Source: an uncultured Ruminococcus sp. | GTDB taxonomy: Bacteria > Bacillota > Clostridia > Oscillospirales > Acutalibacteraceae | Length of the DNA: 64,000 nt | Direction: 5' to 3' | NCBI GenBank assembly: GCA_902773135.1 | Contig: CACYDP010000084.1 | Span: 18,583 to 82,582, forward strand | Position numbers and translations under genes: made by a program | The notes under the pieces: generated by a model | Database searches by the model: none | Seen by the model: only the letters and a program-made list of their open reading frames with translations | What the model was told of the DNA's origin: nothing | In this document: positions 1 to 64,000 of the stretch, piece by piece | Layout of the letters: each line of letters begins with the position of its first letter | Numbering within the stretch: the stretch's first letter is position 1

Positions 1-1155
1 TGGATATCAATGAAAAATGGTGTCTGCGGTATTGATATTATCAAGAGTTTTGATCCCGAAATGACAAAAGCAAAGGTTGCCGCAGAAATCAAGGATTTCG
101 ATCCCACACAATATATTGAAAAAAGAGAACTTCGTAAATTGGATCTTTTCTGTCAGTATGCTCTCGTGGCTGCTGCTCAGGCAATGGAGGACAGTGAACT
201 GAAAGGCAATATCGCCCCCGAACGTCTGGGAGTATATGTAGGCTCCGGTGTGGGCGGTATACAGACTTTCTACGACCAGTGCTGCAATATGTTCAACAAT
301 AAAAATATTTCCCCGTTCTTTATTCCTATGATGATAGGTAATATTGCTGCGGGAAATATTGCAATCAAATATGATGCAAAAGGTCCGTGTCTTCCTGTTG
401 TGACAGCGTGTGCAACATCGACTCACGCAGTCGGAGAAGCTTTCCATGCCATTAAATACGGATTTGCCGATGCCATCATCGCCGGCGGTTCGGAAGCAGC
501 AATATCACCCCTTGCTATCAAGGGTTTTGCCAGCTGTAAGGCTCTGACACTCAGTGACGATCCGAAACAGGCATCGATTCCTTTTGACAAGAGAAGAAGT
601 GGCTTTGTTATGGGTGACGGTGCCGGCATACTTATTCTGGAAGAATATGAACACGCAAAGGCAAGAGGTGCCAAGATCTATGCCGAAATCAGCGGCTATG
701 GCAATACCTGTGATGCACATCATATCACAGCTCCCGACCCCGATGCCAAAGGTTCTTCGGAATGCATCAAAATCGCTTTGGAAGAATCCGATTATCACAG
801 TGGAGAAGAATTGTATATCAATGCCCACGGTACCAGTACGCCGATGAACGATTCAAGCGAAACAAAAGCATTTAAAATTGCTCTCGGTGACGATGCCTAT
901 AAAGCTCATATCAGTTCCACAAAATCAATGACCGGACATATGCTCGGTGCAACAGGAGCAGTGGAAGCGATTGCTTCTGTTTTGGCACTGAACGAGGGAA
1001 TTGTTCCGCCTACCATAGGATATAAAGAACCCGATCCCGAGTGCGATCTTGATTATACGCCGAATAATGCCGTTGAAGCACCGCTGACAATGGCTATTTC
1101 AACAACATTCGGATTTGGCGGACACAATGCTTGCATTGCAATGAAAAAAATCTGA
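1..1155 (+). CDS. fabF: 3-oxoacyl-[ACP] synthase II (FabF), 5' end cut by the window edge
   Basis: Condensing enzyme of type II fatty-acid elongation: it joins malonyl-ACP to an acyl-ACP in the cytosol. The frame is open from base 1, and the residues before the first ATG (position 10) already fit the family, so about 30 N-terminal residues lie outside the window. The Cys-His-His triad is visible: the nucleophile in TACATSTHAVGEA, the first His in NAHGTSTPMND, the second in STKSMTGHMLGATGA. The C-terminus has the typical FGFGGHNA. It is followed 29 bases later by accB and heads a fatty-acid operon. Family assignment is certain; only the start is missing. Confidence 0.97.
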   Translation, partial: WISMKNGVCGIDIIKSFDPEMTKAKVAAEIKDFDPTQYIEKRELRKLDLFCQYALVAAAQAMEDSELKGNIAPERLGVYVGSGVGGIQTFYDQCCNMFNNKNISPFFIPMMIGNIAAGNIAIKYDAKGPCLPVVTACATSTHAVGEAFHAIKYGFADAIIAGGSEAAISPLAIKGFASCKALTLSDDPKQASIPFDKRRSGFVMGDGAGILILEEYEHAKARGAKIYAEISGYGNTCDAHHITAPDPDAKGSSECIKIALEESDYHSGEELYINAHGTSTPMNDSSETKAFKIALGDDAYKAHISSTKSMTGHMLGATGAVEAIASVLALNEGIVPPTIGYKEPDPECDLDYTPNNAVEAPLTMAISTTFGFGGHNACIAMKKI

Positions 1156-1184
1156 TAAATCATAGATAAAGGTGGTCCAACAAA

Positions 1185-1655
1185 ATGTACAGTGTTGATG
1201 AAATTAAAGAAATACTGGCAGCATTTGACAAATCAAAGGCAACAAAAATCGACATCAAAAATACGGACGGACAGCAGCTTCTGATCACACAGAAAAAAGA
1301 ATGTGCTGTGGTAAGTGCACTTCCCGTGCAGAACGCAGAAGCCGCAGTACCGTTAGCTGCTGTCAATGAGGTGAAATCGCCTTTTGTTCAGACAGAAGAA
1401 ACCAAGCACGTCAATGATGGTTCAACCGCTATCACTTCACCGATGGTAGGCGTGTTCTATGCAGCACCCTCACCTGATAAAGATCCGTATGTGACGGTAG
1501 GTGCAAGGGTGAAAAAAGGTGATGTGATCTGCCTGATAGAAGCAATGAAACTGATGAATGAAGTGACTGCCGAAAAGGACGGCGAGATTACTGAGATCTG
1601 TGTTGATAACGGTCAGGTCGTTGAATACGGTCAGGATCTGTTTATGATAAAATGA
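1185..1655 (+). CDS. accB: Biotin carboxyl carrier protein of acetyl-CoA carboxylase
   Basis: Carries the biotin that shuttles CO2 from biotin carboxylase (accC) to the carboxyltransferase (accD/accA) in malonyl-CoA synthesis. At 156 residues it has the usual length. The N-terminal region and an Ala/Pro/Val-rich linker (residues about 45-80) precede a biotinyl domain with the EAMKLMNEV motif; Lys122 is the expected biotinylation site. An AAAGGTGG ribosome site lies upstream of the ATG. It sits between fabF and fabZ, a common clostridial arrangement. Confidence 0.97.
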   Translation: MYSVDEIKEILAAFDKSKATKIDIKNTDGQQLLITQKKECAVVSALPVQNAEAAVPLAAVNEVKSPFVQTEETKHVNDGSTAITSPMVGVFYAAPSPDKDPYVTVGARVKKGDVICLIEAMKLMNEVTAEKDGEITEICVDNGQVVEYGQDLFMIK

Positions 1656-1698
1656 TGCCGGAAGCATCGGAATAAATTGAATGACAGAGGGTGTTGGT

Positions 1699-2118
1699 AT
1701 GAATAAGGAAGAATTGAAAAACGTGATACCTCACAGAAATTCGATGCTTTTGATAGATGAAGCATCCAAAACCAGTGAAAATACCTGTGAGGGTAAAAAA
1801 TATATTACGGGCGATGAATGGTTTTTGGACGGTCATTTCCCCGGAAATCCCGTAGTGCCGGGAGTGATTCTCTGTGAAATGATGGCTCAGGCAAGTGCTG
1901 TCATTATTGCCGAAAAATCAGCTGTAAGCATCCCTTATTTTACGGGTATCGAAAAGGCAAAATTTAAAAATAAAGTTTTGCCTGGCGATACTTTTGAGAT
2001 AAAATGCGAATTGACAAGGAATCGCGGAATGTTCTATTTTATAAAGGGCAAGGGATATGTTGACGGAAAACTTTGTGTTTCGGCAGAATTTTCGTTTGCT
2101 CTGATCGAAAGGGTGTAA
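1699..2118 (+). CDS. fabZ: 3-hydroxyacyl-[ACP] dehydratase FabZ
   Basis: Dehydrates beta-hydroxyacyl-ACP in the fatty-acid elongation cycle. The protein has the hot-dog signature: PHRNSMLLID near the start, then DGHFPGNPVVPGV with the catalytic His at about residue 46 and the Glu in the CEMMAQA helix. An ATG at 1681 is in frame, but the AGAGGGTG ribosome site lies just before the ATG at 1699 and homologues begin there, so 1699 is preferred (139 residues). The stop is followed after 3 bases by accC, suggesting translational coupling. Confidence 0.95.
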   Translation: MNKEELKNVIPHRNSMLLIDEASKTSENTCEGKKYITGDEWFLDGHFPGNPVVPGVILCEMMAQASAVIIAEKSAVSIPYFTGIEKAKFKNKVLPGDTFEIKCELTRNRGMFYFIKGKGYVDGKLCVSAEFSFALIERV

Positions 2119-2121
2119 CCG

Positions 2122-3468
2122 TTGTTTTCAAAAATACTGATTGCCAACAGAGGCGAAATAGCTGTAAGAATTATTCGTGCCTGCCGTGAAATGGGAATCT
2201 CTACGGTTGCTGTGTATTCACAGGCAGACAAAAACGCACTTCACGTAAGTATGGCAGATGAAAGCTACTGTATAGGCGGACCGCAGGTTGCCGACAGCTA
2301 TCTCAATATGGCTGCCATTCTTGAGGTTGCCGTTGTGTCGGGTGCCCAGGCAATACACCCGGGTTACGGATTGCTGTCCGAAAATGCAAAGTTTGTTTCG
2401 CTCTGCGAAAAGTGTAATATTGAATTTATCGGTCCGAATGCAAGAATGATCGAGCGTCTGGGAGATAAGGACGAGGCAAGAAAAACAATGAGAGCCGCAG
2501 GTGTTCCTGTGACTCCCGGCAGCGATATTATCGACGATGTCGACGAAGCCCGTGCCAAAGCAATGGAAATCGGTTTTCCGCTGCTTGTCAAAGCACGTTC
2601 GGGCGGCGGCGGCAGAGGTATCAGGCGTGTTGACAGAGTTGAAGATTTTGACAATGCCTTTCTTTCCGCCAAAGCAGAAGCACAGAGTGCTTTCGGTGAC
2701 GGTGCAGTTTATATGGAACGTTTTCTGAATCCTGTCAAGCATATTGAAATGCAGCTTCTCAGTGATAAGTACGGGAATGTTGTTTGCCTTGGCGAACGTG
2801 AATGTTCCGTTCAGCGAAAAAATCAGAAATTGATAGAAGAAAGTCCGTCCCCTGCCATCAGCCCTGATATAAGAAAAAAAATGATGGAAGCCGCTGTCAA
2901 GGCAGCTAAAGCGGTGAATTACGAAAATGCCGGAACAGTGGAATTCTTGCTTGACAGTGATAAGAATTTCTATTTTATGGAAATGAATACACGTTTGCAG
3001 GTAGAACACGCCGTTACGGAATCTATTACGGGATTTGACATTGTGCAGTGGCAGATAAGAATTGCATCGGGAGCAAAACTGACGCTGACACAGGATAGGA
3101 TATTTATGCACGGAAATGCGATAGAATGCAGAATCAATGCGGAAGACCCCGACAGGAATTTTGCTCCCAGCTGCGGCAAAATTGAGTTTATTCACGTTCC
3201 GGGAGGTCCCAATGTACGATTCGATACAGCTATTTATCAGGATTATTCCATACCGCCTTATTATGATTCGATGATAGGAAAACTGATCGTTCAGGCTCGT
3301 TCACGTGAGCTTGCCATACGCAAGATGAAAATGGCACTCAGCGAACTGACAATCAACGGAATTAAGCATAACAGGGATTTGCATATAGACATTTTGTCCG
3401 ATCCCTCTTTTGTTTCGGGTGAATATACTACCGACTTTATGGAAAATTTTCAGAAAAATAAAGGCTGA
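2122..3468 (+). CDS. accC: Acetyl-CoA carboxylase, biotin carboxylase subunit
   Basis: ATP-dependent carboxylation of the biotin on AccB. The start is TTG with a GAAAGGGTG ribosome site that overlaps the end of fabZ. All three parts of a biotin carboxylase are present: an N-terminal Rossmann-like domain (MFSKILIANRGEIAVRI), the ATP-grasp domain with its glycine-rich loop (ARSGGGGRGIRRV, near residue 160) and EMNTRLQVEHAVTE, and the C-terminal domain with ECRINAEDP. At 448 residues it is full length. Co-transcribed with accB, fabZ, accD and accA. Confidence 0.97.
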   Translation: MFSKILIANRGEIAVRIIRACREMGISTVAVYSQADKNALHVSMADESYCIGGPQVADSYLNMAAILEVAVVSGAQAIHPGYGLLSENAKFVSLCEKCNIEFIGPNARMIERLGDKDEARKTMRAAGVPVTPGSDIIDDVDEARAKAMEIGFPLLVKARSGGGGRGIRRVDRVEDFDNAFLSAKAEAQSAFGDGAVYMERFLNPVKHIEMQLLSDKYGNVVCLGERECSVQRKNQKLIEESPSPAISPDIRKKMMEAAVKAAKAVNYENAGTVEFLLDSDKNFYFMEMNTRLQVEHAVTESITGFDIVQWQIRIASGAKLTLTQDRIFMHGNAIECRINAEDPDRNFAPSCGKIEFIHVPGGPNVRFDTAIYQDYSIPPYYDSMIGKLIVQARSRELAIRKMKMALSELTINGIKHNRDLHIDILSDPSFVSGEYTTDFMENFQKNKG

Positions 3469-3542
3469 CAGCAAGTGTCCGTCTTGAATTCTGATGAAAG
3501 ATTTTAATATAAAATATAAACAAGAATGGTCAGGTGTATGCG

Positions 3543-4451
3543 TTGAATACGAAAGATATTTTTAATTTTTTAAAACCGAAAAACGAACTTGAAAATCAAG
3601 GAGAATTTGCGGAAAATCACCCGTATATTCCCGATGAATTGTGGGTGAAATGCCCTATCTGCAAAAATGTGATATTATCCTCGGATCTTGTTGATAATTT
3701 CAAAGTTTGTCCGAAATGCGGCTATCATTTCCGTATTGCTGCCAGACAACGCATAGAAATGACTGTTGATGAAGGAACATTTACCGAATTCGATGCGGAT
3801 ATGACTTCTTCCAATATTATTGACTTTCCCGACTATGCACGCAAACTGAAAAATGCTAAAATCAACAGCGGTGAAAATGAATCTGTGATAACGGGTATGG
3901 CAAAAATCGGCGGTTATGATACCGTGATGGCAGTGATGAACTCACAGTTTATGATGGGTTCCATGGGAACGGTCACAGGTGAAAAAGTAACCCGTGCCTT
4001 TGAATATGCTGCCGAAAACCAACTTCCTATCATTATCTTTACGGTATCGGGAGGTGCCAGAATGCAGGAGGGCATTATGTCCCTGATGCAGATGGCAAAG
4101 ACAAGCGGAGCTGCCAAAAAACACAGCGATGCGGGACTTCTTTACATAACTGTGCTGACTGATCCTACAACGGGCGGTGTTACAGCAAGTTTTGCGATGG
4201 AAGGAGATATTATTCTCGCTGAACCTCACGCATTGATTGGTTTTGCCGGTCCCAGAGTCATAGAGCAGACCATCAGGCAAAAATTGCCAAAAGATTTTCA
4301 GTCTGCTGAATTCCTGTTGGAAAAAGGTTTTGTAGATGCTGTGGTGGAGAGAAAAGATATGAAATCATCGCTTGCCAGAATTTTAAGTTTGCACTGCAGT
4401 GTACCGACGAAAGAAAGCACAAAGGAGGACGAAGACAATGAGTGCATATGA
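3543..4451 (+). CDS. accD: Acetyl-CoA carboxylase, carboxyltransferase beta subunit
   Basis: With AccA, transfers CO2 from carboxybiotin to acetyl-CoA. The N-terminal zinc ribbon is visible as CPIC and CPKC (Cys37, 40, 56 and 59 from the chosen start), followed by the crotonase-fold carboxyltransferase domain with [10 protein letters not shown] and [11 protein letters not shown]. In-frame starts are GTG at 3534 and TTG at 3543. The AGGTG at 3532-3536 overlaps the first and is well spaced for the second, so TTG is chosen. The 3' end overlaps accA by 14 bases, typical of tightly coupled subunits of a fixed-ratio heterotetramer. Confidence 0.94.
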
Positions 4452-5208
4452 TTGCGTTACGGCGGCAAGAGCCAACAATCGTCCTACCTCGATTGACTAT
4501 ATTACGAGAATTTTCGGTGACAGCTTTTTTGAATTTCACGGCGACAGACGTTTTGCCGACGATAAAGCCGTTGTGGGTGGAATCGCCGAACTGAACGGCA
4601 GTCCGGTTACGGTGATCGGACTGGAAAAAGGACGTAACCTCAAAGAAAGAATGGATCGCAATTTTGGTGCGGCACATCCGGAAGGGTACCGTAAGGCTCT
4701 GCGTTTGATGAAACAGGCCGAAAAATTCAAAAGACCTGTTATTTGTTTTGTGGATACGGCAGGTGCTTATTGCGGAATCGGTGCGGAAGAAAGAGGACAG
4801 GGACTTGCCATTGCCGAGAACCTGATGGAAATGATGACGCTCAGAACGCCGATTTTATCCATACTGATTGGTGAGGGCGGCAGCGGAGGAGCATTGGCTC
4901 TTGCGGTTGCGGATGAAGTGTGGATGTTGGAAAATGCTATCTATTCTGTTATTTCTCCGGAGGGTTGTGCGAGCATTCTCTGGAAAGATTCGGGCAAAGC
5001 CGCAGAAGCATCTGAGTGTTTGAAACTCACTTCCAAAGACTTGTTTAAACTCGGTGTCATAGAAAGAATTATCCGTGAACCGAAAGATGTTGACAGTAAA
5101 TTGTTTGACAGTCTGAAAAATCTTATCTCCGAAACACTGGAGAAGAAAAAAGAACTGTCCCCGGAAAGACTGATCGAACTGAGATATAACCGTTTCAGAA
5201 AGTTTTGA
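4438..5208 (+). CDS. accA: Acetyl-CoA carboxylase, carboxyltransferase alpha subunit
   Basis: Partner of AccD in the carboxyltransferase heterotetramer. The frame is open further upstream, but a strong AAGGAGG lies just before the ATG at 4438, giving 256 residues that start [18 protein letters not shown]. Signature stretches are [34 protein letters not shown] and [22 protein letters not shown], the oxyanion-hole region. The protein is shorter than the E. coli subunit (319 residues) because it lacks part of the N-terminal extension, as in many Firmicutes. Last gene of the operon. Confidence 0.95.
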
Positions 5209-5270
5209 TATGCCGTTTCATCAGACGGAATATCATCACTGCGAAATCGGCAGCTCACATAGCGACAAAC

Positions 5271-5299
5271 AGGAGGAAATCCAAAACGGGTTCCTCCTT
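5271..5299 (+). terminator. Possible terminator after accA
   Basis: An 8-bp stem AGGAGGAA / TTCCTCCT with a 12-base loop lies 62 bases after accA. The following bases are only modestly T-rich, so termination strength is uncertain. The 5209-5405 gap holds no convincing gene besides this. Confidence 0.5.
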
Positions 5300-5405
5300 G
5301 CTTTATGTTGTGTCATAAGTTACAAATTAAATGAAATAAAGGTATTTATCCGGAATTCGCAAAAAGCGGGTTTGGGGTATCACTTGATAAAACGGAGAAT
5401 GAACA

Positions 5406-5906
5406 ATGCCGGAATTGAATATCGTTCTTGTAGAGCCCGAAATACCTCAGAATACGGGAAATATTGCCCGTACCTGTGCGGCAACGGGAGCAAGACTTCA
5501 TATTGTAAAACCGATGGGTTTTGCCATAGATGATAAAAAACTGAAAAGAGCGGGACTTGACTATTGGTATTTGCTGGATATTACTTACTATGAAAATCTG
5601 AGTGATTTTTTTGAGCGTACCAAAGGCGGAACATACTACTATTTTTCCACCAAAGCACCTCAAAAATATACCGATATACATTATCCCGATTCTGTATACA
5701 TTGTTTTCGGAAAGGAAACAAAAGGTCTGCCCGAAAAACTGCTGTACGATAATCCTGATACAACGGTGCGTATTCCGATGATCAGCGAAGCACGAAGTCT
5801 TAATTTGTCAAATTCGGCTGCCATAGCCGTCTATGAAATTTTAAGACAATGGGATTATCCGCATTTACTTTCTCATGGGCAGTTAAGAGACTATCGTTGG
5901 GAATAA
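5406..5906 (+). CDS. trmL: tRNA (cytidine/uridine-34-2'-O)-methyltransferase TrmL
   Basis: SPOUT-class methyltransferase that 2'-O-methylates the wobble base of certain leucine tRNAs. The 166-residue protein shows the family's three blocks: LVEPEIPQNTGNIARTCAATGA at the start, IVFGKETKGLPE in the middle and IPMISEARSLNLSNSAAIAVYE at the C-terminal trefoil knot that binds SAM. Start ATG with GGAGA upstream. It lies between the fatty-acid operon and an ABC-F gene, with no evident functional link to the former. Confidence 0.94.
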   Translation: MPELNIVLVEPEIPQNTGNIARTCAATGARLHIVKPMGFAIDDKKLKRAGLDYWYLLDITYYENLSDFFERTKGGTYYYFSTKAPQKYTDIHYPDSVYIVFGKETKGLPEKLLYDNPDTTVRIPMISEARSLNLSNSAAIAVYEILRQWDYPHLLSHGQLRDYRWE

Positions 5907-5940
5907 AGTGATATTACAGAGCGAAAGGAAAAGGAATATT

Positions 5941-7542
5941 ATGATAACAGTTTCAAACGTATCGGTCAATTTCAGCGGTACGCCGCTTTTTTCGGGAGTT
6001 GACCTCAAATTTACCGAAAGTAACTGCTACGGCATTATCGGAGCAAATGGTGCAGGAAAATCGACTTTTTTAAAAGTGCTGTCGGGTGATTTGGAACCTA
6101 CCAAGGGGGAGGTCATCATTCCGCCGAATACCAGAATGTCTGTGCTCAAACAGGATCATTTTGCATTTGATGAATATACGGTGTTGGATACCGTTATCTA
6201 CGGCAACAAAAAACTGTATGACGTGATGAAAGAAAAAGATGCTATCTATATGAAAGAAGACTTTTCTGATGAAGATGGTATCAGAGCATCGGAGCTGGAA
6301 GCCGAATTTGCCGAAATGAACGGCTGGGAAGCAGAAAGCGATGTATCCAAACTGATTCAGGGACTGGGTCTGGGCGAAGAAATCCTTTATTCGCAGATGA
6401 GTTCCCTTACGGGCAATGAAAAAGTAAAAGTGCTGCTGGCACAGGCTTTGTTCGGCAATCCCGAAATCATTCTTCTTGATGAGCCTACCAATAACCTTGA
6501 TATCAAAGCAATTGCGTGGCTTGAAGATTTTATTCTTGATTATCAGGGAACGGTCATTGTTGTATCGCATGACCGTCATTTCCTTAATACTGTATGTACA
6601 CATATGGTCGATATTGACTATAACAAGATCAAAATGTATGTCGGCAACTATGAATTCTGGTATGAATCTTCACAGCTGATGCAGGCTATGATCAAGCAGC
6701 AGAATAAAAAGACCGAAGAAAAAATCAAGGAACTGCAAAGCTTTATACAGCGTTTTTCAGCTAATAAATCAAAATCCAAGCAGGCTACTTCCAGAAGAAA
6801 ACTTCTCGATAAACTGACGGTCGAAGAAATGCCTGCTTCAAGCCGCCGTTATCCCTTTGTGGGATTTACAATGGACAGAGAAGTCGGAAAAGAAGTGCTG
6901 ACTGTTGAAAATCTCAGTAAGACGATTGACGGTGAAAAGGTACTGGATAATGTTTCTTTCCGTATTGAAAGAACGGATAAAGTGGCATTTCTTTGTGATA
7001 ATGAAATTGCCGTCACAGCTTTGTTTGATATTCTGATGGGTATTACCGAAGCTGATGAAGGTAAATTCAAGTGGGGTGTCAGTACATCGCAGTCCTATTT
7101 TCCGAAGGACAATACCAAGTTCTTTGAAGGCAATGATATGTCCATCATCGACTGGCTGCGTCAGTATGTGAGAGGCAATGATAATACCGATACGTATCTC
7201 AGAGGTTTTCTGGGAAGAATGTTGTTTTCGGGCGATGATGTATTCAAGCCTGTGAAAGTCCTTTCGGGCGGTGAAAAGGTCAGATGTATGCTGTCAAGAA
7301 TGATGATGTTCGGTGCGAACTGTCTGGTGCTGGATCAGCCGACCAACCATCTTGATCTGGAATCTATCACGGCAGTGAACAAGGGACTTCAGAGTTTTAA
7401 GGGTGTTGTTTTGTTTACTTCACACGACCACGAATTTATTTCTACCGTAGCCAACAGAATCATTGTATTGGAAAAGAACGGTATCAAGGACGTAACAGAA
7501 AGTTATGATGATTATCTGGCTGAAAGGTATCAGGTCGAATAA
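5941..7542 (+). CDS. ABC-F family ATPase, YbiT-like, with degenerate second nucleotide-binding domain
   Basis: Soluble twin-ATPase of the ABC-F family, whose characterised members act on ribosomes. There are no membrane segments. The first domain has an intact Walker A (GANGAGKST), a modified signature SSLTGNEKVKV and Walker B LLDEPTNNLD. A charged linker (NKKTEEKIKELQSFIQRFSANKSKSKQATSRR) resembles YbiT. The second domain keeps LSGGEKVR and DQPTNHLD, but its Walker A position reads FLCDNEIAVTALF, without the GxxGxGKS/T lysine. The start is the ATG at 5941, behind GAAAGGAAAAGG, rather than the upstream GTG at 5908. YbiT-like is based on overall resemblance; the substrate is unknown. Confidence 0.9.
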   Translation: MITVSNVSVNFSGTPLFSGVDLKFTESNCYGIIGANGAGKSTFLKVLSGDLEPTKGEVIIPPNTRMSVLKQDHFAFDEYTVLDTVIYGNKKLYDVMKEKDAIYMKEDFSDEDGIRASELEAEFAEMNGWEAESDVSKLIQGLGLGEEILYSQMSSLTGNEKVKVLLAQALFGNPEIILLDEPTNNLDIKAIAWLEDFILDYQGTVIVVSHDRHFLNTVCTHMVDIDYNKIKMYVGNYEFWYESSQLMQAMIKQQNKKTEEKIKELQSFIQRFSANKSKSKQATSRRKLLDKLTVEEMPASSRRYPFVGFTMDREVGKEVLTVENLSKTIDGEKVLDNVSFRIERTDKVAFLCDNEIAVTALFDILMGITEADEGKFKWGVSTSQSYFPKDNTKFFEGNDMSIIDWLRQYVRGNDNTDTYLRGFLGRMLFSGDDVFKPVKVLSGGEKVRCMLSRMMMFGANCLVLDQPTNHLDLESITAVNKGLQSFKGVVLFTSHDHEFISTVANRIIVLEKNGIKDVTESYDDYLAERYQVE

Positions 7543-7587
7543 TAGCATCAGGCTCTTAGACAAACAGTTTCGGGAGGTGCAGAGGAG

Positions 7588-8286
7588 ATGGGCAGAGCAG
7601 AGGAATTTCTGGACAGTTATCGTCTGCTGGAAGAAGAACTTTGTAAAAAATACAGTATTGAAGATAAAACAGCCGGCAGTCCGATTGTCAGATATATCAA
7701 TGACAAAGAAGGCAGAGAATATAAAGACAGACTGAATCTTTGCAGGGAAATACGGAATCTTTTATCACATCATTCCGAATTTGCAGGGGAACGTATCCTG
7801 GAGCCGTCCAATGCGATGACGGAATTTCTGAAAAGCGTTACGGAACATATCAAACAGCCTCCGCTTGCCGTTCAGTATGCCACTCTTTATAACGAAATAT
7901 TAAAAACCGGTTCTTCACAAAAAGCAAAAACCGTGATGCGTAGAATGCAGCGGCAGGGATTTTCTCACGTACCTGTGATAGACAATGGTGAATTTACGGG
8001 AATTTTCAGTGTCGGTACGGTGTTCTCTTATGCTTTGAATATGGGAATGTCGGATATTAATGATAATATGACAATAGGAGATTTTGCGGAGCTGCTGCCG
8101 CCGGATAAACACGAAACGGAACGTTTTATGTTTATGCCGGAAGATACAACGCTGTTTACAGTCAGAAGCGAATTTAATAAAAAGATCAAAAAAAGCAAAC
8201 GTCTTGCGGCGATATTTATTATGTCAAACGGTTCTTATGACGGACGTATTGTTGGTATGCTTACGCCGTGGGACGTGATAGGATAA
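7588..8286 (+). CDS. CBS-domain protein with a helical, possibly HEPN-like N-terminus
   Basis: The C-terminal half (about residues 100-232) is a pair of CBS domains, which normally bind adenine nucleotides: one around QGFSHVPVIDNGEFTGIFS, the other ending DGRIVGMLTPWDVIG. The N-terminal 90 residues are helical and include REIRNLLSHH, which has the R-x4-H pattern (Arg56, His61) seen in HEPN RNases and related helical domains. Whether it is a true HEPN domain cannot be settled by eye. The ribosome site is GGGAGGTGCAGAGG. It lies between the ABC-F gene and the tRNA-modification genes mnmA and queA, so an RNA-linked or nucleotide-sensing role is possible but unproven. Confidence 0.75.
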   Translation: MGRAEEFLDSYRLLEEELCKKYSIEDKTAGSPIVRYINDKEGREYKDRLNLCREIRNLLSHHSEFAGERILEPSNAMTEFLKSVTEHIKQPPLAVQYATLYNEILKTGSSQKAKTVMRRMQRQGFSHVPVIDNGEFTGIFSVGTVFSYALNMGMSDINDNMTIGDFAELLPPDKHETERFMFMPEDTTLFTVRSEFNKKIKKSKRLAAIFIMSNGSYDGRIVGMLTPWDVIG

Positions 8287-8300
8287 AGAGGTGAAAAACA

Positions 8301-9422
8301 ATGAGCGAGAGAAAAAAAGTACTCGTGGCAATGAGCGGAGGTGTTGACAGTTCGGTGGCTGCTGTTCTTTTGATGAAAGATTACGATGTCATAGGAGCAA
8401 CGCTGCGGCTGTTTACCAATGAAGATATACAGCTTGACTGTAAAAAAAGCTGCTGTTCTCTTGATGACGTGGAGGATGCACGCTATGTGGCAAGTAAATT
8501 GGGATTTCATCATTATGTCTATAATTTCGGCGAGCGATTCAAAGAATGTGTGATCGATAAATTCAACAATTCCTATATCAATGGTCTTACTCCCAATCCT
8601 TGCATCGACTGCAATCGTTTTATTAAGTTTGATGCCCTGTTAAAACGTGCCGAACTGCTCGGACAGGATTATATTGCAACGGGGCATTACGTCAGACGGG
8701 GATATGATGAAAAAACAGGGCGGTATTTCTTGAAAAAAGGCAAAGACCCGTCAAAAGACCAAAGTTATGTTCTTTATGGAATGACACAGGAACAGCTTTC
8801 CAAAACATTGTTTCCCGTAGGCGAAATCACAAAGGAACGTACCAGAGAAATTGCAAGAGAATACGAACTTGTCAATGCTTCCAAACCTGACAGTCAGGAT
8901 ATATGTTTTGTGCCGGGCGGTGATTATGCGAGCTTTATCGAAAATTATACGGGAAAACAATTTCCGAAAGGCAGTTTCATTGATACAAACGGCAATATTC
9001 TCGGTGAACATAACGGTATTATCCGCTATACCGTAGGGCAGCGTAAAGGACTTGGCATCGCTCTTGGAAAGCCTGCTTATGTGGTGTCAAAAGATATGGA
9101 ACACAACACCGTTACACTTGGCTCCAATGAAGACCTGTTTACCGATACGGCGTATGCCAACGATGTCAACTGGCTTTCGATCGCTGAACCGAAAACACCC
9201 CTCAGAGTCAATGCCCGTGTGCGTTATAATCAGAAAGAACAGCCGGCAACGCTGTATCCGCTGCAAAACGGCAATATCAAAGTGGTCTTCGATCAGCCGC
9301 AGCGGGCGATCACCTGCGGTCAGGCACTGGTATGCTATGATGATGATCTGGTATTAGGGGGCGGAACGGTCATTGCTCCGATGCAGGCGGAAGACGATGC
9401 AAATGAAAGGAACGAAAAATAA
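8301..9422 (+). CDS. mnmA: tRNA-specific 2-thiouridylase MnmA
   Basis: Makes 2-thiouridine at position 34 of Lys, Glu and Gln tRNAs, using ATP and a persulfide donor. The PP-loop is visible near the start ([13 protein letters not shown]). [13 protein letters not shown] carries the first catalytic Cys and [12 protein letters not shown] the second. [15 protein letters not shown] and the C-terminal beta-barrel complete a full-length 373-residue protein. Its TAA stop shares one base with the queA start (TAATG), so the two wobble-base modification enzymes are translationally coupled. Confidence 0.97.
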
Positions 9423-10447
9423 TGAAAACAAGTGATTTTTACTATGATCTTCCCGAAGAATTGATTGCACAGACACCGCTTGAACCTCGTGACAGTTCCA
9501 GACTTCTGGTAATGAACAGAGAAACCGGCGAAATTAAACATCAGCACTTTTATGACATCATTGACTATCTCAAAGAGGGAGATTGTCTGATACTGAATGA
9601 TTCAAGAGTACTGCCTGCCAGAATCTACGGAACTAAAGATGAAACGGGAGCAAATGTGGAATTTCTGCTGTTAAGACATATTGAAGATAAATGTTGGGAA
9701 GCTCTGGCGAAACCAGGCAAAAAAGCAAAGATTGGTACACGCTTTTCATTCGGAAACGGTCTGATGACCTGCACTGTCACCGATGTTCTTGAGGATGGAA
9801 ACAGAATATTGCAGTTTGAGTGTGACGGCAATTTTTATGAAGCACTTGATCAGCTCGGTCAGATGCCCCTGCCGCCGTATATACACGAAAAACTGAAAGA
9901 CAAAGAACGTTATCAGACCGTTTACAGCAGAGAATTAGGTTCGGCTGCGGCACCTACGGCAGGTTTGCATTTTACCGATGAACTGCTTCAAAAAGTGAAA
10001 GACAAGGGTGTCAAAATAGGTTTTGTAACGCTCCATGTCGGACTGGGAACATTTCGTCCCGTCAAAGTGGATGATGTCACTAAACATCATATGCATTCCG
10101 AGCATTATGAAATTCCTCAGAAAACTGTTGATTTGATTAATGAAACAAAGAAAAACGGCGGTCGTGTCATTTCAGTAGGTACCACAAGCTGCCGTACACT
10201 GGAAACAGCGGCACAAAAAGATGGTCATATCAGAGCGAGTGAGGGCTGGACGGATATATTTATTTATCCCGGTTTTAAATTTAAAGTGCTCGACGGACTT
10301 ATCACGAATTTTCATCTTCCCGAAAGCACACTGATAATGCTGGTTTCGGCTTTTGCAGGCTATGACAATGTTATGAATGCCTATAAAATTGCCGTTCAGA
10401 AAAAATACAGATTTTTTAGTTTCGGTGATGCTATGATAATTCTATAA
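9422..10447 (+). CDS. queA: SAM:tRNA ribosyltransferase-isomerase QueA
   Basis: Transfers and isomerises the ribosyl group of SAM onto preQ1 in tRNA to give epoxyqueuosine. Typical blocks are [24 protein letters not shown] at the start, [31 protein letters not shown] and [20 protein letters not shown]. The 341 residues match the family. Overlaps mnmA by one base. No other queuosine pathway genes are in the window, so preQ1 supply is encoded elsewhere or imported. Confidence 0.97.
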
Positions 10448-10474
10448 AATATCTATTATATTAATACAAATATA

Positions 10475-10503
10475 TTGACAATTGCAGCGGATTTGCGTAT
10501 AAC
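10475..10503 (+). promoter_or_regulatory. Sigma-A promoter of the antitoxin gene
   Basis: TTGACA at 10475-10480 and TATAAC at 10498-10503 are separated by exactly 17 bases, 32 bases before the antitoxin ATG. A TTG start in this frame would begin inside the -35 box, which argues for the downstream ATG. Confidence 0.75.
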
Positions 10504-10534
10504 GATCTCAGAAATAAAAAAGGGGGATCAGATT

Positions 10535-10807
10535 ATGGCAATGACAAATGTTAATATCAGAATGGATGAGGCTACAAAAATCGCTTTCGATAAGTTTTGT
10601 GAGGAGATAGGTTTATCAGTAAGTGCAGCCTTCAACATTTTTGCAAGAACAGTCGTAAGAGAACAAAGGATACCATTTGAACTTACGACAGAGGTTCCGA
10701 ATGATGTCACAAAAAGAGCCATAGAAAATGTAAGAAATGGAGTAGGACTCAGCAGAGGATTTAATTCGGTTTCAGAGCTGATGGAGGATTTGTATGCTGA
10801 CGATTAA
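10535..10807 (+). CDS. RelB/DinJ-family antitoxin
   Basis: Ninety-residue ribbon-helix-helix protein: TNVNIRMDEATKIAFDKFCEEIG is the N-terminal strand and first helix of the RelB/DinJ fold, followed by LSVSAAFNIFARTVVREQRIPFEL. These antitoxins bind the toxin through the C-terminal half and repress their own promoter through the N-terminal half. The start is chosen by the AAAGGGGGATC ribosome site; an extension to 10475 would run through a promoter. The antitoxin overlaps the beginning of a toxin frame that is broken, so it appears to be an orphan. Confidence 0.9.
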   Translation: MAMTNVNIRMDEATKIAFDKFCEEIGLSVSAAFNIFARTVVREQRIPFELTTEVPNDVTKRAIENVRNGVGLSRGFNSVSELMEDLYADD

Positions 10808-10925
10808 GTATGAAACTAACTTCAAAAAAGATTTCAAACGTATCCTGAAACGAGGTTACAACATTTCATTGATGGATATACATTCTTGCCATATCGGGTT
10901 CATCGTCACCCTGTACCATACATAA
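10794..10925 (+). pseudogene. Truncated YafQ/RelE-type toxin
   Basis: An ATG inside the last codons of the antitoxin opens a frame beginning MLTIKYETNFKKDFKRILKR, matching the N-terminus of YafQ-like mRNA interferases that pair with DinJ-type antitoxins. After about 25 residues the resemblance stops and the frame runs 43 residues into the 3' end of the acetyltransferase gene on the other strand. The remaining 60-70 residues, including the catalytic histidines, are absent. The 14-base gene overlap is the normal antitoxin-toxin coupling, so this is the remnant of a real operon. The breakpoint is near 10860-10875. Confidence 0.75.
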
Positions 10926-11312
10926 AAATTTCCAGCCGTATCTTTCATAAAATGAAGTATGGTCGGTCAACAGATAAAGTGTGTCGATACCGTATTTCTT
11001 CATATCTTCACAGACAAAATGGAGAAGTTTGCCTGCAATTCCCTGACAGCGATGATCTTCCTCCACGTAAACGGCACAGACATTCGGCGTTAAATCCTTG
11101 CGATTATGAAAATCATTTTTTATTACACCAAGTCCGCCGATCATTTTGCTGTCCTCCACAGCGACATACCACTGGGGAACACCTGATTGATTTTTCAGAC
11201 ATTCGTCCATACTTTCCAGATAGGCTTCCAGCGGAATGCCCCATTTTTCGTGAAACCATTGTGCCATTTCATTTTTTGTTTCGGGATTGTCGATCAGTCT
11301 TTTAATTTCCAT
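10866..11312 (-). CDS. GNAT family N-acetyltransferase
   Basis: About 148 residues. The acetyl-CoA binding motif is seen in CAVYVEEDHRCQGIAGKLLHFV, followed by LYLLTDHTSFYERYGWKFLC, which is usual for small GNAT enzymes. The substrate cannot be predicted. The start (MEIKRLIDNPE) is taken behind AAAGGATTAACACCT; an upstream extension to 11408 is AT-rich and runs into a terminator. Its 3' end lies directly against the truncated toxin remnant, so a deletion apparently fused this gene's tail to the toxin locus. The C-terminus (DMARMYIHQ) looks complete. Confidence 0.88.
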   Translation of the reverse strand: MEIKRLIDNPETKNEMAQWFHEKWGIPLEAYLESMDECLKNQSGVPQWYVAVEDSKMIGGLGVIKNDFHNRKDLTPNVCAVYVEEDHRCQGIAGKLLHFVCEDMKKYGIDTLYLLTDHTSFYERYGWKFLCMVQGDDEPDMARMYIHQ

Positions 11313-11405
11313 AGGTGTTAATCCTTTCGTTTGATATTTTATCTGAGTCCTATTATAGCGTATTTGTTTTGACAGGTAAACCTCAAAAACAATTATAAAA
11401 AACAA

Positions 11406-11433
11406 CAAGCCGACAAATTAAAATGCCGGCTTG
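11406..11433 (-). terminator. Terminator of the CD3324-like gene
   Basis: Stem CAAGCCG / CGGCTTG directly after the gene, followed on the minus strand by TTGTTTTTTAT. It has T-rich flanks on both strands and may act in both directions. Confidence 0.75.
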
Positions 11434-11706
11434 CTATTTTTTTTTGCACTGTAAAATGATTCTCTGAATGCTTTTGTCAGACAGACAATAGTGATCGGCG
11501 AGTTCCGGTATTGTCTTGCCGGAAACATAGTCAGCAAAAATACAGGAATTTCTTTCTTCGAGTTCCTTTTTGATACCCGATCTCGACCCCCAGTCAGAAC
11601 GGCAGTCGGATTTTTTTGGAATATAGATATTTTCACCGTCCACATATTGCTGAATCATTTCAATAATATTTTTAGGCAGAACATCTTCTGCTCTAAGATA
11701 GCTCAT
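11434..11706 (-). CDS. CD3324-family small helix-turn-helix protein
   Basis: Ninety residues resembling the CD3324/Mor-like family of Firmicutes: PKNIIEMIQQYVDGENIYIPKK followed by a short basic segment (SDCRSDWGSRSGIKKELEERN), then a C-terminal HTH (TIPELADHYCLSDKSIQRII). Function is not established; members are presumed DNA-binding regulators. An AGGAGG ribosome site precedes the ATG, and a terminator follows the stop. A promoter and a possible 8-codon leader frame lie upstream. Confidence 0.8.
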   Translation of the reverse strand: MSYLRAEDVLPKNIIEMIQQYVDGENIYIPKKSDCRSDWGSRSGIKKELEERNSCIFADYVSGKTIPELADHYCLSDKSIQRIILQCKKK

Positions 11707-11795
11707 TGTTGCCTCCTAAAATCAATAAAATCTCAGGTCAAGCAATGGCTATAACAATATTAGATTTGATTTACATTTATTGAAACAGCCAAAGC

Positions 11796-11822
11796 TTATT
11801 TGGCAATAACATATCTTTTCAC
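11796..11822 (-). CDS. Possible 8-codon leader frame before the CD3324-like gene
   Basis: GTG-initiated frame encoding MKRYVIAK, preceded at ideal distance by AAGGAGGGCTGC and lying downstream of a good promoter on the same strand. The stop codon is within the loop of a GCCAAA / TTTGGC hairpin. Such an arrangement could be a leader peptide, but the frame is too short to support by coding signal and may be chance or the start of a decayed gene. Confidence 0.25.
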   Translation of the reverse strand: MKRYVIAK

Positions 11823-11869
11823 AAAGCAGCCCTCCTTGATATCATATTTTGCATTCATCAAGCAAATAT

Positions 11870-11898
11870 AGTATATCATTTGAAACCTATACCGTCAA
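11870..11898 (-). promoter_or_regulatory. Sigma-A promoter for the CD3324-like gene
   Basis: On the minus strand TTGACG (11898-11893) and TATACT (11875-11870) are spaced by 17 bases. The predicted start is about 160 bases upstream of the CD3324-like gene. The rest of the 11707-12095 gap shows no other gene apart from the palindromic repeat at its right end. Confidence 0.65.
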
Positions 11899-12022
11899 TG
11901 ACAATCGTTCATAAATCAGCGGTGATTTTTATAAAAGACAACAATTTTTATCCAACTAAGCGGCTCATTCACATTTGACCTTGTATGCAGTTTGTAATAT
12001 AATAAAAAGGCAAAAAGTTTTA

Positions 12023-12074
12023 AGAGCCTGTTTCCTATCTATGCCGTAGGGTGCGAAGATGTGAAACGAATTCT
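12023..12074 (-). repeat. Dispersed palindromic repeat, copy 1 (minus orientation)
   Basis: A 52-bp imperfect palindrome. On the minus strand it reads AGAATTCGTTT at one end, CACATCTTCGCACC in the middle and GAAACAGGCTCT at the other end. It matches the copies at 30207, 41898, 45612 and 52698. This copy is the exception in position: it lies in the leader of the EamA gene, in reverse orientation, instead of after a stop codon. Confidence 0.8.
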
Positions 12075-12095
12075 GAAATAAGTGAGGGATGGAAA

Positions 12096-12989
12096 TTGAG
12101 TAAAAAAAATAAAGCGATCATCTATATCATTTTATCGGCGTTTTGTTTTGCTTTTATGAATTTGTTTGTCAGACTGTCGGGAGATATACCGTCTGTGCAG
12201 AAAAGTTTTTTCCGGAATTTTGTGGCAGTATTTTTTGCATTGGGGGTAATGCTGAAAAACAAAAACAGTTTCAAATGGAAAAAAGGAAATTTCAAATATC
12301 TTCTGCTCCGTTCGGCAACAGGAACGCTCGGGATATTATGCAATTTTTATGCGATAGATCATATACCGCTTGCCGATGCTTCCATACTGAATAAGATGTC
12401 ACCGTTTTTTGTGATTATCTTTTCATTCTTTTTATTAAAGGAGAAATTAACGTTTTTGCAGGGCTCTGCGGTATTTCTTGCATTTGTCGGAACGATGTTT
12501 ATTATCAAACCGTCCTTTCAGAATGTGGAACTGATTCCATCGGCAATAGGACTGTGCGGCGGATTGTGTGCAGGATTTGCTTATTCGATGGTGCGTGTCC
12601 TCGGCACAAAAAAGGAAAACGGTTCTTTGATTGTATTGTTTTTCTCTGTTTTTTCGTGTGTGGTCACGCTGCCGTATATGCTGTTCGATTTTCACCCGAT
12701 GGAATGGTGGCAGATACTGATGCTGATCGGTGCAGGACTTTCGGCATCGGGCGGTCAGTTCGGTATTACAGCAGCCTACTGCAATGCACCTGCCCGTGAA
12801 ATATCGGTATATGATTATTCACAGATTATATTTGCTACACTGCTGGGTTTTGCCTTTCTGGGAGAAATCCCCGATATATACAGCTTTATTGGGTATATTA
12901 TCATCATTTCTATGGCACTTTTGATGTTTCTGTACAACAATGATAAATGGATTTTTAAAAACCGGAAAAAGAAGCAGGAACACCTTTAA
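12096..12989 (+). CDS. EamA/DMT-family transporter
   Basis: Ten-helix drug/metabolite transporter with two EamA repeats of five helices. Hydrophobic segments begin at IYIILSAFCFAFMNLFVRL and end at IYSFIGYIIIISMALLMFLY, followed by a basic tail. Half one contains DHIPLADASILNKMSPFF and half two YCNAPAREISVYDYSQIIFA, both typical of the family. The substrate is unknown; members export amino acids or metabolites. The start is a TTG behind GAGGGATGG; an in-frame GTG at 12051 lies inside the palindromic repeat and is unlikely. 297 residues. Confidence 0.88.
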   Translation: MSKKNKAIIYIILSAFCFAFMNLFVRLSGDIPSVQKSFFRNFVAVFFALGVMLKNKNSFKWKKGNFKYLLLRSATGTLGILCNFYAIDHIPLADASILNKMSPFFVIIFSFFLLKEKLTFLQGSAVFLAFVGTMFIIKPSFQNVELIPSAIGLCGGLCAGFAYSMVRVLGTKKENGSLIVLFFSVFSCVVTLPYMLFDFHPMEWWQILMLIGAGLSASGGQFGITAAYCNAPAREISVYDYSQIIFATLLGFAFLGEIPDIYSFIGYIIIISMALLMFLYNNDKWIFKNRKKKQEHL

Positions 12990-13016
12990 AAAAATATTTC
13001 TATCGCAACGGCTTTG

Positions 13017-13256
13017 TCATGGCTCGGTTTTGATCAGAAATATGGTAGAACCGTGATTCAGACCAATAATTTTTCGTTCGATTTTGGGATGTTTAAAATT
13101 TCTGACGGTACTTTGCAGTGCCGTACCTCCCCGATAACCGTGTATCACATTGATTTCACGTATGTTTTTGGGGAGTTTTTTCATTGTATCCGTCAATAAT
13201 TTTCTGGCACTTTCGCTTGTATGACCGTGCAGGTCAATTTCAATGGCATAGGGCAT
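13017..13256 (-). CDS. Stand-alone Smr domain protein
   Basis: A 79-residue Smr (small MutS-related) domain: IDLHGHTSESARKLL carries the conserved DLHG, INVIHGYRGGTALQSTVR the HGxGxG-type motif and IIGLNHGSTIFLI the end strand. Smr domains bind or nick branched DNA or act on RNA in translation quality control. Two in-frame ATGs exist; AAAGGAG abuts the first and is correctly spaced for the second, which is used. It faces the EamA gene, with their stop codons 27 bases apart. Confidence 0.85.
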   Translation of the reverse strand: MPYAIEIDLHGHTSESARKLLTDTMKKLPKNIREINVIHGYRGGTALQSTVRNFKHPKIERKIIGLNHGSTIFLIKTEP

Positions 13257-13394
13257 TGTTTTCATCTCCTTTGGCGTTTGTTGATGAGATCATTGTAGCA
13301 TATACGGCGGAAAAAATAAATTGCATATTTACTTTTTTGTTTTAATGTGTTAAAATTTTAATACAATAAATTCAGTATACGGAGGAATGATCTG

Positions 13395-13703
13395 ATGAAT
13401 CCGAAAATTAAAAATTCCAATACGGAAACACTTTTCAAAGCAATTTTAACACTGAAAAGTGTAGATGAATGTTATGCATTTTTTGACGATTTGTGCACCG
13501 TACCGGAAATCAAAGCGATGGCGCAAAGATATATTGTCGCAAAAATGCTGAACGAGGGCGAAATTTATAATGAGATTGTTCTTCAAACGGGAGCAAGCAC
13601 AGCAACCATCAGCCGTGTGAATCGTTCATTGAATTACGGCAGTGACGGTTATGTTATGACATTTCATCGACTGAAAGAAAACGAAGAGGAGGAGAATGCT
13701 TGA
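13395..13703 (+). CDS. YerC/YecD family TrpR-like protein
   Basis: 102 residues with the TrpR-type helical fold and HTH: LCTVPEIKAMAQRYIVAKML then NEIVLQTGASTATISRVNRSLNYGSDGY. Members are uncharacterised DNA-binding proteins, common in Firmicutes; no tryptophan genes are nearby. Its stop overlaps the next gene's TTG start by 4 bases, so it is co-translated with a methyltransferase. Confidence 0.9.
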   Translation: MNPKIKNSNTETLFKAILTLKSVDECYAFFDDLCTVPEIKAMAQRYIVAKMLNEGEIYNEIVLQTGASTATISRVNRSLNYGSDGYVMTFHRLKENEEEENA

Positions 13704-14443
13704 GTTCATACTCGTATTTTGCGGATTTTTACGACAGCCTCACGGATAATGTGGAATATGATAAAAAAGCTGATTACATTACCGAAATAATGAAACGTCA
13801 TCATCACGAATTCGGTCTTACCCTTGACCTTGCCTGCGGAACGGGCAGTCTGGCTGTTGAATTATATAAAAGAGGTGTCGATATATTTGGTGCAGATGCA
13901 TCGGCGGATATGCTGACAGCAGCACAGCAAAAAACAGCCGAACAGGGTTTTCAGATAATGTTTCTGCATCAGAAAATGCAGCACCTCCATCTTTTCGGAA
14001 CCATTGACACCTGTTTGTGTACGCTTGACAGTATCAATCACCTTCCGTCGAAGAATGATGTCTGCAAAACTTTTGAATCGGTGTACCGGTACCTGAATGA
14101 CGGTGGATTGTTTGTCTTTGATGCCAATACAGTGTATAAACATCAATATGTGCTTGGCGACAATTGCTATATATATGATAAAAAAGATGTTTTCTGTGCA
14201 TGGCAGAATAATTTTAATGCGAGAAACAATAAAGTCATTATCACCCTTGACTTTTTTGTTCCGAGAGGTACAATATATGAAAGATACTCCGAGCAGTTTT
14301 CGGAGCGTGCCTACACACGGGAAGAAATGACGGAAATGCTGACAAGCTCCGGATTGTGTATTGAAGCCGTGTATGACGATATGAGTTTTGAAAGTCCTAA
14401 AGCGGATTCTCAAAGAGAAATTTATGTGACAAGGAAGAATTAA
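13700..14443 (+). CDS. Class I SAM-dependent methyltransferase
   Basis: 247 residues with a Rossmann methyltransferase fold: motif I is TLDLACGTGSLAVELYKRG, motif II GADASADML, and a post-motif CTLDSINHL. The C-terminal half contains beta strands with DDMSFESPKADSQREIYVTRK. The substrate is not predictable. It starts with TTG overlapping the yerC stop, behind AGAGGAGGAG, and is followed after 2 bases by hslO. Confidence 0.85.
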   Translation: MSSYSYFADFYDSLTDNVEYDKKADYITEIMKRHHHEFGLTLDLACGTGSLAVELYKRGVDIFGADASADMLTAAQQKTAEQGFQIMFLHQKMQHLHLFGTIDTCLCTLDSINHLPSKNDVCKTFESVYRYLNDGGLFVFDANTVYKHQYVLGDNCYIYDKKDVFCAWQNNFNARNNKVIITLDFFVPRGTIYERYSEQFSERAYTREEMTEMLTSSGLCIEAVYDDMSFESPKADSQREIYVTRKN

Positions 14444-14445
14444 TT

Positions 14446-15387
14446 ATGAATGAAGATAAAATCATAAGATGTATTACATCAGACGGTGCAGTGATGGCTG
14501 CGGCAGTCGATACGTCCAATCTGGTATATACCGCCTCAAAAGTGCATCTGACTTCCGCTGTTGGTTCAGCTGCTTTGGGCAGACTTCTCACGGCAGCCTC
14601 CATTATGGGTGCTCAGCTGAAACAGGATAATGCCAGCATCACGCTGAGAATCAACGGCAATCAAAGCGAAACAGGGGCGATTATCGCCGTGTCGGACAGT
14701 AGAGGAAATGTACGGGGATACTTGCAGAACCCCGACTGCCCGACCGAATATTATGAAAACGGCAAAATCAATGTAGCAAAGGCTGTTGGCAAAACCGGTG
14801 TGCTGAATGTAATGAAGGATTACGGCACGGGAGAACCTTATATTGGTATGGTAGAACTTGTGTCGGGAGAAATTGCCGAAGATATTACCAATTATTATGC
14901 CTCAAGCGAACAGATACCGACTGTTTGTGCATTGGGTGTGCTTCTTGATAAGAGAAATCACGAGGTGCTGTTAGCGGGAGGACTGCTGATACAGCTTCTG
15001 CCGGGAGCAGATGAAACAACGATCGATAAAATCGAAGAAAATGTCAGCAAACTGGAACCTATGACGACAATGCTTGCCAAAGGAATGTCTATCCGGGAAA
15101 TATGTGAAAAGGCACTTGATGGATTTCAAGTGGAAGTACTTGATGAGATGCCTATACATTATGCCTGCACTTGCAGCAGGGAAAAAGTAATCAATGCATT
15201 TATCACTTTGCCGGAAGACGAGATACGTTCTATGGCAGATGAAAAAGGCTATGCCGAAGCTCTTTGTCATTTTTGTAAAAAACGTTACAGATTCTCCAAA
15301 TTACAGTTGGAACAAATTATCAAAGAAAGAAAAAATAATAAGACGGATACCGCACAGGACAAAACAAATGAAACAGCAGAGGTTTGA
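14446..15387 (+). CDS. hslO: Redox-regulated chaperone Hsp33
   Basis: Holdase chaperone activated by oxidative unfolding. The N-terminal domain starts with the typical RCITSDGAVMAAAVDTSNLV. The C-terminal zinc switch has the expected CxC (YACTCSREK) and CxxC (LCHFCKKRYRFS) about 30 residues apart, so the redox centre is intact. The 313-residue length exceeds the usual 290 because of a polar tail (KERKNNKTDTAQDKTNE). Two bases separate it from the upstream gene. Confidence 0.96.
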   Translation: MNEDKIIRCITSDGAVMAAAVDTSNLVYTASKVHLTSAVGSAALGRLLTAASIMGAQLKQDNASITLRINGNQSETGAIIAVSDSRGNVRGYLQNPDCPTEYYENGKINVAKAVGKTGVLNVMKDYGTGEPYIGMVELVSGEIAEDITNYYASSEQIPTVCALGVLLDKRNHEVLLAGGLLIQLLPGADETTIDKIEENVSKLEPMTTMLAKGMSIREICEKALDGFQVEVLDEMPIHYACTCSREKVINAFITLPEDEIRSMADEKGYAEALCHFCKKRYRFSKLQLEQIIKERKNNKTDTAQDKTNETAEV

Positions 15388-15388
15388 T

Positions 15389-15982
15389 ATGAGAAATACT
15401 GTCATTACAATCGCCAGAGCTTACGGCAGCGGCGGAAGAACCATCGGAAAAATATTGGCAAAAGAAATGAAGATACCGTACTATGACCGGAATCTGATCT
15501 ATATGGCATCGGAACAAAGCGGTATCAATGTGGAGATGTTTTCCGAACAGGACGAACATATCCATAAAAATACGGACATCATACCGTCTGAAAAAAACAG
15601 ATATGTGTCTAATGACAATATTTTTGAATATCAGTCAAAAATCATATTCGATGTTTCCAATCGGTCAGATTGCATTATTGTCGGCAGATGTGCTAATCAT
15701 CTTTTGCAGAACAGTAAGCACAGAGTGCTAAGGATTTTTATCTATGCACCCGATGATGTATGTATTGAAACGATTATGAAAAAGTTTTCCGTATCAAGAC
15801 GGGAAGCCGAAAAAACGTTCAGACAGATCAACAAGCACAGAAAAGAATATTTCAGGTATCACACGGGCAGGGAATGGGACAGTGCCGAAAATTATGATAT
15901 GTGTTTTGATACTTCGAAATATACCTATGAACAGGTCGTTTCTCTGATTAAAAACTATGCGGAGATTTTTAGCAAAGTATAA
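15389..15982 (+). CDS. Cytidylate kinase-like family protein
   Basis: 197 residues with a P-loop-like N-terminus typical of this family, TIARAYGSGGRTIGKILAKEM, then YYDRNLIYMAS, IIVGRCANHLL and a Y-HTGREWD segment near the C-terminus. The family is related to bacterial CMP kinase but uncharacterised; the canonical GKST lysine-serine pair is replaced by GGRTIG. The start is the ATG just after the hslO stop with AGAGG upstream; longer in-frame extensions overlap hslO and are not credible. Confidence 0.85.
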   Translation: MRNTVITIARAYGSGGRTIGKILAKEMKIPYYDRNLIYMASEQSGINVEMFSEQDEHIHKNTDIIPSEKNRYVSNDNIFEYQSKIIFDVSNRSDCIIVGRCANHLLQNSKHRVLRIFIYAPDDVCIETIMKKFSVSRREAEKTFRQINKHRKEYFRYHTGREWDSAENYDMCFDTSKYTYEQVVSLIKNYAEIFSKV

Positions 15983-16004
15983 TCTTCTGCATTTTTTAAA
16001 AGGA

Positions 16005-16033
16005 TTGACATTGCAGTCATAAAAACTTATAAT
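16005..16033 (+). promoter_or_regulatory. Consensus sigma-A promoter of ilvD
   Basis: Perfect TTGACA (16005-16010) and TATAAT (16028-16033) with 17-base spacing. The leader to the ATG is only about 55 bases, with no room for a T-box or other riboswitch. Confidence 0.9.
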
Positions 16034-16096
16034 GTTAAGTATATCAATTGATAAAAATTCAATGTTTTATTTTTATAAAAAAGGCAGGTAATTATT

Positions 16097-17764
16097 ATGA
16101 ACAGTGATGCAATAAAAAAAGGACCGGGCTGTGCACCGCAGCGTTCACTCCTTCACGCACTCGGAATGACGGATGAAGAAATTCAGAAACCGCTTATCGG
16201 TATTGTAAGTTCCTATAACGAGATTGTTCCGGGACATATGAATATTGATAAAATTGTTAATGCCGTGAAAACAGGTGTTGCGATGGCAGGAGGCAATCCT
16301 GTTGTATTTCCGGCGATTGCTGTATGCGATGGTATTGCAATGGGACATAAGGGTATGAAATATTCACTTGTTACCCGTGACCTGATTGCTGATTCGACCG
16401 AAGCAATGGCAACGGCTCACGCTTTTGATGCTCTGGTAATGGTTCCGAACTGTGATAAAAATGTTCCCGGCTTGCTGATGGCTGCTGCCAGACTGAATAT
16501 ACCGACCATTTTTGTCAGCGGCGGACCGATGTTGGCAGGTCGTGTCAATCAGTGCAAGACAAGTCTTTCCAGTATGTTTGAGGCTGTCGGCTCTTATCGT
16601 TCGGGCAAGATCACGGAAGAAAAATTGTTGGAATATGAAAACAAAGCCTGTCCGTCCTGCGGCTCTTGTTCCGGTATGTATACAGCCAACTCTATGAACT
16701 GCCTTACGGAAGTACTCGGTATGGCACTCAGAGGAAACGGTACTATTCCTGCCGTTTATTCGGAAAGAATCCAGCTTGCTAAACACGCAGGTATGAAAAT
16801 TATGGAACTTCTTGAAAAAGATATAAAACCTCGTGATATTATGACGGAAGATGCTTTCCGCAACGCTCTTACGATGGATATGGCACTTGGATGCAGTACC
16901 AACAGTATGCTGCACCTTCCCGCCATCGCACACGAATGCGGAATTGAACTCAATCTGGATATTGCAAATGAAATCAGCTCCCATACACCGAACTTGTGTC
17001 ATCTGGCACCTGCCGGACGTACTTATATCGAAGATCTTAACGAGGCAGGGGGCATTTATGCCGTAATGAATGAAATCAATAAACTTGGTCTTCTCAAAAC
17101 AGATCTGATTACGGCAACCGGCAAAACCATTGCCGAAAATATCAAGGGCATCGAAAATACCAATCCTGATGTTATCAGACCGGTTGAAAATCCGTACAGC
17201 AAAACGGGCGGTATTGCGGTGCTCAGAGGCAATCTTGCTCCCGACAGCTGTGTCGTGAAACGTTCTGCCGTAGCTCCCGAAATGCTGAAACATTCGGGTC
17301 CTGCTAAGGTTTACAACAGTGAAGAAGAAGCAATGGCAGCGATCAATAATGGTGAAATTGTGGATGGTGACGTTGTGGTTATCCGCTATGAAGGTCCCAA
17401 AGGCGGTCCGGGTATGCGTGAAATGCTGAATCCGACCTCCGCTATTATGGGCAGAGGACTTGGCAGTACCGTTGCTCTGATTACAGACGGACGTTTTTCA
17501 GGTGCTACCAGAGGTGCAGCAATTGGACACGTTTCTCCTGAAGCAGCTGTCGGAGGTCCGATCGCACTGATACAGGACGGGGACATCATTGATATTGACA
17601 TCAACGCTAACACCATCGATGTCAGACTCAGCCCCGAAGAATTGGAGAAAAGACGTGCACAGTGGACACCAAAAGAACCCAGTATCACAACAGGCTATCT
17701 GGCAAGATATGCATCACTCGTTACTTCGGGCAATCGTGGTGCGATTCTTGAAATCAAAAAATAA
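16097..17764 (+). CDS. ilvD: Dihydroxy-acid dehydratase
   Basis: Converts dihydroxy-isovalerate and dihydroxy-methylvalerate to the keto acids of valine and isoleucine; it uses an oxygen-sensitive Fe-S cluster. The ligand cysteines lie in [10 protein letters not shown] and [16 protein letters not shown], and the C-terminal [19 protein letters not shown] is diagnostic. At 555 residues it is complete. It stands apart from the other branched-chain genes, under its own strong promoter. Confidence 0.97.
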
Positions 17765-17839
17765 ACACAGACACCTGTGAGTCAAATATCAAACGGCGTG
17801 CTGATAAGTACGGTCGGAAAAATTTCGGAGGAAACAACC

Positions 17840-18703
17840 ATGCGTGAAGCACAATGGACAGATTATGAACTGATAGATTGTTCTGACGGTGAACGGCTGG
17901 AACGTTGGGGAGATATTGTGCTGATACGTCCCGACCCCCAGATTATATGGAAAACACCCAAAAAAAATCCCCTGTGGAAACAGGCACACGCACGTTACAG
18001 CCGTTCATCGAGCGGCGGGGGTGCGTGGCAGTATTATCAAAAAGTGCCGCAGCAGTGGAAAATCAACTATAAGGATATGACTTTCGGCATCAAGCCGATG
18101 GGATTCAAACATACGGGAGTGTTTCCCGAGCAGGCGGTAAACTGGGATTTTGCCGCAGAAAAAATCAAAAATGCAGGCAGACCTGTTAAGGTGCTCAATA
18201 TGTTTGCCTATACAGGAGCGGCAACGCTGGCTTGTCTGAATGCAGGTGCATCGGTATGTCACGTTGATGCATCAAAAGGAATGGTTCAGTGGGCAAAGGA
18301 AAATGCCCGGCTGAGCCGTTTGGACGACAAGCCGGTGCGTTGGCTGGTTGATGATTGTGTCAAGTTTGTTCAGCGTGAACATCGCAGAGGAAATAAGTAT
18401 GACGGAATCATTATGGATCCTCCGTCTTATGGCAGGGGGCCGGGCGGAGAAGTATGGAAATTGGAAGAACAGCTTTTCTCACTTGTGGAACTTTGTGTTC
18501 CGATATTGTCGGACAATGCACTATTCTTTATACTGAATTCCTATACGACGGGACTTTCGCCGTCTGTAATGGAATATCTTTTGGGAGTAATGCTCAAAAA
18601 ACGTTTCGGAGGAAAAATATCCAGTTCCGAAATCGGACTTCACGTAACGCAGAGCGGTTTGACACTTCCCTGCGGAAGTACGGCTATATGGCAGTCGGAA
18701 TAA
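17840..18703 (+). CDS. RlmI-like class I SAM-dependent rRNA methyltransferase
   Basis: 287 residues. The catalytic domain has NMFAYTGAATLACLNAGA (motif I), VCHVDASKGMVQWAKEN and IMDPPSYGRGPGGE (motif IV), which groups it with RlmI/YccW-type cytosine-C5 23S rRNA methyltransferases. The N-terminal PUA domain of RlmI is missing or much reduced, so the exact target is uncertain. The start is the ATG behind CGGAGGAAAC; an extension to 17777 lacks a ribosome site. Confidence 0.82.
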   Translation: MREAQWTDYELIDCSDGERLERWGDIVLIRPDPQIIWKTPKKNPLWKQAHARYSRSSSGGGAWQYYQKVPQQWKINYKDMTFGIKPMGFKHTGVFPEQAVNWDFAAEKIKNAGRPVKVLNMFAYTGAATLACLNAGASVCHVDASKGMVQWAKENARLSRLDDKPVRWLVDDCVKFVQREHRRGNKYDGIIMDPPSYGRGPGGEVWKLEEQLFSLVELCVPILSDNALFFILNSYTTGLSPSVMEYLLGVMLKKRFGGKISSSEIGLHVTQSGLTLPCGSTAIWQSE

Positions 18704-18731
18704 TAAGGAATGATGACGGAGTAATAACCGA

Positions 18732-19583
18732 ATGAAAAATTTTATCGAAGTCAGAAACGTATTTTTCAAGTACGGTGAGAGCGAAGAGTCTTCCGAAGAA
18801 AAATATGTGCTTGACGGTATTAATCTTAACATACATAAGGGTGAATTTGTCGCTGCAGTAGGTCATAACGGCTCGGGAAAATCTACCCTTGCAAAGCATT
18901 TTAATTCGATCTATCTTCCTACAACGGGAGATGTCTATGTTGACGGAATCAATACAAAGGACGATGAACGTCTTTTTGACATAAGAAAAAAAGTCGGACT
19001 GGTACTGCAAAATCCCGACAATCAGATCGTGGCAGGAATCGTGGAAGATGATGTCGCTTTCGGCTGCGAAAATCTCGGTATTGCCCCCAGAGAAATTCGG
19101 GAACGTGTATATAATGCACTGGAAGCAGTGGGAATGTACGAGTACAGAAAACATTCCCCTGAAAAACTCTCGGGCGGGCAAAAACAGCGTGTTGCGATAG
19201 CCGGGATCATTGCGATGGAACCTGAGTGTATCGTGCTGGATGAACCGACTGCGATGCTTGACCCTCAGGGTAGGCAAGAAGTCATTTCCACCGTGATGAA
19301 ACTCAATCGTGAACTCGGCATAACGGTGATATTGATTACTCATTATATGGAAGAAGCGGTTTTAGCCGATAGGGTGGTAATGCTCAATTCGGGAAAAATC
19401 ATTCTGGAAGGTACGCCGAAAGAAGTTTTTTCACAGGTGGAATTGCTGAAAAAACACCGTCTGGACGTACCGCAAGCAACAGAACTGATTTATCAGCTCA
19501 GAGGCTGCGGCTATGATTTGCCGCCGACTGTGCTGAATGAGGAAGAATGTGTTGACGCACTGATGCAAATATTAAAGAAATAG
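18732..19583 (+). CDS. ecfA1: ECF transporter ATPase EcfA1
   Basis: First ATPase of the energy-coupling-factor module for vitamin and metal uptake. Walker A GHNGSGKST, Q-loop VLQNPDNQIVAGIVEDDVAFG, signature LSGGQKQR and Walker B CIVLDEPTAMLD are all intact. The Q-loop segment is the hallmark of EcfA1. 283 residues. Co-transcribed with ecfA2 and ecfT; no substrate-binding S component lies beside them, so this is the shared (group II) module. Confidence 0.96.
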   Translation: MKNFIEVRNVFFKYGESEESSEEKYVLDGINLNIHKGEFVAAVGHNGSGKSTLAKHFNSIYLPTTGDVYVDGINTKDDERLFDIRKKVGLVLQNPDNQIVAGIVEDDVAFGCENLGIAPREIRERVYNALEAVGMYEYRKHSPEKLSGGQKQRVAIAGIIAMEPECIVLDEPTAMLDPQGRQEVISTVMKLNRELGITVILITHYMEEAVLADRVVMLNSGKIILEGTPKEVFSQVELLKKHRLDVPQATELIYQLRGCGYDLPPTVLNEEECVDALMQILKK

Positions 19584-19606
19584 TGCGTGATAAGGAGAGA
19601 AAAATT

Positions 19607-20458
19607 GTGTCTGTGATCAAAGCTCAAAATTTGACACTGGTCTACGGAAAGGGTACTTCATTTCAGAAAACTGCTCTTTCAAACGTTAATTTTGAAATTG
19701 AACAGGGAGAATTTGTAGGGCTGATCGGTCATACAGGCTCCGGAAAATCGACACTGGTTCAGCTTTTGAACGGTCTTTTGAAACCGACTGAGGGAACGGT
19801 ATATCTCAATGGAAAAAATATCTGGGAAGAACCGAAAAAAATTCGTGAGGTGCGTTTTAAAGCAGGAATGGTCTTTCAGTATCCTGAATATCAGCTTTTT
19901 GAAGAAACCGTATACAAAGATATAGCGTATGGACCGAAAAATATGGGTCTGTCCGAAGACGAAACAGACAAAAGAGTACGCAGTGCGGCAGAATTTGTCG
20001 GACTGAAAAGAGAACTGCTCTATAAATCACCCTTTGACCTTTCGGGAGGCGAAAAACGCCGTGCCGCCATTGCAGGCGTGATTGCAATGGATCCCGATGT
20101 ATTGATACTTGATGAACCGACAGCAGGTCTTGACCCTCTGGGCAGAGATGTGCTGCTATCGCAGATACAGAATTATCATAAAACAAGAAAAAATACAATC
20201 ATCTTTGTTTCTCACAGTATGGAAGATATTGCAAGAATTTCGGACAGAATACTTGTGATGAACCATGGCGAGAAACTGTTGTTTGATACAACGCAAAATG
20301 TCTTTGCAAAAGCAGAGGAATTGGAAAAAGTCGGACTTCGTATCCCTCAGATCACCAAAATAATGCGTATGCTCAAAAAAAGAGGAATCAATGTCAATAC
20401 TAATATACTGACCATTGAGCAGGCATTTAATGAAATTATTAACTATCTGGGAACATAA
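19607..20458 (+). CDS. ecfA2: ECF transporter ATPase EcfA2
   Basis: Second ATPase of the module: Walker A GHTGSGKST, MVFQYPEYQLFEETVYKDIAYG (the EcfA2 form of the Q-loop), signature DLSGGEKRR and Walker B LILDEPTAGLD. A GTG start is chosen because AAGGAGA precedes it at normal distance; the in-frame GTG at 19583 overlaps the ecfA1 stop and has no good ribosome site. 283 residues. Confidence 0.95.
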   Translation: MSVIKAQNLTLVYGKGTSFQKTALSNVNFEIEQGEFVGLIGHTGSGKSTLVQLLNGLLKPTEGTVYLNGKNIWEEPKKIREVRFKAGMVFQYPEYQLFEETVYKDIAYGPKNMGLSEDETDKRVRSAAEFVGLKRELLYKSPFDLSGGEKRRAAIAGVIAMDPDVLILDEPTAGLDPLGRDVLLSQIQNYHKTRKNTIIFVSHSMEDIARISDRILVMNHGEKLLFDTTQNVFAKAEELEKVGLRIPQITKIMRMLKKRGINVNTNILTIEQAFNEIINYLGT

Positions 20459-20478
20459 CAAAAGAAAGGGGAAGTTAA

Positions 20479-21294
20479 ATGGTAAGAGATGTGACGCTCG
20501 GACAATTTATGCCGGGACATTCCTTGATACACAAGCTTGATGCCAGATCAAAAATCCTTCTTTTGATTGCATATATTGTTTTTATCTTTTTGTCAGAAAA
20601 TTATTTTTCGTTGGCTTTGATCACAGTTGCTTCATTGGCAGTGATACTGCTGACGAAAATCAATTTTAAATTTTATTTGAAAAGCCTGAAAGTGATTTTG
20701 TTTGTGATTGTTTTTACCGGAATACTGAATATTTTTTACGGCTCGGGGACAGTTCTTTATGAATGGGGATTTATCACTATCACTGAAGGCGGCATCAATA
20801 ATGCCATCTTTGTCATTATCAGAATTGCGGTATTGGTGATGATCAGTTCGGTACTGACGTTTACCACTTCACCGTCCGATTTGACCGATGCCATTGAAAA
20901 ATTGTTGAAACCTCTGTCGGTATTTCATATCAAGGTGCACGAAATCGCCATGATGATGACGATTGCATTGCGGTTTATCCCTGTATTTCTGGAAGAAACC
21001 GATAAAATTATGAATGCACAAAAAGCAAGAGGGGCAGATTTTGAAAGCGGCAATGTTTTCCAGAGAATCAAGGCACTGATTCCGGTGCTCATTCCACTTT
21101 TCGTATCCTCTTTCAGATGTGCCAATGACCTCGCAACTGCGATGGAATGCCGCTGCTACAACGGCGGAAACAATCGGACAAGAATGAAAGTGATGAAATT
21201 TTCTCTTGCTGATCTTTTTGGTCTGATGTTTTCCCTGCTTGTTTTTGCGGGAGTGATTTTGTTGAATTTATATTTGCCGGCAGTGGTAAGATAG
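20479..21294 (+). CDS. ecfT: ECF transporter transmembrane subunit EcfT
   Basis: Integral membrane scaffold of the ECF module with about six hydrophobic segments. It starts GQFMPGHSLIHKLDARSKI, a conserved EcfT opening. The two Ala-Arg-Gly type coupling motifs that touch the ATPases are visible as AQKARGAD and, in degenerate form, MECRCYNGG. 271 residues, AAAGGGGAAG ribosome site, last of the three ECF genes. Confidence 0.95.
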   Translation: MVRDVTLGQFMPGHSLIHKLDARSKILLLIAYIVFIFLSENYFSLALITVASLAVILLTKINFKFYLKSLKVILFVIVFTGILNIFYGSGTVLYEWGFITITEGGINNAIFVIIRIAVLVMISSVLTFTTSPSDLTDAIEKLLKPLSVFHIKVHEIAMMMTIALRFIPVFLEETDKIMNAQKARGADFESGNVFQRIKALIPVLIPLFVSSFRCANDLATAMECRCYNGGNNRTRMKVMKFSLADLFGLMFSLLVFAGVILLNLYLPAVVR

Positions 21295-21302
21295 GACAGT
21301 TT

Positions 21303-22049
21303 ATGAGAAATTTACTTGTTACAATGGCATATGACGGAAAACATTTTCACGGCTGGCAGATACAGGATAATGCGATCAGCGTGCAGGAAGTGTTTCAGAA
21401 TGCTTTAAAAAAAGTGATAGGAACGGTACCCGATATAAAAGGATGCAGCAGAACGGATTCTGGTGTACACGCCAATATGTACTGTGTCAGCTTTAAGACT
21501 GACCATACCATTCCCTGTGAACGTCTTACGGCGGCATTGAACCGTTTTTTACCTCCGAGTGCGGCAGTAATGAAAGTGGAAGAAAAACCGGAAGACTTTC
21601 ACGCAAGGTATGACTGTAAAGGCAAAGAATATATTTATCGGATATGGAATAATGAGATCAGAAATCCCTTTATGGACGGATATGTACTTCATTATTGGTA
21701 CAAAATTGATGAACAAAAACTTGATCGGGCGGCAAAACATTTTCTTGGCAGACACGATTTTACATCTTTTTGTACCGTGGATAAACATCGCAGAAAAGGC
21801 GATTTTCACCGCACTGTCAAAAATATTGCCGTTACACGTGACGGTGATATGGTGACGATTCGTATAGAAGCGGACGGTTTTTTGTACAATATGGTCCGTA
21901 TTATAGTGGGAACGCTGTTGTCGGTCGCACAAGGCAAAACAGAACCCGAAGACATTGATGTGATACTGTCTGCTCTTGACCGCTCAAAGGCAGGACCGAC
22001 AGCACCGCCGCAGGGCTTGTACCTGAATAAAGTAATATACGGTCCTTGA
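21303..22049 (+). CDS. truA: tRNA pseudouridine(38-40) synthase TruA
   Basis: Isomerises uridines 38-40 in the anticodon arm. The catalytic Asp is in GCSRTDSGVHA, and further family blocks are YDGKHFHGWQIQ at the start, HDFTSFCT and FLYNMVRIIVGTLLSVAQGK. 248 residues. The ecfA1-ecfA2-ecfT-truA order is widely conserved in Firmicutes next to ribosomal protein genes, which are not in this window. Confidence 0.96.
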   Translation: MRNLLVTMAYDGKHFHGWQIQDNAISVQEVFQNALKKVIGTVPDIKGCSRTDSGVHANMYCVSFKTDHTIPCERLTAALNRFLPPSAAVMKVEEKPEDFHARYDCKGKEYIYRIWNNEIRNPFMDGYVLHYWYKIDEQKLDRAAKHFLGRHDFTSFCTVDKHRRKGDFHRTVKNIAVTRDGDMVTIRIEADGFLYNMVRIIVGTLLSVAQGKTEPEDIDVILSALDRSKAGPTAPPQGLYLNKVIYGP

Positions 22050-22080
22050 TACGGTTTTATTTCTCAAAAATAAAACCGTA
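22050..22080 (+). terminator. Hairpin after truA
   Basis: 13-bp perfect stem (TACGGTTTTATTT / AAATAAAACCGTA) immediately after the truA stop. The bases after it are not T-rich on the plus strand, so read-through to the next gene is possible. Confidence 0.6.
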
Positions 22081-22097
22081 CAAAATTTGAGGAAAGA

Positions 22098-23372
22098 ATG
22101 TTTGGGAAAGGAAAAGTCAGAATGAAAAAGCATAAAGGACGCTATCAGAATCCGAACAGCAAAAACATTAACCGTAAATATATGAGTTATGAAGATGTCC
22201 CTTTGAAAGAATACAGAGATAATGATCCGATTCCGAAAAATCTGACAAGAAAATTTTTAAAAATATTTTTGATTTTGTTTTTATCTGTGATGTTGGTGAT
22301 TGCACTGATGAATATTGATAATCTGACACCTGATAATATTTCACATTGGTTTCAATATGATTTTCTCGGCAAAACCGAGGGCAACGGCTATCCGATCGAT
22401 TTTTCGGGAACAACGGTGAATACACAGAATTTTGATCTGATTGACGGTGTGCCGGTATATTGCAGTGATACGTCCATTACGGTTCTGAATTCTAATGCGG
22501 GGGAATATCAGTCGGGACAGCATTCTTTTGCTAACCCGCTTATGAGTACCAATGCAGGTTATGCCATTATCTATAATTCGGAAGCAACAGGATTTAAAAT
22601 TATCAGCCGTGATAAAACGATTTATGCGGGTTCTGCCGATGATAAAATTTTTTCGGCAGACATTTCACCAAACGGTACCTATGCTATATTAACGCAGGGA
22701 GATGATTATTTATCAAAACTGACGGTTTACAGAAAAGATCATCTTGAAAAATATACCTATGCCTTTGCGGACTATTATGTCAACAGAGTATCTTTGAACA
22801 AAGAAGGTACCCGTGCGGTTTTGTCGGGTGTTTCGGCAAAAAACGGAGGATTGACTTCCGTGATATATATTCTTGATTTTGGGCAAAATAAATTTTTTCA
22901 AAGACATACGTATAATGATTCGTATATTTACGATGTTAAATATCTTGATAACGGAAATGTTATCGCCGCCGGTGAAAAATACGGTTATTATATTGATGTG
23001 GAGAATGACAAGGAATCGAAGTTCAGCTATGATTCCAAAACGCTGACATCTTATACACTGAGCAGAAGCTATGGTATGCTGCTTTCACTGTCCAACAGTC
23101 CCGATGGAAGAAACTGTGATATTATGATGATCAATGCGGACGGAAACAAAAATGTTGAAATATCCACCGGTATGCAGGTATTATCGCTGGATTACAGAAA
23201 CGAAAGAATTGTTTCACTTTTTTCGTCATCGGCAACGATTTATGATCTTAACGGAAAAGTGATTTCCAACATTGACAGTTCCGTTGATGCAAGAAAAGTC
23301 AGGTTTTCCTCCGATCGTACAGTATATGTACTCGGAAAAAGCAGAATATTCAAATATGACTTTAATAAATAA
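22098..23372 (+). CDS. DUF5711-like membrane-anchored beta-propeller protein
   Basis: 424 residues. A basic, Asn/Lys-rich N-terminus is followed by one hydrophobic helix (FLKIFLILFLSVMLVIALMNI, about residues 53-73), then an extracellular region with repeated short beta motifs such as DDKIFSADISPNGTYAILTQGD and NRVSLNKEGTRAVLSGVS that suggest a propeller. The resemblance is to DUF5711 proteins of gut clostridia, whose role is unknown. Starts at 22098 (GAGG) and 22122 (AAAGGAAAAG) are both plausible. Confidence 0.7.
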   Translation: MFGKGKVRMKKHKGRYQNPNSKNINRKYMSYEDVPLKEYRDNDPIPKNLTRKFLKIFLILFLSVMLVIALMNIDNLTPDNISHWFQYDFLGKTEGNGYPIDFSGTTVNTQNFDLIDGVPVYCSDTSITVLNSNAGEYQSGQHSFANPLMSTNAGYAIIYNSEATGFKIISRDKTIYAGSADDKIFSADISPNGTYAILTQGDDYLSKLTVYRKDHLEKYTYAFADYYVNRVSLNKEGTRAVLSGVSAKNGGLTSVIYILDFGQNKFFQRHTYNDSYIYDVKYLDNGNVIAAGEKYGYYIDVENDKESKFSYDSKTLTSYTLSRSYGMLLSLSNSPDGRNCDIMMINADGNKNVEISTGMQVLSLDYRNERIVSLFSSSATIYDLNGKVISNIDSSVDARKVRFSSDRTVYVLGKSRIFKYDFNK

Positions 23373-23380
23373 GCAATAAA

Positions 23381-23416
23381 AATTGCAGCAGATGGATGAT
23401 TTCATCTGCTGCAATT
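23381..23416. terminator. Bidirectional terminator between the DUF5711-like gene and htpG
   Basis: 14-bp perfect stem AATTGCAGCAGATG / CATCTGCTGCAATT with an 8-base loop between two converging genes, with T-runs on the right of the plus strand and on the left of the minus strand. Confidence 0.9.
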
Positions 23417-23430
23417 TTTTGCTGATTTAC

Positions 23431-25233
23431 TTAGATCAATTCCATTACCTTAACGCTTCTGGTCACGAAACCGTCCAGTTCATCTGCTGTCAGTTTTCTT
23501 TGACTAATAAGAGCAAGGTCATAAATATGCTGGCAAACGAGATCACGTTTATCTTCCTCAAGAGAAGGAATCTTCTTAACGATTTCATTGTCTGTGTTAA
23601 TGATCAGTGTTTCACCCACTTTTGAAGCAGTACCAAACATATTTCCATAAATCCTGTTGATGTCGCTCATACGTCTTTCATACTCATTCAGAGTGATGAC
23701 AGCGGGTGTATCGGCAGTTTTCAGAGCCTGTGCGGTAATTTTGAGATTTTCTTCTTTGAGAGCTTTGGTGAAAATTTCGATAATGTCACTGTGATCGCCG
23801 TCTTTGGTCTGGTCGGATTTCAGAGCATCGCCAATTTCCGAATCGATACGTGCAAACTTCGTTTCGCTTTCTTTATATTCGAGGAAGCTGACAAAATGTG
23901 TATCGATATTATGTTCAAGGATAATGGCATCCAGATCATTGTCTTTAAACATCTTCACATACTGTGCCTGAACATCCATACTTGAAACATAATAAACCTT
24001 ATCATTCTGCTTGGGGAGTTCTGAGAAAGTTTTAAATTCATTGTTAATGGTTTTATACAGGATAATATCTTTGATTTTATCATAGAATTTTTCGTCTTTG
24101 ATGCAGCCGAATTTGATAAAGGGTGAAATATCGTCCCAGTAACTTTCATAACTCTTGCGTTCATTTTTAAAGACGGAGATCAGTTTATCGGCAACTTTCT
24201 TGGTAATGTGTTTTGAAATTTTTGCTACTTCGCCGTCATTCTGGAGAAATGATCTGGAAACATTCAAAGGAAGGTCAGGACAGTCGATAACACCTTTGAG
24301 CAGCATGAGAAATTCGGGAACGACTTCTTTAATGTTGTCCGCAATATAAACCTGATTGGAGAAAAGTTTGATTTCACCGGGCATTACCTGTAATTTATCT
24401 GTCTGCTTGGGAAAATAAAGAATACCTTTCAGCCTGAACGGATAATCAACATTCAGATGAATCCAGAAGAGAGGAAGATTCATATCGGTGAAAGTTTCTC
24501 TGTAAAAATCTTCATATTCTTCGGTAGTACAGTCTTTCGGAGCTTTCAGCCAGAGGGGAGAGATGTTGTTGATGGGCTTTTCTTCCTCGTCTTTTTTCTC
24601 TGCACCGGATACCGAAAGATAAATTTCTACGGGCATGAAATGACAATATTTTTTGAGAACTGAACGCAGTTTGTATTCATCGAGGAATTCTTTTCCGTCG
24701 TCAGATATATGCATAATGACAGAGGTACCTTTTTCGGTACGGCTGCCGTCAGATATTTCATAGGTGTGGCTGCCGTCGCTTTCCCAATGTACCGGTGCAG
24801 CATCTTTCTGATAAGAAAGGCTTTCTATTTCAACGGTTTCAGATACCATATAAGCCGAATAGAATCCCAGACCGAAATGACCGATGATTCCGGAATCGGC
24901 ATCAGATTTATCTTTATATTTCTCAATGAATTCCTGAGCACCCGAAAAAGCGATTTGTGTAATATATTTTTCCACTTCTTCGTCCGTCATACCAATGCCG
25001 TTATCCGATACGGTAAGTGTTTTGGCTTCCTTGTCAAGTATAATATCAATTCTCGGCTTAATTCCGTCATCTTCGGCTTCACCGATCGAGCACAGGCTCT
25101 GATACTTTCTGACAGCATCACAGCTGTTGGCAACGATTTCTCTGAGAAAGATATCTTTGTCAGAGTAAAGCCATTTTTTGATGATCGGAAATAAATTTTC
25201 CGAATCTACTTTAATTTGTCCTTCACGTTTCAT
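23431..25233 (-). CDS. htpG: Molecular chaperone HtpG (Hsp90)
   Basis: ATP-dependent Hsp90 chaperone. The GHKL ATP site is visible as REIVANSCDAVRKY, TVSDNGIGMTDEE and GHFGLGFYSAYMV. The middle domain follows with NVSRSFLQND. At 600 residues it is slightly shorter than E. coli HtpG (624). An AACGGAGG ribosome site precedes the ATG. No CIRCE element is seen upstream, so it does not appear to belong to the HrcA regulon. Confidence 0.97.
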   Translation of the reverse strand: MKREGQIKVDSENLFPIIKKWLYSDKDIFLREIVANSCDAVRKYQSLCSIGEAEDDGIKPRIDIILDKEAKTLTVSDNGIGMTDEEVEKYITQIAFSGAQEFIEKYKDKSDADSGIIGHFGLGFYSAYMVSETVEIESLSYQKDAAPVHWESDGSHTYEISDGSRTEKGTSVIMHISDDGKEFLDEYKLRSVLKKYCHFMPVEIYLSVSGAEKKDEEEKPINNISPLWLKAPKDCTTEEYEDFYRETFTDMNLPLFWIHLNVDYPFRLKGILYFPKQTDKLQVMPGEIKLFSNQVYIADNIKEVVPEFLMLLKGVIDCPDLPLNVSRSFLQNDGEVAKISKHITKKVADKLISVFKNERKSYESYWDDISPFIKFGCIKDEKFYDKIKDIILYKTINNEFKTFSELPKQNDKVYYVSSMDVQAQYVKMFKDNDLDAIILEHNIDTHFVSFLEYKESETKFARIDSEIGDALKSDQTKDGDHSDIIEIFTKALKEENLKITAQALKTADTPAVITLNEYERRMSDINRIYGNMFGTASKVGETLIINTDNEIVKKIPSLEEDKRDLVCQHIYDLALISQRKLTADELDGFVTRSVKVMELI

Positions 25234-25262
25234 TTTAAAAACCTCCGTTTTATAAAATATTG

Positions 25263-25300
25263 ATACCGGTTTTGTCTGATTCGACAGACAAAACCAGTAT
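25263..25300 (-). terminator. Hairpin after ftsK
   Basis: 16-bp stem (one G-U pair) with a 6-base loop directly after the ftsK stop and before htpG on the minus strand. The T-run is weak (ATCAATATTTTAT). Confidence 0.6.
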
Positions 25301-25311
25301 AGATGACGCTG

Positions 25312-28155
25312 TTATTCATTGTCGGACTGAGTCATATTTCTTTCCAGCCATTGCTGATAGGACATCAGAACCTGACGGGGTTTAGAACCCTCGTGCGGTC
25401 CTACAATACCCATCTGTTCCATTTCATCAATTAATCTGCCGGCTCTCGCATAGCCCAGACGGAGCCTTCGCTGGAGAAGGGAAGTAGAGGCTTGTCCGGC
25501 TTCTACCACACATTGTATTGCCTGTTCCATCATCGGATCGCTGTCTTTGTCATCACTGACTTTTGTGTTGTTGTCAGGAATAGCATTTTTTTCTATTTCA
25601 CTGATAACATTGCTGTCATATTCCACGATTTTGTTTTTCTTGATAAATTCTATAATATTCTCTATTTCCGTATCGTCAACATAACAGCCCTGCACACGAA
25701 CAGGTTTGTTTTTGCCGATGGGGGAGAACAGCATATCACCTCTGCCGAGCAGTTTTTCCGCACCGCCCGTATCGAGTATGGTTCTGGAATCTATCTGTGA
25801 TTTAACGGCAAATGCAATACGGCTCGGGACATTTGCTTTGATAAGACCCGTAATAACATCAACGGATGGACGCTGTGTGGCGATAACAAGATGCATACCT
25901 GCGGCTCTTGCCATCTGAGCAAGACGGCAGATAGATTCTTCTACCTCATTAGGAGCTGCCATCATCAAGTCGGCAAGCTCGTCTATGACGATGACAATTT
26001 GTGGCATTTTGGTCAGTTTGGAAACTTCTTTCGGGTTTTCGGAAGAAGAAACTTCCGACTGTGCCTGTGCCAGCATTTCGTCTTCTTCAAAGGAGCGTTC
26101 GTTATCCTCATAGTCCGCAGTATCCTCATATTCGGCGAGATGTCTGTCGACCATACGATTATAACTCTGCATATCCCGTACATTGTATTCTGCAAAAGTT
26201 TTGTATCGTTCAAGCATTTCATTGACAGCCCAGTTGAGAGCACCTGCGGCTTTTCTGGGGTCTGTCACGACAGGAACAAGCAAATGGGGGATTCCGTTAT
26301 AGACACCGAGTTCAACAACTTTCGGGTCGATCAGCATCAGTTTGACTTCATCGGGGTCGGATTTGTAAAGAAGGCTGACCAGCATTGAATTGATACATAC
26401 CGATTTACCGGAACCGGTTGATCCTGCAATCAGGAGATGGGGCATTCTGGAGAGGTCTGCAAGTGTAATTTTACCGGTAATATCCATACCGAGAGCAACG
26501 GTCAGCTTGCTTTTAGCTTCCTGAAATTCTCTTGATTCCACCAGTCCACGCATTTTGACAATACTGATATTTTTGTTGGGAACTTCGATTCCGACAGCCG
26601 ATTTTCCGGGAATGGGAGCCTCGATTCGGACACCTGTTGCCGCCAGATTCATTGCAATATCGTCTGCAAGATTGGTGATTTTGCTGATTTTAATACCTGC
26701 GGCAGGTTGGAGTTCATATCTTGTAACGGACGGACCACGGCTGATATTGATGATCGTGGTCTGTACACCGAAACTTTTTAAAGTATCTACCAGTATTTTA
26801 CCATTTGTCTGAAGTTCCTGAGCAATATTGCTTTCATTTTCATCAAACTGAGGTTCAAGAAGGGTAAAAGGCGGTTTGATATAGTTTTCGGTAATGGTAT
26901 GCAGTTCCGGCTGAAGGGAGGATTTTGTTTCGGCAGCGGTATTTTTCGGTTCTGGTCTGTAAAATGCCGGTTTTTCCTCATCACTGATAGGGTATACGCC
27001 TTTTCTTCTGGCGGGGATAGTATCATCGGTATTGAAAACAGGCGGTATCAGATCTTCATCATCTTTAAATTCTTTTTTGTTGCTGTTGTTTTTGAGGAGA
27101 TCGTTGATGTTTAATCCGTCAGCAAAAACAGGGGTGTCTTCACTGATATATTCAAAGTTATCGGCAACGGATTTTTTAGAAGATTTCGTTTTCTTTTTGT
27201 TTTTTTTAGGTTCTACATCGGGAACAACGTCATTGACCGGTGCGGTCGGTTTGGGAGTTTCCGGTTCCTGGTTTTGCGGCTGTTCTTCAGGAGTACCGGC
27301 AGCATAAAAAGATGTTCTTTTCAGTCTTCGGAACTGAGGTTCATTATTGGTTGTTTTATTATCGATTTCTTCGATTTTTTTCTGAACATATTCTTCCTTT
27401 GCCTGTTTACGCTGTTCGGTTTTGACTTCTTTTGCGTGTGCTTTGATTCTGCTTCGTGCTTCCCGGTTTTCGTGAATACGTTCACTGACAGGCTCTTTGA
27501 TTTTTTCAAAGGTATTCATCAGTAATGCTTCCAGCGAAGCAACTAAGAAAAGAAGAAACAGCAGCATACAAATAATGCCTGAACCAAGACTTCCGAGAAT
27601 TTTGGTCATTGGTATTCCGAGTATTCCTCCTACAAAACCTGCACCAATATGTTGGCTGCCTGCACGGAAGCATTCGATCAGTTCTGTTCCGTAGTCAAGC
27701 AGATCTCTTCCGCTGCTGCTGAAAGAAAATGCGGTTGAGCCGAGCATCATTACTGTCAGGCAAAAGAAAAGGATTCTCAGCTGAAACCTGTATGTAGATT
27801 TTACTTTGATCAGCTGATAAGCATAATATACATTGATAAACGGTATTAAAAAGCCCGTAAAACCGAACAGTCCCCAATAACATTGATGAAGTGCGTACCA
27901 TAATTTTTCTCCGGGAAAAAGATAGAGGAGCATCATAATCAGTGAAAAAACGATAATAGCAATTCCTTTTAATATTCTTTTTTTCCTCAGGTACAATTCT
28001 ATTTCTGCTTTTTGTCTGGCACGTTCCTTAGCTTTGGCGGAAGATGTTTTTTTGGGGGAAGAATTTGATTTTGATTTCGGTTTTGAAGAATCAGATTTCG
28101 CACCGGTTTTTTTTCTTTTTGGTTTTGGTGCGGATGCGGTCTTTTTTTCTGCCAA
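25312..28155 (-). CDS. ftsK: FtsK/SpoIIIE DNA translocase
   Basis: Hexameric ATP-driven DNA pump at the division septum or sporulation septum. A Lys/Ser-rich N-terminus is followed by about four membrane helices (from IVFSLIMMLLYLF to MLLFLLFLVASLEALL), a charged linker of roughly 250 residues, the motor domain with Walker A GSTGSGKSVC and Walker B IVIVIDELADLMM, and a C-terminal winged-helix gamma domain (STSLLQRRLRLGYARAGRLID). The start is TTG behind CGGAGG; the upstream GTG overlaps the ribosome site. With spore genes nearby in the genome it may serve as SpoIIIE. Confidence 0.95.
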   Translation of the reverse strand: MAEKKTASAPKPKRKKTGAKSDSSKPKSKSNSSPKKTSSAKAKERARQKAEIELYLRKKRILKGIAIIVFSLIMMLLYLFPGEKLWYALHQCYWGLFGFTGFLIPFINVYYAYQLIKVKSTYRFQLRILFFCLTVMMLGSTAFSFSSSGRDLLDYGTELIECFRAGSQHIGAGFVGGILGIPMTKILGSLGSGIICMLLFLLFLVASLEALLMNTFEKIKEPVSERIHENREARSRIKAHAKEVKTEQRKQAKEEYVQKKIEEIDNKTTNNEPQFRRLKRTSFYAAGTPEEQPQNQEPETPKPTAPVNDVVPDVEPKKNKKKTKSSKKSVADNFEYISEDTPVFADGLNINDLLKNNSNKKEFKDDEDLIPPVFNTDDTIPARRKGVYPISDEEKPAFYRPEPKNTAAETKSSLQPELHTITENYIKPPFTLLEPQFDENESNIAQELQTNGKILVDTLKSFGVQTTIINISRGPSVTRYELQPAAGIKISKITNLADDIAMNLAATGVRIEAPIPGKSAVGIEVPNKNISIVKMRGLVESREFQEAKSKLTVALGMDITGKITLADLSRMPHLLIAGSTGSGKSVCINSMLVSLLYKSDPDEVKLMLIDPKVVELGVYNGIPHLLVPVVTDPRKAAGALNWAVNEMLERYKTFAEYNVRDMQSYNRMVDRHLAEYEDTADYEDNERSFEEDEMLAQAQSEVSSSENPKEVSKLTKMPQIVIVIDELADLMMAAPNEVEESICRLAQMARAAGMHLVIATQRPSVDVITGLIKANVPSRIAFAVKSQIDSRTILDTGGAEKLLGRGDMLFSPIGKNKPVRVQGCYVDDTEIENIIEFIKKNKIVEYDSNVISEIEKNAIPDNNTKVSDDKDSDPMMEQAIQCVVEAGQASTSLLQRRLRLGYARAGRLIDEMEQMGIVGPHEGSKPRQVLMSYQQWLERNMTQSDNE

Positions 28156-28187
28156 ATTTTTCACCTCCGAAAATGTGATAAACGAGA

Positions 28188-28228
28188 TTTATCGGGCAAC
28201 GACTTTGTTAAAGCAGTTACCCGATAAA
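28188..28228 (-). terminator. Stem-loop after uppP
   Basis: 13-bp stem with one mismatch (TTTATCGGGCAAC / GTTACCCGATAAA), 2 bases after the uppP stop. No T-run follows, so it may be an RNA-stabilising or attenuating hairpin between uppP and ftsK. Confidence 0.5.
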
Positions 28229-28229
28229 A

Positions 28230-29183
28230 TCAGAATGTAAGAGGGTTGTGTGTGAAGAGATTGGTTCCCGAAGAAAGTTCGATAATGCTGATGACCAGAA
28301 CGATGATTCCGGCAGCAGCGGTATAGATGATAAATACGCTCATTTTGTCTGTGGAGAGCAGCCATTTGAAAAGTTTGATCGCAAGGAATCCGACAATTGC
28401 CGCAAAAATCATACCGACGATAATGGGAAGAAAGTCGATCTGTACTCTGCTGCCGTCCTCGGGAAAGAGTGCATCTTTGCCTTCGAGCAAAGCAGCGGCA
28501 ACAATAGCAGGCGTTCCCAACAGGAATGAATAGTCAAGGGCTACCTGTTTGTTGATTCTACGGAACTGGCTTGCTGCGAGTGTCGAGCCTGAACGTGATA
28601 CACCGGGCAGGATTGCAGCACAGCATTGGGTGATTCCTACTGTCAGTGCATCGATGACATTATAGCGTCTTCTGCCGGCATCTTCGGGTTTGCGTCCTTT
28701 GCTTGTATAAAATTCCACGGTTTTCTTGTTTTTTCTGTTTCCGAAAAACAGCAGTGTGCTTGTGATAAGCAGTGAAATACCGACAATGATCAGGTATCCG
28801 TCACTTGAAAATTTATCGGCAAGATCTTTGAGTTTCATATCTGTTCCGGGAATCGGCAGAAACAGCAAAAACAGCGGAACAAGACCGATAATCAGCATTA
28901 CCAGCAGATTTCTTTCGGCATCCATACTGCTCCAGTGAAACTTGCCTGTGAATATATCTTTTATCATCAGCCCGAATGCTTTCAGAAGTTTTACCACAAG
29001 TTTAAAATAAACAGCAAGCACCGCTGCCAGTGTTCCTATATGGAGCATCACAGAAAAGAACAGGTTATTTTCCTGCATTCCGAAAAAATGCTGACATATG
29101 GCGAGATGACCGCTGCTTGATACGGGAAGAAATTCCGTAAGACCCTGTATAATGCCCTGAATAATCGCACTGAACATATCCAT
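28230..29183 (-). CDS. uppP: Undecaprenyl-diphosphate phosphatase UppP (BacA)
   Basis: Membrane phosphatase recycling the lipid carrier of peptidoglycan synthesis. The catalytic motifs are intact: GIIQGLTEFLPVSSSGHL near the N-terminus and LPGVSRSGSTLAA. About eight hydrophobic segments. The 317-residue length exceeds the usual 270 because of a polar insertion with FYTSKGRKPEDAGRRR. The start ATG follows GGAGGTACATAAT; the longer open frame upstream overlaps tepA and is rejected. Confidence 0.94.
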   Translation of the reverse strand: MDMFSAIIQGIIQGLTEFLPVSSSGHLAICQHFFGMQENNLFFSVMLHIGTLAAVLAVYFKLVVKLLKAFGLMIKDIFTGKFHWSSMDAERNLLVMLIIGLVPLFLLFLPIPGTDMKLKDLADKFSSDGYLIIVGISLLITSTLLFFGNRKNKKTVEFYTSKGRKPEDAGRRRYNVIDALTVGITQCCAAILPGVSRSGSTLAASQFRRINKQVALDYSFLLGTPAIVAAALLEGKDALFPEDGSRVQIDFLPIIVGMIFAAIVGFLAIKLFKWLLSTDKMSVFIIYTAAAGIIVLVISIIELSSGTNLFTHNPLTF

Positions 29184-29207
29184 ATTATGTACCTCCAAAA
29201 ATCCCGT

Positions 29208-29224
29208 CGGCAGTAATACTGCCG
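29208..29224. other. Short perfect hairpin between tepA and uppP
   Basis: CGGCAGT / ACTGCCG with a 3-base loop; on the minus strand it is followed by GACGGGATTTTTGG just before the uppP ribosome site. It could be a weak terminator or an attenuator between the two genes. Confidence 0.45.
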
Positions 29225-29241
29225 GACACTGTGTTTTCACA

Positions 29242-30051
29242 TTATTTTTCCGATTGTTTTTTTGCCGGTTTGGCAGTACTCTTTGATTTTTTCTTTTTTG
29301 CCGATTTTTCTTTTTCAATCATTTCATATAACGCCCCAACGGCATCGCTGAGATTGCCGACACTGTCGATCAGACCTTCTTCGACAGCATCTTCACCGTC
29401 AAGGATTGTACCGATGTCCATCACCAGTTCACTGGTATTGATGGCAAGCTCATTATAGCGTTCTGCCGATATGGAAGAATTTCCCGTGACAAAATCGGTA
29501 ATTCTTTGCTGCATTCTCTGAAAATAATCGAATGCCTGAGGAACACCGAACATCAGACCGTTCATTCTCACAGGGTGAATCGTCATAGTTGCCGATCTGG
29601 CGATAAAAGACTTTTTGGCGGCAACGGCAATCGGTACCCCGATAGAATGACCTCCGCCCAGTACAAGAGAAACGATTGGTTTTTTCATTCCTGCCATCAG
29701 TTCGGCAATGGCAAGACCGGCTTCAACATCGCCGCCTACTGTATTGAGTATTACCAGAAGTCCGTCGATTGCTTCGCTTTGCTCAACAGCGACGAGCATA
29801 GGGATAATATGCTCATATTTTGTAGTTTTGTTCTGGGGAGAAAGGATATAATGTCCCTCAATCTGACCGATAATGGTCATACACTGAACCGTATAACCGT
29901 TACAGTCCGAAATCACCGTACCCATATCGAAAAAAGAATCGCCGTGCGTTTCTTTGACGGGTGGGTTTTCGTGATTAAATGTGGCTGCATCGGGAACGAC
30001 TTCATCATAATCGTTGTTGTATGAAATGATTTTATTTTTTTTTGAGCTCAT
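29242..30051 (-). CDS. TepA/ClpP-fold serine protease-like protein
   Basis: 269 residues with the ClpP/crotonase protease fold of the TepA (YmfB) family: [19 protein letters not shown], then [18 protein letters not shown] with the likely nucleophile Ser, and [12 protein letters not shown] with the likely His. The C-terminal tail is extremely Lys-rich. B. subtilis TepA was linked to protein translocation and spore protein turnover. The start ATG follows GAAGGAG. A promoter lies upstream; uppP and ftsK follow on the same strand. Confidence 0.88.
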
Positions 30052-30124
30052 ACTGATATACACTCCTTCAAGAATATCATTTTAAAATATTATTTGCGGA
30101 TTGACATATCAGCATACATTTTTA

Positions 30125-30153
30125 AGTATAACATTATTTGCATTTTTCTTCAA
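30125..30153 (-). promoter_or_regulatory. Sigma-A promoter of tepA
   Basis: On the minus strand TTGAAG (30153-30148) and TATACT (30130-30125) with 17-base spacing, about 75 bases before the tepA start. Confidence 0.65.
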
Positions 30154-30206
30154 GTGATTATTTTTTATTTTTTGAATGATTTTCAAAATTTCTGTCCGGA
30201 ATCTTC

Positions 30207-30253
30207 AGAGCCTGTTGAATATCTGTGCTGTGCAAAGATTTTAAACAGACTCT
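30207..30253 (-). repeat. Dispersed palindromic repeat, copy 2 (minus orientation)
   Basis: 47-bp copy, 5 bases shorter in the loop than the others. On the minus strand its ends are AGAGTCTGTTT and CAACAGGCTCT, and its middle is AAATCTTTGCACAGCACAGAT. It overlaps the last base of the TGA stop of the preceding minus-strand gene, so it begins exactly where that coding region ends. Confidence 0.8.
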
Positions 30254-31101
30254 CAGACCGTAACAGCAGGAGCATCTGCGTTTGACATAATATAATAAAT
30301 CATATCGTCTTTCAGAAAATCAAAATATTCATTGCCGCATTTCACAGTATCCAATTTTCCCAGACCGGATTTGCCGCACAAAGTATAAAGAGCAGACAAA
30401 AAATACAGTCCGTCGGTACATTCAGGTTTGATGGAGAGATATTTTTCGGGAAATTCCGGATAATATCTCGAAATCACAATACCCTTTGTGGAAACAAGCG
30501 GTTTATAAGAAGTAAAAATGATGGTATCAGCTGTTGTCGGAAGATGAACCTTGATTTTCGGCGGACATATCAGAATGTCACAGGGAGCAAGACGTTCTAT
30601 GGAATTGCTGACAATATAAGAAGCTCCGGTTCTGTTCATCACTCGTTCCGATTCGTTTTCATAAAAACGGGGCATATTGCTGACAACGTTAAGACTTGAT
30701 GTATATCGCAGCAGTTTTTCTGCAAAGAGAGGAAATTCTGCATCAGGATCAAAAAAGGAAATTTTGAGATTGTCATATTGTTCGGTACATTGTTCCAGAA
30801 CGTCACATACAAAATTTTCCATCATTTTGAGATTGAATTCATTTCTGTTGAATCGCTGAAAAGGTGTGTTTTTCAAGGAAATGTCATCACTGCACAGAAT
30901 TGTCTTCGATTCGCCGACCGTACAGCGATAGATTTTCTTGAAATTGATGTCGCCGTGATATTGCTTATAACAGATGTTCATCACGGAAATATCACCGCAG
31001 GATTTTATATTTTTCTCTATGGTATAATGGCGGAAAAGTGCTTTGATTTTTTCTTTGAATGTTTTATTGTACATTTTTTGAATCTCTAAAGCAATCAGCA
31101 T
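30253..31101 (-). CDS. Protein of unknown function
   Basis: 282 residues; I do not recognise a family. Predicted cytosolic, mixed alpha/beta, with scattered cysteines (SCGDISVMNICY, DILICPPKIKV, YTLCGKSGLG) but no clear metal-binding pattern. There is no signal peptide or membrane helix. The ribosome site is weak (GAAAGAACGG). The gene has its own leader, facing pepF, and ends at a palindromic repeat. Codon use is like its neighbours, so it is probably a genuine lineage gene. Confidence 0.7.
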   Translation of the reverse strand: MLIALEIQKMYNKTFKEKIKALFRHYTIEKNIKSCGDISVMNICYKQYHGDINFKKIYRCTVGESKTILCSDDISLKNTPFQRFNRNEFNLKMMENFVCDVLEQCTEQYDNLKISFFDPDAEFPLFAEKLLRYTSSLNVVSNMPRFYENESERVMNRTGASYIVSNSIERLAPCDILICPPKIKVHLPTTADTIIFTSYKPLVSTKGIVISRYYPEFPEKYLSIKPECTDGLYFLSALYTLCGKSGLGKLDTVKCGNEYFDFLKDDMIYYIMSNADAPAVTV

Positions 31102-31172
31102 AGGGTCACCGTTCTTTCCGTTAGTTTATATATTCATATGCATTTTGGATTGAAAAAATGATAAAATTCCCG

Positions 31173-31201
31173 TTGCTTTTTTGTACATTAAGTTGTAAAA
31201 T
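31173..31201 (+). promoter_or_regulatory. Probable promoter of pepF
   Basis: TTGCTT (31173-31178) and TAAAAT (31196-31201) with 17-base spacing, about 33 bases before the pepF start. Confidence 0.5.
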
Positions 31202-31233
31202 TAGATAGATATTATATTGACGGGGGTAATAAA

Positions 31234-32925
31234 ATGAAATTTTCCGAAATGAAGTATGAACGTCCCGATTTGCAGCAGTCAAAAATCATTGCCGATAAAA
31301 TACAGAATGAATTAAAAAATGCCGTTACTTTTGAACAGGCGGACAAGGCTTTCATAGACTGGGATCAATTTACTGCCGGCATCGATACGATGATAAGTCT
31401 GGCATATACACGGCATACTATTGATACCGCCGATCAGTTCTATGACAAAGAAGTGGAATATATTGATGAGGTATCACCTGAATTTACGGACATTCAGCAA
31501 AGTTTTTCAAAATTACTGGTCGAAAGTACTTTTCGTCCCCAATTGGAAGAAAAGTACGGAAGTTTATTGTTTAAAAATGCCGAAATATTCTTAAAGGCAT
31601 TTTCACCCGAGATTATCCCCGAAACACAGGAAATCAACAAACTGGAAACAGCCTATCAGAAACTGCTTGCCTCTGCTCAGATTGAGTTTGACGGGGAAAA
31701 GAGAACCATTTCTCAGATGTACCCGTATAAACAATCCGCAGACGATAAGGTAAGACGCGAAGCGTGGCTGGAGGAGGCACGTTTTTACAGCAGTCATGGC
31801 AGAGAACTGGACGATATATATGACCAAATGGTCAAACTGCGTGATAAAGCAGCACATAAGCTCGGTTATGATCATTATGTGAAACTTGGCTATCTTCAAA
31901 TGAACAGAAACTGCTATACAGCCGATGATGTCAAAAAATTCCGTAGAGCAGTCGTGAAATATATTGTGCCTGTTGCTAATCAGCTGTATCGTGAACAGGC
32001 GAAGCGTACCGGTCTGGAATATCCCTTTACATTTGCTGATGCAGCACTCAGATTCCGTGATGGAAACCCGATGCCGCAGGGAACAGCAGATGACATTCTT
32101 GAAACGGGTAAAAAACTCTATCATTCACTCTCAGAGGAAAGCAGAGAATTTATTGATATGATGTATGCCGATGGACTGATGGACGTACTCAGCAAAAAAG
32201 GCAAGGCGGGCGGAGGTTACTGTACACAGTTTGCCAAATATAAGGTGCCTTTTATTTTTGCTAATTTCAACGGTACGGCAGACGATGTGGAGGTTATTAC
32301 ACACGAGGCAGGACACGCATTCGCTTTTTATATTGCAAGAAATATCAGCCCTTCCGATAATCAGAGTCCTACGCTGGAAGCGTGTGAGATACATTCGATG
32401 ACAATGGAATTTTTCGGTTGGAAATGCAGCAACGAATTTTTCGGAAAAGACAGCAAAAAATTCCGTTACAGTCATCTGTTCGGAGCTATTACATTTATTC
32501 CCTACGGTGCGATGGTAGACCATTTTCAGCATATCGTATATGAAAATCCTGCAATGACACCGCTCCAGCGTCACCATATCTGGCAGGAACTGCTGAGAGT
32601 ATATATGCCGTGGATGAAACTCGACGGTTCACCGTTTTATGGAGAGGGCAAGGGCTGGCAAAGACAGATTCATATTTATGAAAATCCTTTCTATTATATC
32701 GATTACTGTCTTGCACAGACGGTCGCACTTGAATTCTGGACGATAATGCAGAAAGATATGAATGAAGCATGGGAACGCTATATGAAACTCGTGCGGAAAG
32801 CAGGTACGCAAACTTTTGATGAACTGGTAGAAACAGCAGGACTTGCCTCGCCTTTTGACGAACAGGCACTTAAGGAAGTGGCGGAAACAGCGGTAAAATG
32901 GCTGAATGATAATTCGGAATTTTGA
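31234..32925 (+). CDS. M3 family oligoendopeptidase (PepF-like)
   Basis: Cytosolic zinc metallopeptidase that trims oligopeptides. The zinc motif is intact: VEVITHEAGHAFAFYIARN (HExxH), with the downstream glutamate in LEACEIHSMTMEFFGW. 563 residues fits the M3B group. GACGGGGGTAA precedes the ATG. Monocistronic, or followed by the ABC exporter genes 52 bases later. Confidence 0.95.
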   Translation: MKFSEMKYERPDLQQSKIIADKIQNELKNAVTFEQADKAFIDWDQFTAGIDTMISLAYTRHTIDTADQFYDKEVEYIDEVSPEFTDIQQSFSKLLVESTFRPQLEEKYGSLLFKNAEIFLKAFSPEIIPETQEINKLETAYQKLLASAQIEFDGEKRTISQMYPYKQSADDKVRREAWLEEARFYSSHGRELDDIYDQMVKLRDKAAHKLGYDHYVKLGYLQMNRNCYTADDVKKFRRAVVKYIVPVANQLYREQAKRTGLEYPFTFADAALRFRDGNPMPQGTADDILETGKKLYHSLSEESREFIDMMYADGLMDVLSKKGKAGGGYCTQFAKYKVPFIFANFNGTADDVEVITHEAGHAFAFYIARNISPSDNQSPTLEACEIHSMTMEFFGWKCSNEFFGKDSKKFRYSHLFGAITFIPYGAMVDHFQHIVYENPAMTPLQRHHIWQELLRVYMPWMKLDGSPFYGEGKGWQRQIHIYENPFYYIDYCLAQTVALEFWTIMQKDMNEAWERYMKLVRKAGTQTFDELVETAGLASPFDEQALKEVAETAVKWLNDNSEF

Positions 32926-32977
32926 TGGGAAAAGAAATGTCAATTTGCGATTCTTATTTTAATTGCGGTGAAATAAA

Positions 32978-33685
32978 ATGATGAAAAATTTTGTGGAATT
33001 CGATAATGTTTATAAACGATATAAGATGGGAGAAGTTACGATAACCGCTGCTGACGGTGTCAGTTTTTCGATAGATGAAGGAGAATTTGCAGTTGTAGTC
33101 GGTCTGAGCGGTGCAGGCAAAACAACGGTGCTCAATATTCTTGGCGGCATCGACAGCTGTGACGAGGGAAGAATTACAGTCGGCGGCAAGGATATTAGTC
33201 ACCTCAGCAAACATGATCTGGCTTCATACAGAAGATATGATATAGGATTTGTTTTTCAGTTTTATAATCTGATTCCTAATCTTACGGCAAAGGAAAATGT
33301 CGAACTTGCTACTCAGATATGCCGTGAATCCCTTGATGCCGATACGGTTCTTGACAGTGTTGGTCTTTCAGAAAGAAAAAATAATTTTCCATCACAACTT
33401 TCGGGCGGTGAACAGCAGAGAGTTTCCATTGCAAGAGCACTTGCCAAAAAACCAAAATTACTGTTGTGTGATGAACCGACAGGTGCTTTGGATTACAATA
33501 CGGGCAAAACCATTCTGAAACTGCTCCAGACAAAATGTATTGAAGACGGAATGACTGTGGTTCTTATCACACATAATCAGGCAATTACACCGATGGCAAA
33601 TCGTGTCATCAATATGAGAAGCGGAAAGGTGATCAGTAATGTCGTTAACGCTAATCCGCTTCCGATTGATAAAATTGAATGGTGA
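32978..33685 (+). CDS. ABC transporter ATP-binding protein (MacB/LolD type)
   Basis: 235 residues. Walker [11 protein letters not shown]-loop [18 protein letters not shown], signature QLSGGEQQR and Walker [12 protein letters not shown]. The type that pairs with FtsX-fold permeases for mechanotransmission or lipoprotein/peptide export. It is directly upstream of such a permease, so the two form one complex. Confidence 0.95.
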
Positions 33686-33728
33686 TCTTTTGTAAAAATT
33701 CCGAATGTAGAATGGAACGAATGATAAA

Positions 33729-36700
33729 ATGAAGAAATCACTCAGAAAAAATATAATAAGGGAAATTATCCGGACAAAATCACGCTTCATCTCTATTATG
33801 GCGATTATAGGTATCAGTGTGGGATTTTATACGGGTCTTCGTTCCGCAAGTCCCAGTATGAAAGAAACGGCACGTCAGTATTTTGAAGATCAGAGATTAT
33901 CGGACATCAGTATTGTATCTACGGTCGGTTTTGACGATGATGATTTGCAGGAAATCAAACATCTGGACTGTGTAGAGCAGGTGATGCCGTCATACAGTGC
34001 AGATCTGATTATTACTCAGGAAAATAATGACAGTGTGGTACGTGTATTTTCACTTCCCGAAACAAGTGACACCAATTCTGAAATTGTCAATGAACCGGTT
34101 CTGGTAGAGGGGCATTTGCCGCTGAAAGAAAATGAATGTGTGATTGAAAAATATTATCTGAATATGTCAGGGTACCACATTGGTGATACCATTCGATTTA
34201 ATCAAAAAACGGAAAATAATGATACAGCCGATTTCATCAAACACACGGAATACAAAATCGTGGGTGTGATCGATTCTCCTATGTATATTACGTATTCCAG
34301 AGGAAATTCTACGGTAGGCAACGGTTCGGTGCTGTTTTATATGATGATCAAGCCCGAAGAATTTTCTGTTGAGCGTTATACCAATGTGTATGTGAGGACA
34401 AAAGCCTCATCTTCGGGACTATCGGATTTTTCGGAAGAATATTCCAATATGGTGAATCGTCACAAGAAGGATATAGAGGGAATTTCGGATATTTGTGTTC
34501 ATCGTTTTAATACTACCACGCTTGCCGATGCCAAAGAGGAACTTGCCGATGCTCGGAAAGAATATTCTGATAAAAAGACGGAGGCAGAAAAAGAGATTTC
34601 GGACGGCGAGAAAAAACTTGCCGACGGAAAAAAGGAACTTTATGACAAAGTAACCGAAGCGGAACAAAAACTTGCCGACAGCGAAAAAGAACTGGAAGAC
34701 GGAAAAAAAGAGCTTTCGGCTGCCCAGAAGGAATATTCCGAAAAGCTGACTGAAGCAAAACAAAAACTGACGGACGCTCAGACACAGTATTCTGATGCTC
34801 AGACACAATATAATAATGCCAAACTGGAATATGATACAAAAATCAGTGAAGCACAAAGTCAACTGGATGCCGCACGTACGGAATACAACAACCAGTATAT
34901 GATTTTTTATTCTTCAACAAAGCCTGATGCCGACACAAAATTATCTTTGATGAAAGTCGGAATTGATAGCTGTAATGAGTTGCTGAATAAAACCAGAGAT
35001 GAAATTGAAAAGTTAAAAAGTGTTGAGATATTGACCGATGAAATACAGGCAAAATTAGATGAGCAAAACGAAAAACTCAGTCAATATCAAAACCAGCTCG
35101 ATGAATATCAGAAACAGTATGATGAAAGCAAACAACAGCTTGCAAACGGAGAAAAACAGCTTGCCGAAGCGAAAACCAAACTGGACGAGGCACAGTCCGA
35201 ATTTGAAACACAGAAAGCGTTCGGAGCGGCACAGCTGAATGATGCCGAGAATCTCCTGCATTCCGCCAATGCCCAGTTGGAAACGGGAAAACTTGAGTAC
35301 GAAAGTGCTATGACAACGGGAATGATGGAGCTGCAGGCGGCACAGACAAAAATAACCGAGGGTGAGCAGCAGATCCAAAGCGGCAGGGATGAACTGGAAG
35401 AGCAGAAAAAAATCGGTTTTGAAACACTGAAACTTGCCGGAGAAAAACTGGCACAGGGAAAATATGAAGCCAAAACCGCTCTGGAGGAAGCCGAAACAAA
35501 GCTGAACGATGCACAGGATACGATCTCACGTCTGGAAAATGCCAAGTGGTATGTATACGACCGTGATGAAAACCCGGGATATTCGGGTCTGACAGAAGAT
35601 GCCGACCGTGTGGACAATATAGCGGTAGTATTTCCTGCCTTTTTTATCATTGTGGCGGCTCTTGTATGTCTTACAACTATGACACGAATGGTGGAGGAAC
35701 GCAGAACAGAGATCGGTACGCTGAAAGCACTCGGATATTCCGATTTTGATATATGTGCCAAGTACTTTATTTATGCACTGCTTGCTGCGGTTTCCGGAAG
35801 TATTGTGGGAGGAATTGCAGGTGTTTTCACGCTGCCGGATATTATAGTGTCTACTTATGGAATTATGTATATCCTGCCCGCAACAGTGCTTGTTATTTCG
35901 TGGCAGAGTTTTGTCCTGTCGGGAACGGTAGGAATGCTCTGCACTTGTGCGGTGGCAGTAATCAGCTGCTTGAAAGAATTGAGAATCAAGCCCGCAACAT
36001 TGATGCGTCCCAAAGCCCCCAAACCCGGCAAACGCATTTTTCTTGAATATATTACACCGCTTTGGAGCAGAATGAATTTTACTTCAAAAGTAACAATGCG
36101 TAATCTGTTCAGGTACAAGGCAAGATTTCTGATGACAGTGATCGGCGTAGCAGGCTGTACAGCACTGATCGTGGCAGGTTTCGGACTGAAAGATTCCATT
36201 ACTCTGGTTGCTGACAGACAATTCGGCGAATTGACAAAGTATGATCAGATCTACGCTTTGAAAGACAGTGAAGCAGCCGATAAAAAGTCCTATCTGATGT
36301 CGGAATTCCATCAAGATAAACGCTTTGAAAGAGTAATGCTGGGCTATCAGGGCTGGACAGATGTGTATTATCGGGAAAACGGCAAAAAGCTGAATCTGCA
36401 TATGATTATCGGAGAAAATGCCGATGAGTTTGAAAAAATGTTTATCCTGCGTGAACGCACTAATCACCAAAAAATAACACTGAATGACAGCGGTATTGTG
36501 ATTAACGAACGTATGGCAGATGTTCTCGGAGTGAAAGTCGGTGATACCGTTCATATGACGATTTCTGATGAGCCGTACGAATGTAAGGTGACAGGGATCA
36601 GTGAAAATTATGCCGGCAACTATCTGTATATGAATCAGGAATGTTATCAGAATACTACCGGAAAGGCACTGGAATATAATATTGTATTCACCAGTGTCGA

Positions 36701-37220
36701 TGATGAATACAAAGATCAGCAGAAAGAGATCGCAAACGAATGGATGAAAAATGATGATATTGTCACAGTATCGCTTGTTTCCGAACAGTTGGATTCCATC
36801 AACGATATGCTGGAATCACTCAATTTCATTGTATTTGTGATGATTTTCTGTGCGGGACTGTTGGCGGTCGTGGTACTTTATAATCTGACCAATATCAATA
36901 TTGCCGAACGTGTCCGTGAAATCGCAACGATCAAGGTTCTCGGCTTCTATCATCTCGAAACGGCAAACTATGTTTACCGTGAAAATATTATTCTGACGTT
37001 TTTCGGTGCGGTATCGGGACTGTTTCTGGGATTGTTCCTTTCCAACTTCATCATTGAATCGATACAGATGGACAGTGTGATGTTCCCGAAAGTTGTGGCA
37101 CCTTTGTCATATGTTTACGGATTTTTGCTGACCTTTGCTTTTTCAATGTTTGTCAACTTTATCATGTATTTCAAAATGAAGAAAATCAGTATGGTAGAGT
37201 CCCTAAAAAGTATAGAGTAA
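33729..37220 (+). CDS. Large FtsX-like ABC permease with extracellular coiled coil
   Basis: 1163 residues. TM1 (SRFISIMAIIGISVGFYTGL) is followed by an extracellular MacB-like portion and then about 350 residues (roughly 265-620) of uninterrupted Glu/Lys/Ala heptads such as DGEKKLADGKKELYDK and AKQKLTDAQTQYSDA. Four membrane helices follow (from VVFPAFFIIVAALVCLTTM), then a second periplasmic-type domain and the last three helices (LNFIVFVMIFCAGLLAVVVLY to the C-terminus). Two FtsX domains are therefore fused in one chain. Its ATPase is the preceding gene. The function is unknown; coiled-coil FtsX permeases are common in Firmicutes. Confidence 0.9.
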   Translation: MKKSLRKNIIREIIRTKSRFISIMAIIGISVGFYTGLRSASPSMKETARQYFEDQRLSDISIVSTVGFDDDDLQEIKHLDCVEQVMPSYSADLIITQENNDSVVRVFSLPETSDTNSEIVNEPVLVEGHLPLKENECVIEKYYLNMSGYHIGDTIRFNQKTENNDTADFIKHTEYKIVGVIDSPMYITYSRGNSTVGNGSVLFYMMIKPEEFSVERYTNVYVRTKASSSGLSDFSEEYSNMVNRHKKDIEGISDICVHRFNTTTLADAKEELADARKEYSDKKTEAEKEISDGEKKLADGKKELYDKVTEAEQKLADSEKELEDGKKELSAAQKEYSEKLTEAKQKLTDAQTQYSDAQTQYNNAKLEYDTKISEAQSQLDAARTEYNNQYMIFYSSTKPDADTKLSLMKVGIDSCNELLNKTRDEIEKLKSVEILTDEIQAKLDEQNEKLSQYQNQLDEYQKQYDESKQQLANGEKQLAEAKTKLDEAQSEFETQKAFGAAQLNDAENLLHSANAQLETGKLEYESAMTTGMMELQAAQTKITEGEQQIQSGRDELEEQKKIGFETLKLAGEKLAQGKYEAKTALEEAETKLNDAQDTISRLENAKWYVYDRDENPGYSGLTEDADRVDNIAVVFPAFFIIVAALVCLTTMTRMVEERRTEIGTLKALGYSDFDICAKYFIYALLAAVSGSIVGGIAGVFTLPDIIVSTYGIMYILPATVLVISWQSFVLSGTVGMLCTCAVAVISCLKELRIKPATLMRPKAPKPGKRIFLEYITPLWSRMNFTSKVTMRNLFRYKARFLMTVIGVAGCTALIVAGFGLKDSITLVADRQFGELTKYDQIYALKDSEAADKKSYLMSEFHQDKRFERVMLGYQGWTDVYYRENGKKLNLHMIIGENADEFEKMFILRERTNHQKITLNDSGIVINERMADVLGVKVGDTVHMTISDEPYECKVTGISENYAGNYLYMNQECYQNTTGKALEYNIVFTSVDDEYKDQQKEIANEWMKNDDIVTVSLVSEQLDSINDMLESLNFIVFVMIFCAGLLAVVVLYNLTNINIAERVREIATIKVLGFYHLETANYVYRENIILTFFGAVSGLFLGLFLSNFIIESIQMDSVMFPKVVAPLSYVYGFLLTFAFSMFVNFIMYFKMKKISMVESLKSIE

Positions 37221-37239
37221 TAAAGGAAGATCAATTTTT

Positions 37240-38316
37240 ATGAATGAAGTGACGATTGTATTCGGGGGAATGTCCGACAGACCCGACTCACGTATCAATA
37301 ATCTGACACCGTTTGAAGCTGCCCGTACACCGTTTATGGATTACCTTGCGGAGAACGGAACCAGTGGGTATGAGCAGACAGAATATGCCAATGCGGAAGA
37401 TTTGTCTGTGCTGTCTGTTTTCGGTTTGAAAACGGATGTCCACAATGTCGGACGTGCTTCATTTGAAAGCCGTTATTTCGGGATTGATACTGAGCCGGAA
37501 GATGCGGTACTGTGCTGCACTTTTGTGTCTTTGTCGGACGATGAAGATTATAATGATAAAACAATGCTCGGTATATGTCATGATATAGAAGAAGAGGAAG
37601 CTCGCCAATTGACAGAGGATTTATCAAAGGCCATCAATAACGAGATTTTTTCACTGCAATATGGGGGCGGCTCCGAACATTTTCTGATATGGAAACAAGG
37701 GGAACCGAATCCCGGCAGACTGTATTCGCCTCAGTCGGTATTGGGAATGAATATCTGTGATTTTATGCCCGTAGGAGAGTTTACCGATCCGCTGACTGAT
37801 ATAATGAAGAAAAGCAGCGTGGTTTTGCAGGAACATCCTGTCAATATTGCAAGAATCAACGCCGGTAAACTTCCTGTCAGTTCCTTGTGGCTGTGGGGAA
37901 TAGGAAAGCCTGTGCCTGAAAATCAATATCAGAATTCCGAAAACTGCCATACCTTGACTGTGTCAGATGATCTGCTTGTTTGTTCTGTTGCAGCGTATGC
38001 CGGTTCGGATACGGTCTGCATACAGGAAGAACAGCTCTCGGAAACAGCGGTGAATGCTTTAAAAAATGGCATTAAAAGGCTGATTGTCTACGGGAGACAG
38101 CCGAAAGATTTCGGGCTTTCCGGCGATTTGAAAGGTAAGATCAGTTGTATTGAAAAGATTGACAGCGGACCGGTATCGGCGATTTATCAATATCTGCGTC
38201 AATCGGGAGAAGCTTATTCTTTAAAAATTACATCGGACTGCACCGTTTCGGTTTCACTTTGTTCCTACTGCGGCGATCCGGTTCGATATATTGTCTATGA
38301 AAGTCAAAATGCATAA
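37240..38316 (+). CDS. Degenerate ApgM-like phosphoglycerate mutase family protein
   Basis: 358 residues. The N-terminal half follows archaeal-type cofactor-independent phosphoglycerate mutase (ApgM): LTPFEAARTPFMDYLAENG, GRASFESRYFGIDTEPEDAVLCCTF and QLTEDLSK. The residues used in catalysis appear lost: the family GDGM reads FGGM (Gly9 for Asp), the phospho-acceptor Ser of GSDVANLS is Glu53 in AEDLSVLS, and the C-terminal DxxH and THT metal ligands read SDCTVS and SYC. The expected DEAGH metal motif is not seen. It is probably a non-enzymatic relative. It follows the ABC permease by 19 bases and may share its transcript. Confidence 0.75.
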   Translation: MNEVTIVFGGMSDRPDSRINNLTPFEAARTPFMDYLAENGTSGYEQTEYANAEDLSVLSVFGLKTDVHNVGRASFESRYFGIDTEPEDAVLCCTFVSLSDDEDYNDKTMLGICHDIEEEEARQLTEDLSKAINNEIFSLQYGGGSEHFLIWKQGEPNPGRLYSPQSVLGMNICDFMPVGEFTDPLTDIMKKSSVVLQEHPVNIARINAGKLPVSSLWLWGIGKPVPENQYQNSENCHTLTVSDDLLVCSVAAYAGSDTVCIQEEQLSETAVNALKNGIKRLIVYGRQPKDFGLSGDLKGKISCIEKIDSGPVSAIYQYLRQSGEAYSLKITSDCTVSVSLCSYCGDPVRYIVYESQNA

Positions 38317-38394
38317 TTTGCACTATTAACTTTCAAAAAATACTTGTAGACTTGTTTTATTTTAACTAAATTGAAAGAAATGCACGTCTTTTAC

Positions 38395-38423
38395 TTGACA
38401 ACAAATGGTGTGGGTGCTATACT
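38395..38423 (+). promoter_or_regulatory. Strong sigma-A promoter before amt
   Basis: Perfect TTGACA (38395-38400) and TATACT (38418-38423) with 17-base spacing; predicted start near 38430. Confidence 0.85.
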
Positions 38424-38435
38424 TTAGACACAACG

Positions 38436-38481
38436 AAGGCGTTGGATACCGAAAAGGTATCTGACGCCTTTTATTTTTTTT
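38436..38481 (+). terminator. Intrinsic terminator inside the amt leader (attenuator)
   Basis: Stem AAGGCGT + GATACC paired with GGTATC + ACGCCTT around a GAAAA loop (one 2x2 internal loop), followed by TTATTTTTTTT. It begins only about six bases after the predicted transcript start and ends 16 bases before the amt ATG, so most transcripts from the promoter should stop before amt unless antitermination occurs. Confidence 0.85.
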
Positions 38482-38496
38482 AAAGGAAGTGTACTT

Positions 38497-39783
38497 ATGT
38501 CAAGCGGAAGTATAGGATTTATGATTGTATGTACGGCGTTGGTATTGCTGATGACGCCTGCACTGGCATTTTTTTACGGAGGTCTGGTTCGGAGAAAAAA
38601 TGTCATTAACACCATGATGGCAACGATTTTTATTGTCGGAACGGCAATGATTATGTGGATTTTGTTTGGATACAGTCTTTCGTTCGGCAGCGACAATGCA
38701 GGTCTTGTCGGCGGATTTGATTTTTTGGGAATGAATAACGTCAGCGAAAATGCCAGCACACGAGGTCTGGAAATACCTGATATGCTGTTTGCAGCGTTTC
38801 AGATGATGTTTGCGGTGATTACCCCCGCACTGATTACGGGAGCAGTGGCAGGCAGAATGAAATTCAAGCCTTTGATTGCCTTTATTGCACTCTGGACAAT
38901 TGTTGTATATTATCCTATGGCTCATATGGTATGGGGCGGCGGATTTATGGGCAGTGCTTCGGAAGGCGGCAGCGGTCTTTTCGGACTGGGTATTTATCTC
39001 AACTCGGTAGACTTTGCAGGCGGAAACGTTGTTCATATCAGTTCGGGTATCACAGGTCTTGTATTGGCAATTATACTTGGCAAACGCCGTGACTACGACC
39101 GTGGAGCATATATGCCTCACAATATTCCGTTTGTTCTTCTCGGTGCAGCACTGCTTCTGTTCGGTTGGTTCGGATTTAATGCAGGCAGTGCGTTGGCAGC
39201 GAACGGTCTTGCTGTTCATGCATTTGTTACATCGGCTGTTGCATCAGCTGCGGCATTGATTTCGTGGATTGCAATTGATATAATTACAACAGGCAAGCCC
39301 ACTTTGGTAGGCAGTGCGACCGGTATGGTAGTAGGTCTTGTCGCAATTACACCCGGTGCGGGTTACGTGCCGGTATGGGCATCGATTATGATAGGACTTC
39401 TTGTCAGCCCGATATGCTATTTCGGCGTTCATATCGTCAAGAGAGTTCTGAAAATTGATGATGCACTTGATGCTTTCGGCTGCCACGGCATAGGCGGTAT
39501 CTGGGGCGGTCTTGCAACAGGTATTTTCGGAATGAAAACCATAGATGGTGTGGAAACAGGTGCACAGTGGAATGGTTTGGTATTCGGTGATGTCAATCTG
39601 TTTCTTGCACAGGCAGAAAGCATTGTGATCACCATTGCAGTAGCCATTGCAGGTACATTGATATGCTACGGAATCGTAAGATTGTTTGTCAATCCGAGAG
39701 CAAGCGAAATGGAAGAAAGAATCGGTCTTGATATGGTAGAACACGGAGAACGTGCTTACCCGACTTTTGACGGTCTTGACTAA
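38497..39783 (+). CDS. amt: Ammonium transporter Amt
   Basis: 428-residue, eleven-helix Amt/Rh channel for ammonium. Signature stretches are TPALAFFYGGLVRRKNVINTM, the pore region YYPMAHMVWGGG and DFAGGNVVHISSG containing the first pore His, and CHGIGGIWGGLATG with the second. The C-terminal tail carries the LDMVEHGERAYPTFDGLD segment that docks PII. Paired with glnK 25 bases downstream. An intrinsic terminator sits in its leader. Confidence 0.97.
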   Translation: MSSGSIGFMIVCTALVLLMTPALAFFYGGLVRRKNVINTMMATIFIVGTAMIMWILFGYSLSFGSDNAGLVGGFDFLGMNNVSENASTRGLEIPDMLFAAFQMMFAVITPALITGAVAGRMKFKPLIAFIALWTIVVYYPMAHMVWGGGFMGSASEGGSGLFGLGIYLNSVDFAGGNVVHISSGITGLVLAIILGKRRDYDRGAYMPHNIPFVLLGAALLLFGWFGFNAGSALAANGLAVHAFVTSAVASAAALISWIAIDIITTGKPTLVGSATGMVVGLVAITPGAGYVPVWASIMIGLLVSPICYFGVHIVKRVLKIDDALDAFGCHGIGGIWGGLATGIFGMKTIDGVETGAQWNGLVFGDVNLFLAQAESIVITIAVAIAGTLICYGIVRLFVNPRASEMEERIGLDMVEHGERAYPTFDGLD

Positions 39784-39808
39784 GAGTGAATAAGGAGATT
39801 GAATCATA

Positions 39809-40150
39809 ATGAAAAAGATAGAAGCAATCGTTCGTCCGGAAAAATACGAGCAGGTAAAGGACGCTTTGTGTGAAATCGACGTAAAGGGTATCACCGTTTA
39901 TCAGGTGATGGGCTGCGGACATCAGAAGGGACGTCTTGAAAACGTCAGAGGCGTTGAAGTTGATCTGGAAATGAACAGAAAAATCAAATTTGAAATTGTT
40001 GTTTCAACAGAAGAATGGGCAGAAAAAACCATTGAAGCCATTCAGAAAACAGCTTGTACGGGGGAAATAGGCGACGGAAAAATATTCGTTTATGACCTTG
40101 ATAATGTCATTAAGATCAGGACGGGTGAAAGAGGCATCAAAGCTATTTGA
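39809..40150 (+). CDS. glnK: PII signal-transduction protein GlnK
   Basis: 113-residue nitrogen regulator that plugs the Amt channel according to ADP/ATP and 2-oxoglutarate status. N-terminal MKKIEAIVRPEKYEQVKDAL and C-terminal IGDGKIFVYDLDNVIKIRTGERG are diagnostic. In the T-loop (GCGHQKGRLENVRGVEV) the uridylylation residue Tyr51 is Val and Tyr46 is Val, so control by GlnD-type uridylylation is not expected. AAGGAG lies ahead of the ATG. Confidence 0.96.
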   Translation: MKKIEAIVRPEKYEQVKDALCEIDVKGITVYQVMGCGHQKGRLENVRGVEVDLEMNRKIKFEIVVSTEEWAEKTIEAIQKTACTGEIGDGKIFVYDLDNVIKIRTGERGIKAI

Positions 40151-40252
40151 TGGTTGAGGAATCATTGACGATTGTTAAAAATATACAAAAAAATAGCTTT
40201 AATTTCTTTCGGAATTAGTCTTTAATATTAGTTATTTGTGTGATATAATGAT

Positions 40253-40297
40253 AGCATAAAGCGGGAGAGCTGCTGCTTTCCCGCTTTATGCTATTTT
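40253..40297 (+). terminator. Strong terminator after glnK
   Basis: 14-bp perfect stem AGCATAAAGCGGGA / TCCCGCTTTATGCT followed by ATTTTTG. An extended -10-like TGATATAAT immediately precedes the stem (40242-40249). Confidence 0.9.
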
Positions 40298-40388
40298 TGT
40301 TATCAGGAGCAGTTTCATTTTCCGACAGAAATTGCCTGCTGCTGAGAACAGAAACAGTATGATGATCGATACCATTCGGGAGGAATTT

Positions 40389-41057
40389 ATGTCGGAAATA
40401 AAGGGAGCAATATTTGATCTTGACGGAACGCTGATAGATTCAATGTATGTATGGGAAAAAGTTGACAGGGATTTTCTGGCACAGAGGGGCATTCCTGTTA
40501 CGGCAGAATATACCGATGCAATGCGTAAAATGTTTTTTGAAACAGCCGCACAATATACCATTGAAACTTATCACCTGAAAGAAACTGTCGAAGAAATCAC
40601 AAAAATATGGCTCGATATGGCACGTTATGAGTATGAACACCACGTTCGGTGCAAGCCTTTTGTACATCAATATCTCGATAAGCTGAAAAGCGAAAAGATA
40701 CGGCTCGGTATGGCGACATCCAGCGATCCTTATCTTCTGGAACCTGTGATGAAAAACAACGGACTTGACAAGTATTTTGATCAGATATGCTATACCTCCG
40801 AAGTAGGCAGAAACAAATCCAATCCCGATATATATCTTTATACGGCTCGGAAACTTGGTATCCAACCGGAAAAGTGTGTCGTGTTTGAGGATATACCCGA
40901 AGGGATAAACGGTGCATTAAAAGCAGGAATGAAAACAGTTGCGGTTTTTGATCAAGCATCCGGGAACTGTATTGATATAATGAGGAATAATGCCGATATG
41001 TTCATTATGGGTTATGATGAAATATTAGAGGTGGATATATGGAAAGAAACAGATTGA
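40389..41057 (+). CDS. HAD-superfamily phosphatase, beta-phosphoglucomutase-like
   Basis: 222 residues. Motif I is AIFDLDGTLIDSM, motif II MATSSDP, and motifs III/IV lie in NKSNPDIYLYTARKLG and VVFEDIPEGINGALKAG. A helical cap follows motif I, so it belongs to the subfamily that acts on small sugar phosphates; substrate unknown. The start ATG is preceded by GGGAGGAATTT. Its 3' end overlaps the next gene by 19 bases. Confidence 0.9.
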   Translation: MSEIKGAIFDLDGTLIDSMYVWEKVDRDFLAQRGIPVTAEYTDAMRKMFFETAAQYTIETYHLKETVEEITKIWLDMARYEYEHHVRCKPFVHQYLDKLKSEKIRLGMATSSDPYLLEPVMKNNGLDKYFDQICYTSEVGRNKSNPDIYLYTARKLGIQPEKCVVFEDIPEGINGALKAGMKTVAVFDQASGNCIDIMRNNADMFIMGYDEILEVDIWKETD

Positions 41058-41425
41058 GATATTTTATTGTTGCTGTTGCAATGCTTGTGTGCGGATATTT
41101 TGCCCGCTCCATTGACGATGTAATATGGCAGCAGACAAGTTTTGCTATTGTGACGGCAGGTATCTATTTTTTATTTGCTATTGTGATGAAAAAAGCTGCT
41201 TCGTGGGTTTTAGTTGTTATCAATCTTGTCGTTTGTGTTGGAATCCACTTTCTCAATATGCTTGACTTTGAATGGTATAATTATTTTTATAACAGTGAAA
41301 TCGGAAGATTTATCATAGGCGGACCGGCCGATCTGATTATGTTGGGCTATATTGCTGTCGGAACGGTTGCGGCAGCTTTGATGGAAGTGCTGCTGCGGCA
41401 GTACAACCAGGTGGGAATGGGATGA
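41039..41425 (+). CDS. Small membrane protein of unknown function
   Basis: 128 residues with about four hydrophobic segments (YFIVAVAMLVCGYFA, FAIVTAGIYFLFAIVM, WVLVVINLVVCVGIHFL, LIMLGYIAVGTVAAALMEVLL). I do not recognise a family. It overlaps the HAD phosphatase and is followed by a PH-domain gene, so the three probably share a transcript. GAGGTGG before the ATG. Confidence 0.7.
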   Translation: MERNRLRYFIVAVAMLVCGYFARSIDDVIWQQTSFAIVTAGIYFLFAIVMKKAASWVLVVINLVVCVGIHFLNMLDFEWYNYFYNSEIGRFIIGGPADLIMLGYIAVGTVAAALMEVLLRQYNQVGMG

Positions 41426-41460
41426 ACTGTACAGAACACTGATGAAGGAGGTTTTCTTTT

Positions 41461-41868
41461 ATGAGCAAAGATTCTGCACAAAATACGGATGTGATTGCCG
41501 AAGAAAGAAAACGCTGGGGATTTTTCGGGATTCCATGGACGTTTACCAAATACAGACTGACGAAGAAAAAACTACTGATACTTAAAGGATTTTTCAAAAG
41601 TACAAGAAACGAGATACTTTTATATAGAGTTGTTGATATATCGTACAGCAGAACCCTCATACAAAAAATGTTCGGACTGGGTACCATCACGGTGTATTCA
41701 CACGATGTGACCAATCCGGAACTTGAAATCAAAAATATTAAAAATTCGTCATTTTTTCTTGACAGCCTTTCTGACGCTGCGGAGAATGACAGGATCAGAA
41801 TGAAAATACGCCAGAGCGAATTGATCGACAGTACAATGGGGCATATGAGTGACTTGGACATTGACTGA
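41461..41868 (+). CDS. Bacterial PH-domain protein (YdbS-like)
   Basis: 135 residues. A bPH2-type fold is suggested by YRLTKKKLLILKGFFKSTRNEILLYRVVDISYSRTLIQKMFGLGTITVYS, here given in outline, which is the conserved core of DUF304/YdbS domains. The usual membrane helices are missing, so it may be soluble. The C-terminal tail is polar and helical. AAGGAGG before the ATG. A palindromic repeat follows 30 bases after the stop. Confidence 0.75.
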   Translation: MSKDSAQNTDVIAEERKRWGFFGIPWTFTKYRLTKKKLLILKGFFKSTRNEILLYRVVDISYSRTLIQKMFGLGTITVYSHDVTNPELEIKNIKNSSFFLDSLSDAAENDRIRMKIRQSELIDSTMGHMSDLDID

Positions 41869-41897
41869 TTTTACTCTTGGGCGGAGAACTATTGATA

Positions 41898-41950
41898 AGA
41901 GGTCTGTTTAACATCTTCGTACCGCACGGCACAGATATGAAACAGGCTCT
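41898..41950 (+). repeat. Dispersed palindromic repeat, copy 3
   Basis: 53-bp copy: left end GGTCTGTTTAA, middle CATCTTCGTACCGCACGGCAC, right end ATGAAACAGGCTCT. Nearly identical to the copy at 52698. It lies in the gap between the PH-domain gene and the YitT gene, same strand as both. No terminator is evident next to it. Confidence 0.85.
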
Positions 41951-42022
41951 AAGAACAATATACAGCAATGCTGACGTGTTGCGGTATGAGTGCATATGAT
42001 TGTAAAAAGTCGGGTGGTATCA

Positions 42023-42883
42023 ATGAAAGTAAACAATCTCGGCAGGGAAGTTTTTAAAATTATTTCCATTATATTTGCGGCAGTTTTATATGCGTTCAAT
42101 ATTAATAATTTCCTTCACGCTTCGGCTCTTTTGGCAGGAGGATTTACAGGTCTGACGCTGCTGATTCAGAATATTTTTCAGCAGTTCCTGAATCTTGCTG
42201 TTCCGTTCAGTCTGATTTATATTCCGTTAAATGCCATACCGGCATTGATCAGTTTTAAATTTATAGGTAAGCGATTTACACTTTACTCGCTTGTGTTTAT
42301 TATGCTTTCTTCTGTATTTACCGATATGGTTCCGAATTTCGGTCTTACCGATGATATACTTCTTTGTTCGATATTCGGGGGAATCTTGAACGGTACGGCG
42401 ATCAGTATCTGTCTTATCTCGGGAGCTACCAGCGGAGGAACCGATTTTATTTCTATTTTTATCTCTGAAAAATACGGAAAAGATGCGTGGAATTATATCT
42501 TTGCCGGAAACGTTGTGATTCTTGTTTATTCGGGTGTTGTTTTCAGCTGGAAATCAGCCATGTATTCCATTATACTCCAGTTTGTTTCCACAATGATCAT
42601 TCAGATGCTGTATAAACGTTACCAGAAACAAACCTTGTTTATCGTGACCGAAAAACCTCAGGAAATCTATCAGGTGATCAAAGACTGTACCAATCACGAC
42701 GGCACGTTGTTCAAAGGGACGGGTTTGTATCAGGGAAAGGAACGCAAAATGATCTATTCTGTTGTTTCGTCCGATGAAATACAACATCTCATATCGGAAA
42801 TCATCAAAGTCGACGATCAGGCTTTTATCAATGTGACAAAATCAGAGATGATACAGGGAAGATTTTATTACAGAAAAAAATAA
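42023..42883 (+). CDS. YitT family membrane protein
   Basis: 286 residues. Five to six membrane helices (from IISIIFAAVLYAFNINNFLHASALLAGGFTGL, a YitT hallmark, outlined here) and a C-terminal cytosolic DUF2179 domain (QTLFIVTEKPQEIYQVI to FINVTKSEMIQGRF). Function unknown; members occur in many Firmicutes. The start is the ATG behind GGGTGG; an upstream ATG at 41990 has no ribosome site. Confidence 0.88.
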   Translation: MKVNNLGREVFKIISIIFAAVLYAFNINNFLHASALLAGGFTGLTLLIQNIFQQFLNLAVPFSLIYIPLNAIPALISFKFIGKRFTLYSLVFIMLSSVFTDMVPNFGLTDDILLCSIFGGILNGTAISICLISGATSGGTDFISIFISEKYGKDAWNYIFAGNVVILVYSGVVFSWKSAMYSIILQFVSTMIIQMLYKRYQKQTLFIVTEKPQEIYQVIKDCTNHDGTLFKGTGLYQGKERKMIYSVVSSDEIQHLISEIIKVDDQAFINVTKSEMIQGRFYYRKK

Positions 42884-42887
42884 AAGA

Positions 42888-42925
42888 TTTCAGGGCTGCT
42901 GCACAAAAGTACAACAGCCCTGAAA
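42888..42925. terminator. Bidirectional terminator between yitT and ferredoxin genes
   Basis: 11-bp stem TTTCAGGGCTG / CAGCCCTGAAA. T-rich on the plus side (GGTTTTTTATTTTTTG) and on the minus side (TCTTTTATTTTTTT), serving both converging genes. Confidence 0.9.
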
Positions 42926-42956
42926 ATTTATCAGGTTTTTTATTTTTTGACGGTGC

Positions 42957-43127
42957 TTAACCTTGACTCGGAGCACCCACGGGACAGACGTTTTCGCAAG
43001 AGCCGCACTCTACACAAGCGTCTGCGTTGATTTCATACTTGCCGTCGCCCTCTGAAATAGCACCGACAGGACATTCTGCTGCACAAGCACCACAGGTAAT
43101 GCAGTCATCGGAAATAACATAAGCCAT
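42957..43127 (-). CDS. 2[4Fe-4S] ferredoxin
   Basis: 56-residue clostridial ferredoxin, an electron carrier for anaerobic metabolism. Two complete cluster motifs are visible: CITCGACAAECP in the first half and CVECGSCENVCP in the second. The protein starts MAYVISDDC. AAGGAGG lies before the ATG, with a good promoter upstream and a strong terminator after the gene, so it is a compact monocistronic unit. Confidence 0.96.
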   Translation of the reverse strand: MAYVISDDCITCGACAAECPVGAISEGDGKYEINADACVECGSCENVCPVGAPSQG

Positions 43128-43157
43128 AAATATGCCTCCTTGATTTTATTTTACTAT

Positions 43158-43185
43158 ATTATATCACTTGCAGAAATAAAATCAA
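43158..43185 (-). promoter_or_regulatory. Promoter of the ferredoxin gene
   Basis: On the minus strand TTGATT (43185-43180) and TATAAT (43163-43158) with 16-base spacing, about 30 bases before the ATG. The remainder of the 43186-43398 gap is very AT-rich and carries an extended -10 (TGTTATAAT, 43333-43341) for the next gene. Confidence 0.75.
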
Positions 43186-43398
43186 TACTTTTTTTGAAAA
43201 AACTATTGATATTTGTTAGATAATTTTTTTTGAAAAAAATGTTTTTATGGACAATATACAAAAATATACAAAATTTTTAAATCTTTATAATTTCATATCA
43301 TCACATTTTTTCTTTACGAAAATATTGGTTTGTGTTATAATAATATGGTTATTATTGTTTCCGAGTCGTATCAAAATGCAGTTGTGAGGTGTTGCTAT

Positions 43399-44142
43399 AT
43401 GTTGAAAGAAGGCGAACGGCTTGAACCGCTCGGCAAAGGTATCAGGGTGATTGTATCTGATGAACATAAATTCTGGACCGATACGATTCTTCTTGCTGAC
43501 TTTGCAAAACCAAAACGAAAAGAAACAGCCTGTGAACTCGGCAGCGGCTGTGGTGCGATACCTCTGATATGGTGCCGCAGTGATTCACCGAAAAGTATTA
43601 CCGCCGTTGAAATACAGGAAAATGCCTGTTCGATGCTGCAAAGAAGCATCGAGCTGAATCATCTGTCAGACAGGATCACCGTTATCAACAGCGATATGGG
43701 AGAACTTGATGGCAAAGTTACAATGTCTTCCTATGATCTGGTGGTATGCAATCCCCCTTATAAAGCTGCCGGAACGGGAATTCTGAATCCGGTTGCTTCT
43801 CATCAAATCGCAAGGCACGAATTGTCCTGTACAACTGATGATATTATGTCCGCAGCGGAAAAATTACTCAAATATTCCGGCAGAATCTGTATGTGTCAGC
43901 GTCCGGAACGGCTGAGTGATATTATTACGTCAATGCGTGAACATCATATTGAGCCGAAGAGACTGAGGTTTGTCCAGCAGCGTCCCGGCAAAGCACCAAA
44001 ATTGTTTTTGATAGAAGGACGTTTCGGTGGAAAACCCTGCGGTTTGATTACCGAGCCGGTGCTCTTTATCGAGAAAGAGGGCGGGGATTTTTCCGATGAA
44101 ATGATCAGCATTTACGGGTCGTATAAGGAGGATTATATTTGA
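43399..44142 (+). CDS. tRNA1(Val) adenine-37-N6 methyltransferase (TrmN6-like)
   Basis: 247 residues. The typical start GERLEPLGKGIRVIVSDEHKFW is followed by motif I ACELGSGCGAIPL and the N6-adenine catalytic motif VVCNPPYKAAG. The C-terminal part contains LRFVQQRPGKAPKLFLIEG, also characteristic. The start ATG follows GTGAGGTG; a longer frame from 43330 overlaps a promoter. The stop shares one base with the rsmI start (TGATG), the classic pairing of these two genes in Firmicutes. Confidence 0.9.
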   Translation: MLKEGERLEPLGKGIRVIVSDEHKFWTDTILLADFAKPKRKETACELGSGCGAIPLIWCRSDSPKSITAVEIQENACSMLQRSIELNHLSDRITVINSDMGELDGKVTMSSYDLVVCNPPYKAAGTGILNPVASHQIARHELSCTTDDIMSAAEKLLKYSGRICMCQRPERLSDIITSMREHHIEPKRLRFVQQRPGKAPKLFLIEGRFGGKPCGLITEPVLFIEKEGGDFSDEMISIYGSYKEDYI

Positions 44143-44966
44143 TGAGCGGAAAACTGTTTGTTGTGGGAACTCCGATAGGAAACTTGTCTGATTTTTCCCC
44201 CAGAGCCATTCAGACCCTGTCCGAAGCGGACTTTATTGCCGCCGAAGATACAAGGGTCACATTAAAATTACTGAATAAATTCAATATAAGCACACCAATG
44301 ATTAGTTATCATAAATATAATGCCAAAGAACGTGGAGAAGAAATAGTCAGGCGAATAGAAAACGGTGAAAATTGTGCCATTGTTACTGATGCCGGTATGC
44401 CCTGTATTTCTGATCCGGGAGAACCGCTGGTAAAACTATGTGCTGAAAAAGGCATTACCGTATGTGTTGTTCCCGGTCCTACGGCATTTGCATCTGCCGT
44501 TGCTGTTTCGGGACTGCCGACCGGACGCTTTACGTTTGAGGGCTTTTTAAGTGTAAACAAAAAGGAAAGGCGGGAACACCTTTTGTCGCTGCAAAAGGAA
44601 GTGCGTACGATGGTTTTTTATGAGGCACCGCATAAACTTTCCGCCGCACTGAAAGATATGTATGAAAATTTTGGTGACAGGAATGTGGCAATTGTTCGGG
44701 AATTGACGAAAATTCACGAGGAAGTTATCCGAACGACACTTTCGCAGGCTTGTGAGCAATATGCCGACAATCATCTGAAAGGCGAAATCGTTCTTGTCGT
44801 AGAGGGGACAAAAGAAATCCCTGCGGAAGATATGACATTGGATTATGCCGTATCTGTTGCAAAACAGCTTGCAGAAAAAGGCTGTTCCCTTTCAGATGCC
44901 GCCAAGAGCAGTGCCAAGCTGACAGGATTTAAAAAAAGTGATATATATAAAAATCTGATAGACTGA
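44142..44966 (+). CDS. rsmI: 16S rRNA (cytidine-1402-2'-O)-methyltransferase RsmI
   Basis: Tetrapyrrole-methylase-fold enzyme acting on the decoding centre. Diagnostic stretches: LFVVGTPIGNLSDFSPRAIQTL, AAEDTRVTLKLLN, VTDAGMPCISDPGEPLVKLC, VPGPTAFASAVAVSGLPT and FYEAPHKLSAAL. 274 residues. AAGGAGG precedes both the in-frame TTG at 44139 and the ATG at 44142; ATG is preferred. Confidence 0.97.
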   Translation: MSGKLFVVGTPIGNLSDFSPRAIQTLSEADFIAAEDTRVTLKLLNKFNISTPMISYHKYNAKERGEEIVRRIENGENCAIVTDAGMPCISDPGEPLVKLCAEKGITVCVVPGPTAFASAVAVSGLPTGRFTFEGFLSVNKKERREHLLSLQKEVRTMVFYEAPHKLSAALKDMYENFGDRNVAIVRELTKIHEEVIRTTLSQACEQYADNHLKGEIVLVVEGTKEIPAEDMTLDYAVSVAKQLAEKGCSLSDAAKSSAKLTGFKKSDIYKNLID

Positions 44967-44998
44967 TAAAATTATTAAAGAAAGAAGTTGTTAAAATT

Positions 44999-45613
44999 AT
45001 GGATTTGATTCTTGCATCGACATCACCCAGAAGAAAACAAATTTTAAGCCTTGCTTATAATGATTTTAAGGTGATTAAATCTTATGTCAGAGAAATTGTT
45101 CCCAGTGATCTCGAGGTCGAAAAATGTCCGGAATACCTGGCAAAAGAAAAAGCGGAAACCGTTGCCAAAGGTTATGCAAAGGCACTTGTGGTAGGCTTTG
45201 ATACCTCTGTGATCATAGATGGAACCATACTGAATAAACCGAGAAATACCAGCGATGCAAGACAGATGATGGAAATGCTCTCGGGCAAAACACATATGGT
45301 AGTCACAGGCTGCTGCCTTTGTTATATGGGGCAAACACATTCCTTTTCCGAAACGACGGAAGTGGAATTTTATCCGATGACCGAAGAGGAAATCGAAAAA
45401 TATATTGCCACTACTGAACCTTATGATAAAGCAGGCGGCTACGGAATACAGTCAACCGGTGCTTTATTTGTCAAAAGAATCAATGGCGACTATTATAATG
45501 TTGTGGGACTTCCACTGGCACGGCTCAAAAGAGAAATCGATACATTTTTAGAGCAAGATGTGTTTATAGAAGAACCGAGTATCGTAAGAGACAGACCAAA
45601 TGCAAAATTTTAA
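44999..45613 (+). CDS. maf: Maf family nucleotide pyrophosphatase
   Basis: House-cleaning enzyme that hydrolyses non-canonical or excess nucleoside triphosphates. It starts LILASTSPRRKQILS with the conserved SxRR. The catalytic Asp lies in VVGFDTSVIIDG, a variant of the usual A-D-T. EPYDKAGGYGIQ and NVVGLPLARL complete the family pattern. 204 residues. Its TAA stop is the beginning of a palindromic repeat. Confidence 0.94.
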   Translation: MDLILASTSPRRKQILSLAYNDFKVIKSYVREIVPSDLEVEKCPEYLAKEKAETVAKGYAKALVVGFDTSVIIDGTILNKPRNTSDARQMMEMLSGKTHMVVTGCCLCYMGQTHSFSETTEVEFYPMTEEEIEKYIATTEPYDKAGGYGIQSTGALFVKRINGDYYNVVGLPLARLKREIDTFLEQDVFIEEPSIVRDRPNAKF

Positions 45614-45665
45614 TAGCCTGTTTAGCATCTTCGCACCGTATGGTACAGATATGAAAGCAGCTTCT
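45612..45665 (+). repeat. Dispersed palindromic repeat, copy 4
   Basis: About 54 bp, starting within the maf stop codon: left end TAGCCTGTTTAG, middle CATCTTCGCACCGTATGGTAC, right end AGATATGAAAGCAGCTTCT. The right arm has a one-base insertion and a C/T change relative to other copies. Immediately followed by a strong terminator hairpin. Confidence 0.85.
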
Positions 45666-45670
45666 AAGAA

Positions 45671-45712
45671 ATCAAAATATCCGGGCCGACTGTTCAGTCC
45701 GGATATTTTGAT
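45671..45712. terminator. Bidirectional terminator between maf and the VanY-like gene
   Basis: 14-bp perfect stem ATCAAAATATCCGG / CCGGATATTTTGAT; the right arm lies inside the last codons of the converging carboxypeptidase gene. Confidence 0.8.
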
Positions 45713-46950
45713 GTAATACCAAGATATTCTTCCAGGCTCAGACCGCTTTGATATACTTTTTCTGCATACTCTTTTCCGATGTAGCGAATATGCCACGGCT
45801 CATAGGAATATCCCGTAGTCTCTTCTTTCCCAAGTTCGTATCTGATGATAAAGCCGTATTTATAACTGTTTTGCTCCAGCCACTCAGCTTCGGGCGTACC
45901 TGCGAATGAGGAAGCAGTGGTATTGATATCGAAAGCATAGCCTGTCTGATGTTCGGAATGTCCGGGACGGGCTGAAATTTTATCCGCATTTTCAATACCT
46001 CGTTCCTGTACATAGCTGTGATACAGCCAGTCCTGCACTTCATAGCTCCTGTATCCCGAAACGATGGTGAGATAGATTCCGTCATTCTCCATTGCATCGG
46101 CAGCCATTTTTTCAAAGGCCGCTAATGCTTCTTCATTGACACCGGGGTCATAATCCGGCGGCAGAGAGTAGGTTTTATTGGCGATGATCAATCCGTCTAT
46201 ATAGGTCAGCCCGTCTTTTTGAATGATTTTAAGAAGTTCCGCCTTTTTGACATTGCTTGTTTCGGAAAAGAGGGTTTCATTCTGTCCGTCAATATAGGCT
46301 TTGACCCGCAGGTAGCGTACACCATTGTCGGCATCAACCGCTATATTGGCGGAAGTTGTGTCGGGGTCGGAAATGGTAAGGGTTTGATAATCGTGAAAAT
46401 TTTCATCTTTACTGTATTCGACGACATACCCGTTAACGCTGCTTTTGGGCTTGCTGAATTGAATGTGGAAACTGTTTGTCTTAGCGGATACGTCAATGAT
46501 TTCCGGTTTGTCGGGGAGCAAATAAAAATCTTGTGTGATTTTGCCTTTGTAATTTCCCTGAAATATTATCTCGGCGGTATATTTACCGGGGAGAATGATC
46601 TGATCGCTGTATTTTACACGGTAATCTTTATCAGGTGTCAGTTTTTGATTGTTATATCGCACAGACAATCCCAGTGTGTGTGTCAGACCGTCATAAGTGA
46701 TGTTGTCAAGACTGTCGATGGTACAATTGTTTTGATTCAGAATAATCGGTTCATCTGCCTCTTTTTTATCGGAGGATTCGGGAAAAGAAACAATGTCGGC
46801 TGTTTTGGCGGTTGGTTCCGCACCGGGTACAGAAATCGTACTTTCCGAAGCATTGTGCAGACTGCTGTCCGATAGATAGGAACAGGAAAGCATACTTGCA
46901 GATACAGCGGCGGTCAGTAGTGAAAGAATCAGTTGATGTATTGATTTCAT
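45694..46950 (-). CDS. Secreted VanY-type D-alanyl-D-alanine carboxypeptidase
   Basis: 418 residues. A hydrophobic N-terminus (IHQLILSLLTAAVSASMLSC) looks like a lipoprotein signal with Cys at about residue 22. Beta-rich regions follow (residues about 60-140, then a fibronectin III-like domain with NGYVVEYSKDENF and YLRVKAYIDGQ). The C-terminal M15B peptidase domain has the zinc site SEHQTGYAFDIN and EPWHIRYIG plus VSGYRSYEVQ. It should trim peptidoglycan stem peptides. No van resistance genes are nearby, so a cell-wall maintenance role is more likely than glycopeptide resistance. The start ATG follows TGAGG. Confidence 0.9.
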   Translation of the reverse strand: MKSIHQLILSLLTAAVSASMLSCSYLSDSSLHNASESTISVPGAEPTAKTADIVSFPESSDKKEADEPIILNQNNCTIDSLDNITYDGLTHTLGLSVRYNNQKLTPDKDYRVKYSDQIILPGKYTAEIIFQGNYKGKITQDFYLLPDKPEIIDVSAKTNSFHIQFSKPKSSVNGYVVEYSKDENFHDYQTLTISDPDTTSANIAVDADNGVRYLRVKAYIDGQNETLFSETSNVKKAELLKIIQKDGLTYIDGLIIANKTYSLPPDYDPGVNEEALAAFEKMAADAMENDGIYLTIVSGYRSYEVQDWLYHSYVQERGIENADKISARPGHSEHQTGYAFDINTTASSFAGTPEAEWLEQNSYKYGFIIRYELGKEETTGYSYEPWHIRYIGKEYAEKVYQSGLSLEEYLGITSKYPD

Positions 46951-47122
46951 TATGATAACCTCATTAAGCAAAGTGTATAAAAGATTTTCGTTTCTATATA
47001 TTATTTTATACCTTATTTGATATTCAAGTCAATGGATTTTGCTGATTCACAAGAAATATGTTCCTCTGTTCTGTATCGTGATTGAAAAATTAATTAAATT
47101 TGGAAAAAATACAAAATACCCC

Positions 47123-47151
47123 TTGATTTTTTTGGAAAAAAAGTATACAAT
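47123..47151 (+). promoter_or_regulatory. Sigma-A promoter of groESL
   Basis: TTGATT (47123-47128) and TACAAT (47146-47151), 17-base spacing, directly upstream of the CIRCE operator, which therefore covers the transcript start. Confidence 0.8.
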
Positions 47152-47155
47152 ACAT

Positions 47156-47182
47156 TTAGCACTCGAACACGTAGAGTGCTAA
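47156..47182. promoter_or_regulatory. CIRCE operator (HrcA binding site)
   Basis: Perfect TTAGCACTC - 9 bases - GAGTGCTAA, the canonical CIRCE inverted repeat bound by the HrcA heat-shock repressor. Positioned at the groESL transcript start. hrcA itself is not in the window. Confidence 0.98.
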
Positions 47183-47223
47183 AATAAAAATTAGGACATC
47201 TGAATTAAGGAGGCAAATATATT

Positions 47224-47508
47224 ATGACTATCAAACCTTTACTCGATAGAGTAGTTGTAAAGTCGGAAGAAGCAGAGGAAACAACAAAGAGCGGTATCGT
47301 TCTGACAGCGTCCGCACAGGAAAAACCGCAGTTTGCAACGGTTGTTGCAGTCGGACCGGGCGGTGTTGTTGACGGCAAGGAAGTAGAAATGTATGTAAAA
47401 GTCGGCGATAAAGTTATCACAAGCAAATATTCGGGTACCGAAGTGAAACTTGACGGTGAAGAATATAATATTGTAAGACAGTCGGATATTCTTGCTGTTG
47501 TTGAATGA
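47224..47508 (+). CDS. groES: Co-chaperonin GroES
   Basis: 94-residue Hsp10 heptamer lid for GroEL. It starts MTIKPLLDRVVVKSEEAEETTKSG; the mobile loop and the C-terminal YNIVRQSDILAVVE are typical. AAGGAGG before the ATG. Controlled by the upstream CIRCE element. Confidence 0.98.
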   Translation: MTIKPLLDRVVVKSEEAEETTKSGIVLTASAQEKPQFATVVAVGPGGVVDGKEVEMYVKVGDKVITSKYSGTEVKLDGEEYNIVRQSDILAVVE

Positions 47509-47539
47509 TCAAATATTTTAAAGTATATTCTGGAGGTAA

Positions 47540-49174
<1,635 letters not shown>

Positions 49175-49204
49175 TCGGTTACCATATTACAGACATTCTC
49201 TATT

Positions 49205-49241
49205 TTGTGCTGCCGCTGTATTTGTCAATGCGGCAGCACAA
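49205..49241 (+). terminator. Terminator of groESL
   Basis: 12-bp perfect stem TTGTGCTGCCGC / GCGGCAGCACAA followed by TCCTTTTTTAT. Confidence 0.95.
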
Positions 49242-49291
49242 TCCTTTTTTATCTTTCTTAATATAAAATTAACAAAATTTTTTGATTTATA

Positions 49292-49320
49292 TTGACATTT
49301 TTAAAAAAATGGTATATAAT
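49292..49320 (+). promoter_or_regulatory. Perfect consensus promoter of the 49-residue membrane protein
   Basis: TTGACA (49292-49297) and TATAAT (49315-49320) with 17-base spacing, 37 bases before the small gene. Confidence 0.9.
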
Positions 49321-49357
49321 TTGTTAAAGTCAAAAATAAAAAAGAGGAGGAAATCAT

Positions 49358-49507
49358 ATGAGCAGAAAACTTTTTACCGTATTGATTTCGGTGATAGGCG
49401 GAGTGGCTGCAATTACTGCCGCAGTGACAGCTTTTCTTATTTTTAAAGAAAAACAAAAGAGAGATGAGGAAGAACTCGAGCATTATCTCGACAGTTCCAT
49501 ACAGTAA
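49358..49507 (+). CDS. 49-residue single-pass membrane protein
   Basis: A short gene with complete expression signals: a perfect promoter, an AAGAGGAGG ribosome site before the ATG and its own terminator. The peptide has a short basic start (MSRK), one hydrophobic helix (FTVLISVIGGVAAITAAVTA and a few further residues, about 5-28), and a charged C-terminal tail rich in Lys, then Glu/Asp. The layout resembles YtxH-like small proteins but is too short to place in a family. Function unknown. Confidence 0.75.
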   Translation: MSRKLFTVLISVIGGVAAITAAVTAFLIFKEKQKRDEEELEHYLDSSIQ

Positions 49508-49541
49508 TTTTTAACAGAATTTATTTATGTTGCAATAATCC

Positions 49542-49583
49542 ATAACGGAAACGAAAAGTCCTGAAATTTTTCGTTTCCGTTAT
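49542..49583 (+). terminator. Terminator of the small membrane protein gene
   Basis: 16-bp perfect stem starting ATAACGGAAACG, followed by TTTTTG. Confidence 0.92.
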
Positions 49584-49604
49584 TTTTGTATATAACCAAA
49601 AAAT

Positions 49605-49626
49605 CCCCCGCCTTTGCAGGCGAGGG
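49605..49626 (-). terminator. Terminator of nrdD
   Basis: On the minus strand CCCTCGCCT / AGGCGGGGG with a GCAA loop, followed by ATTTTTTGG. Confidence 0.9.
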
Positions 49627-49648
49627 CAGAATTAGTTTCTGTAAGTGA

Positions 49649-51847
49649 TTATCTGGCAGAAATCATATGATTGGAAAGGTGGAGTACTCTTTCTTTGATT
49701 TCCTGTGTACGTCCTTGATTCCAGAATTGCGTTCCTATATATCCGCAGGTTCTTCTTGCCACATTCATTGTATTTTGATCTCTGTTGCGGCAGTTCGGGC
49801 ATTCCCATATCAGTTTGCCGTCGTCATCTTTAACAATGCCTATTTCACCGTCAAATCCGCAGACGGAGCAGTAATCACTTTTGGTATTGAGTTCTGCATA
49901 CATAATGTTGTCATAGATGAAATTCATTACATTTAAAACAGCAGGAATATTATGCTGCATATTCGGCACTTCGATATAGCTGATGGCACCGCCGGGAGAA
50001 AGTGTCTGGAATTCCGATTCCAGTTTCAGTTTGTCAAACGCATTGATTTCTTCTGTAACGTGAACGTGATAACTGTTGGTGATATAATTTCTGTCGGTAA
50101 TGCCTTCTATGATTCCGAAGCGTTTCTGAAGGCATTTTGCGAATTTATAAGTGGTGCTTTCGAGAGGAGTACCGTAGATGCTGTAATCGATATTTTCTTC
50201 CTCTTTCCATTTTGCACAGTATTCATTGAGTTTTTTCATAATGGCAAGACCGAGGTTTTTACCTTCGTCTTCGGTCAGTTTTTTTCCGTTAAGGCTGTAA
50301 ACACATTCCCAAAGACCCGCATAACCGAGAGATAATGTGGAATATCCTCCATAGAGAAGTTTATCTATCGGTTCGCCTTTTTGAAGTCTTGAGATAGCAC
50401 CATACTGCCATAAGATAGGAGCGGCATCGGAAAGCGTACCTTTCAGCCTTTTGTGTCTTTCCTGCAAAGCCCTGTGGCAAAGATCCATTCTTTCATCAAA
50501 AATTTCCCAGAATTTTGTCATATCTTTATTGGCACTTAAACCGATGTCAACAAGGTTGATCGTTACCACACCTTGGTTAAATCTGCCGTAATATTTTGGT
50601 TTACCGTTTTCGTCCACATACGGTGTCAGGAAACTGCGGCAGCCCATACAGGTATAACAGTGACCTTCTCCGTTTTTGTCTACTTTATTTTTCAGCATTA
50701 CTTTTTCCGAAATGTAATCGGGAACCATTCTTTTTGCGGTGCATTTTGCCGCAAGTTCGGTAAGATACCAATATTTGCTGTCTTCGTGAATATTATCTTC
50801 CTCAAGAACATAGATCAATTTCGGGAAAGCAGGTGTAATCCATACGCCCGCTTCATTTTTCACACCTTTATGACGCTGACGGAGTGTTTCCTCGATAATC
50901 ATTGCAAGGTCTTTCTTTTCCTGTTCGTTTTTAGCTTCGTTCAGATACATAAATACTGTTACAAATGGTGCCTGACCGTTGGTGGTAAGGAGTGTTACTA
51001 CCTGATACTGTATGGTCTGCACACCTTTTGTGATTTCTTTGCGAAGTCTTTCTTCCACGAGCTTGTCTGATGTTTCTTTGGGAACTTCGATTCCGATTTC
51101 GGCATATTCCTGCAAAAGTTCTTTTCTGATCTTTTCTCTTGAAATCTGCACAAACGGAGCAAGATGAGCAAGACTGATACTCTGACCGCCGTACTGATTG
51201 CTGGCAACCTGTGCAATGATTTGTGTAGCAATATTGCAGGCAGTTGAAAAACTGTGAGGTTTTTCAATCAGAGTTTCGCTGATGACTGTGCCGTTCTGGA
51301 GCATATCCTCGAGATTCACAAGATCACAGTTGTGCATATGCTGAGCAAAATAATCGGTATCGTGAAAATGAATGATTCCTTTTTCGTGTGCTTCCACAAT
51401 ATCCTGCGGAAGAAGGATACGTTTTGTCAGGTCACGGCTTACTTCACCTGCCATATAGTCACGCTGAACGCTGTTGACAGTAGGATTTTTGTTGGAATTT
51501 TCCTGTTTTACTTCTTCGTTGTTACATTCTATCAGACTGAGAATCTTATTGTCTGTGGTATTGGAGCGACGGACAAGAGAACGTGTGTAACGGTAACGAA
51601 CATAATTTTTGGCGAGTTCAAATGCACCTTTTGCCATAATCTGATTTTCTACCATATCCTGAATTTCTTCCACCGATACGGCTCTGCCCATCTTATTACA
51701 CTTGTATTCCACATAGTCTGCAATATCTTTAATTTGTTCAACGGTAAGGTATTGCTGTGCGGAAGCATTATTTGCTTTTGTTACGGCGTTAATAATTTTC
51801 TCTCCGTTAAATATTTCTTCCGATGAATTTCTTTTTATTATCTTCAT
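49649..51847 (-). CDS. nrdD: Anaerobic (class III) ribonucleoside-triphosphate reductase
   Basis: Glycyl-radical enzyme making dNTPs without oxygen. The N-terminal ATP-cone (MKIIKRNSSEEIFNGEKI, residues 1-90) provides allosteric control. The catalytic domain includes HFHDTDYFAQHMHNCDLVN. The C-terminus has the zinc site CSVCGFDG and CPNCRNRD and the radical site RRTCGYIGTQFWNQGR with Gly702 as the likely radical residue. Start ATG behind CAGGAGATGC; the frame stays open upstream across the promoter region but without support. 732 residues. Its activase, nrdG, is 2.5 kb away in a separate unit on the other strand. Confidence 0.96.
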   Translation of the reverse strand: MKIIKRNSSEEIFNGEKIINAVTKANNASAQQYLTVEQIKDIADYVEYKCNKMGRAVSVEEIQDMVENQIMAKGAFELAKNYVRYRYTRSLVRRSNTTDNKILSLIECNNEEVKQENSNKNPTVNSVQRDYMAGEVSRDLTKRILLPQDIVEAHEKGIIHFHDTDYFAQHMHNCDLVNLEDMLQNGTVISETLIEKPHSFSTACNIATQIIAQVASNQYGGQSISLAHLAPFVQISREKIRKELLQEYAEIGIEVPKETSDKLVEERLRKEITKGVQTIQYQVVTLLTTNGQAPFVTVFMYLNEAKNEQEKKDLAMIIEETLRQRHKGVKNEAGVWITPAFPKLIYVLEEDNIHEDSKYWYLTELAAKCTAKRMVPDYISEKVMLKNKVDKNGEGHCYTCMGCRSFLTPYVDENGKPKYYGRFNQGVVTINLVDIGLSANKDMTKFWEIFDERMDLCHRALQERHKRLKGTLSDAAPILWQYGAISRLQKGEPIDKLLYGGYSTLSLGYAGLWECVYSLNGKKLTEDEGKNLGLAIMKKLNEYCAKWKEEENIDYSIYGTPLESTTYKFAKCLQKRFGIIEGITDRNYITNSYHVHVTEEINAFDKLKLESEFQTLSPGGAISYIEVPNMQHNIPAVLNVMNFIYDNIMYAELNTKSDYCSVCGFDGEIGIVKDDDGKLIWECPNCRNRDQNTMNVARRTCGYIGTQFWNQGRTQEIKERVLHLSNHMISAR

Positions 51848-51891
51848 AAAAAAGCATCTCCTGTATTTTTCCGTTTTGATGTATGGGATAT

Positions 51892-51920
51892 ATTGTATCT
51901 CAAAACTTCGTATTTGTCTG
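51892..51920 (-). promoter_or_regulatory. Promoter of nrdD
   Basis: On the minus strand CAGACA (51920-51915, poor -35) and TACAAT (51897-51892) with 17-base spacing. The shared operator centre lies about 41.5 bases upstream of the predicted start, the position of class II activation by Crp/Fnr proteins. Confidence 0.6.
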
Positions 51921-51934
51921 TTGCAAATGCAACA
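51919..51934. promoter_or_regulatory. 16-bp palindromic operator between nrdD and the Crp/Fnr gene
   Basis: TGTTGCA-AA-TGCAACA, perfect 7-bp arms. It is the only such palindrome I found in the window and sits in the divergent control region, where a Crp/Fnr dimer encoded by the adjacent gene is the natural candidate ligand. Confidence 0.7.
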
Positions 51935-51949
51935 AATATATGGTATAAT
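51921..51949 (+). promoter_or_regulatory. Promoter of the Crp/Fnr gene, overlapping the operator
   Basis: TTGCAA (51921-51926) and TATAAT (51944-51949), 17-base spacing. The -35 lies inside the palindrome, so binding there should block transcription. The leader to the ATG is about 140 bases and contains a CTTTGG / CCAAAG hairpin (52050-52071 region). Confidence 0.7.
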
Positions 51950-52095
51950 ACAATATATAGCGTTTTGCACAAAATTATAACACATTATATAGAAGCTGTA
52001 AATGTTTAACCGCAATATATCCAAGGAATCAGTATTGTCTGCTGTCCCTTTGGGAAAACCTTTCCAAAGATTTTGCATAAAAGGAGTTTTAAGCA

Positions 52096-52698
52096 ATGAA
52101 CAAAAATTCGCCTCCCATCAGACTTTTCCGGAGTATTGATGCGGAAAGAAAAAATTATAAAAAAGACAGCGTCATTCTTCAGATAGAAAAGGGCAAGACC
52201 GATATTTGTGTCATAGAAAAAGGGCTTGCCTATCTGACAGCGTTAAATGACGACGGAGAAAAAAATATTCTGGATTATTATGAACCCGGAGACATTTTTG
52301 GTTCCGTATTTTTTCCTTACAGTCATTCGGACTTATACTATGTAATTGCGAAAAAAGATTGTGCGGTATATCACTGTACCTATGAAAAGCTCACGTCGTC
52401 CTATGGAAATGATGCAACAGATCAGACAAAGCTGATCAACCGTATGATTGTATTGTCCATATCCCGCAAGCAAGTTCACTTGGATATTTTATCACAGCGT
52501 ACCATCAGAAACAAGCTGATGACCTATTTTCGTCATATTGCCGAAAATACTTCTTCAAAGGAAATTGTACTGCCGATCAGTTTATCCGATCTGGCGGATT
52601 ATCTTTCCGTAGACAGAAGTGCCATGATGAGAGAAATGAAAAAGATGAATTCGGACGGATTGATACAATCAAAGGGCAAAAAAATTGTTTTACCTTAA
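52096..52698 (+). CDS. Crp/Fnr family transcriptional regulator
   Basis: 200 residues. The N-terminal half is a cyclic-nucleotide-binding-type beta-roll (ICVIEKGLAYLTALNDDGEKNILDYYEPGDIFGS), given in outline; the C-terminal half is a winged HTH with the recognition region SLSDLADYLSVDRSAMMREMKKM. The four N-terminal cysteines of oxygen-sensing FNR are absent, so the signal is something else. AAAAGGAG ribosome site. It is divergent from nrdD and shares a palindromic operator with it, which suggests control of anaerobic dNTP synthesis. A palindromic repeat starts at its stop codon. Confidence 0.9.
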   Translation: MNKNSPPIRLFRSIDAERKNYKKDSVILQIEKGKTDICVIEKGLAYLTALNDDGEKNILDYYEPGDIFGSVFFPYSHSDLYYVIAKKDCAVYHCTYEKLTSSYGNDATDQTKLINRMIVLSISRKQVHLDILSQRTIRNKLMTYFRHIAENTSSKEIVLPISLSDLADYLSVDRSAMMREMKKMNSDGLIQSKGKKIVLP

Positions 52699-52749
52699 GA
52701 TCCTGTTTAACATCTTCGCACCGCACGGTACAGATATGAAACAGGTTCT
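52698..52749 (+). repeat. Dispersed palindromic repeat, copy 5 (reference copy)
   Basis: The most regular copy, 52 bp, beginning with the last base of the TAA stop of the Crp/Fnr gene. Perfect 11-base terminal arms (AGAxCCTGTTT / AAACAGGxTCT), an inner arm CATCT / AGATATG and a centre ACCG-CA-CGGT. Followed 10 bases later by a hairpin. Confidence 0.88.
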
Positions 52750-52758
52750 AAAAAGCAA

Positions 52759-52794
52759 ACTCCCTATACGGATATGAAAAACCGTATAGGGAGT
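52759..52794 (+). terminator. Hairpin after the Crp/Fnr gene
   Basis: 13-bp perfect stem ACTCCCTATACGG / CCGTATAGGGAGT with a 10-base loop. The T-run is lacking, so it may be an mRNA end-protecting stem or a weak terminator. Between here and the SASP gene (52795-52952) I see only a short dyad CAATCA-A-TGATTG. Confidence 0.6.
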
Positions 52795-52952
52795 CATATA
52801 ACGAGATAGGATGAATTTCCGATCAACTCACTTTGGCAGACACAATAAAATCTGTGATGTTCTGTTTGAGTTTTACGGAGGACCGATTCAATCAATGATT
52901 GATTTTACAGATCACAGTCCATTCATTCTATCAGAATAGCCGGGAAATTGAA

Positions 52953-53147
52953 TTACATACTTCTTTCGTAAGCCTCAATCATTTTCTTTACCATCTGACC
53001 GCCTACGGAACCTGCCTGACGAGAGGTGAGGTCGCCGTTGTAACCCTGCTTAAGATTAACGCCTACTTCGTTGGCACATTCCATTTTAAACTGCTCCATA
53101 GCCTGTCTTGCTTCAGGTACATTAATAGAGTTAGAATTGTTAGACAT
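52953..53147 (-). CDS. Alpha/beta-type small acid-soluble spore protein
   Basis: 64 residues. SASPs coat spore DNA and protect it from UV and heat. The two conserved segments are present: FKMECANEVGVNL, which includes the germination-protease site region, and GDLTSRQAGSVGGQMVKKMI. An AAGGAGAAAG ribosome site precedes the ATG. Its presence shows the organism encodes spore maturation. A sigma-G-like promoter lies upstream. Confidence 0.96.
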   Translation of the reverse strand: MSNNSNSINVPEARQAMEQFKMECANEVGVNLKQGYNGDLTSRQAGSVGGQMVKKMIEAYERSM

Positions 53148-53198
53148 AATAACTTTCTCCTTTTTCTTTTTGAATCATTGGTTTTGCGTTTGCATTAT

Positions 53199-53228
53199 TA
53201 TTATGGTTTGTTTCGGGAGATGATATGA
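53199..53228 (-). promoter_or_regulatory. Possible sigma-G promoter of the SASP gene
   Basis: On the minus strand TCATA (53228-53224), 18 bases, CATAATA (53205-53199). The -10 matches the sigma-G pattern CATnnTA; the -35 matches four of five positions of GnATR. About 50 bases before the ATG, where a forespore promoter is expected. Confidence 0.5.
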
Positions 53229-53250
53229 GTGGAAATTTTTTGAATCATCA

Positions 53251-54288
53251 TCAGACGGGATCTTCTTCGTTTCGGGTCGTATTGCAGCATATATTCAGAA
53301 GATGAGCAATACCGGGAATACTTTCGCCTTGTTGGGAGGAAGTAGGTGACATCAAAGCTCCCGTTGCAATCAATAAGATATTTTTCAATTCGCATTTTTT
53401 CAGCTGTTCCATAATATACGAACAAAATACCGAACCGCAGCAGCCGCAGCCCGAACCGCCTGCGTGTACATCCTGACCTTTCAGGTTAAAAATCATCAGA
53501 CCGCAGTCATTGTGATTTTGACTGATGTCGATTCCGTCACGCATCAGGATTTCTTCCAACAGTTCCGAGCCGACTTTTCCGAGGTCACCTGTCAGTATCA
53601 GGTCATAATCGTCCGGCTTGGTGTTGGTGTCTGTCAGATATTGACTGATGGTATCGGCAGCCGCAGGTGCCATAGCCGCTCCCATATTATTGGCATCTTT
53701 AATATTGAGATCGTTAATTTTGCCGAACGTAATATTTCGCACGTAGGGTCCAATATCCTGTTTATCCACCAAAGCCGCTCCCGAACCTGTAACGGTCCAT
53801 TGTGCCGTGGGGGTTCTCTGACCGCCATATTCGATCGGAAGACGAAATTGTCTTTCGGCAGTGCAAAAATGCGATGATGTCACCGCAACAGCGTGTTCTG
53901 CCGCACCGCTGTCTACAAAAATGGATGCCATACACAGTGTCTGTGCCATGGTAGAGCAGGCACCGAACTGACCGGCAAATGGTATATTGAATGCTTTCAG
54001 TCCGAACGTTGACGAAATACATTGGTTCAGCAAATCGCCTGCAAAGATAATATCTATATCATCGGAGGTCATTCGGACTTTGCCGAGCAAAGTATCGACA
54101 GCCGTAGTCTGAAGGGCACTTTCAGCTTTTTCCCAACTGTCCTGACCGAGTTTGTTGTCTTGAAAAGTTTGATCAAAATATTTTCCGAGAGGTCCTTCGC
54201 TCTCTTTTTGCCCGGCGATTCCGGCGGACGAATGAATATTGATGTTATTGCTCATTTTAATGGTATATTTTCCGACTCTTTCCGGCAT
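53251..54288 (-). CDS. spoVAD: Stage V sporulation protein AD
   Basis: 345 residues with a thiolase-like fold. In B. subtilis SpoVAD binds dipicolinic acid for transport into the forespore. Conserved stretches: AGDLLNQCISSTFGL, FGACSTMAQTLCMAS, LILTGDLGKVGSELLEE, DCGLMIFN and HAGGSGCGCCGSVFCSYI. The start ATG lies behind GCAGGAGG. The usual partners spoVAC and spoVAE are not adjacent; the SASP gene follows on the same strand. Confidence 0.94.
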   Translation of the reverse strand: MPERVGKYTIKMSNNINIHSSAGIAGQKESEGPLGKYFDQTFQDNKLGQDSWEKAESALQTTAVDTLLGKVRMTSDDIDIIFAGDLLNQCISSTFGLKAFNIPFAGQFGACSTMAQTLCMASIFVDSGAAEHAVAVTSSHFCTAERQFRLPIEYGGQRTPTAQWTVTGSGAALVDKQDIGPYVRNITFGKINDLNIKDANNMGAAMAPAAADTISQYLTDTNTKPDDYDLILTGDLGKVGSELLEEILMRDGIDISQNHNDCGLMIFNLKGQDVHAGGSGCGCCGSVFCSYIMEQLKKCELKNILLIATGALMSPTSSQQGESIPGIAHLLNICCNTTRNEEDPV

Positions 54289-54373
54289 AAAAAATCCTCC
54301 TGCCATTCAAGTTTTTAACTTTATTGTAACCTGAATGAAGAATTTGATACATCAGCGTTCCGTATATTGACGC

Positions 54374-54402
54374 TTGCAAAAAATGCATAAATATAGTATG
54401 AT
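54374..54402 (+). promoter_or_regulatory. Promoter of nrdG
   Basis: TTGCAA (54374-54379) and TATGAT (54397-54402), 17-base spacing. The region TTGCAAAAAATGCA is an imperfect relative of the nrdD/crp palindrome but with a wider centre. Confidence 0.55.
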
Positions 54403-54442
54403 TTGGTAAATAAAAATTATATCAAAACAGGGGGAGGCTGCT

Positions 54443-54967
54443 ATGCATATAGGAGAAATTATTACTGCCGATTGTGCCAACGGAACAGGTATCCGATTAA
54501 GCATATTCGTTTCGGGCTGCACCAATCGATGCAAAGGCTGTTTTCAGCCGCAGACCTGGGACTTTGAATATGGTGAACCGTATACTTCCGAAATCGAAAA
54601 CTTGATTATCAAGGAACTTTCCAATAGTTATTATGACGGTATCACCATTCTTGGAGGAGAACCGTTTGAAATCTCCAATCAGCGTGAAATTGTAAAACTG
54701 CTCCGCAGAATCCGAAACGAACTGCCCGAAAGAACGGTCTGGATCTATACCGGTTTTACTTATGATAAAGATCTGGTCAAGGGCGGATGCCGATATATAG
54801 AATGTACGGATGAAATTCTTGATCATACGGATGTGCTGGTTGACGGGAAATTTATTTTGGAGCAGAAAAATATTGCACTGCATTTCAGAGGCTCGGAAAA
54901 CCAGCGTATTATCGATATGAAGCAGACAAGAAAGAACGGAAAAGTGATATTGTCGGCGTTACATTAA
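54443..54967 (+). CDS. nrdG: Anaerobic ribonucleotide reductase activating protein
   Basis: 174-residue radical SAM enzyme that installs the glycyl radical in NrdD. The Fe-S motif is FVSGCTNRCKGCFQPQTW (CxxxCxxC), and TILGGEPFEISNQ is the SAM-binding segment. GGGGGAGG lies before the ATG. It is separated from nrdD by the Crp/Fnr gene, SASP and spoVAD. Confidence 0.96.
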   Translation: MHIGEIITADCANGTGIRLSIFVSGCTNRCKGCFQPQTWDFEYGEPYTSEIENLIIKELSNSYYDGITILGGEPFEISNQREIVKLLRRIRNELPERTVWIYTGFTYDKDLVKGGCRYIECTDEILDHTDVLVDGKFILEQKNIALHFRGSENQRIIDMKQTRKNGKVILSALH

Positions 54968-55049
54968 ATGAACAGACAGCATATGGCGGGATATGACAAA
55001 ATTGCTGAAATAATTATAAAAAATGCTTTCAAAAACGATAAAAATAGTG

Positions 55050-55080
55050 TATAATGTATATATTGTTTCCCGAAGGAAAC
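55050..55080 (+). promoter_or_regulatory. Probable hprK promoter -10 and 5' leader hairpin
   Basis: TATAAT at 55050-55055 with a poor -35 (TTTCAA, 17 bases upstream), followed by a tight hairpin GTTTCC-CGAA-GGAAAC (55065-55080) near the predicted 5' end of the transcript. Confidence 0.45.
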
Positions 55081-55122
55081 GAGGAGCAATGTTATCAAAC
55101 AAAAAGAAAGTAGGGTGCAGTT

Positions 55123-56085
55123 TTGGAAAAGAAATTTTCGGTTACATTGTCAAAGATTATAGCGGAACTTGATTTGGATATTGCCTATATGCCTAACAAT
55201 CCTGATGAAATACAGATATATACAAAGGATATTACACGTCCGGGATTGGAACTGACGGGCTATCTGGACTTTTTTGATACATCAAGAATTATTTTGTTCG
55301 GAAATACGGAAAACAGTTATTTGAATCGTTTCAGTTCCGAGCAGCGTCTTCACGTGATTGACAGAATATTTGCTTTACAGCCGCCGGCCATTATTATTTC
55401 CAGAAATATTATTCCTTATGGAGAACTGATGTCGGCAGCTGAAAAATATAAAATACCGGTCCTTCGTTCATCGGAGGCGACATCTTCACTTTCGGCATCT
55501 CTTTTTACCTTTATGAATTCGGAACTTGCTCCGAGAGTGACAAGACACGGTGTACTGGTGGAAGTTTACGGTGAAGGACTTCTGATTGTCGGTGACAGCG
55601 GTGTCGGCAAAAGTGAAACGGCAATCGAACTGATCAAAAGAGGACATCGTCTGATTGCGGACGATGCTGTGGAAATACGCAGAATTTCGGAAAAATCTCT
55701 GATAGGCTCCGCACCTGAAAATATCCGTCATTTTATTGAACTCAGAGGCATAGGCATTATTAATGCCAGACGTATTTTTGGTATGGGTTCTGTTAAACTG
55801 ACAGAAAAAATTGATATGGTGATCAATCTGGAAATATGGGATAACAAAAAAGTGTATGACAGAATGGGTATGAGCAATGAAATGACCGAAATTCTCGGAA
55901 ATAAAGTGCCGATACTGACAATCCCCGTGAAACCGGGACGTAACCTTGCGGTCATTATCGAGGTTGCGGCAATGAATAACCGTCAGCGGAAAATGGGTTA
56001 CAATGCGGCAAGAGAACTGTTCACGCTGCTTGGATTGGAATATCCCGAGGAAGAGGAAACCAGTATCAAGACGGTTGAATTTTAA
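55123..56085 (+). CDS. hprK: HPr kinase/phosphorylase
   Basis: Phosphorylates and dephosphorylates Ser46 of HPr, the master switch of carbon catabolite control in Firmicutes. The P-loop GDSGVGKSETAIELIKRG (about residue 156) and the signature LRGIGIINARRIFG are intact; 320 residues is full length. Start TTG behind AGGGTG. It heads the conserved group hprK-murB-rapZ-whiA. Confidence 0.96.
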   Translation: MEKKFSVTLSKIIAELDLDIAYMPNNPDEIQIYTKDITRPGLELTGYLDFFDTSRIILFGNTENSYLNRFSSEQRLHVIDRIFALQPPAIIISRNIIPYGELMSAAEKYKIPVLRSSEATSSLSASLFTFMNSELAPRVTRHGVLVEVYGEGLLIVGDSGVGKSETAIELIKRGHRLIADDAVEIRRISEKSLIGSAPENIRHFIELRGIGIINARRIFGMGSVKLTEKIDMVINLEIWDNKKVYDRMGMSNEMTEILGNKVPILTIPVKPGRNLAVIIEVAAMNNRQRKMGYNAARELFTLLGLEYPEEEETSIKTVEF

Positions 56086-56152
56086 TAGCAGGTTCTAATA
56101 GTAAAATTTTTTAACGGAGTCTGTATCTGTCAGATGTAAGGGAACAGGCTCG
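56086..56152 (+). repeat. Possible decayed copy of the dispersed palindromic repeat
   Basis: Directly after the hprK stop: GCAGGTTCTAA, then GAGTCTGTATCTGTCAGAT and GGGAACAGGCTC. The end motifs (GTCTGT, AACAGGCTC) match the family but the central CTTCGCACC is missing, so it is at best a rearranged copy. Confidence 0.35.
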
Positions 56153-56192
56153 TGATCGGCAGCTGCCGAAATAAATGTAAAGAGGTCTTTCA

Positions 56193-57098
56193 ATGATTGA
56201 TACTAATTTGATAGAATTGATAAAATCGGAAAATGCAGAAGTTTGCCTTGATGAACCTATGACACAGCATACCAGCTTTCGGATAGGCGGTAATGCAGAC
56301 TGTTTTTGTGAAGTGAAAAGCGTAGAGGCTTTGCGGAAGATTATTCTTCTTTGCAAACAATATCACGTGGATTATTTTATTCTCGGTTTAGGCTCCAATC
56401 TTTTGGTGTCCGATGACGGCATCAGAGGGCTTGTCATCAAACTGGGAGGTGAATTTAACGAGATCACGTCTCTTGAAGACAATATGGTTCGCTGCGGTGC
56501 CGGTGCAACGCTGGCAGGATTGTGTGTTTATGCAAGAAAAATGTCGCTCGGCGGTCTGGAATTTGCGTGGGGAATACCGGGTTCGGCAGGTGGAGCTGTC
56601 TATATGAATGCAGGTGCTTATGGCGGCGAAATCAAGGACGTTGTGGTTTCGTCCAGATATATGGACAAAGACGGAAATATTTATCTTTGTAACGGTCTGG
56701 AGCACGATTTTTCCTATCGTCACAGCTTTTACAGTGATAAGGATTATATCATTCTTGATGCGGTGTTCCGTCTTGTTCCGAAGGATCAGGAAGAAATCAA
56801 TGATCGTATGCAGGAACTGATGAACCGCAGAAGAACCAAACAGCCTACCAACCACCCGAGTGCAGGAAGCATCTTCAAAAGGCCCGAGGGATATTATGCC
56901 GCCGCTTTGATTGAAGAGTGTGGTCTGAAAGGCTGTACCATAGGCGGAGCACAGGTAAGCCCGAAACATTCGGGATTTATTGTGAATGAGGGAGGAGCAA
57001 CTGCAGCCGATGTAAAAGCTCTGATCAGACATATCCAAAAAGAAGTGTATGAACAAAAAGGAGTAGAACTTTGCTGCGAAGTTAAATTTATCGGCTGA
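56193..57098 (+). CDS. murB: UDP-N-acetylmuramate dehydrogenase MurB
   Basis: FAD enzyme reducing UDP-GlcNAc-enolpyruvate in peptidoglycan precursor synthesis. Starts with the FAD domain (HTSFRIGGNADCF, LGLGSNLLVSDDGIRG); the catalytic region includes GAYGGEIKDVV and HPSAGSIFKRPEGYYAA. 301 residues, Gram-positive type. AAAGAGG before the ATG. Confidence 0.96.
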   Translation: MIDTNLIELIKSENAEVCLDEPMTQHTSFRIGGNADCFCEVKSVEALRKIILLCKQYHVDYFILGLGSNLLVSDDGIRGLVIKLGGEFNEITSLEDNMVRCGAGATLAGLCVYARKMSLGGLEFAWGIPGSAGGAVYMNAGAYGGEIKDVVVSSRYMDKDGNIYLCNGLEHDFSYRHSFYSDKDYIILDAVFRLVPKDQEEINDRMQELMNRRRTKQPTNHPSAGSIFKRPEGYYAAALIEECGLKGCTIGGAQVSPKHSGFIVNEGGATAADVKALIRHIQKEVYEQKGVELCCEVKFIG

Positions 57099-57134
57099 CG
57101 GCAAAACAACGAAAACAAATCAGGTGGGAATTAT

Positions 57135-57998
57135 ATGGATTTTATCATTATTACAGGGCTTTCGGGTGCAGGCAAATCTGTCGCTATGCGTAATATGGAG
57201 GATATAGGTTTTTATTGTGTTGACAATATTCCGCCTATGTTGGTTTCGACGTTCTACGATTTGTGTGAAAAATCGTCGGACGACCGTATGAAAAAAATTG
57301 CTGTTGTTACCGATATAAGAGCGGGTGACACGTTTGACAATCTTTTTGAGTCGCTGTCCAAGTTAAAAGCGGCAGAAAAAAAGTATAAGATTTTGTTTCT
57401 TGATGCACACGATGACGTGCTGCTGCGAAGATTCAAGGAAACTCGAAGAAAGCACCCGCTCAATGACATCAGCAACGGTTCCACGGAAGATGCGGTTCGC
57501 CTGGAAAGAGAACTGTTGATGCAGGTTAAAGCTCGTGCAGATTATGTGATAGATACTTCTCTTTTATCGCCTACACAGCTGAAGGAAAGAATCAGTTCTT
57601 TGTTTCTCGGAAATTCTGCTCTCGGCTTTACTGTCAACTGTCTTTCGTTCGGCTTTAAATACGGACTTCCGTCCGAAGCGGATCTGGTGTTTGATGTCAG
57701 ATGCCTGCCGAACCCGTTCTACATACCCGAATTGAAACCTCATACGGGGCTTGATTCGTGTGTATTTGACTACGTAATGAAATTTGAACAGTCAAAAGGC
57801 TTTGCGGAAAGAATGATTTCGCTTGTTGATTTTTCTCTTCCGCTTTACAGATCGGAGGGAAAAAGCCAGCTTGTTATTGCAGTGGGCTGTACGGGAGGAA
57901 AACATCGTTCGGTCACATTGACAAGGGTACTTTATGATCATATTCTTGAAACAAGGCAAAGGGTAATCGTGCATCATAGAGATATAGCAAAAAGCTGA
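57135..57998 (+). CDS. rapZ: RapZ (YvcJ) nucleotide-binding RNase adapter
   Basis: 287 residues. Walker A GLSGAGKSVAM at residues 8-18; C-terminal domain with CTGGKHRSVTL and FDVRCLPNPFY. E. coli RapZ targets regulatory RNAs for decay; in Firmicutes YvcJ affects competence and cell-wall-related functions. AGGTGGG lies upstream of the ATG. Same strand and close to murB and whiA. Confidence 0.95.
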   Translation: MDFIIITGLSGAGKSVAMRNMEDIGFYCVDNIPPMLVSTFYDLCEKSSDDRMKKIAVVTDIRAGDTFDNLFESLSKLKAAEKKYKILFLDAHDDVLLRRFKETRRKHPLNDISNGSTEDAVRLERELLMQVKARADYVIDTSLLSPTQLKERISSLFLGNSALGFTVNCLSFGFKYGLPSEADLVFDVRCLPNPFYIPELKPHTGLDSCVFDYVMKFEQSKGFAERMISLVDFSLPLYRSEGKSQLVIAVGCTGGKHRSVTLTRVLYDHILETRQRVIVHHRDIAKS

Positions 57999-58010
57999 CG
58001 GTGATGAAGT

Positions 58011-58937
58011 ATGTCTTTTTCAAAAGAAACAAAAGCAGAATTATGTGCGGCTGCTGTCGATAACGAAGAATGTCAAAAATCACTTGCTTACGGTATGGTG
58101 TTATTTTCAAGGTATTTCGGCAGAGATTCTTTGTCGCTGACAACCGAGTGCCGTCCCGTTGTGGATATTTATTCCCGTTTGATTCCCGAAATTACGGGAG
58201 TGATCGTGGAAATTAAATCTGCCGTCAGAAGACACGGAGGGGAAAGCAGTATTTATACGGTTTCTGTCCCCGATCAAAACGAATGTGAGAAAATATATCG
58301 TTTTTTCGGTTATCACGGAAACGATACCGAAATGGGAATCAATGATCTTCAGATCAGCCGCAGAGAAAGTCTGCCGTATTTTCTGAGAGGGGCTTTTTTG
58401 TCGTGCGGCAATGTCACCGATCCGGAAAAGGATTATCATCTGGAATTGATTGTTCCTCACAGGAAAACAGCATATGATCTGGAACGTGTCATTTCCGGAA
58501 TTAAGGAAATTCATACAGAACCCAATGTGATACAACGCAAAGGCAGTTATGTGGTATATATCAAAGGAAGCGAAAATATTGCAGATATGCTGACTTATAT
58601 AGGAGCACCTATGTCGGCACTGAATCTGATTCAAAGCAAAATTTTTAAATCAGTTCGGAACAATGTCAACCGTAAAATTAATTCCGAAACGGCAAATATC
58701 AAAAAAACAGCCGATGCTTCTGCCAGACAGCTGAAAGCAATCGAATACATTATCAAAAAACGAGGGTTGGAATATTTGCCCGATGATCTCAGAGAACTGG
58801 CACAGATTCGTATTGACAACCCGGAATATAATCTCAGAGAATTGGGGGAAGCACTTTCCAAACCCATCAGCCGTTCCGGTGTCAATCATCGTATACAGCG
58901 TATTTTGGAAATTGCGGAGGATCTAAAAGATCAATGA
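58011..58937 (+). CDS. whiA: DNA-binding protein WhiA
   Basis: 308 residues. An N-terminal LAGLIDADG-like domain (GAFLSCGNVTDPEKDYHLEL) is followed by a C-terminal HTH (YNLRELGEALSKPISRSGVNHRIQRI). WhiA influences cell division and chromosome segregation in Firmicutes. Its end overlaps the VanZ-like gene by 4 bases (ATGA). Confidence 0.96.
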   Translation: MSFSKETKAELCAAAVDNEECQKSLAYGMVLFSRYFGRDSLSLTTECRPVVDIYSRLIPEITGVIVEIKSAVRRHGGESSIYTVSVPDQNECEKIYRFFGYHGNDTEMGINDLQISRRESLPYFLRGAFLSCGNVTDPEKDYHLELIVPHRKTAYDLERVISGIKEIHTEPNVIQRKGSYVVYIKGSENIADMLTYIGAPMSALNLIQSKIFKSVRNNVNRKINSETANIKKTADASARQLKAIEYIIKKRGLEYLPDDLRELAQIRIDNPEYNLRELGEALSKPISRSGVNHRIQRILEIAEDLKDQ

Positions 58938-59503
58938 ACAGTATATTGAGATTTGTTTCTTCATTTCTAACCGATGGACTCCCGTATCTGATTATTGTGA
59001 TGCCTTTGTATTTGTCGGGCAGAATCCTTTATAGGAAGATACAGCAGAAACAACAGGGTAGGAAAACAGATCTGTGCCGAGAATTTGTATTAGTACTTCT
59101 GACGGCTTATCTGACAATGTTGTTTGTGCAGACGTGGGTTGTGGATACGGGAGGCACTAATGAGATTAACCTGATTCCTTTTTCGGTGATTGAGGTACAA
59201 ATCGCTGATATGTACCGTTCGGAAGCAAATTACAGTTTATTTATGCTGAATATTCTGGGCAATATTGCAGTGTTTGTTCCGATAGGTATGATGACGGCGT
59301 ATTTGTACAAACTTGATCTGAAAAAATGTATGTTTACCGGTTTTTTGATTTCTTTGATTATCGAAGTTGTGCAGCTTCCACTGAACCGTACCAGTGATGT
59401 AGATGATTTGATACTGAACACGACAGGTGCGGCAGCAGGATATTTTTTATATCATATTTTTAATAAATTGACAGCCAAAAACTTATGTCGTTTCCGGAAA
59501 TGA
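58934..59503 (+). CDS. VanZ family membrane protein
   Basis: 189 residues. Four to five membrane helices with the VanZ pattern: LTAYLTMLFVQTWVVDTGG, INLIPFSVIE, NILGNIAVFVPIGMM, LISLIIEVVQLPLNRTSDVDDLILNTTGAAAGYF (outlined). The founding VanZ gives slight teicoplanin resistance; most members are of unknown role. Four-base overlap with whiA. The last codons form the left arm of a terminator. Confidence 0.9.
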   Translation: MNSILRFVSSFLTDGLPYLIIVMPLYLSGRILYRKIQQKQQGRKTDLCREFVLVLLTAYLTMLFVQTWVVDTGGTNEINLIPFSVIEVQIADMYRSEANYSLFMLNILGNIAVFVPIGMMTAYLYKLDLKKCMFTGFLISLIIEVVQLPLNRTSDVDDLILNTTGAAAGYFLYHIFNKLTAKNLCRFRK

Positions 59504-59518
59504 CATAAGTTTTTGGCT
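59473..59518 (+). terminator. Terminator overlapping the 3' end of the VanZ-like gene
   Basis: 17-bp perfect stem (left arm 59473-59489, right arm 59502-59518; it reads AGCCAAAAACTTATGTC and its complement). Only modest T content follows, but the right arm itself carries TTTTT. It closes the hprK-vanZ group. Confidence 0.8.
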
Positions 59519-59948
59519 TGCTGTTTATGACTAAAAAAATATCAATTATGAAATGTTTTTTATCATAATTTATAATTTTTACGAAAACCAATTATCGTTG
59601 ATATGTACAAAAATAGATGTTATTATTGTACAAAATATATATTGTGAATGATTTTATCCAATTATTAGCAATATTGATAGATAGTTTTTTGTGTGATGTG
59701 CATAATTAAAAATAAAAATCAAATAATTGTGGATAGAATATGAACAAAATGCGAACTTTACAAAAATAATTGATTGTTATAAAATAAAATAGAATAGAAT
59801 AGAATAAAACCTTATGATACAGGCAGCCTGTTTTCTCCGTAAACCCTGTAAACCGGTGATTCATTCATCAAACTATGAATGGGAGGTGTGATTTTTACTT
59901 TTTTGGATTCGCAGCAAAAAATTCATATTGAAAGGATTGATTTAACAA
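59519..59948 (+). other. AT-rich control region of the amylase gene
   Basis: 430 bases without a credible gene. It contains two direct TGTACAAAA sequences 24 bases apart (59604 and 59628), a TTTACA / TATAAA pair with only 15-base spacing (59757-59783), five 5-bp tandem units (AAAAT twice, AGAAT three times, 59781-59805) and a CATTCAT / ATGAATG hairpin near 59863. A catabolite-response (cre) consensus was looked for and not seen. Confidence 0.5.
59781..59805. repeat. Short 5-bp tandem repeat
   Basis: Two AAAAT and three AGAAT units in a row, about 145 bases before the amylase start. Prone to slippage and therefore to length change. Confidence 0.7.
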
Positions 59949-62900
59949 ATGAGCGGATTTTCAAAGTTGAAAAAAAATCTGAAACGTTCAGCTGCACTTC
60001 TGCTTACGGCCCTGATGGCAGCAACCTGCGTAGATGCGTCGGTTTTGTCAGTATCAGCGGCTTCTTCTTCCGTTCTGTCCAATGATGAGAGAGGCGTTAT
60101 CTATGCTAATTCCAGAACGGACTTTCGTGATGAATCTATTTACTTTGTCATTACGACCAGATTTTACGACGGTGATCCCAGCAACAATGCAAGAACTTCC
60201 GAAGACAAAAAAGCAAACAATCCCGAAAATGACCCTTCGTGGAGAGGTGACTTTGCGGGACTGATAGACAAACTGGACTACATAAAGGCTTTGGGCTTTA
60301 CGGCAATATGGATAACACCAGTTGTAGAAAATGACTCCGGTTATGACTATCACGGCTATCACGCTTACGATTTCAGTGCAGTAGATAAGAGATACGAATC
60401 TAACGGCATTACGTATCAGACCTTGATCGATGCTTGTCACGACAAAGGAATAAAAGTGATTCAGGACATCGTTCTGAACCATACTTGCAACTGGGGCGAA
60501 AAAAATCTGCTTCAGCTGACGAGTGATGTTTATTCCGAGCGTAACCAGGCAGTTATGAACGGCAGCAATGATCCGGAAAATATCTATCATCATAACGGTT
60601 TCTGCGGCGGCGGTGACTGGGATAACTATGAGGCTCAGAGAAAAACGATTGCTGATGACTGTTTTGACCTTGAAACCGAAAACCCGAAAGTTTATAACTA
60701 CCTCGTAGACTGCTATACCAATTATATCAATATGGGTGTAGACGGTTTCCGTATCGATACGGTGAAGCATATACCCCGTCTGACATTCAACTCTGTTTTT
60801 CTTCCTGCTTTCCGTAAGGCAGGCGGCGAAAACTTCTATATGTTCGGCGAAGTTTGTACCAAAGGACACGATGTATGGTATCGTGGCAATCCTCCGATCT
60901 CGACCAGTTTCTATACTTGGGCAGATGATGCCAGCTGGACAGGACGCTGGAGCGATAGCCTCGCTTCCAATGAGGCTCTCGTAGACGAACATTATCTGGC
61001 ACATATGGATACAAGCAGTCAGCCCACCAGCACCAATGCTTTCCTGAATGGCAATGATTATCATACACCGGATTATTCTTCACGTTCGGGAATGGATGCA
61101 ATTGACTTCCAGATGCACTGGAGTTTTAACAATGCCAATGAAGCATTCAATACCGCACTTGGCGAAGATCAATATTTCAATGACTCTACATGGAATGTTG
61201 TTTACGTTGATTCGCACGACTATGCTCCGGATCAAAACCAGACACTGCGTTACACCGGCGGTACGGATGCATGGGCAGAAAACCTTTCACTTATGTTCAC
61301 ATTCCGTGGCATACCTTGTCTATTCTACGGAAGCGAAATTGAATTCCAGGCAGGAAAACCCATCGATGTAGGTCCCAACGCTCCGCTCAGCGAAACAGGA
61401 CGTGCTTACTTCGGTGATAATATCGAGGGTAATGTTGATACTGCTGACTTTACCGTATTCGGCAACGTCAGTGGCACAGTGGCAGATACCTTGAATTCAA
61501 CACTTTCTCAGCATATTATGCGTCTTAACAGAATCCGTCAGTCTGTACCTGCACTTCGCAAAGGTCAGTATTCCACAGAAGGATGCAGCGGCAATATCGC
61601 ATTCAAGAGAAGATATACCGACTCCAATACTGATAGTTTTGCCTGCGTGGCAATTTCGGGCAGTGCAACCTTTACAGGCGTTCCGAACGGTACCTATATA
61701 GATGCTGTTACAGGTGATACACAGACTGTATCGGGCGGCACTCTGACCGCAAATGTATCCGGCAAGGGCAATATGAAAGTTTATGTTCTCAATACTTCCA
61801 AAACCTCCGCTCCGGGTCGTGTTATCCCTAACGGTGATTACCTCACAGACGGCGGCGGTGCTGAAAAAATAGGACCCGTAGACATTAATGTCAAGAAAAT
61901 AGACCCCACAGGTATTACTCTTGACAACAGTTCTATCACTATCACAGAAGGTTCTTCACAGAAAGTTACCGCAACAGTTTCTCCTTCTAATGCAACCAAT
62001 AAAACAGTTACCTGGAGCACCAACAATGCGGCTGTTGCAACTGTCAGCGGCGGCACTATCACAGGTGTTGCAAAGGGTACTGCTACCATTACCGCCGAAA
62101 CTTCCAACGGTCTTAAAGCCACAGTAAGCGTAACGGTAAAAGAAGATCTCAATAAACCTACGGGCGTTACAGTAAGCCCTGCTTCGCTTACCATTGCGGC
62201 AGGCGGATCTGATAATCTTACCGCAACGGTTTCGCCGTCTAATGCAACTAATAAAACGGTTACATGGACTTCAAGCGATACATCAGTAGCAACTGTCAGC
62301 GGAGGTACAGTTACCGCTGTTTCCGAAGGCTCGGCAGTGATTACGGCAACGACGTCAAATGGATTGACAGCAACTTCTGTTGTTACCGTAACAGGCAAAA
62401 CCTATCCCACTATTTCAAGCGGCATTTATTTTGAAAAACCGGCAAGCTGGGGCAATAATGTCAATGCATATTTCTTTGATAAGTCATCTAATACCACAGT
62501 AGGTACTGCTTGGCCCGGTACAGCAATGAAACTTGATGCTGCAACAGGCGTTTATACACTGGAATATTCAACCACTAACTCCAATCTTGCGATTGTATTC
62601 AATGATGGTTCCAATCAGGCTCCCGGACAAAACGGAGGCGGATTTGACTATAAAGATCATGGTCTTTATACCTCTTCCGGTTTCTCAAAAGTCATTGAAG
62701 AAGTAAAAATCGTTGATGTTACATCTGTTTCACTTGACAAAACATCGCTGAGTCTTAATGCAGGCGATACTGCTTCTGTCACAGCAACGGTTGCACCGTC
62801 AAATGCTACCAATAAGACAATCACCTGGACTTCCAGCAATACTTCCGTTGCAACTGTCAGCGGCGGTGTGATCAAGGCAGTTGGTGCAGGTACTGCGACG

Positions 62901-64000
62901 ATTACGGCATCGTCAAACAATGGAAAGACTGCTTCTGTCAGTGTGACGGTTGCTAAAGAGAACCCCATAGAAGAACTTCTCAATAACTCTAAGATTTCGT
63001 CAACATCAATTACGCTTGGCAACAGTGTAACAGTGACAGCAGCAGCTTCGGGCGGTACAGGTTCTTATACCTACGAAGTAACCTATAAGAAAAACACCGA
63101 TACTAATTGGGCAACCAAACAGGCATACAGCACCAATAAAACAGTATCTATCAAGCCCGGTGCGGCAACAACTTATACCATAAAGGTAAGAGTAAAGGAC
63201 GGCAGCGGTACAGTAGTAGGCAAAAACTTTACTGTGAAAGTGACAGCACTACAGCTTACCAATAATTCTACTATCGACAAAACAGCCATTAATCTTGGCG
63301 AAAGCGTAAAAATTACAGCAGCAGCTTCGGGTGGTACTGGTTCTTATACCTATGAAGTAACCTATAAGAAGAATACCGATAGCAGTTGGGCAACCAAACA
63401 GGCATACAGCACTAACAAAACGGTATCTATCAAACCCGGTGCAGCAACAACTTATACCGTAAAGGCAAGAGTAAAGGACAGCAGCGGTACAGTAGTAGGC
63501 AAGAACTTTACCGTGAAAGTAACCAAAGCTCTTACCAACTCATCAAAAATTTCCGCATCATCTGTTACGCTCGGCGGCAAAGTAACGATCACCACAGCGG
63601 CAACAGGCGGTACAGGCTATTATAACTATGCTGTTCTTGTTAAAAAGTCAAGCGATTCTTCCTGGACAACAAAACAAAATTACAGCTCTAATGACATAGT
63701 AGCATTCAAGCCCGGTGCAGCAACAACTTATGTCATTCGTGTTAAAGTTAAAGATACTGAGGGAACCATTGCTTCAAAGGACTTTACTCTGAAAGTTACT
63801 AGACCGGCTCTTGCTAATAATTCAACGATTGACAAAACATCGATCAATCTGGGCGACAAAGTAACTGTAACAGCAGCAGCTTCGGGTGGTGCTGGTTCTT
63901 ATACCTATGAAGTAACCTATAAGAAATCCGCTGATACCGATTGGGCAACCAAACAGGCATACAGCACCAACAAAACAGTATCCATCAAGCCCGGTGCAGC
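59949..64000 (+). CDS. Secreted multidomain alpha-amylase (GH13) with Ig-like repeats and starch-binding module, 3' end outside the window
   Basis: At least 1350 residues in one open frame that reaches the edge. Signal peptide (basic KLKKNLKRS then AALLLTALMAA, cleavage near VSA-ASS, residue 37-38). GH13 catalytic domain about 55-520: GYDYHGYHAYDF, DIVLNHTCNW, nucleophile Asp269 in GVDGFRIDTVKH, acid/base Glu301 in MFGEVC, Asp424 in VDSHDYA. Then a C-terminal beta domain to about 620, two Big_2 Ig-like domains (about 655-731, 737-814), a CBM26-like starch module (about 824-914, IYFEKPASWGNNVNAYFFD), a third Big_2 (about 923-1003), and at least four 92-residue repeats. AAAGGA precedes the ATG at longish distance. 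It should digest starch or malto-oligosaccharides at the cell surface; no anchor or dockerin is visible before the edge. Confidence 0.93.
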   Translation, partial: MSGFSKLKKNLKRSAALLLTALMAATCVDASVLSVSAASSSVLSNDERGVIYANSRTDFRDESIYFVITTRFYDGDPSNNARTSEDKKANNPENDPSWRGDFAGLIDKLDYIKALGFTAIWITPVVENDSGYDYHGYHAYDFSAVDKRYESNGITYQTLIDACHDKGIKVIQDIVLNHTCNWGEKNLLQLTSDVYSERNQAVMNGSNDPENIYHHNGFCGGGDWDNYEAQRKTIADDCFDLETENPKVYNYLVDCYTNYINMGVDGFRIDTVKHIPRLTFNSVFLPAFRKAGGENFYMFGEVCTKGHDVWYRGNPPISTSFYTWADDASWTGRWSDSLASNEALVDEHYLAHMDTSSQPTSTNAFLNGNDYHTPDYSSRSGMDAIDFQMHWSFNNANEAFNTALGEDQYFNDSTWNVVYVDSHDYAPDQNQTLRYTGGTDAWAENLSLMFTFRGIPCLFYGSEIEFQAGKPIDVGPNAPLSETGRAYFGDNIEGNVDTADFTVFGNVSGTVADTLNSTLSQHIMRLNRIRQSVPALRKGQYSTEGCSGNIAFKRRYTDSNTDSFACVAISGSATFTGVPNGTYIDAVTGDTQTVSGGTLTANVSGKGNMKVYVLNTSKTSAPGRVIPNGDYLTDGGGAEKIGPVDINVKKIDPTGITLDNSSITITEGSSQKVTATVSPSNATNKTVTWSTNNAAVATVSGGTITGVAKGTATITAETSNGLKATVSVTVKEDLNKPTGVTVSPASLTIAAGGSDNLTATVSPSNATNKTVTWTSSDTSVATVSGGTVTAVSEGSAVITATTSNGLTATSVVTVTGKTYPTISSGIYFEKPASWGNNVNAYFFDKSSNTTVGTAWPGTAMKLDAATGVYTLEYSTTNSNLAIVFNDGSNQAPGQNGGGFDYKDHGLYTSSGFSKVIEEVKIVDVTSVSLDKTSLSLNAGDTASVTATVAPSNATNKTITWTSSNTSVATVSGGVIKAVGAGTATITASSNNGKTASVSVTVAKENPIEELLNNSKISSTSITLGNSVTVTAAASGGTGSYTYEVTYKKNTDTNWATKQAYSTNKTVSIKPGAATTYTIKVRVKDGSGTVVGKNFTVKVTALQLTNNSTIDKTAINLGESVKITAAASGGTGSYTYEVTYKKNTDSSWATKQAYSTNKTVSIKPGAATTYTVKARVKDSSGTVVGKNFTVKVTKALTNSSKISASSVTLGGKVTITTAATGGTGYYNYAVLVKKSSDSSWTTKQNYSSNDIVAFKPGAATTYVIRVKVKDTEGTIASKDFTLKVTRPALANNSTIDKTSINLGDKVTVTAAASGGAGSYTYEVTYKKSADTDWATKQAYSTNKTVSIKPGA
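62979..64000 (+). repeat. Tandem 276-bp coding repeats in the amylase
   Basis: Units begin at 62979, 63255, 63531 and 63810 (periods 276, 276, 279 bases) and continue past the edge. Each encodes a beta-sandwich-like module with N-S-x-I near the start, GGTGSYTYEV, KKNTD-WATKQAYSTNKTVSIKPG and FTVKVT. Units 1, 2 and 4 are almost identical over long stretches even at the DNA level; unit 3 is clearly more divergent. Confidence 0.93.

Follow-up and report, generated by a model that had tools for sequence, protein, structure and literature searches.

Short Palindromic Repeats of an Uncultured Ruminococcus Are Probably MITEs of the IS1031 Group, Likely Derived from a 160-bp Hairpin Element

Bacterial MITEs such as Correia/NEMIS, RUP and ERIC are short, non-coding elements with inverted ends and a target duplication, which occupy intergenic regions in many copies. 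Among insertion sequences, ISLrh (857 bp, ends GAACCTGTCTAGTATCT, two frames, orfA and orfB) has been assigned to the IS1031 subgroup of the IS5 family, a subgroup described as generating a 3-bp repeat on insertion at TNA (PMC12016507). The repeats analyzed here resemble ISLrh, as it is described there, in their ends (GAACCTGTCTAGTATCT as compared with GAGCCTGTTTAAnATCTT), in the 3-bp TNA duplication, and in the presence of two transposase frames in their autonomous relatives L125 and L170, but they are gene-less and only 45–58 bp long. Like REP, BIME and REPIN sequences, which are associated with RAYT transposases, they are short dispersed palindromes (PMC3733652, PMC2817692).

The original prediction placed five copies of the repeat in the window, that is, in the whole 64-kb stretch of DNA that was analyzed. 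All five were located, and the refinement of their limits gave lengths of 45–51 bp. They are listed below with the strand on which CATCTTCGCACC reads, copies 1 and 2 being oriented opposite to copies 3–5.

12024..12073, minus strand: copy 1, probable 52-bp-class MITE of 50 bp, flanked by TAA and TGA
30208..30252, minus strand: copy 2, 45 bp, duplication TCA (30205-30207) and TCA (30253-30255)
41899..41949, plus strand: copy 3, 51 bp, with one extra base at its left end, flanked by TAA (41896-41898) and TAA (41950-41952)
45614..45664, plus strand: copy 4, 51 bp, flanked by TAA (45611-45613) and TAA (45665-45667)
52699..52748, plus strand: copy 5, 50 bp, flanked by TAA (52696-52698) and TAA (52749-52751)

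The element ends in GAGCC...GGCTC, and the three bases adjoining it read TNA. Of the inverted arms predicted earlier as AGA...TCT, the outermost A and T belong to the target duplication. Such a duplication had not been seen when the repeats were first described. Nevertheless, identical TNA triplets flank four of the five window copies (TCA/TCA once and TAA/TAA three times, copy 3 being counted as TAA/TAA when read with its one-base-longer left end), and only the flanks of copy 1 differ (TAA/TGA). In the genome from which the window comes (G000, 2.22 Mb in 140 contigs; hereafter the own genome), 17 of the 42 short copies with recognizable ends have identical TNA flanks, against a background of 0.024, and 25 do not; a 43rd short place had no recognizable ends and was left out. 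This count is conservative, because window copy 3 was scored in it as having no duplication on account of its longer left end. In a second genome, G023, identical TNA flanks were found in 17 of 22 copies, and in 16 of the 21 copies of the controlled set (background 0.012). Additionally, all seven copies of a longer class in the own genome that lie away from contig ends have them (7/7; background 0.019). Each background value comes from the same flank comparison made at 37 shifted positions (2.4, 1.2 and 1.9%, respectively). Where TNA is present on both sides, its middle base agrees between the flanks in 17/29 short copies of the own genome (permutation p 0.00015), in 16/20 copies of G023 (permutation p 0.00275), and in 7/7 long copies of the own genome (permutation p 0.049).

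Copies 2, 4 and 5 of the window sit in the stop codon of a neighboring ORF (TGA, TAA and TAA, respectively), and the duplication rebuilds the codon. On the minus strand, the right-hand TCA of copy 2 serves as the stop codon (TGA) of ORF 30253-31101, and the left-hand TAA of copies 4 and 5 is the stop codon of ORFs 44999-45613 and 52096-52698, respectively. Across the own genome, 10/42 short copies lie in a stop codon, as compared with 87 of 1,980 TNA sites outside called ORFs of at least 100 codons (4.4%), and 11 other short copies fall within such an ORF. The corresponding values are 2/7 copies versus 13/497 TNA sites for the long copies of the own genome, and 2/21 versus 42/998 for G023, in which nine copies are inside ORFs. 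A looser test gave 12/42, 4/8 and 3/22 for the own short, own long and G023 copies, respectively. As the ORFs were called mechanically, this enrichment is suggestive. Since TAA and TGA are themselves TNA targets and are rebuilt by the duplication, an insertion in a stop codon would be harmless, in keeping with the surplus of copies at such codons. The enrichment is weaker in the younger copies of G023, as would be expected if it were caused by selection rather than by targeting.

The view that the repeats form a dispersed, MITE-like palindromic family with many further copies in the genome was borne out. With three mismatches or fewer allowed, a half-element pattern of 22 bases matched 30 places in the own genome, at least 10 of which represent the left end of a longer or truncated relative, and the reversed pattern matched none. 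An alignment of 19 copies (A4) served to build a covariance model, R1. At E ≤ 1 it returned 87 rows, in which a single place was often represented twice, once per strand. Distinct places with E < 1e-9 numbered 32, of which 13 had played no part in building the model, and there were weaker ones too. When 60 genomes were scanned with R1 (the own genome, 36 others of the genus, and 23 others of the order), matches at E ≤ 0.01 appeared in eight of them, but many copies were present only in the own genome and in G023, where 44 rows correspond to 22 places. The R1 matches in G031 are ends of insertion sequences and not MITE copies, and the match in G046 was rejected as an unrelated palindrome. No match was found in the plasmids or phages searched. 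The median pairwise identity is 0.96 among 17 50-bp copies of G023, six of which are identical, and 0.80 among 17 short copies of the own genome; the G023 copies spread recently. At the site of copy 4, the orthologous gene ends without the element in five relatives (G002, G023, G027, G018 and G080), in a comparison that covered five of six orthologous regions and in which the downstream flank could not be aligned. As the flanks are too diverged across the genus for empty sites to be aligned by DNA searches, it is the presence or absence of the element alone that is used here.

A search with the 18-base end GAGCCTGTTTAAMATCTT gave at least 108 stretches of genome contigs and 41 of viral contigs. 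The check for a second end covered all 41 viral stretches and, of the 108 from genomes, 80, the other 28 being used only in a later collection of elements. Among the viral stretches, only L170 has both the second end and the duplication. Most other viral matches of the 18-base end resemble parts of genes. Five longer elements with matching ends were obtained.

L170: 868 bp, complete insertion sequence, TTA/TTA
L242: 867 bp between ends, TAA/TTA
L200: 830 bp between ends, TAA
L214: 965 bp between ends, TTA
L234: 857 bp between ends, TAA

The sequence GAGCCTGTTTAAAATCTT stands at both ends of L170, the frames of which are intact, and of L242, the frames of which are broken. The two frames of L170 match PF13340 and PF01609, as well as the NCBIfam IS5 transposase model NF033580, and L170 is the only one of the five with intact, tested transposase frames. 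As judged by eye, the broken frames of L242 and the partial ones of L200 are of the same kind, and neither L214 nor L234 has a frame of 80 codons. In G031, a genome of the same genus, an element of 923 bp has the ends GAACCTGTTTAGTATCT and TTA on both sides, and the transposase of the G031 elements matches the same three models (PF13340, PF01609 and NF033580). Contigs of G031 break about 95 bases past the end GAGCCTGTTTAAAATCTTGAAAAAGG, with a start reading ATGCATAACTATCCA. No transposase of the IS1031 type was found in the 140 contigs of the own genome, where the single PF01609 match is of a different kind and no match to the G031 transposase protein was obtained, and none was found in the assembly of G023; both assemblies are fragmented. 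A helper insertion sequence in the same genome is usual for a MITE but is not required of a relic, and none is assembled here.

The own genome also holds eight full-length copies of an element of 159–163 bp with the same ends as the short repeats, in addition to truncated copies of this class and pieces of it at contig ends. The 52-bp consensus corresponds to the two arms of the 160-bp element, about 25 bases each, joined together, and copies of 58 and 95–96 bp retain parts of the inner arms of the longer element. The 52-bp form is thus likely a core-deleted descendant of the bulged hairpin element of about 160 bp, which the same genome holds. That the change went from 160 to 52 bp, rather than both forms descending from a common ancestor, we infer from these intermediates only. 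The 160-bp parent differs from the insertion sequences in that only about 18 bp of the ends are common to them. A check for compensatory changes, proposed along with the original prediction, gave a divided answer: there are none in the 52-bp class (double changes in 0/10 pairs), the fold of which shows no sign of selection, and many in the 160-bp class.

Thus, the short repeats are gene-less, dispersed in many copies of 45–58 bp, and flanked by 3-bp TNA duplications; they have ends in common with insertion sequences (L170 and L242), and autonomous relatives (L170 and the G031 elements) encode a DDE transposase of the IS5 type. We consider it highly probable (about 0.88) that they belong to the IS5 family as MITEs of its IS1031 group, mobilised in trans and deleted from an element of about 160 bp. 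In such a scheme, a DDE transposase would recognize the ends GAGCCTGTTTAAnATCTT, acting in trans on the gene-less repeats, and would insert them at TNA, generating the 3-bp duplication. The loss of the core from the hairpin element of about 160 bp would leave copies of 45–58 bp, in which the two ends stand head to head. The statement that the repeat belongs to no described family holds in that no description of the repeat or of the core was found in the literature among the matches listed, and in that Rfam gave no match at the gathering score for the repeats or the 160-bp class, so that no known ncRNA family was matched. In permissive Rfam searches there were one and six hits, all below gathering, the lowest E-value being 0.045 for tmRNA (12.7 versus 47 bits). 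However, the ends and the target are those of the IS1031 group of IS5.

A search by ends alone found 24 elements of 150–170 bp in ten assemblies. Twelve of them, from eight assemblies, were aligned without the use of structure (alignment A5) after being chosen when their folds had been seen; near-copies from the same genomes, L228 (with an aberrant right end), L243, L265 and L183 (the center of which lacks the core motif) were left out. In A5, 24 of the 43 predicted pairs show double compensatory changes, 94.6% of the paired cells can pair as compared with 77.5% after shuffling, and the covariation is 0.500, versus 0.184 in shuffled alignments (none of the 500 reached it) and no more than 0.13 in slid ones; the shuffle controls ignore relatedness, and the slide controls take account of it. 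With all 24 elements, L183 included (A9), the result was weaker but alike, with double changes in 22/38 pairs. The unpaired loop bases are conserved as well. The strand reading ...GCAGGAATACT...GTATTnCAAG... was more stable in 58/58 elements, with strand assignment taken from the model and the 58 representing the best strand at one element per place, out of 87 model rows, after cut-off and secondary rows were dropped. The consensus energies of the two strands are −41.8 versus −20.2 in A5, and −30.5 versus −14.1 in A9. Of the 58 places, 35 have a mechanically called gene on both sides, and in these the element is antisense in 15, sense in 8 and mixed in 12. A clear preference for one direction relative to genes is not seen, and this speaks against a simple 3'-UTR role of the core.

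A covariance model of the 160-bp class, R2, matched 44/197 genomes and 27/111 genera of the order at E ≤ 1e-6, and 25/291 genomes and 20/181 genera of the class at E ≤ 1e-8, the own genome being counted in both. Because a model of a long hairpin can score other long hairpins too, the loci were read individually. Most of those listed carry the core CAAGG-n-CGCAGGAATACT-loop-GTATTnCAAG-n-AACGCAGT; L367 and L382 carry it weakly, and L381 lacks it. The core of about 100 nt was found on differing ends, namely GGAACCTCTGAA, GGGTACCTCTAAAA, GAACCTGTTC, GGCATCACCGCA, GGCCTTGTTTGAA and GGGTTTGTTTGAA. In G233, ends of the GGCCTTGTTTGAA type also bound an element of 853 bp that carries an IS5_3 transposase (L420, ends TTAGGCCTTGTTTGAA), and similar ends are present on the MITEs of G199 and G115, genomes that hold the matching structured elements and have the same family label as G233. 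Among the genomes with other end types, PF01609 was matched in 8/13, at 23 loci; none of the 19 loci tested was bounded by the MITE ends of its own genome, the test having passed over two loci of G331 and a near-identical pair in G451. No tRNA was called at the elements in the tRNA-like right flank of some composite ones. In A8, to which 31 genomes outside the seed contributed a single core each, with other loci of the same searches left out, all 29 pairs show double changes, and the covariation is 0.641, versus 0.200 shuffled and at most 0.17 slid. Because a structure model was used to find its members, there is an upward bias in their pairing, and A8 supports the predicted fold without being an independent proof of it. 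On balance, by a narrow preference, we favor placing the 160-bp parent in a family of mobile structured RNAs that spans the Clostridia. Such a family would have a bulged hairpin of about 100 nt, which compensatory changes conserve and whose stability lies mainly on one strand. It would have borrowed the ends of several insertion sequences of the IS5 type, and perhaps of others, and would be carried by any available transposase, the 52-bp repeats of the window being what remains after the loss of the cargo.

The many short intergenic palindromes could also be read as REP or REPIN elements moved by a Y1 (RAYT) transposase, a likeness that the original prediction had drawn. The TNA duplications set the repeats apart from these, their ends are identical to those of a DDE insertion sequence, and the Y1 transposase domain PF01797 was not found in G000 or G023, while the control search found it in 6/14 genomes, in five of them above the cut-off. 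We therefore hold this reading to be extremely unlikely. The hairpin shape, together with the several copies directly at stop codons, would also suit a cis-acting host RNA (a terminator, a riboswitch-like element or a 3'-UTR hairpin) spread by ordinary descent, with no transposon involved. For the 52-bp class this is contradicted by the lack of compensatory change in all 10 pairs. Moreover, the lack of an Rfam match, the patchy occurrence in 8/60 genomes, the target duplications, and the five relatives that lack the element at the orthologous gene end of copy 4 leave such a host RNA very improbable.

For the 160-bp class, the covariation might have arisen with no selection on the fold. The correction of palindromes in replication, which copies one arm onto the other, would likewise yield double changes in both arms. 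Such correction should be neutral with respect to the strand and should erase bulges; instead, one strand is more stable in 58/58 elements and the unpaired loop bases are conserved. The G-U pairs point both ways. On the pairs predicted for the stable strand, G-U outnumbers A-C by 46 to 7 in A5 and by 87 to 15 in A8, but the prediction itself favors G-U. The asymmetry holds on the neutral set, the union of the predictions for both strands (40 to 9 in A5, 64 to 20 in A9, 53 to 11 in A8), which speaks against correction. On the opposite-strand prediction alone it is absent in A5 (5 to 7) and A9 (8 to 14), as correction would have it, and the A8 ratio is 17 to 4. We regard palindrome correction as an unlikely source of the covariation. 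It also seems doubtful to us that transposition requires the conserved core as a hairpin of single-stranded DNA, and that the core is not an RNA. A strand-specific fold would suit one DNA strand equally, and the core shows no clear direction bias relative to genes, but core-less copies of 45–50 bp spread recently in G023 with duplications, and so the core would not be needed in cis for movement. Additionally, one-strand stability together with conserved bulges indicates a single-stranded form, for which RNA is likelier than DNA. Thus, a purpose other than movement in cis is the probable reason for retaining the core, which most likely acts as an RNA.

Taken alone, the 52-bp repeats are of an ordinary kind, minimal MITEs. 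They resemble Correia/NEMIS, RUP and ERIC elements (PMC10969869) in being short, non-coding, intergenic and numerous, with inverted ends and a target duplication, but their ends and target are different, and, unlike those elements, the 160-bp class keeps a covarying core over several genera and end types. The 52-bp repeats show that the ends are the part needed for movement, and thereby expose the remainder: if movement can do without the core, and compensatory changes nevertheless hold it across genera and ends, the core should have a job. The recurrence of the conserved hairpin on different transposon ends suggests that this job is an undescribed one, and it raises the question of why a gene-less parasite would retain a structured RNA, be it for tolerance by the host, for control of the transposase, or for use by the host. 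By analogy, the 160-bp class can be compared with IStrons, in which a structured RNA likewise resides on a DNA transposon (PMC4227781), but it differs from them in giving no match to group I introns in Rfam.

The long element of about 160 bp, a bulged hairpin with the same ends as the 52-bp class of repeats, also occurs as 96-bp deletion forms on contig C74 (locus L060) of the window's own genome, G000, where two such forms, separated by about 2.5 kb, point in opposite directions:
2388-2483, 96-bp deletion form
4934-5031, 96-bp deletion form, orientation opposite to the first

The assembly of this genome is broken within or at the 160-bp element at the ends of contigs C45, C92, C116, C119 and C133. 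Because contigs break there, the copy number of the element in G000 has probably been underestimated.

The window also contains other repeats:
40164-40190, 43247-43273 and 54366-54392, three A/T-rich direct repeats of 27 bases, 74-78% alike
59446-59545, inverted repeat with two 50-base arms, zero spacer, 76% complementary
61965-64000, direct repeats of 131-269 bases, spaced by about 252-561 bases

The three 27-base repeats might possibly, at a guess, represent shared promoters. The inverted repeat, which overlaps the end of an ORF (58934-59503), is not a member of the MITE family. The pattern of the long direct repeats is, we would guess, that of a repetitive surface-type protein.

In several genera, the structured core of the 160-bp element was contained in larger multi-copy elements (L396-L398 of genome G213, L388 of G241 and L402 of G104), read over about 110 bases on each side of position 401. 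In these elements, a second hairpin lies 5' of the core and bears a core-like loop in reverse. Six loci, among them L386 (G213) and L372 (G241), were run through ARAGORN, and none gave a tRNA call at the element. The composite elements of G213 and G241 carry a T-arm-like stretch 3' of the core, e.g., CTTGGGTTCGACTCCCG.
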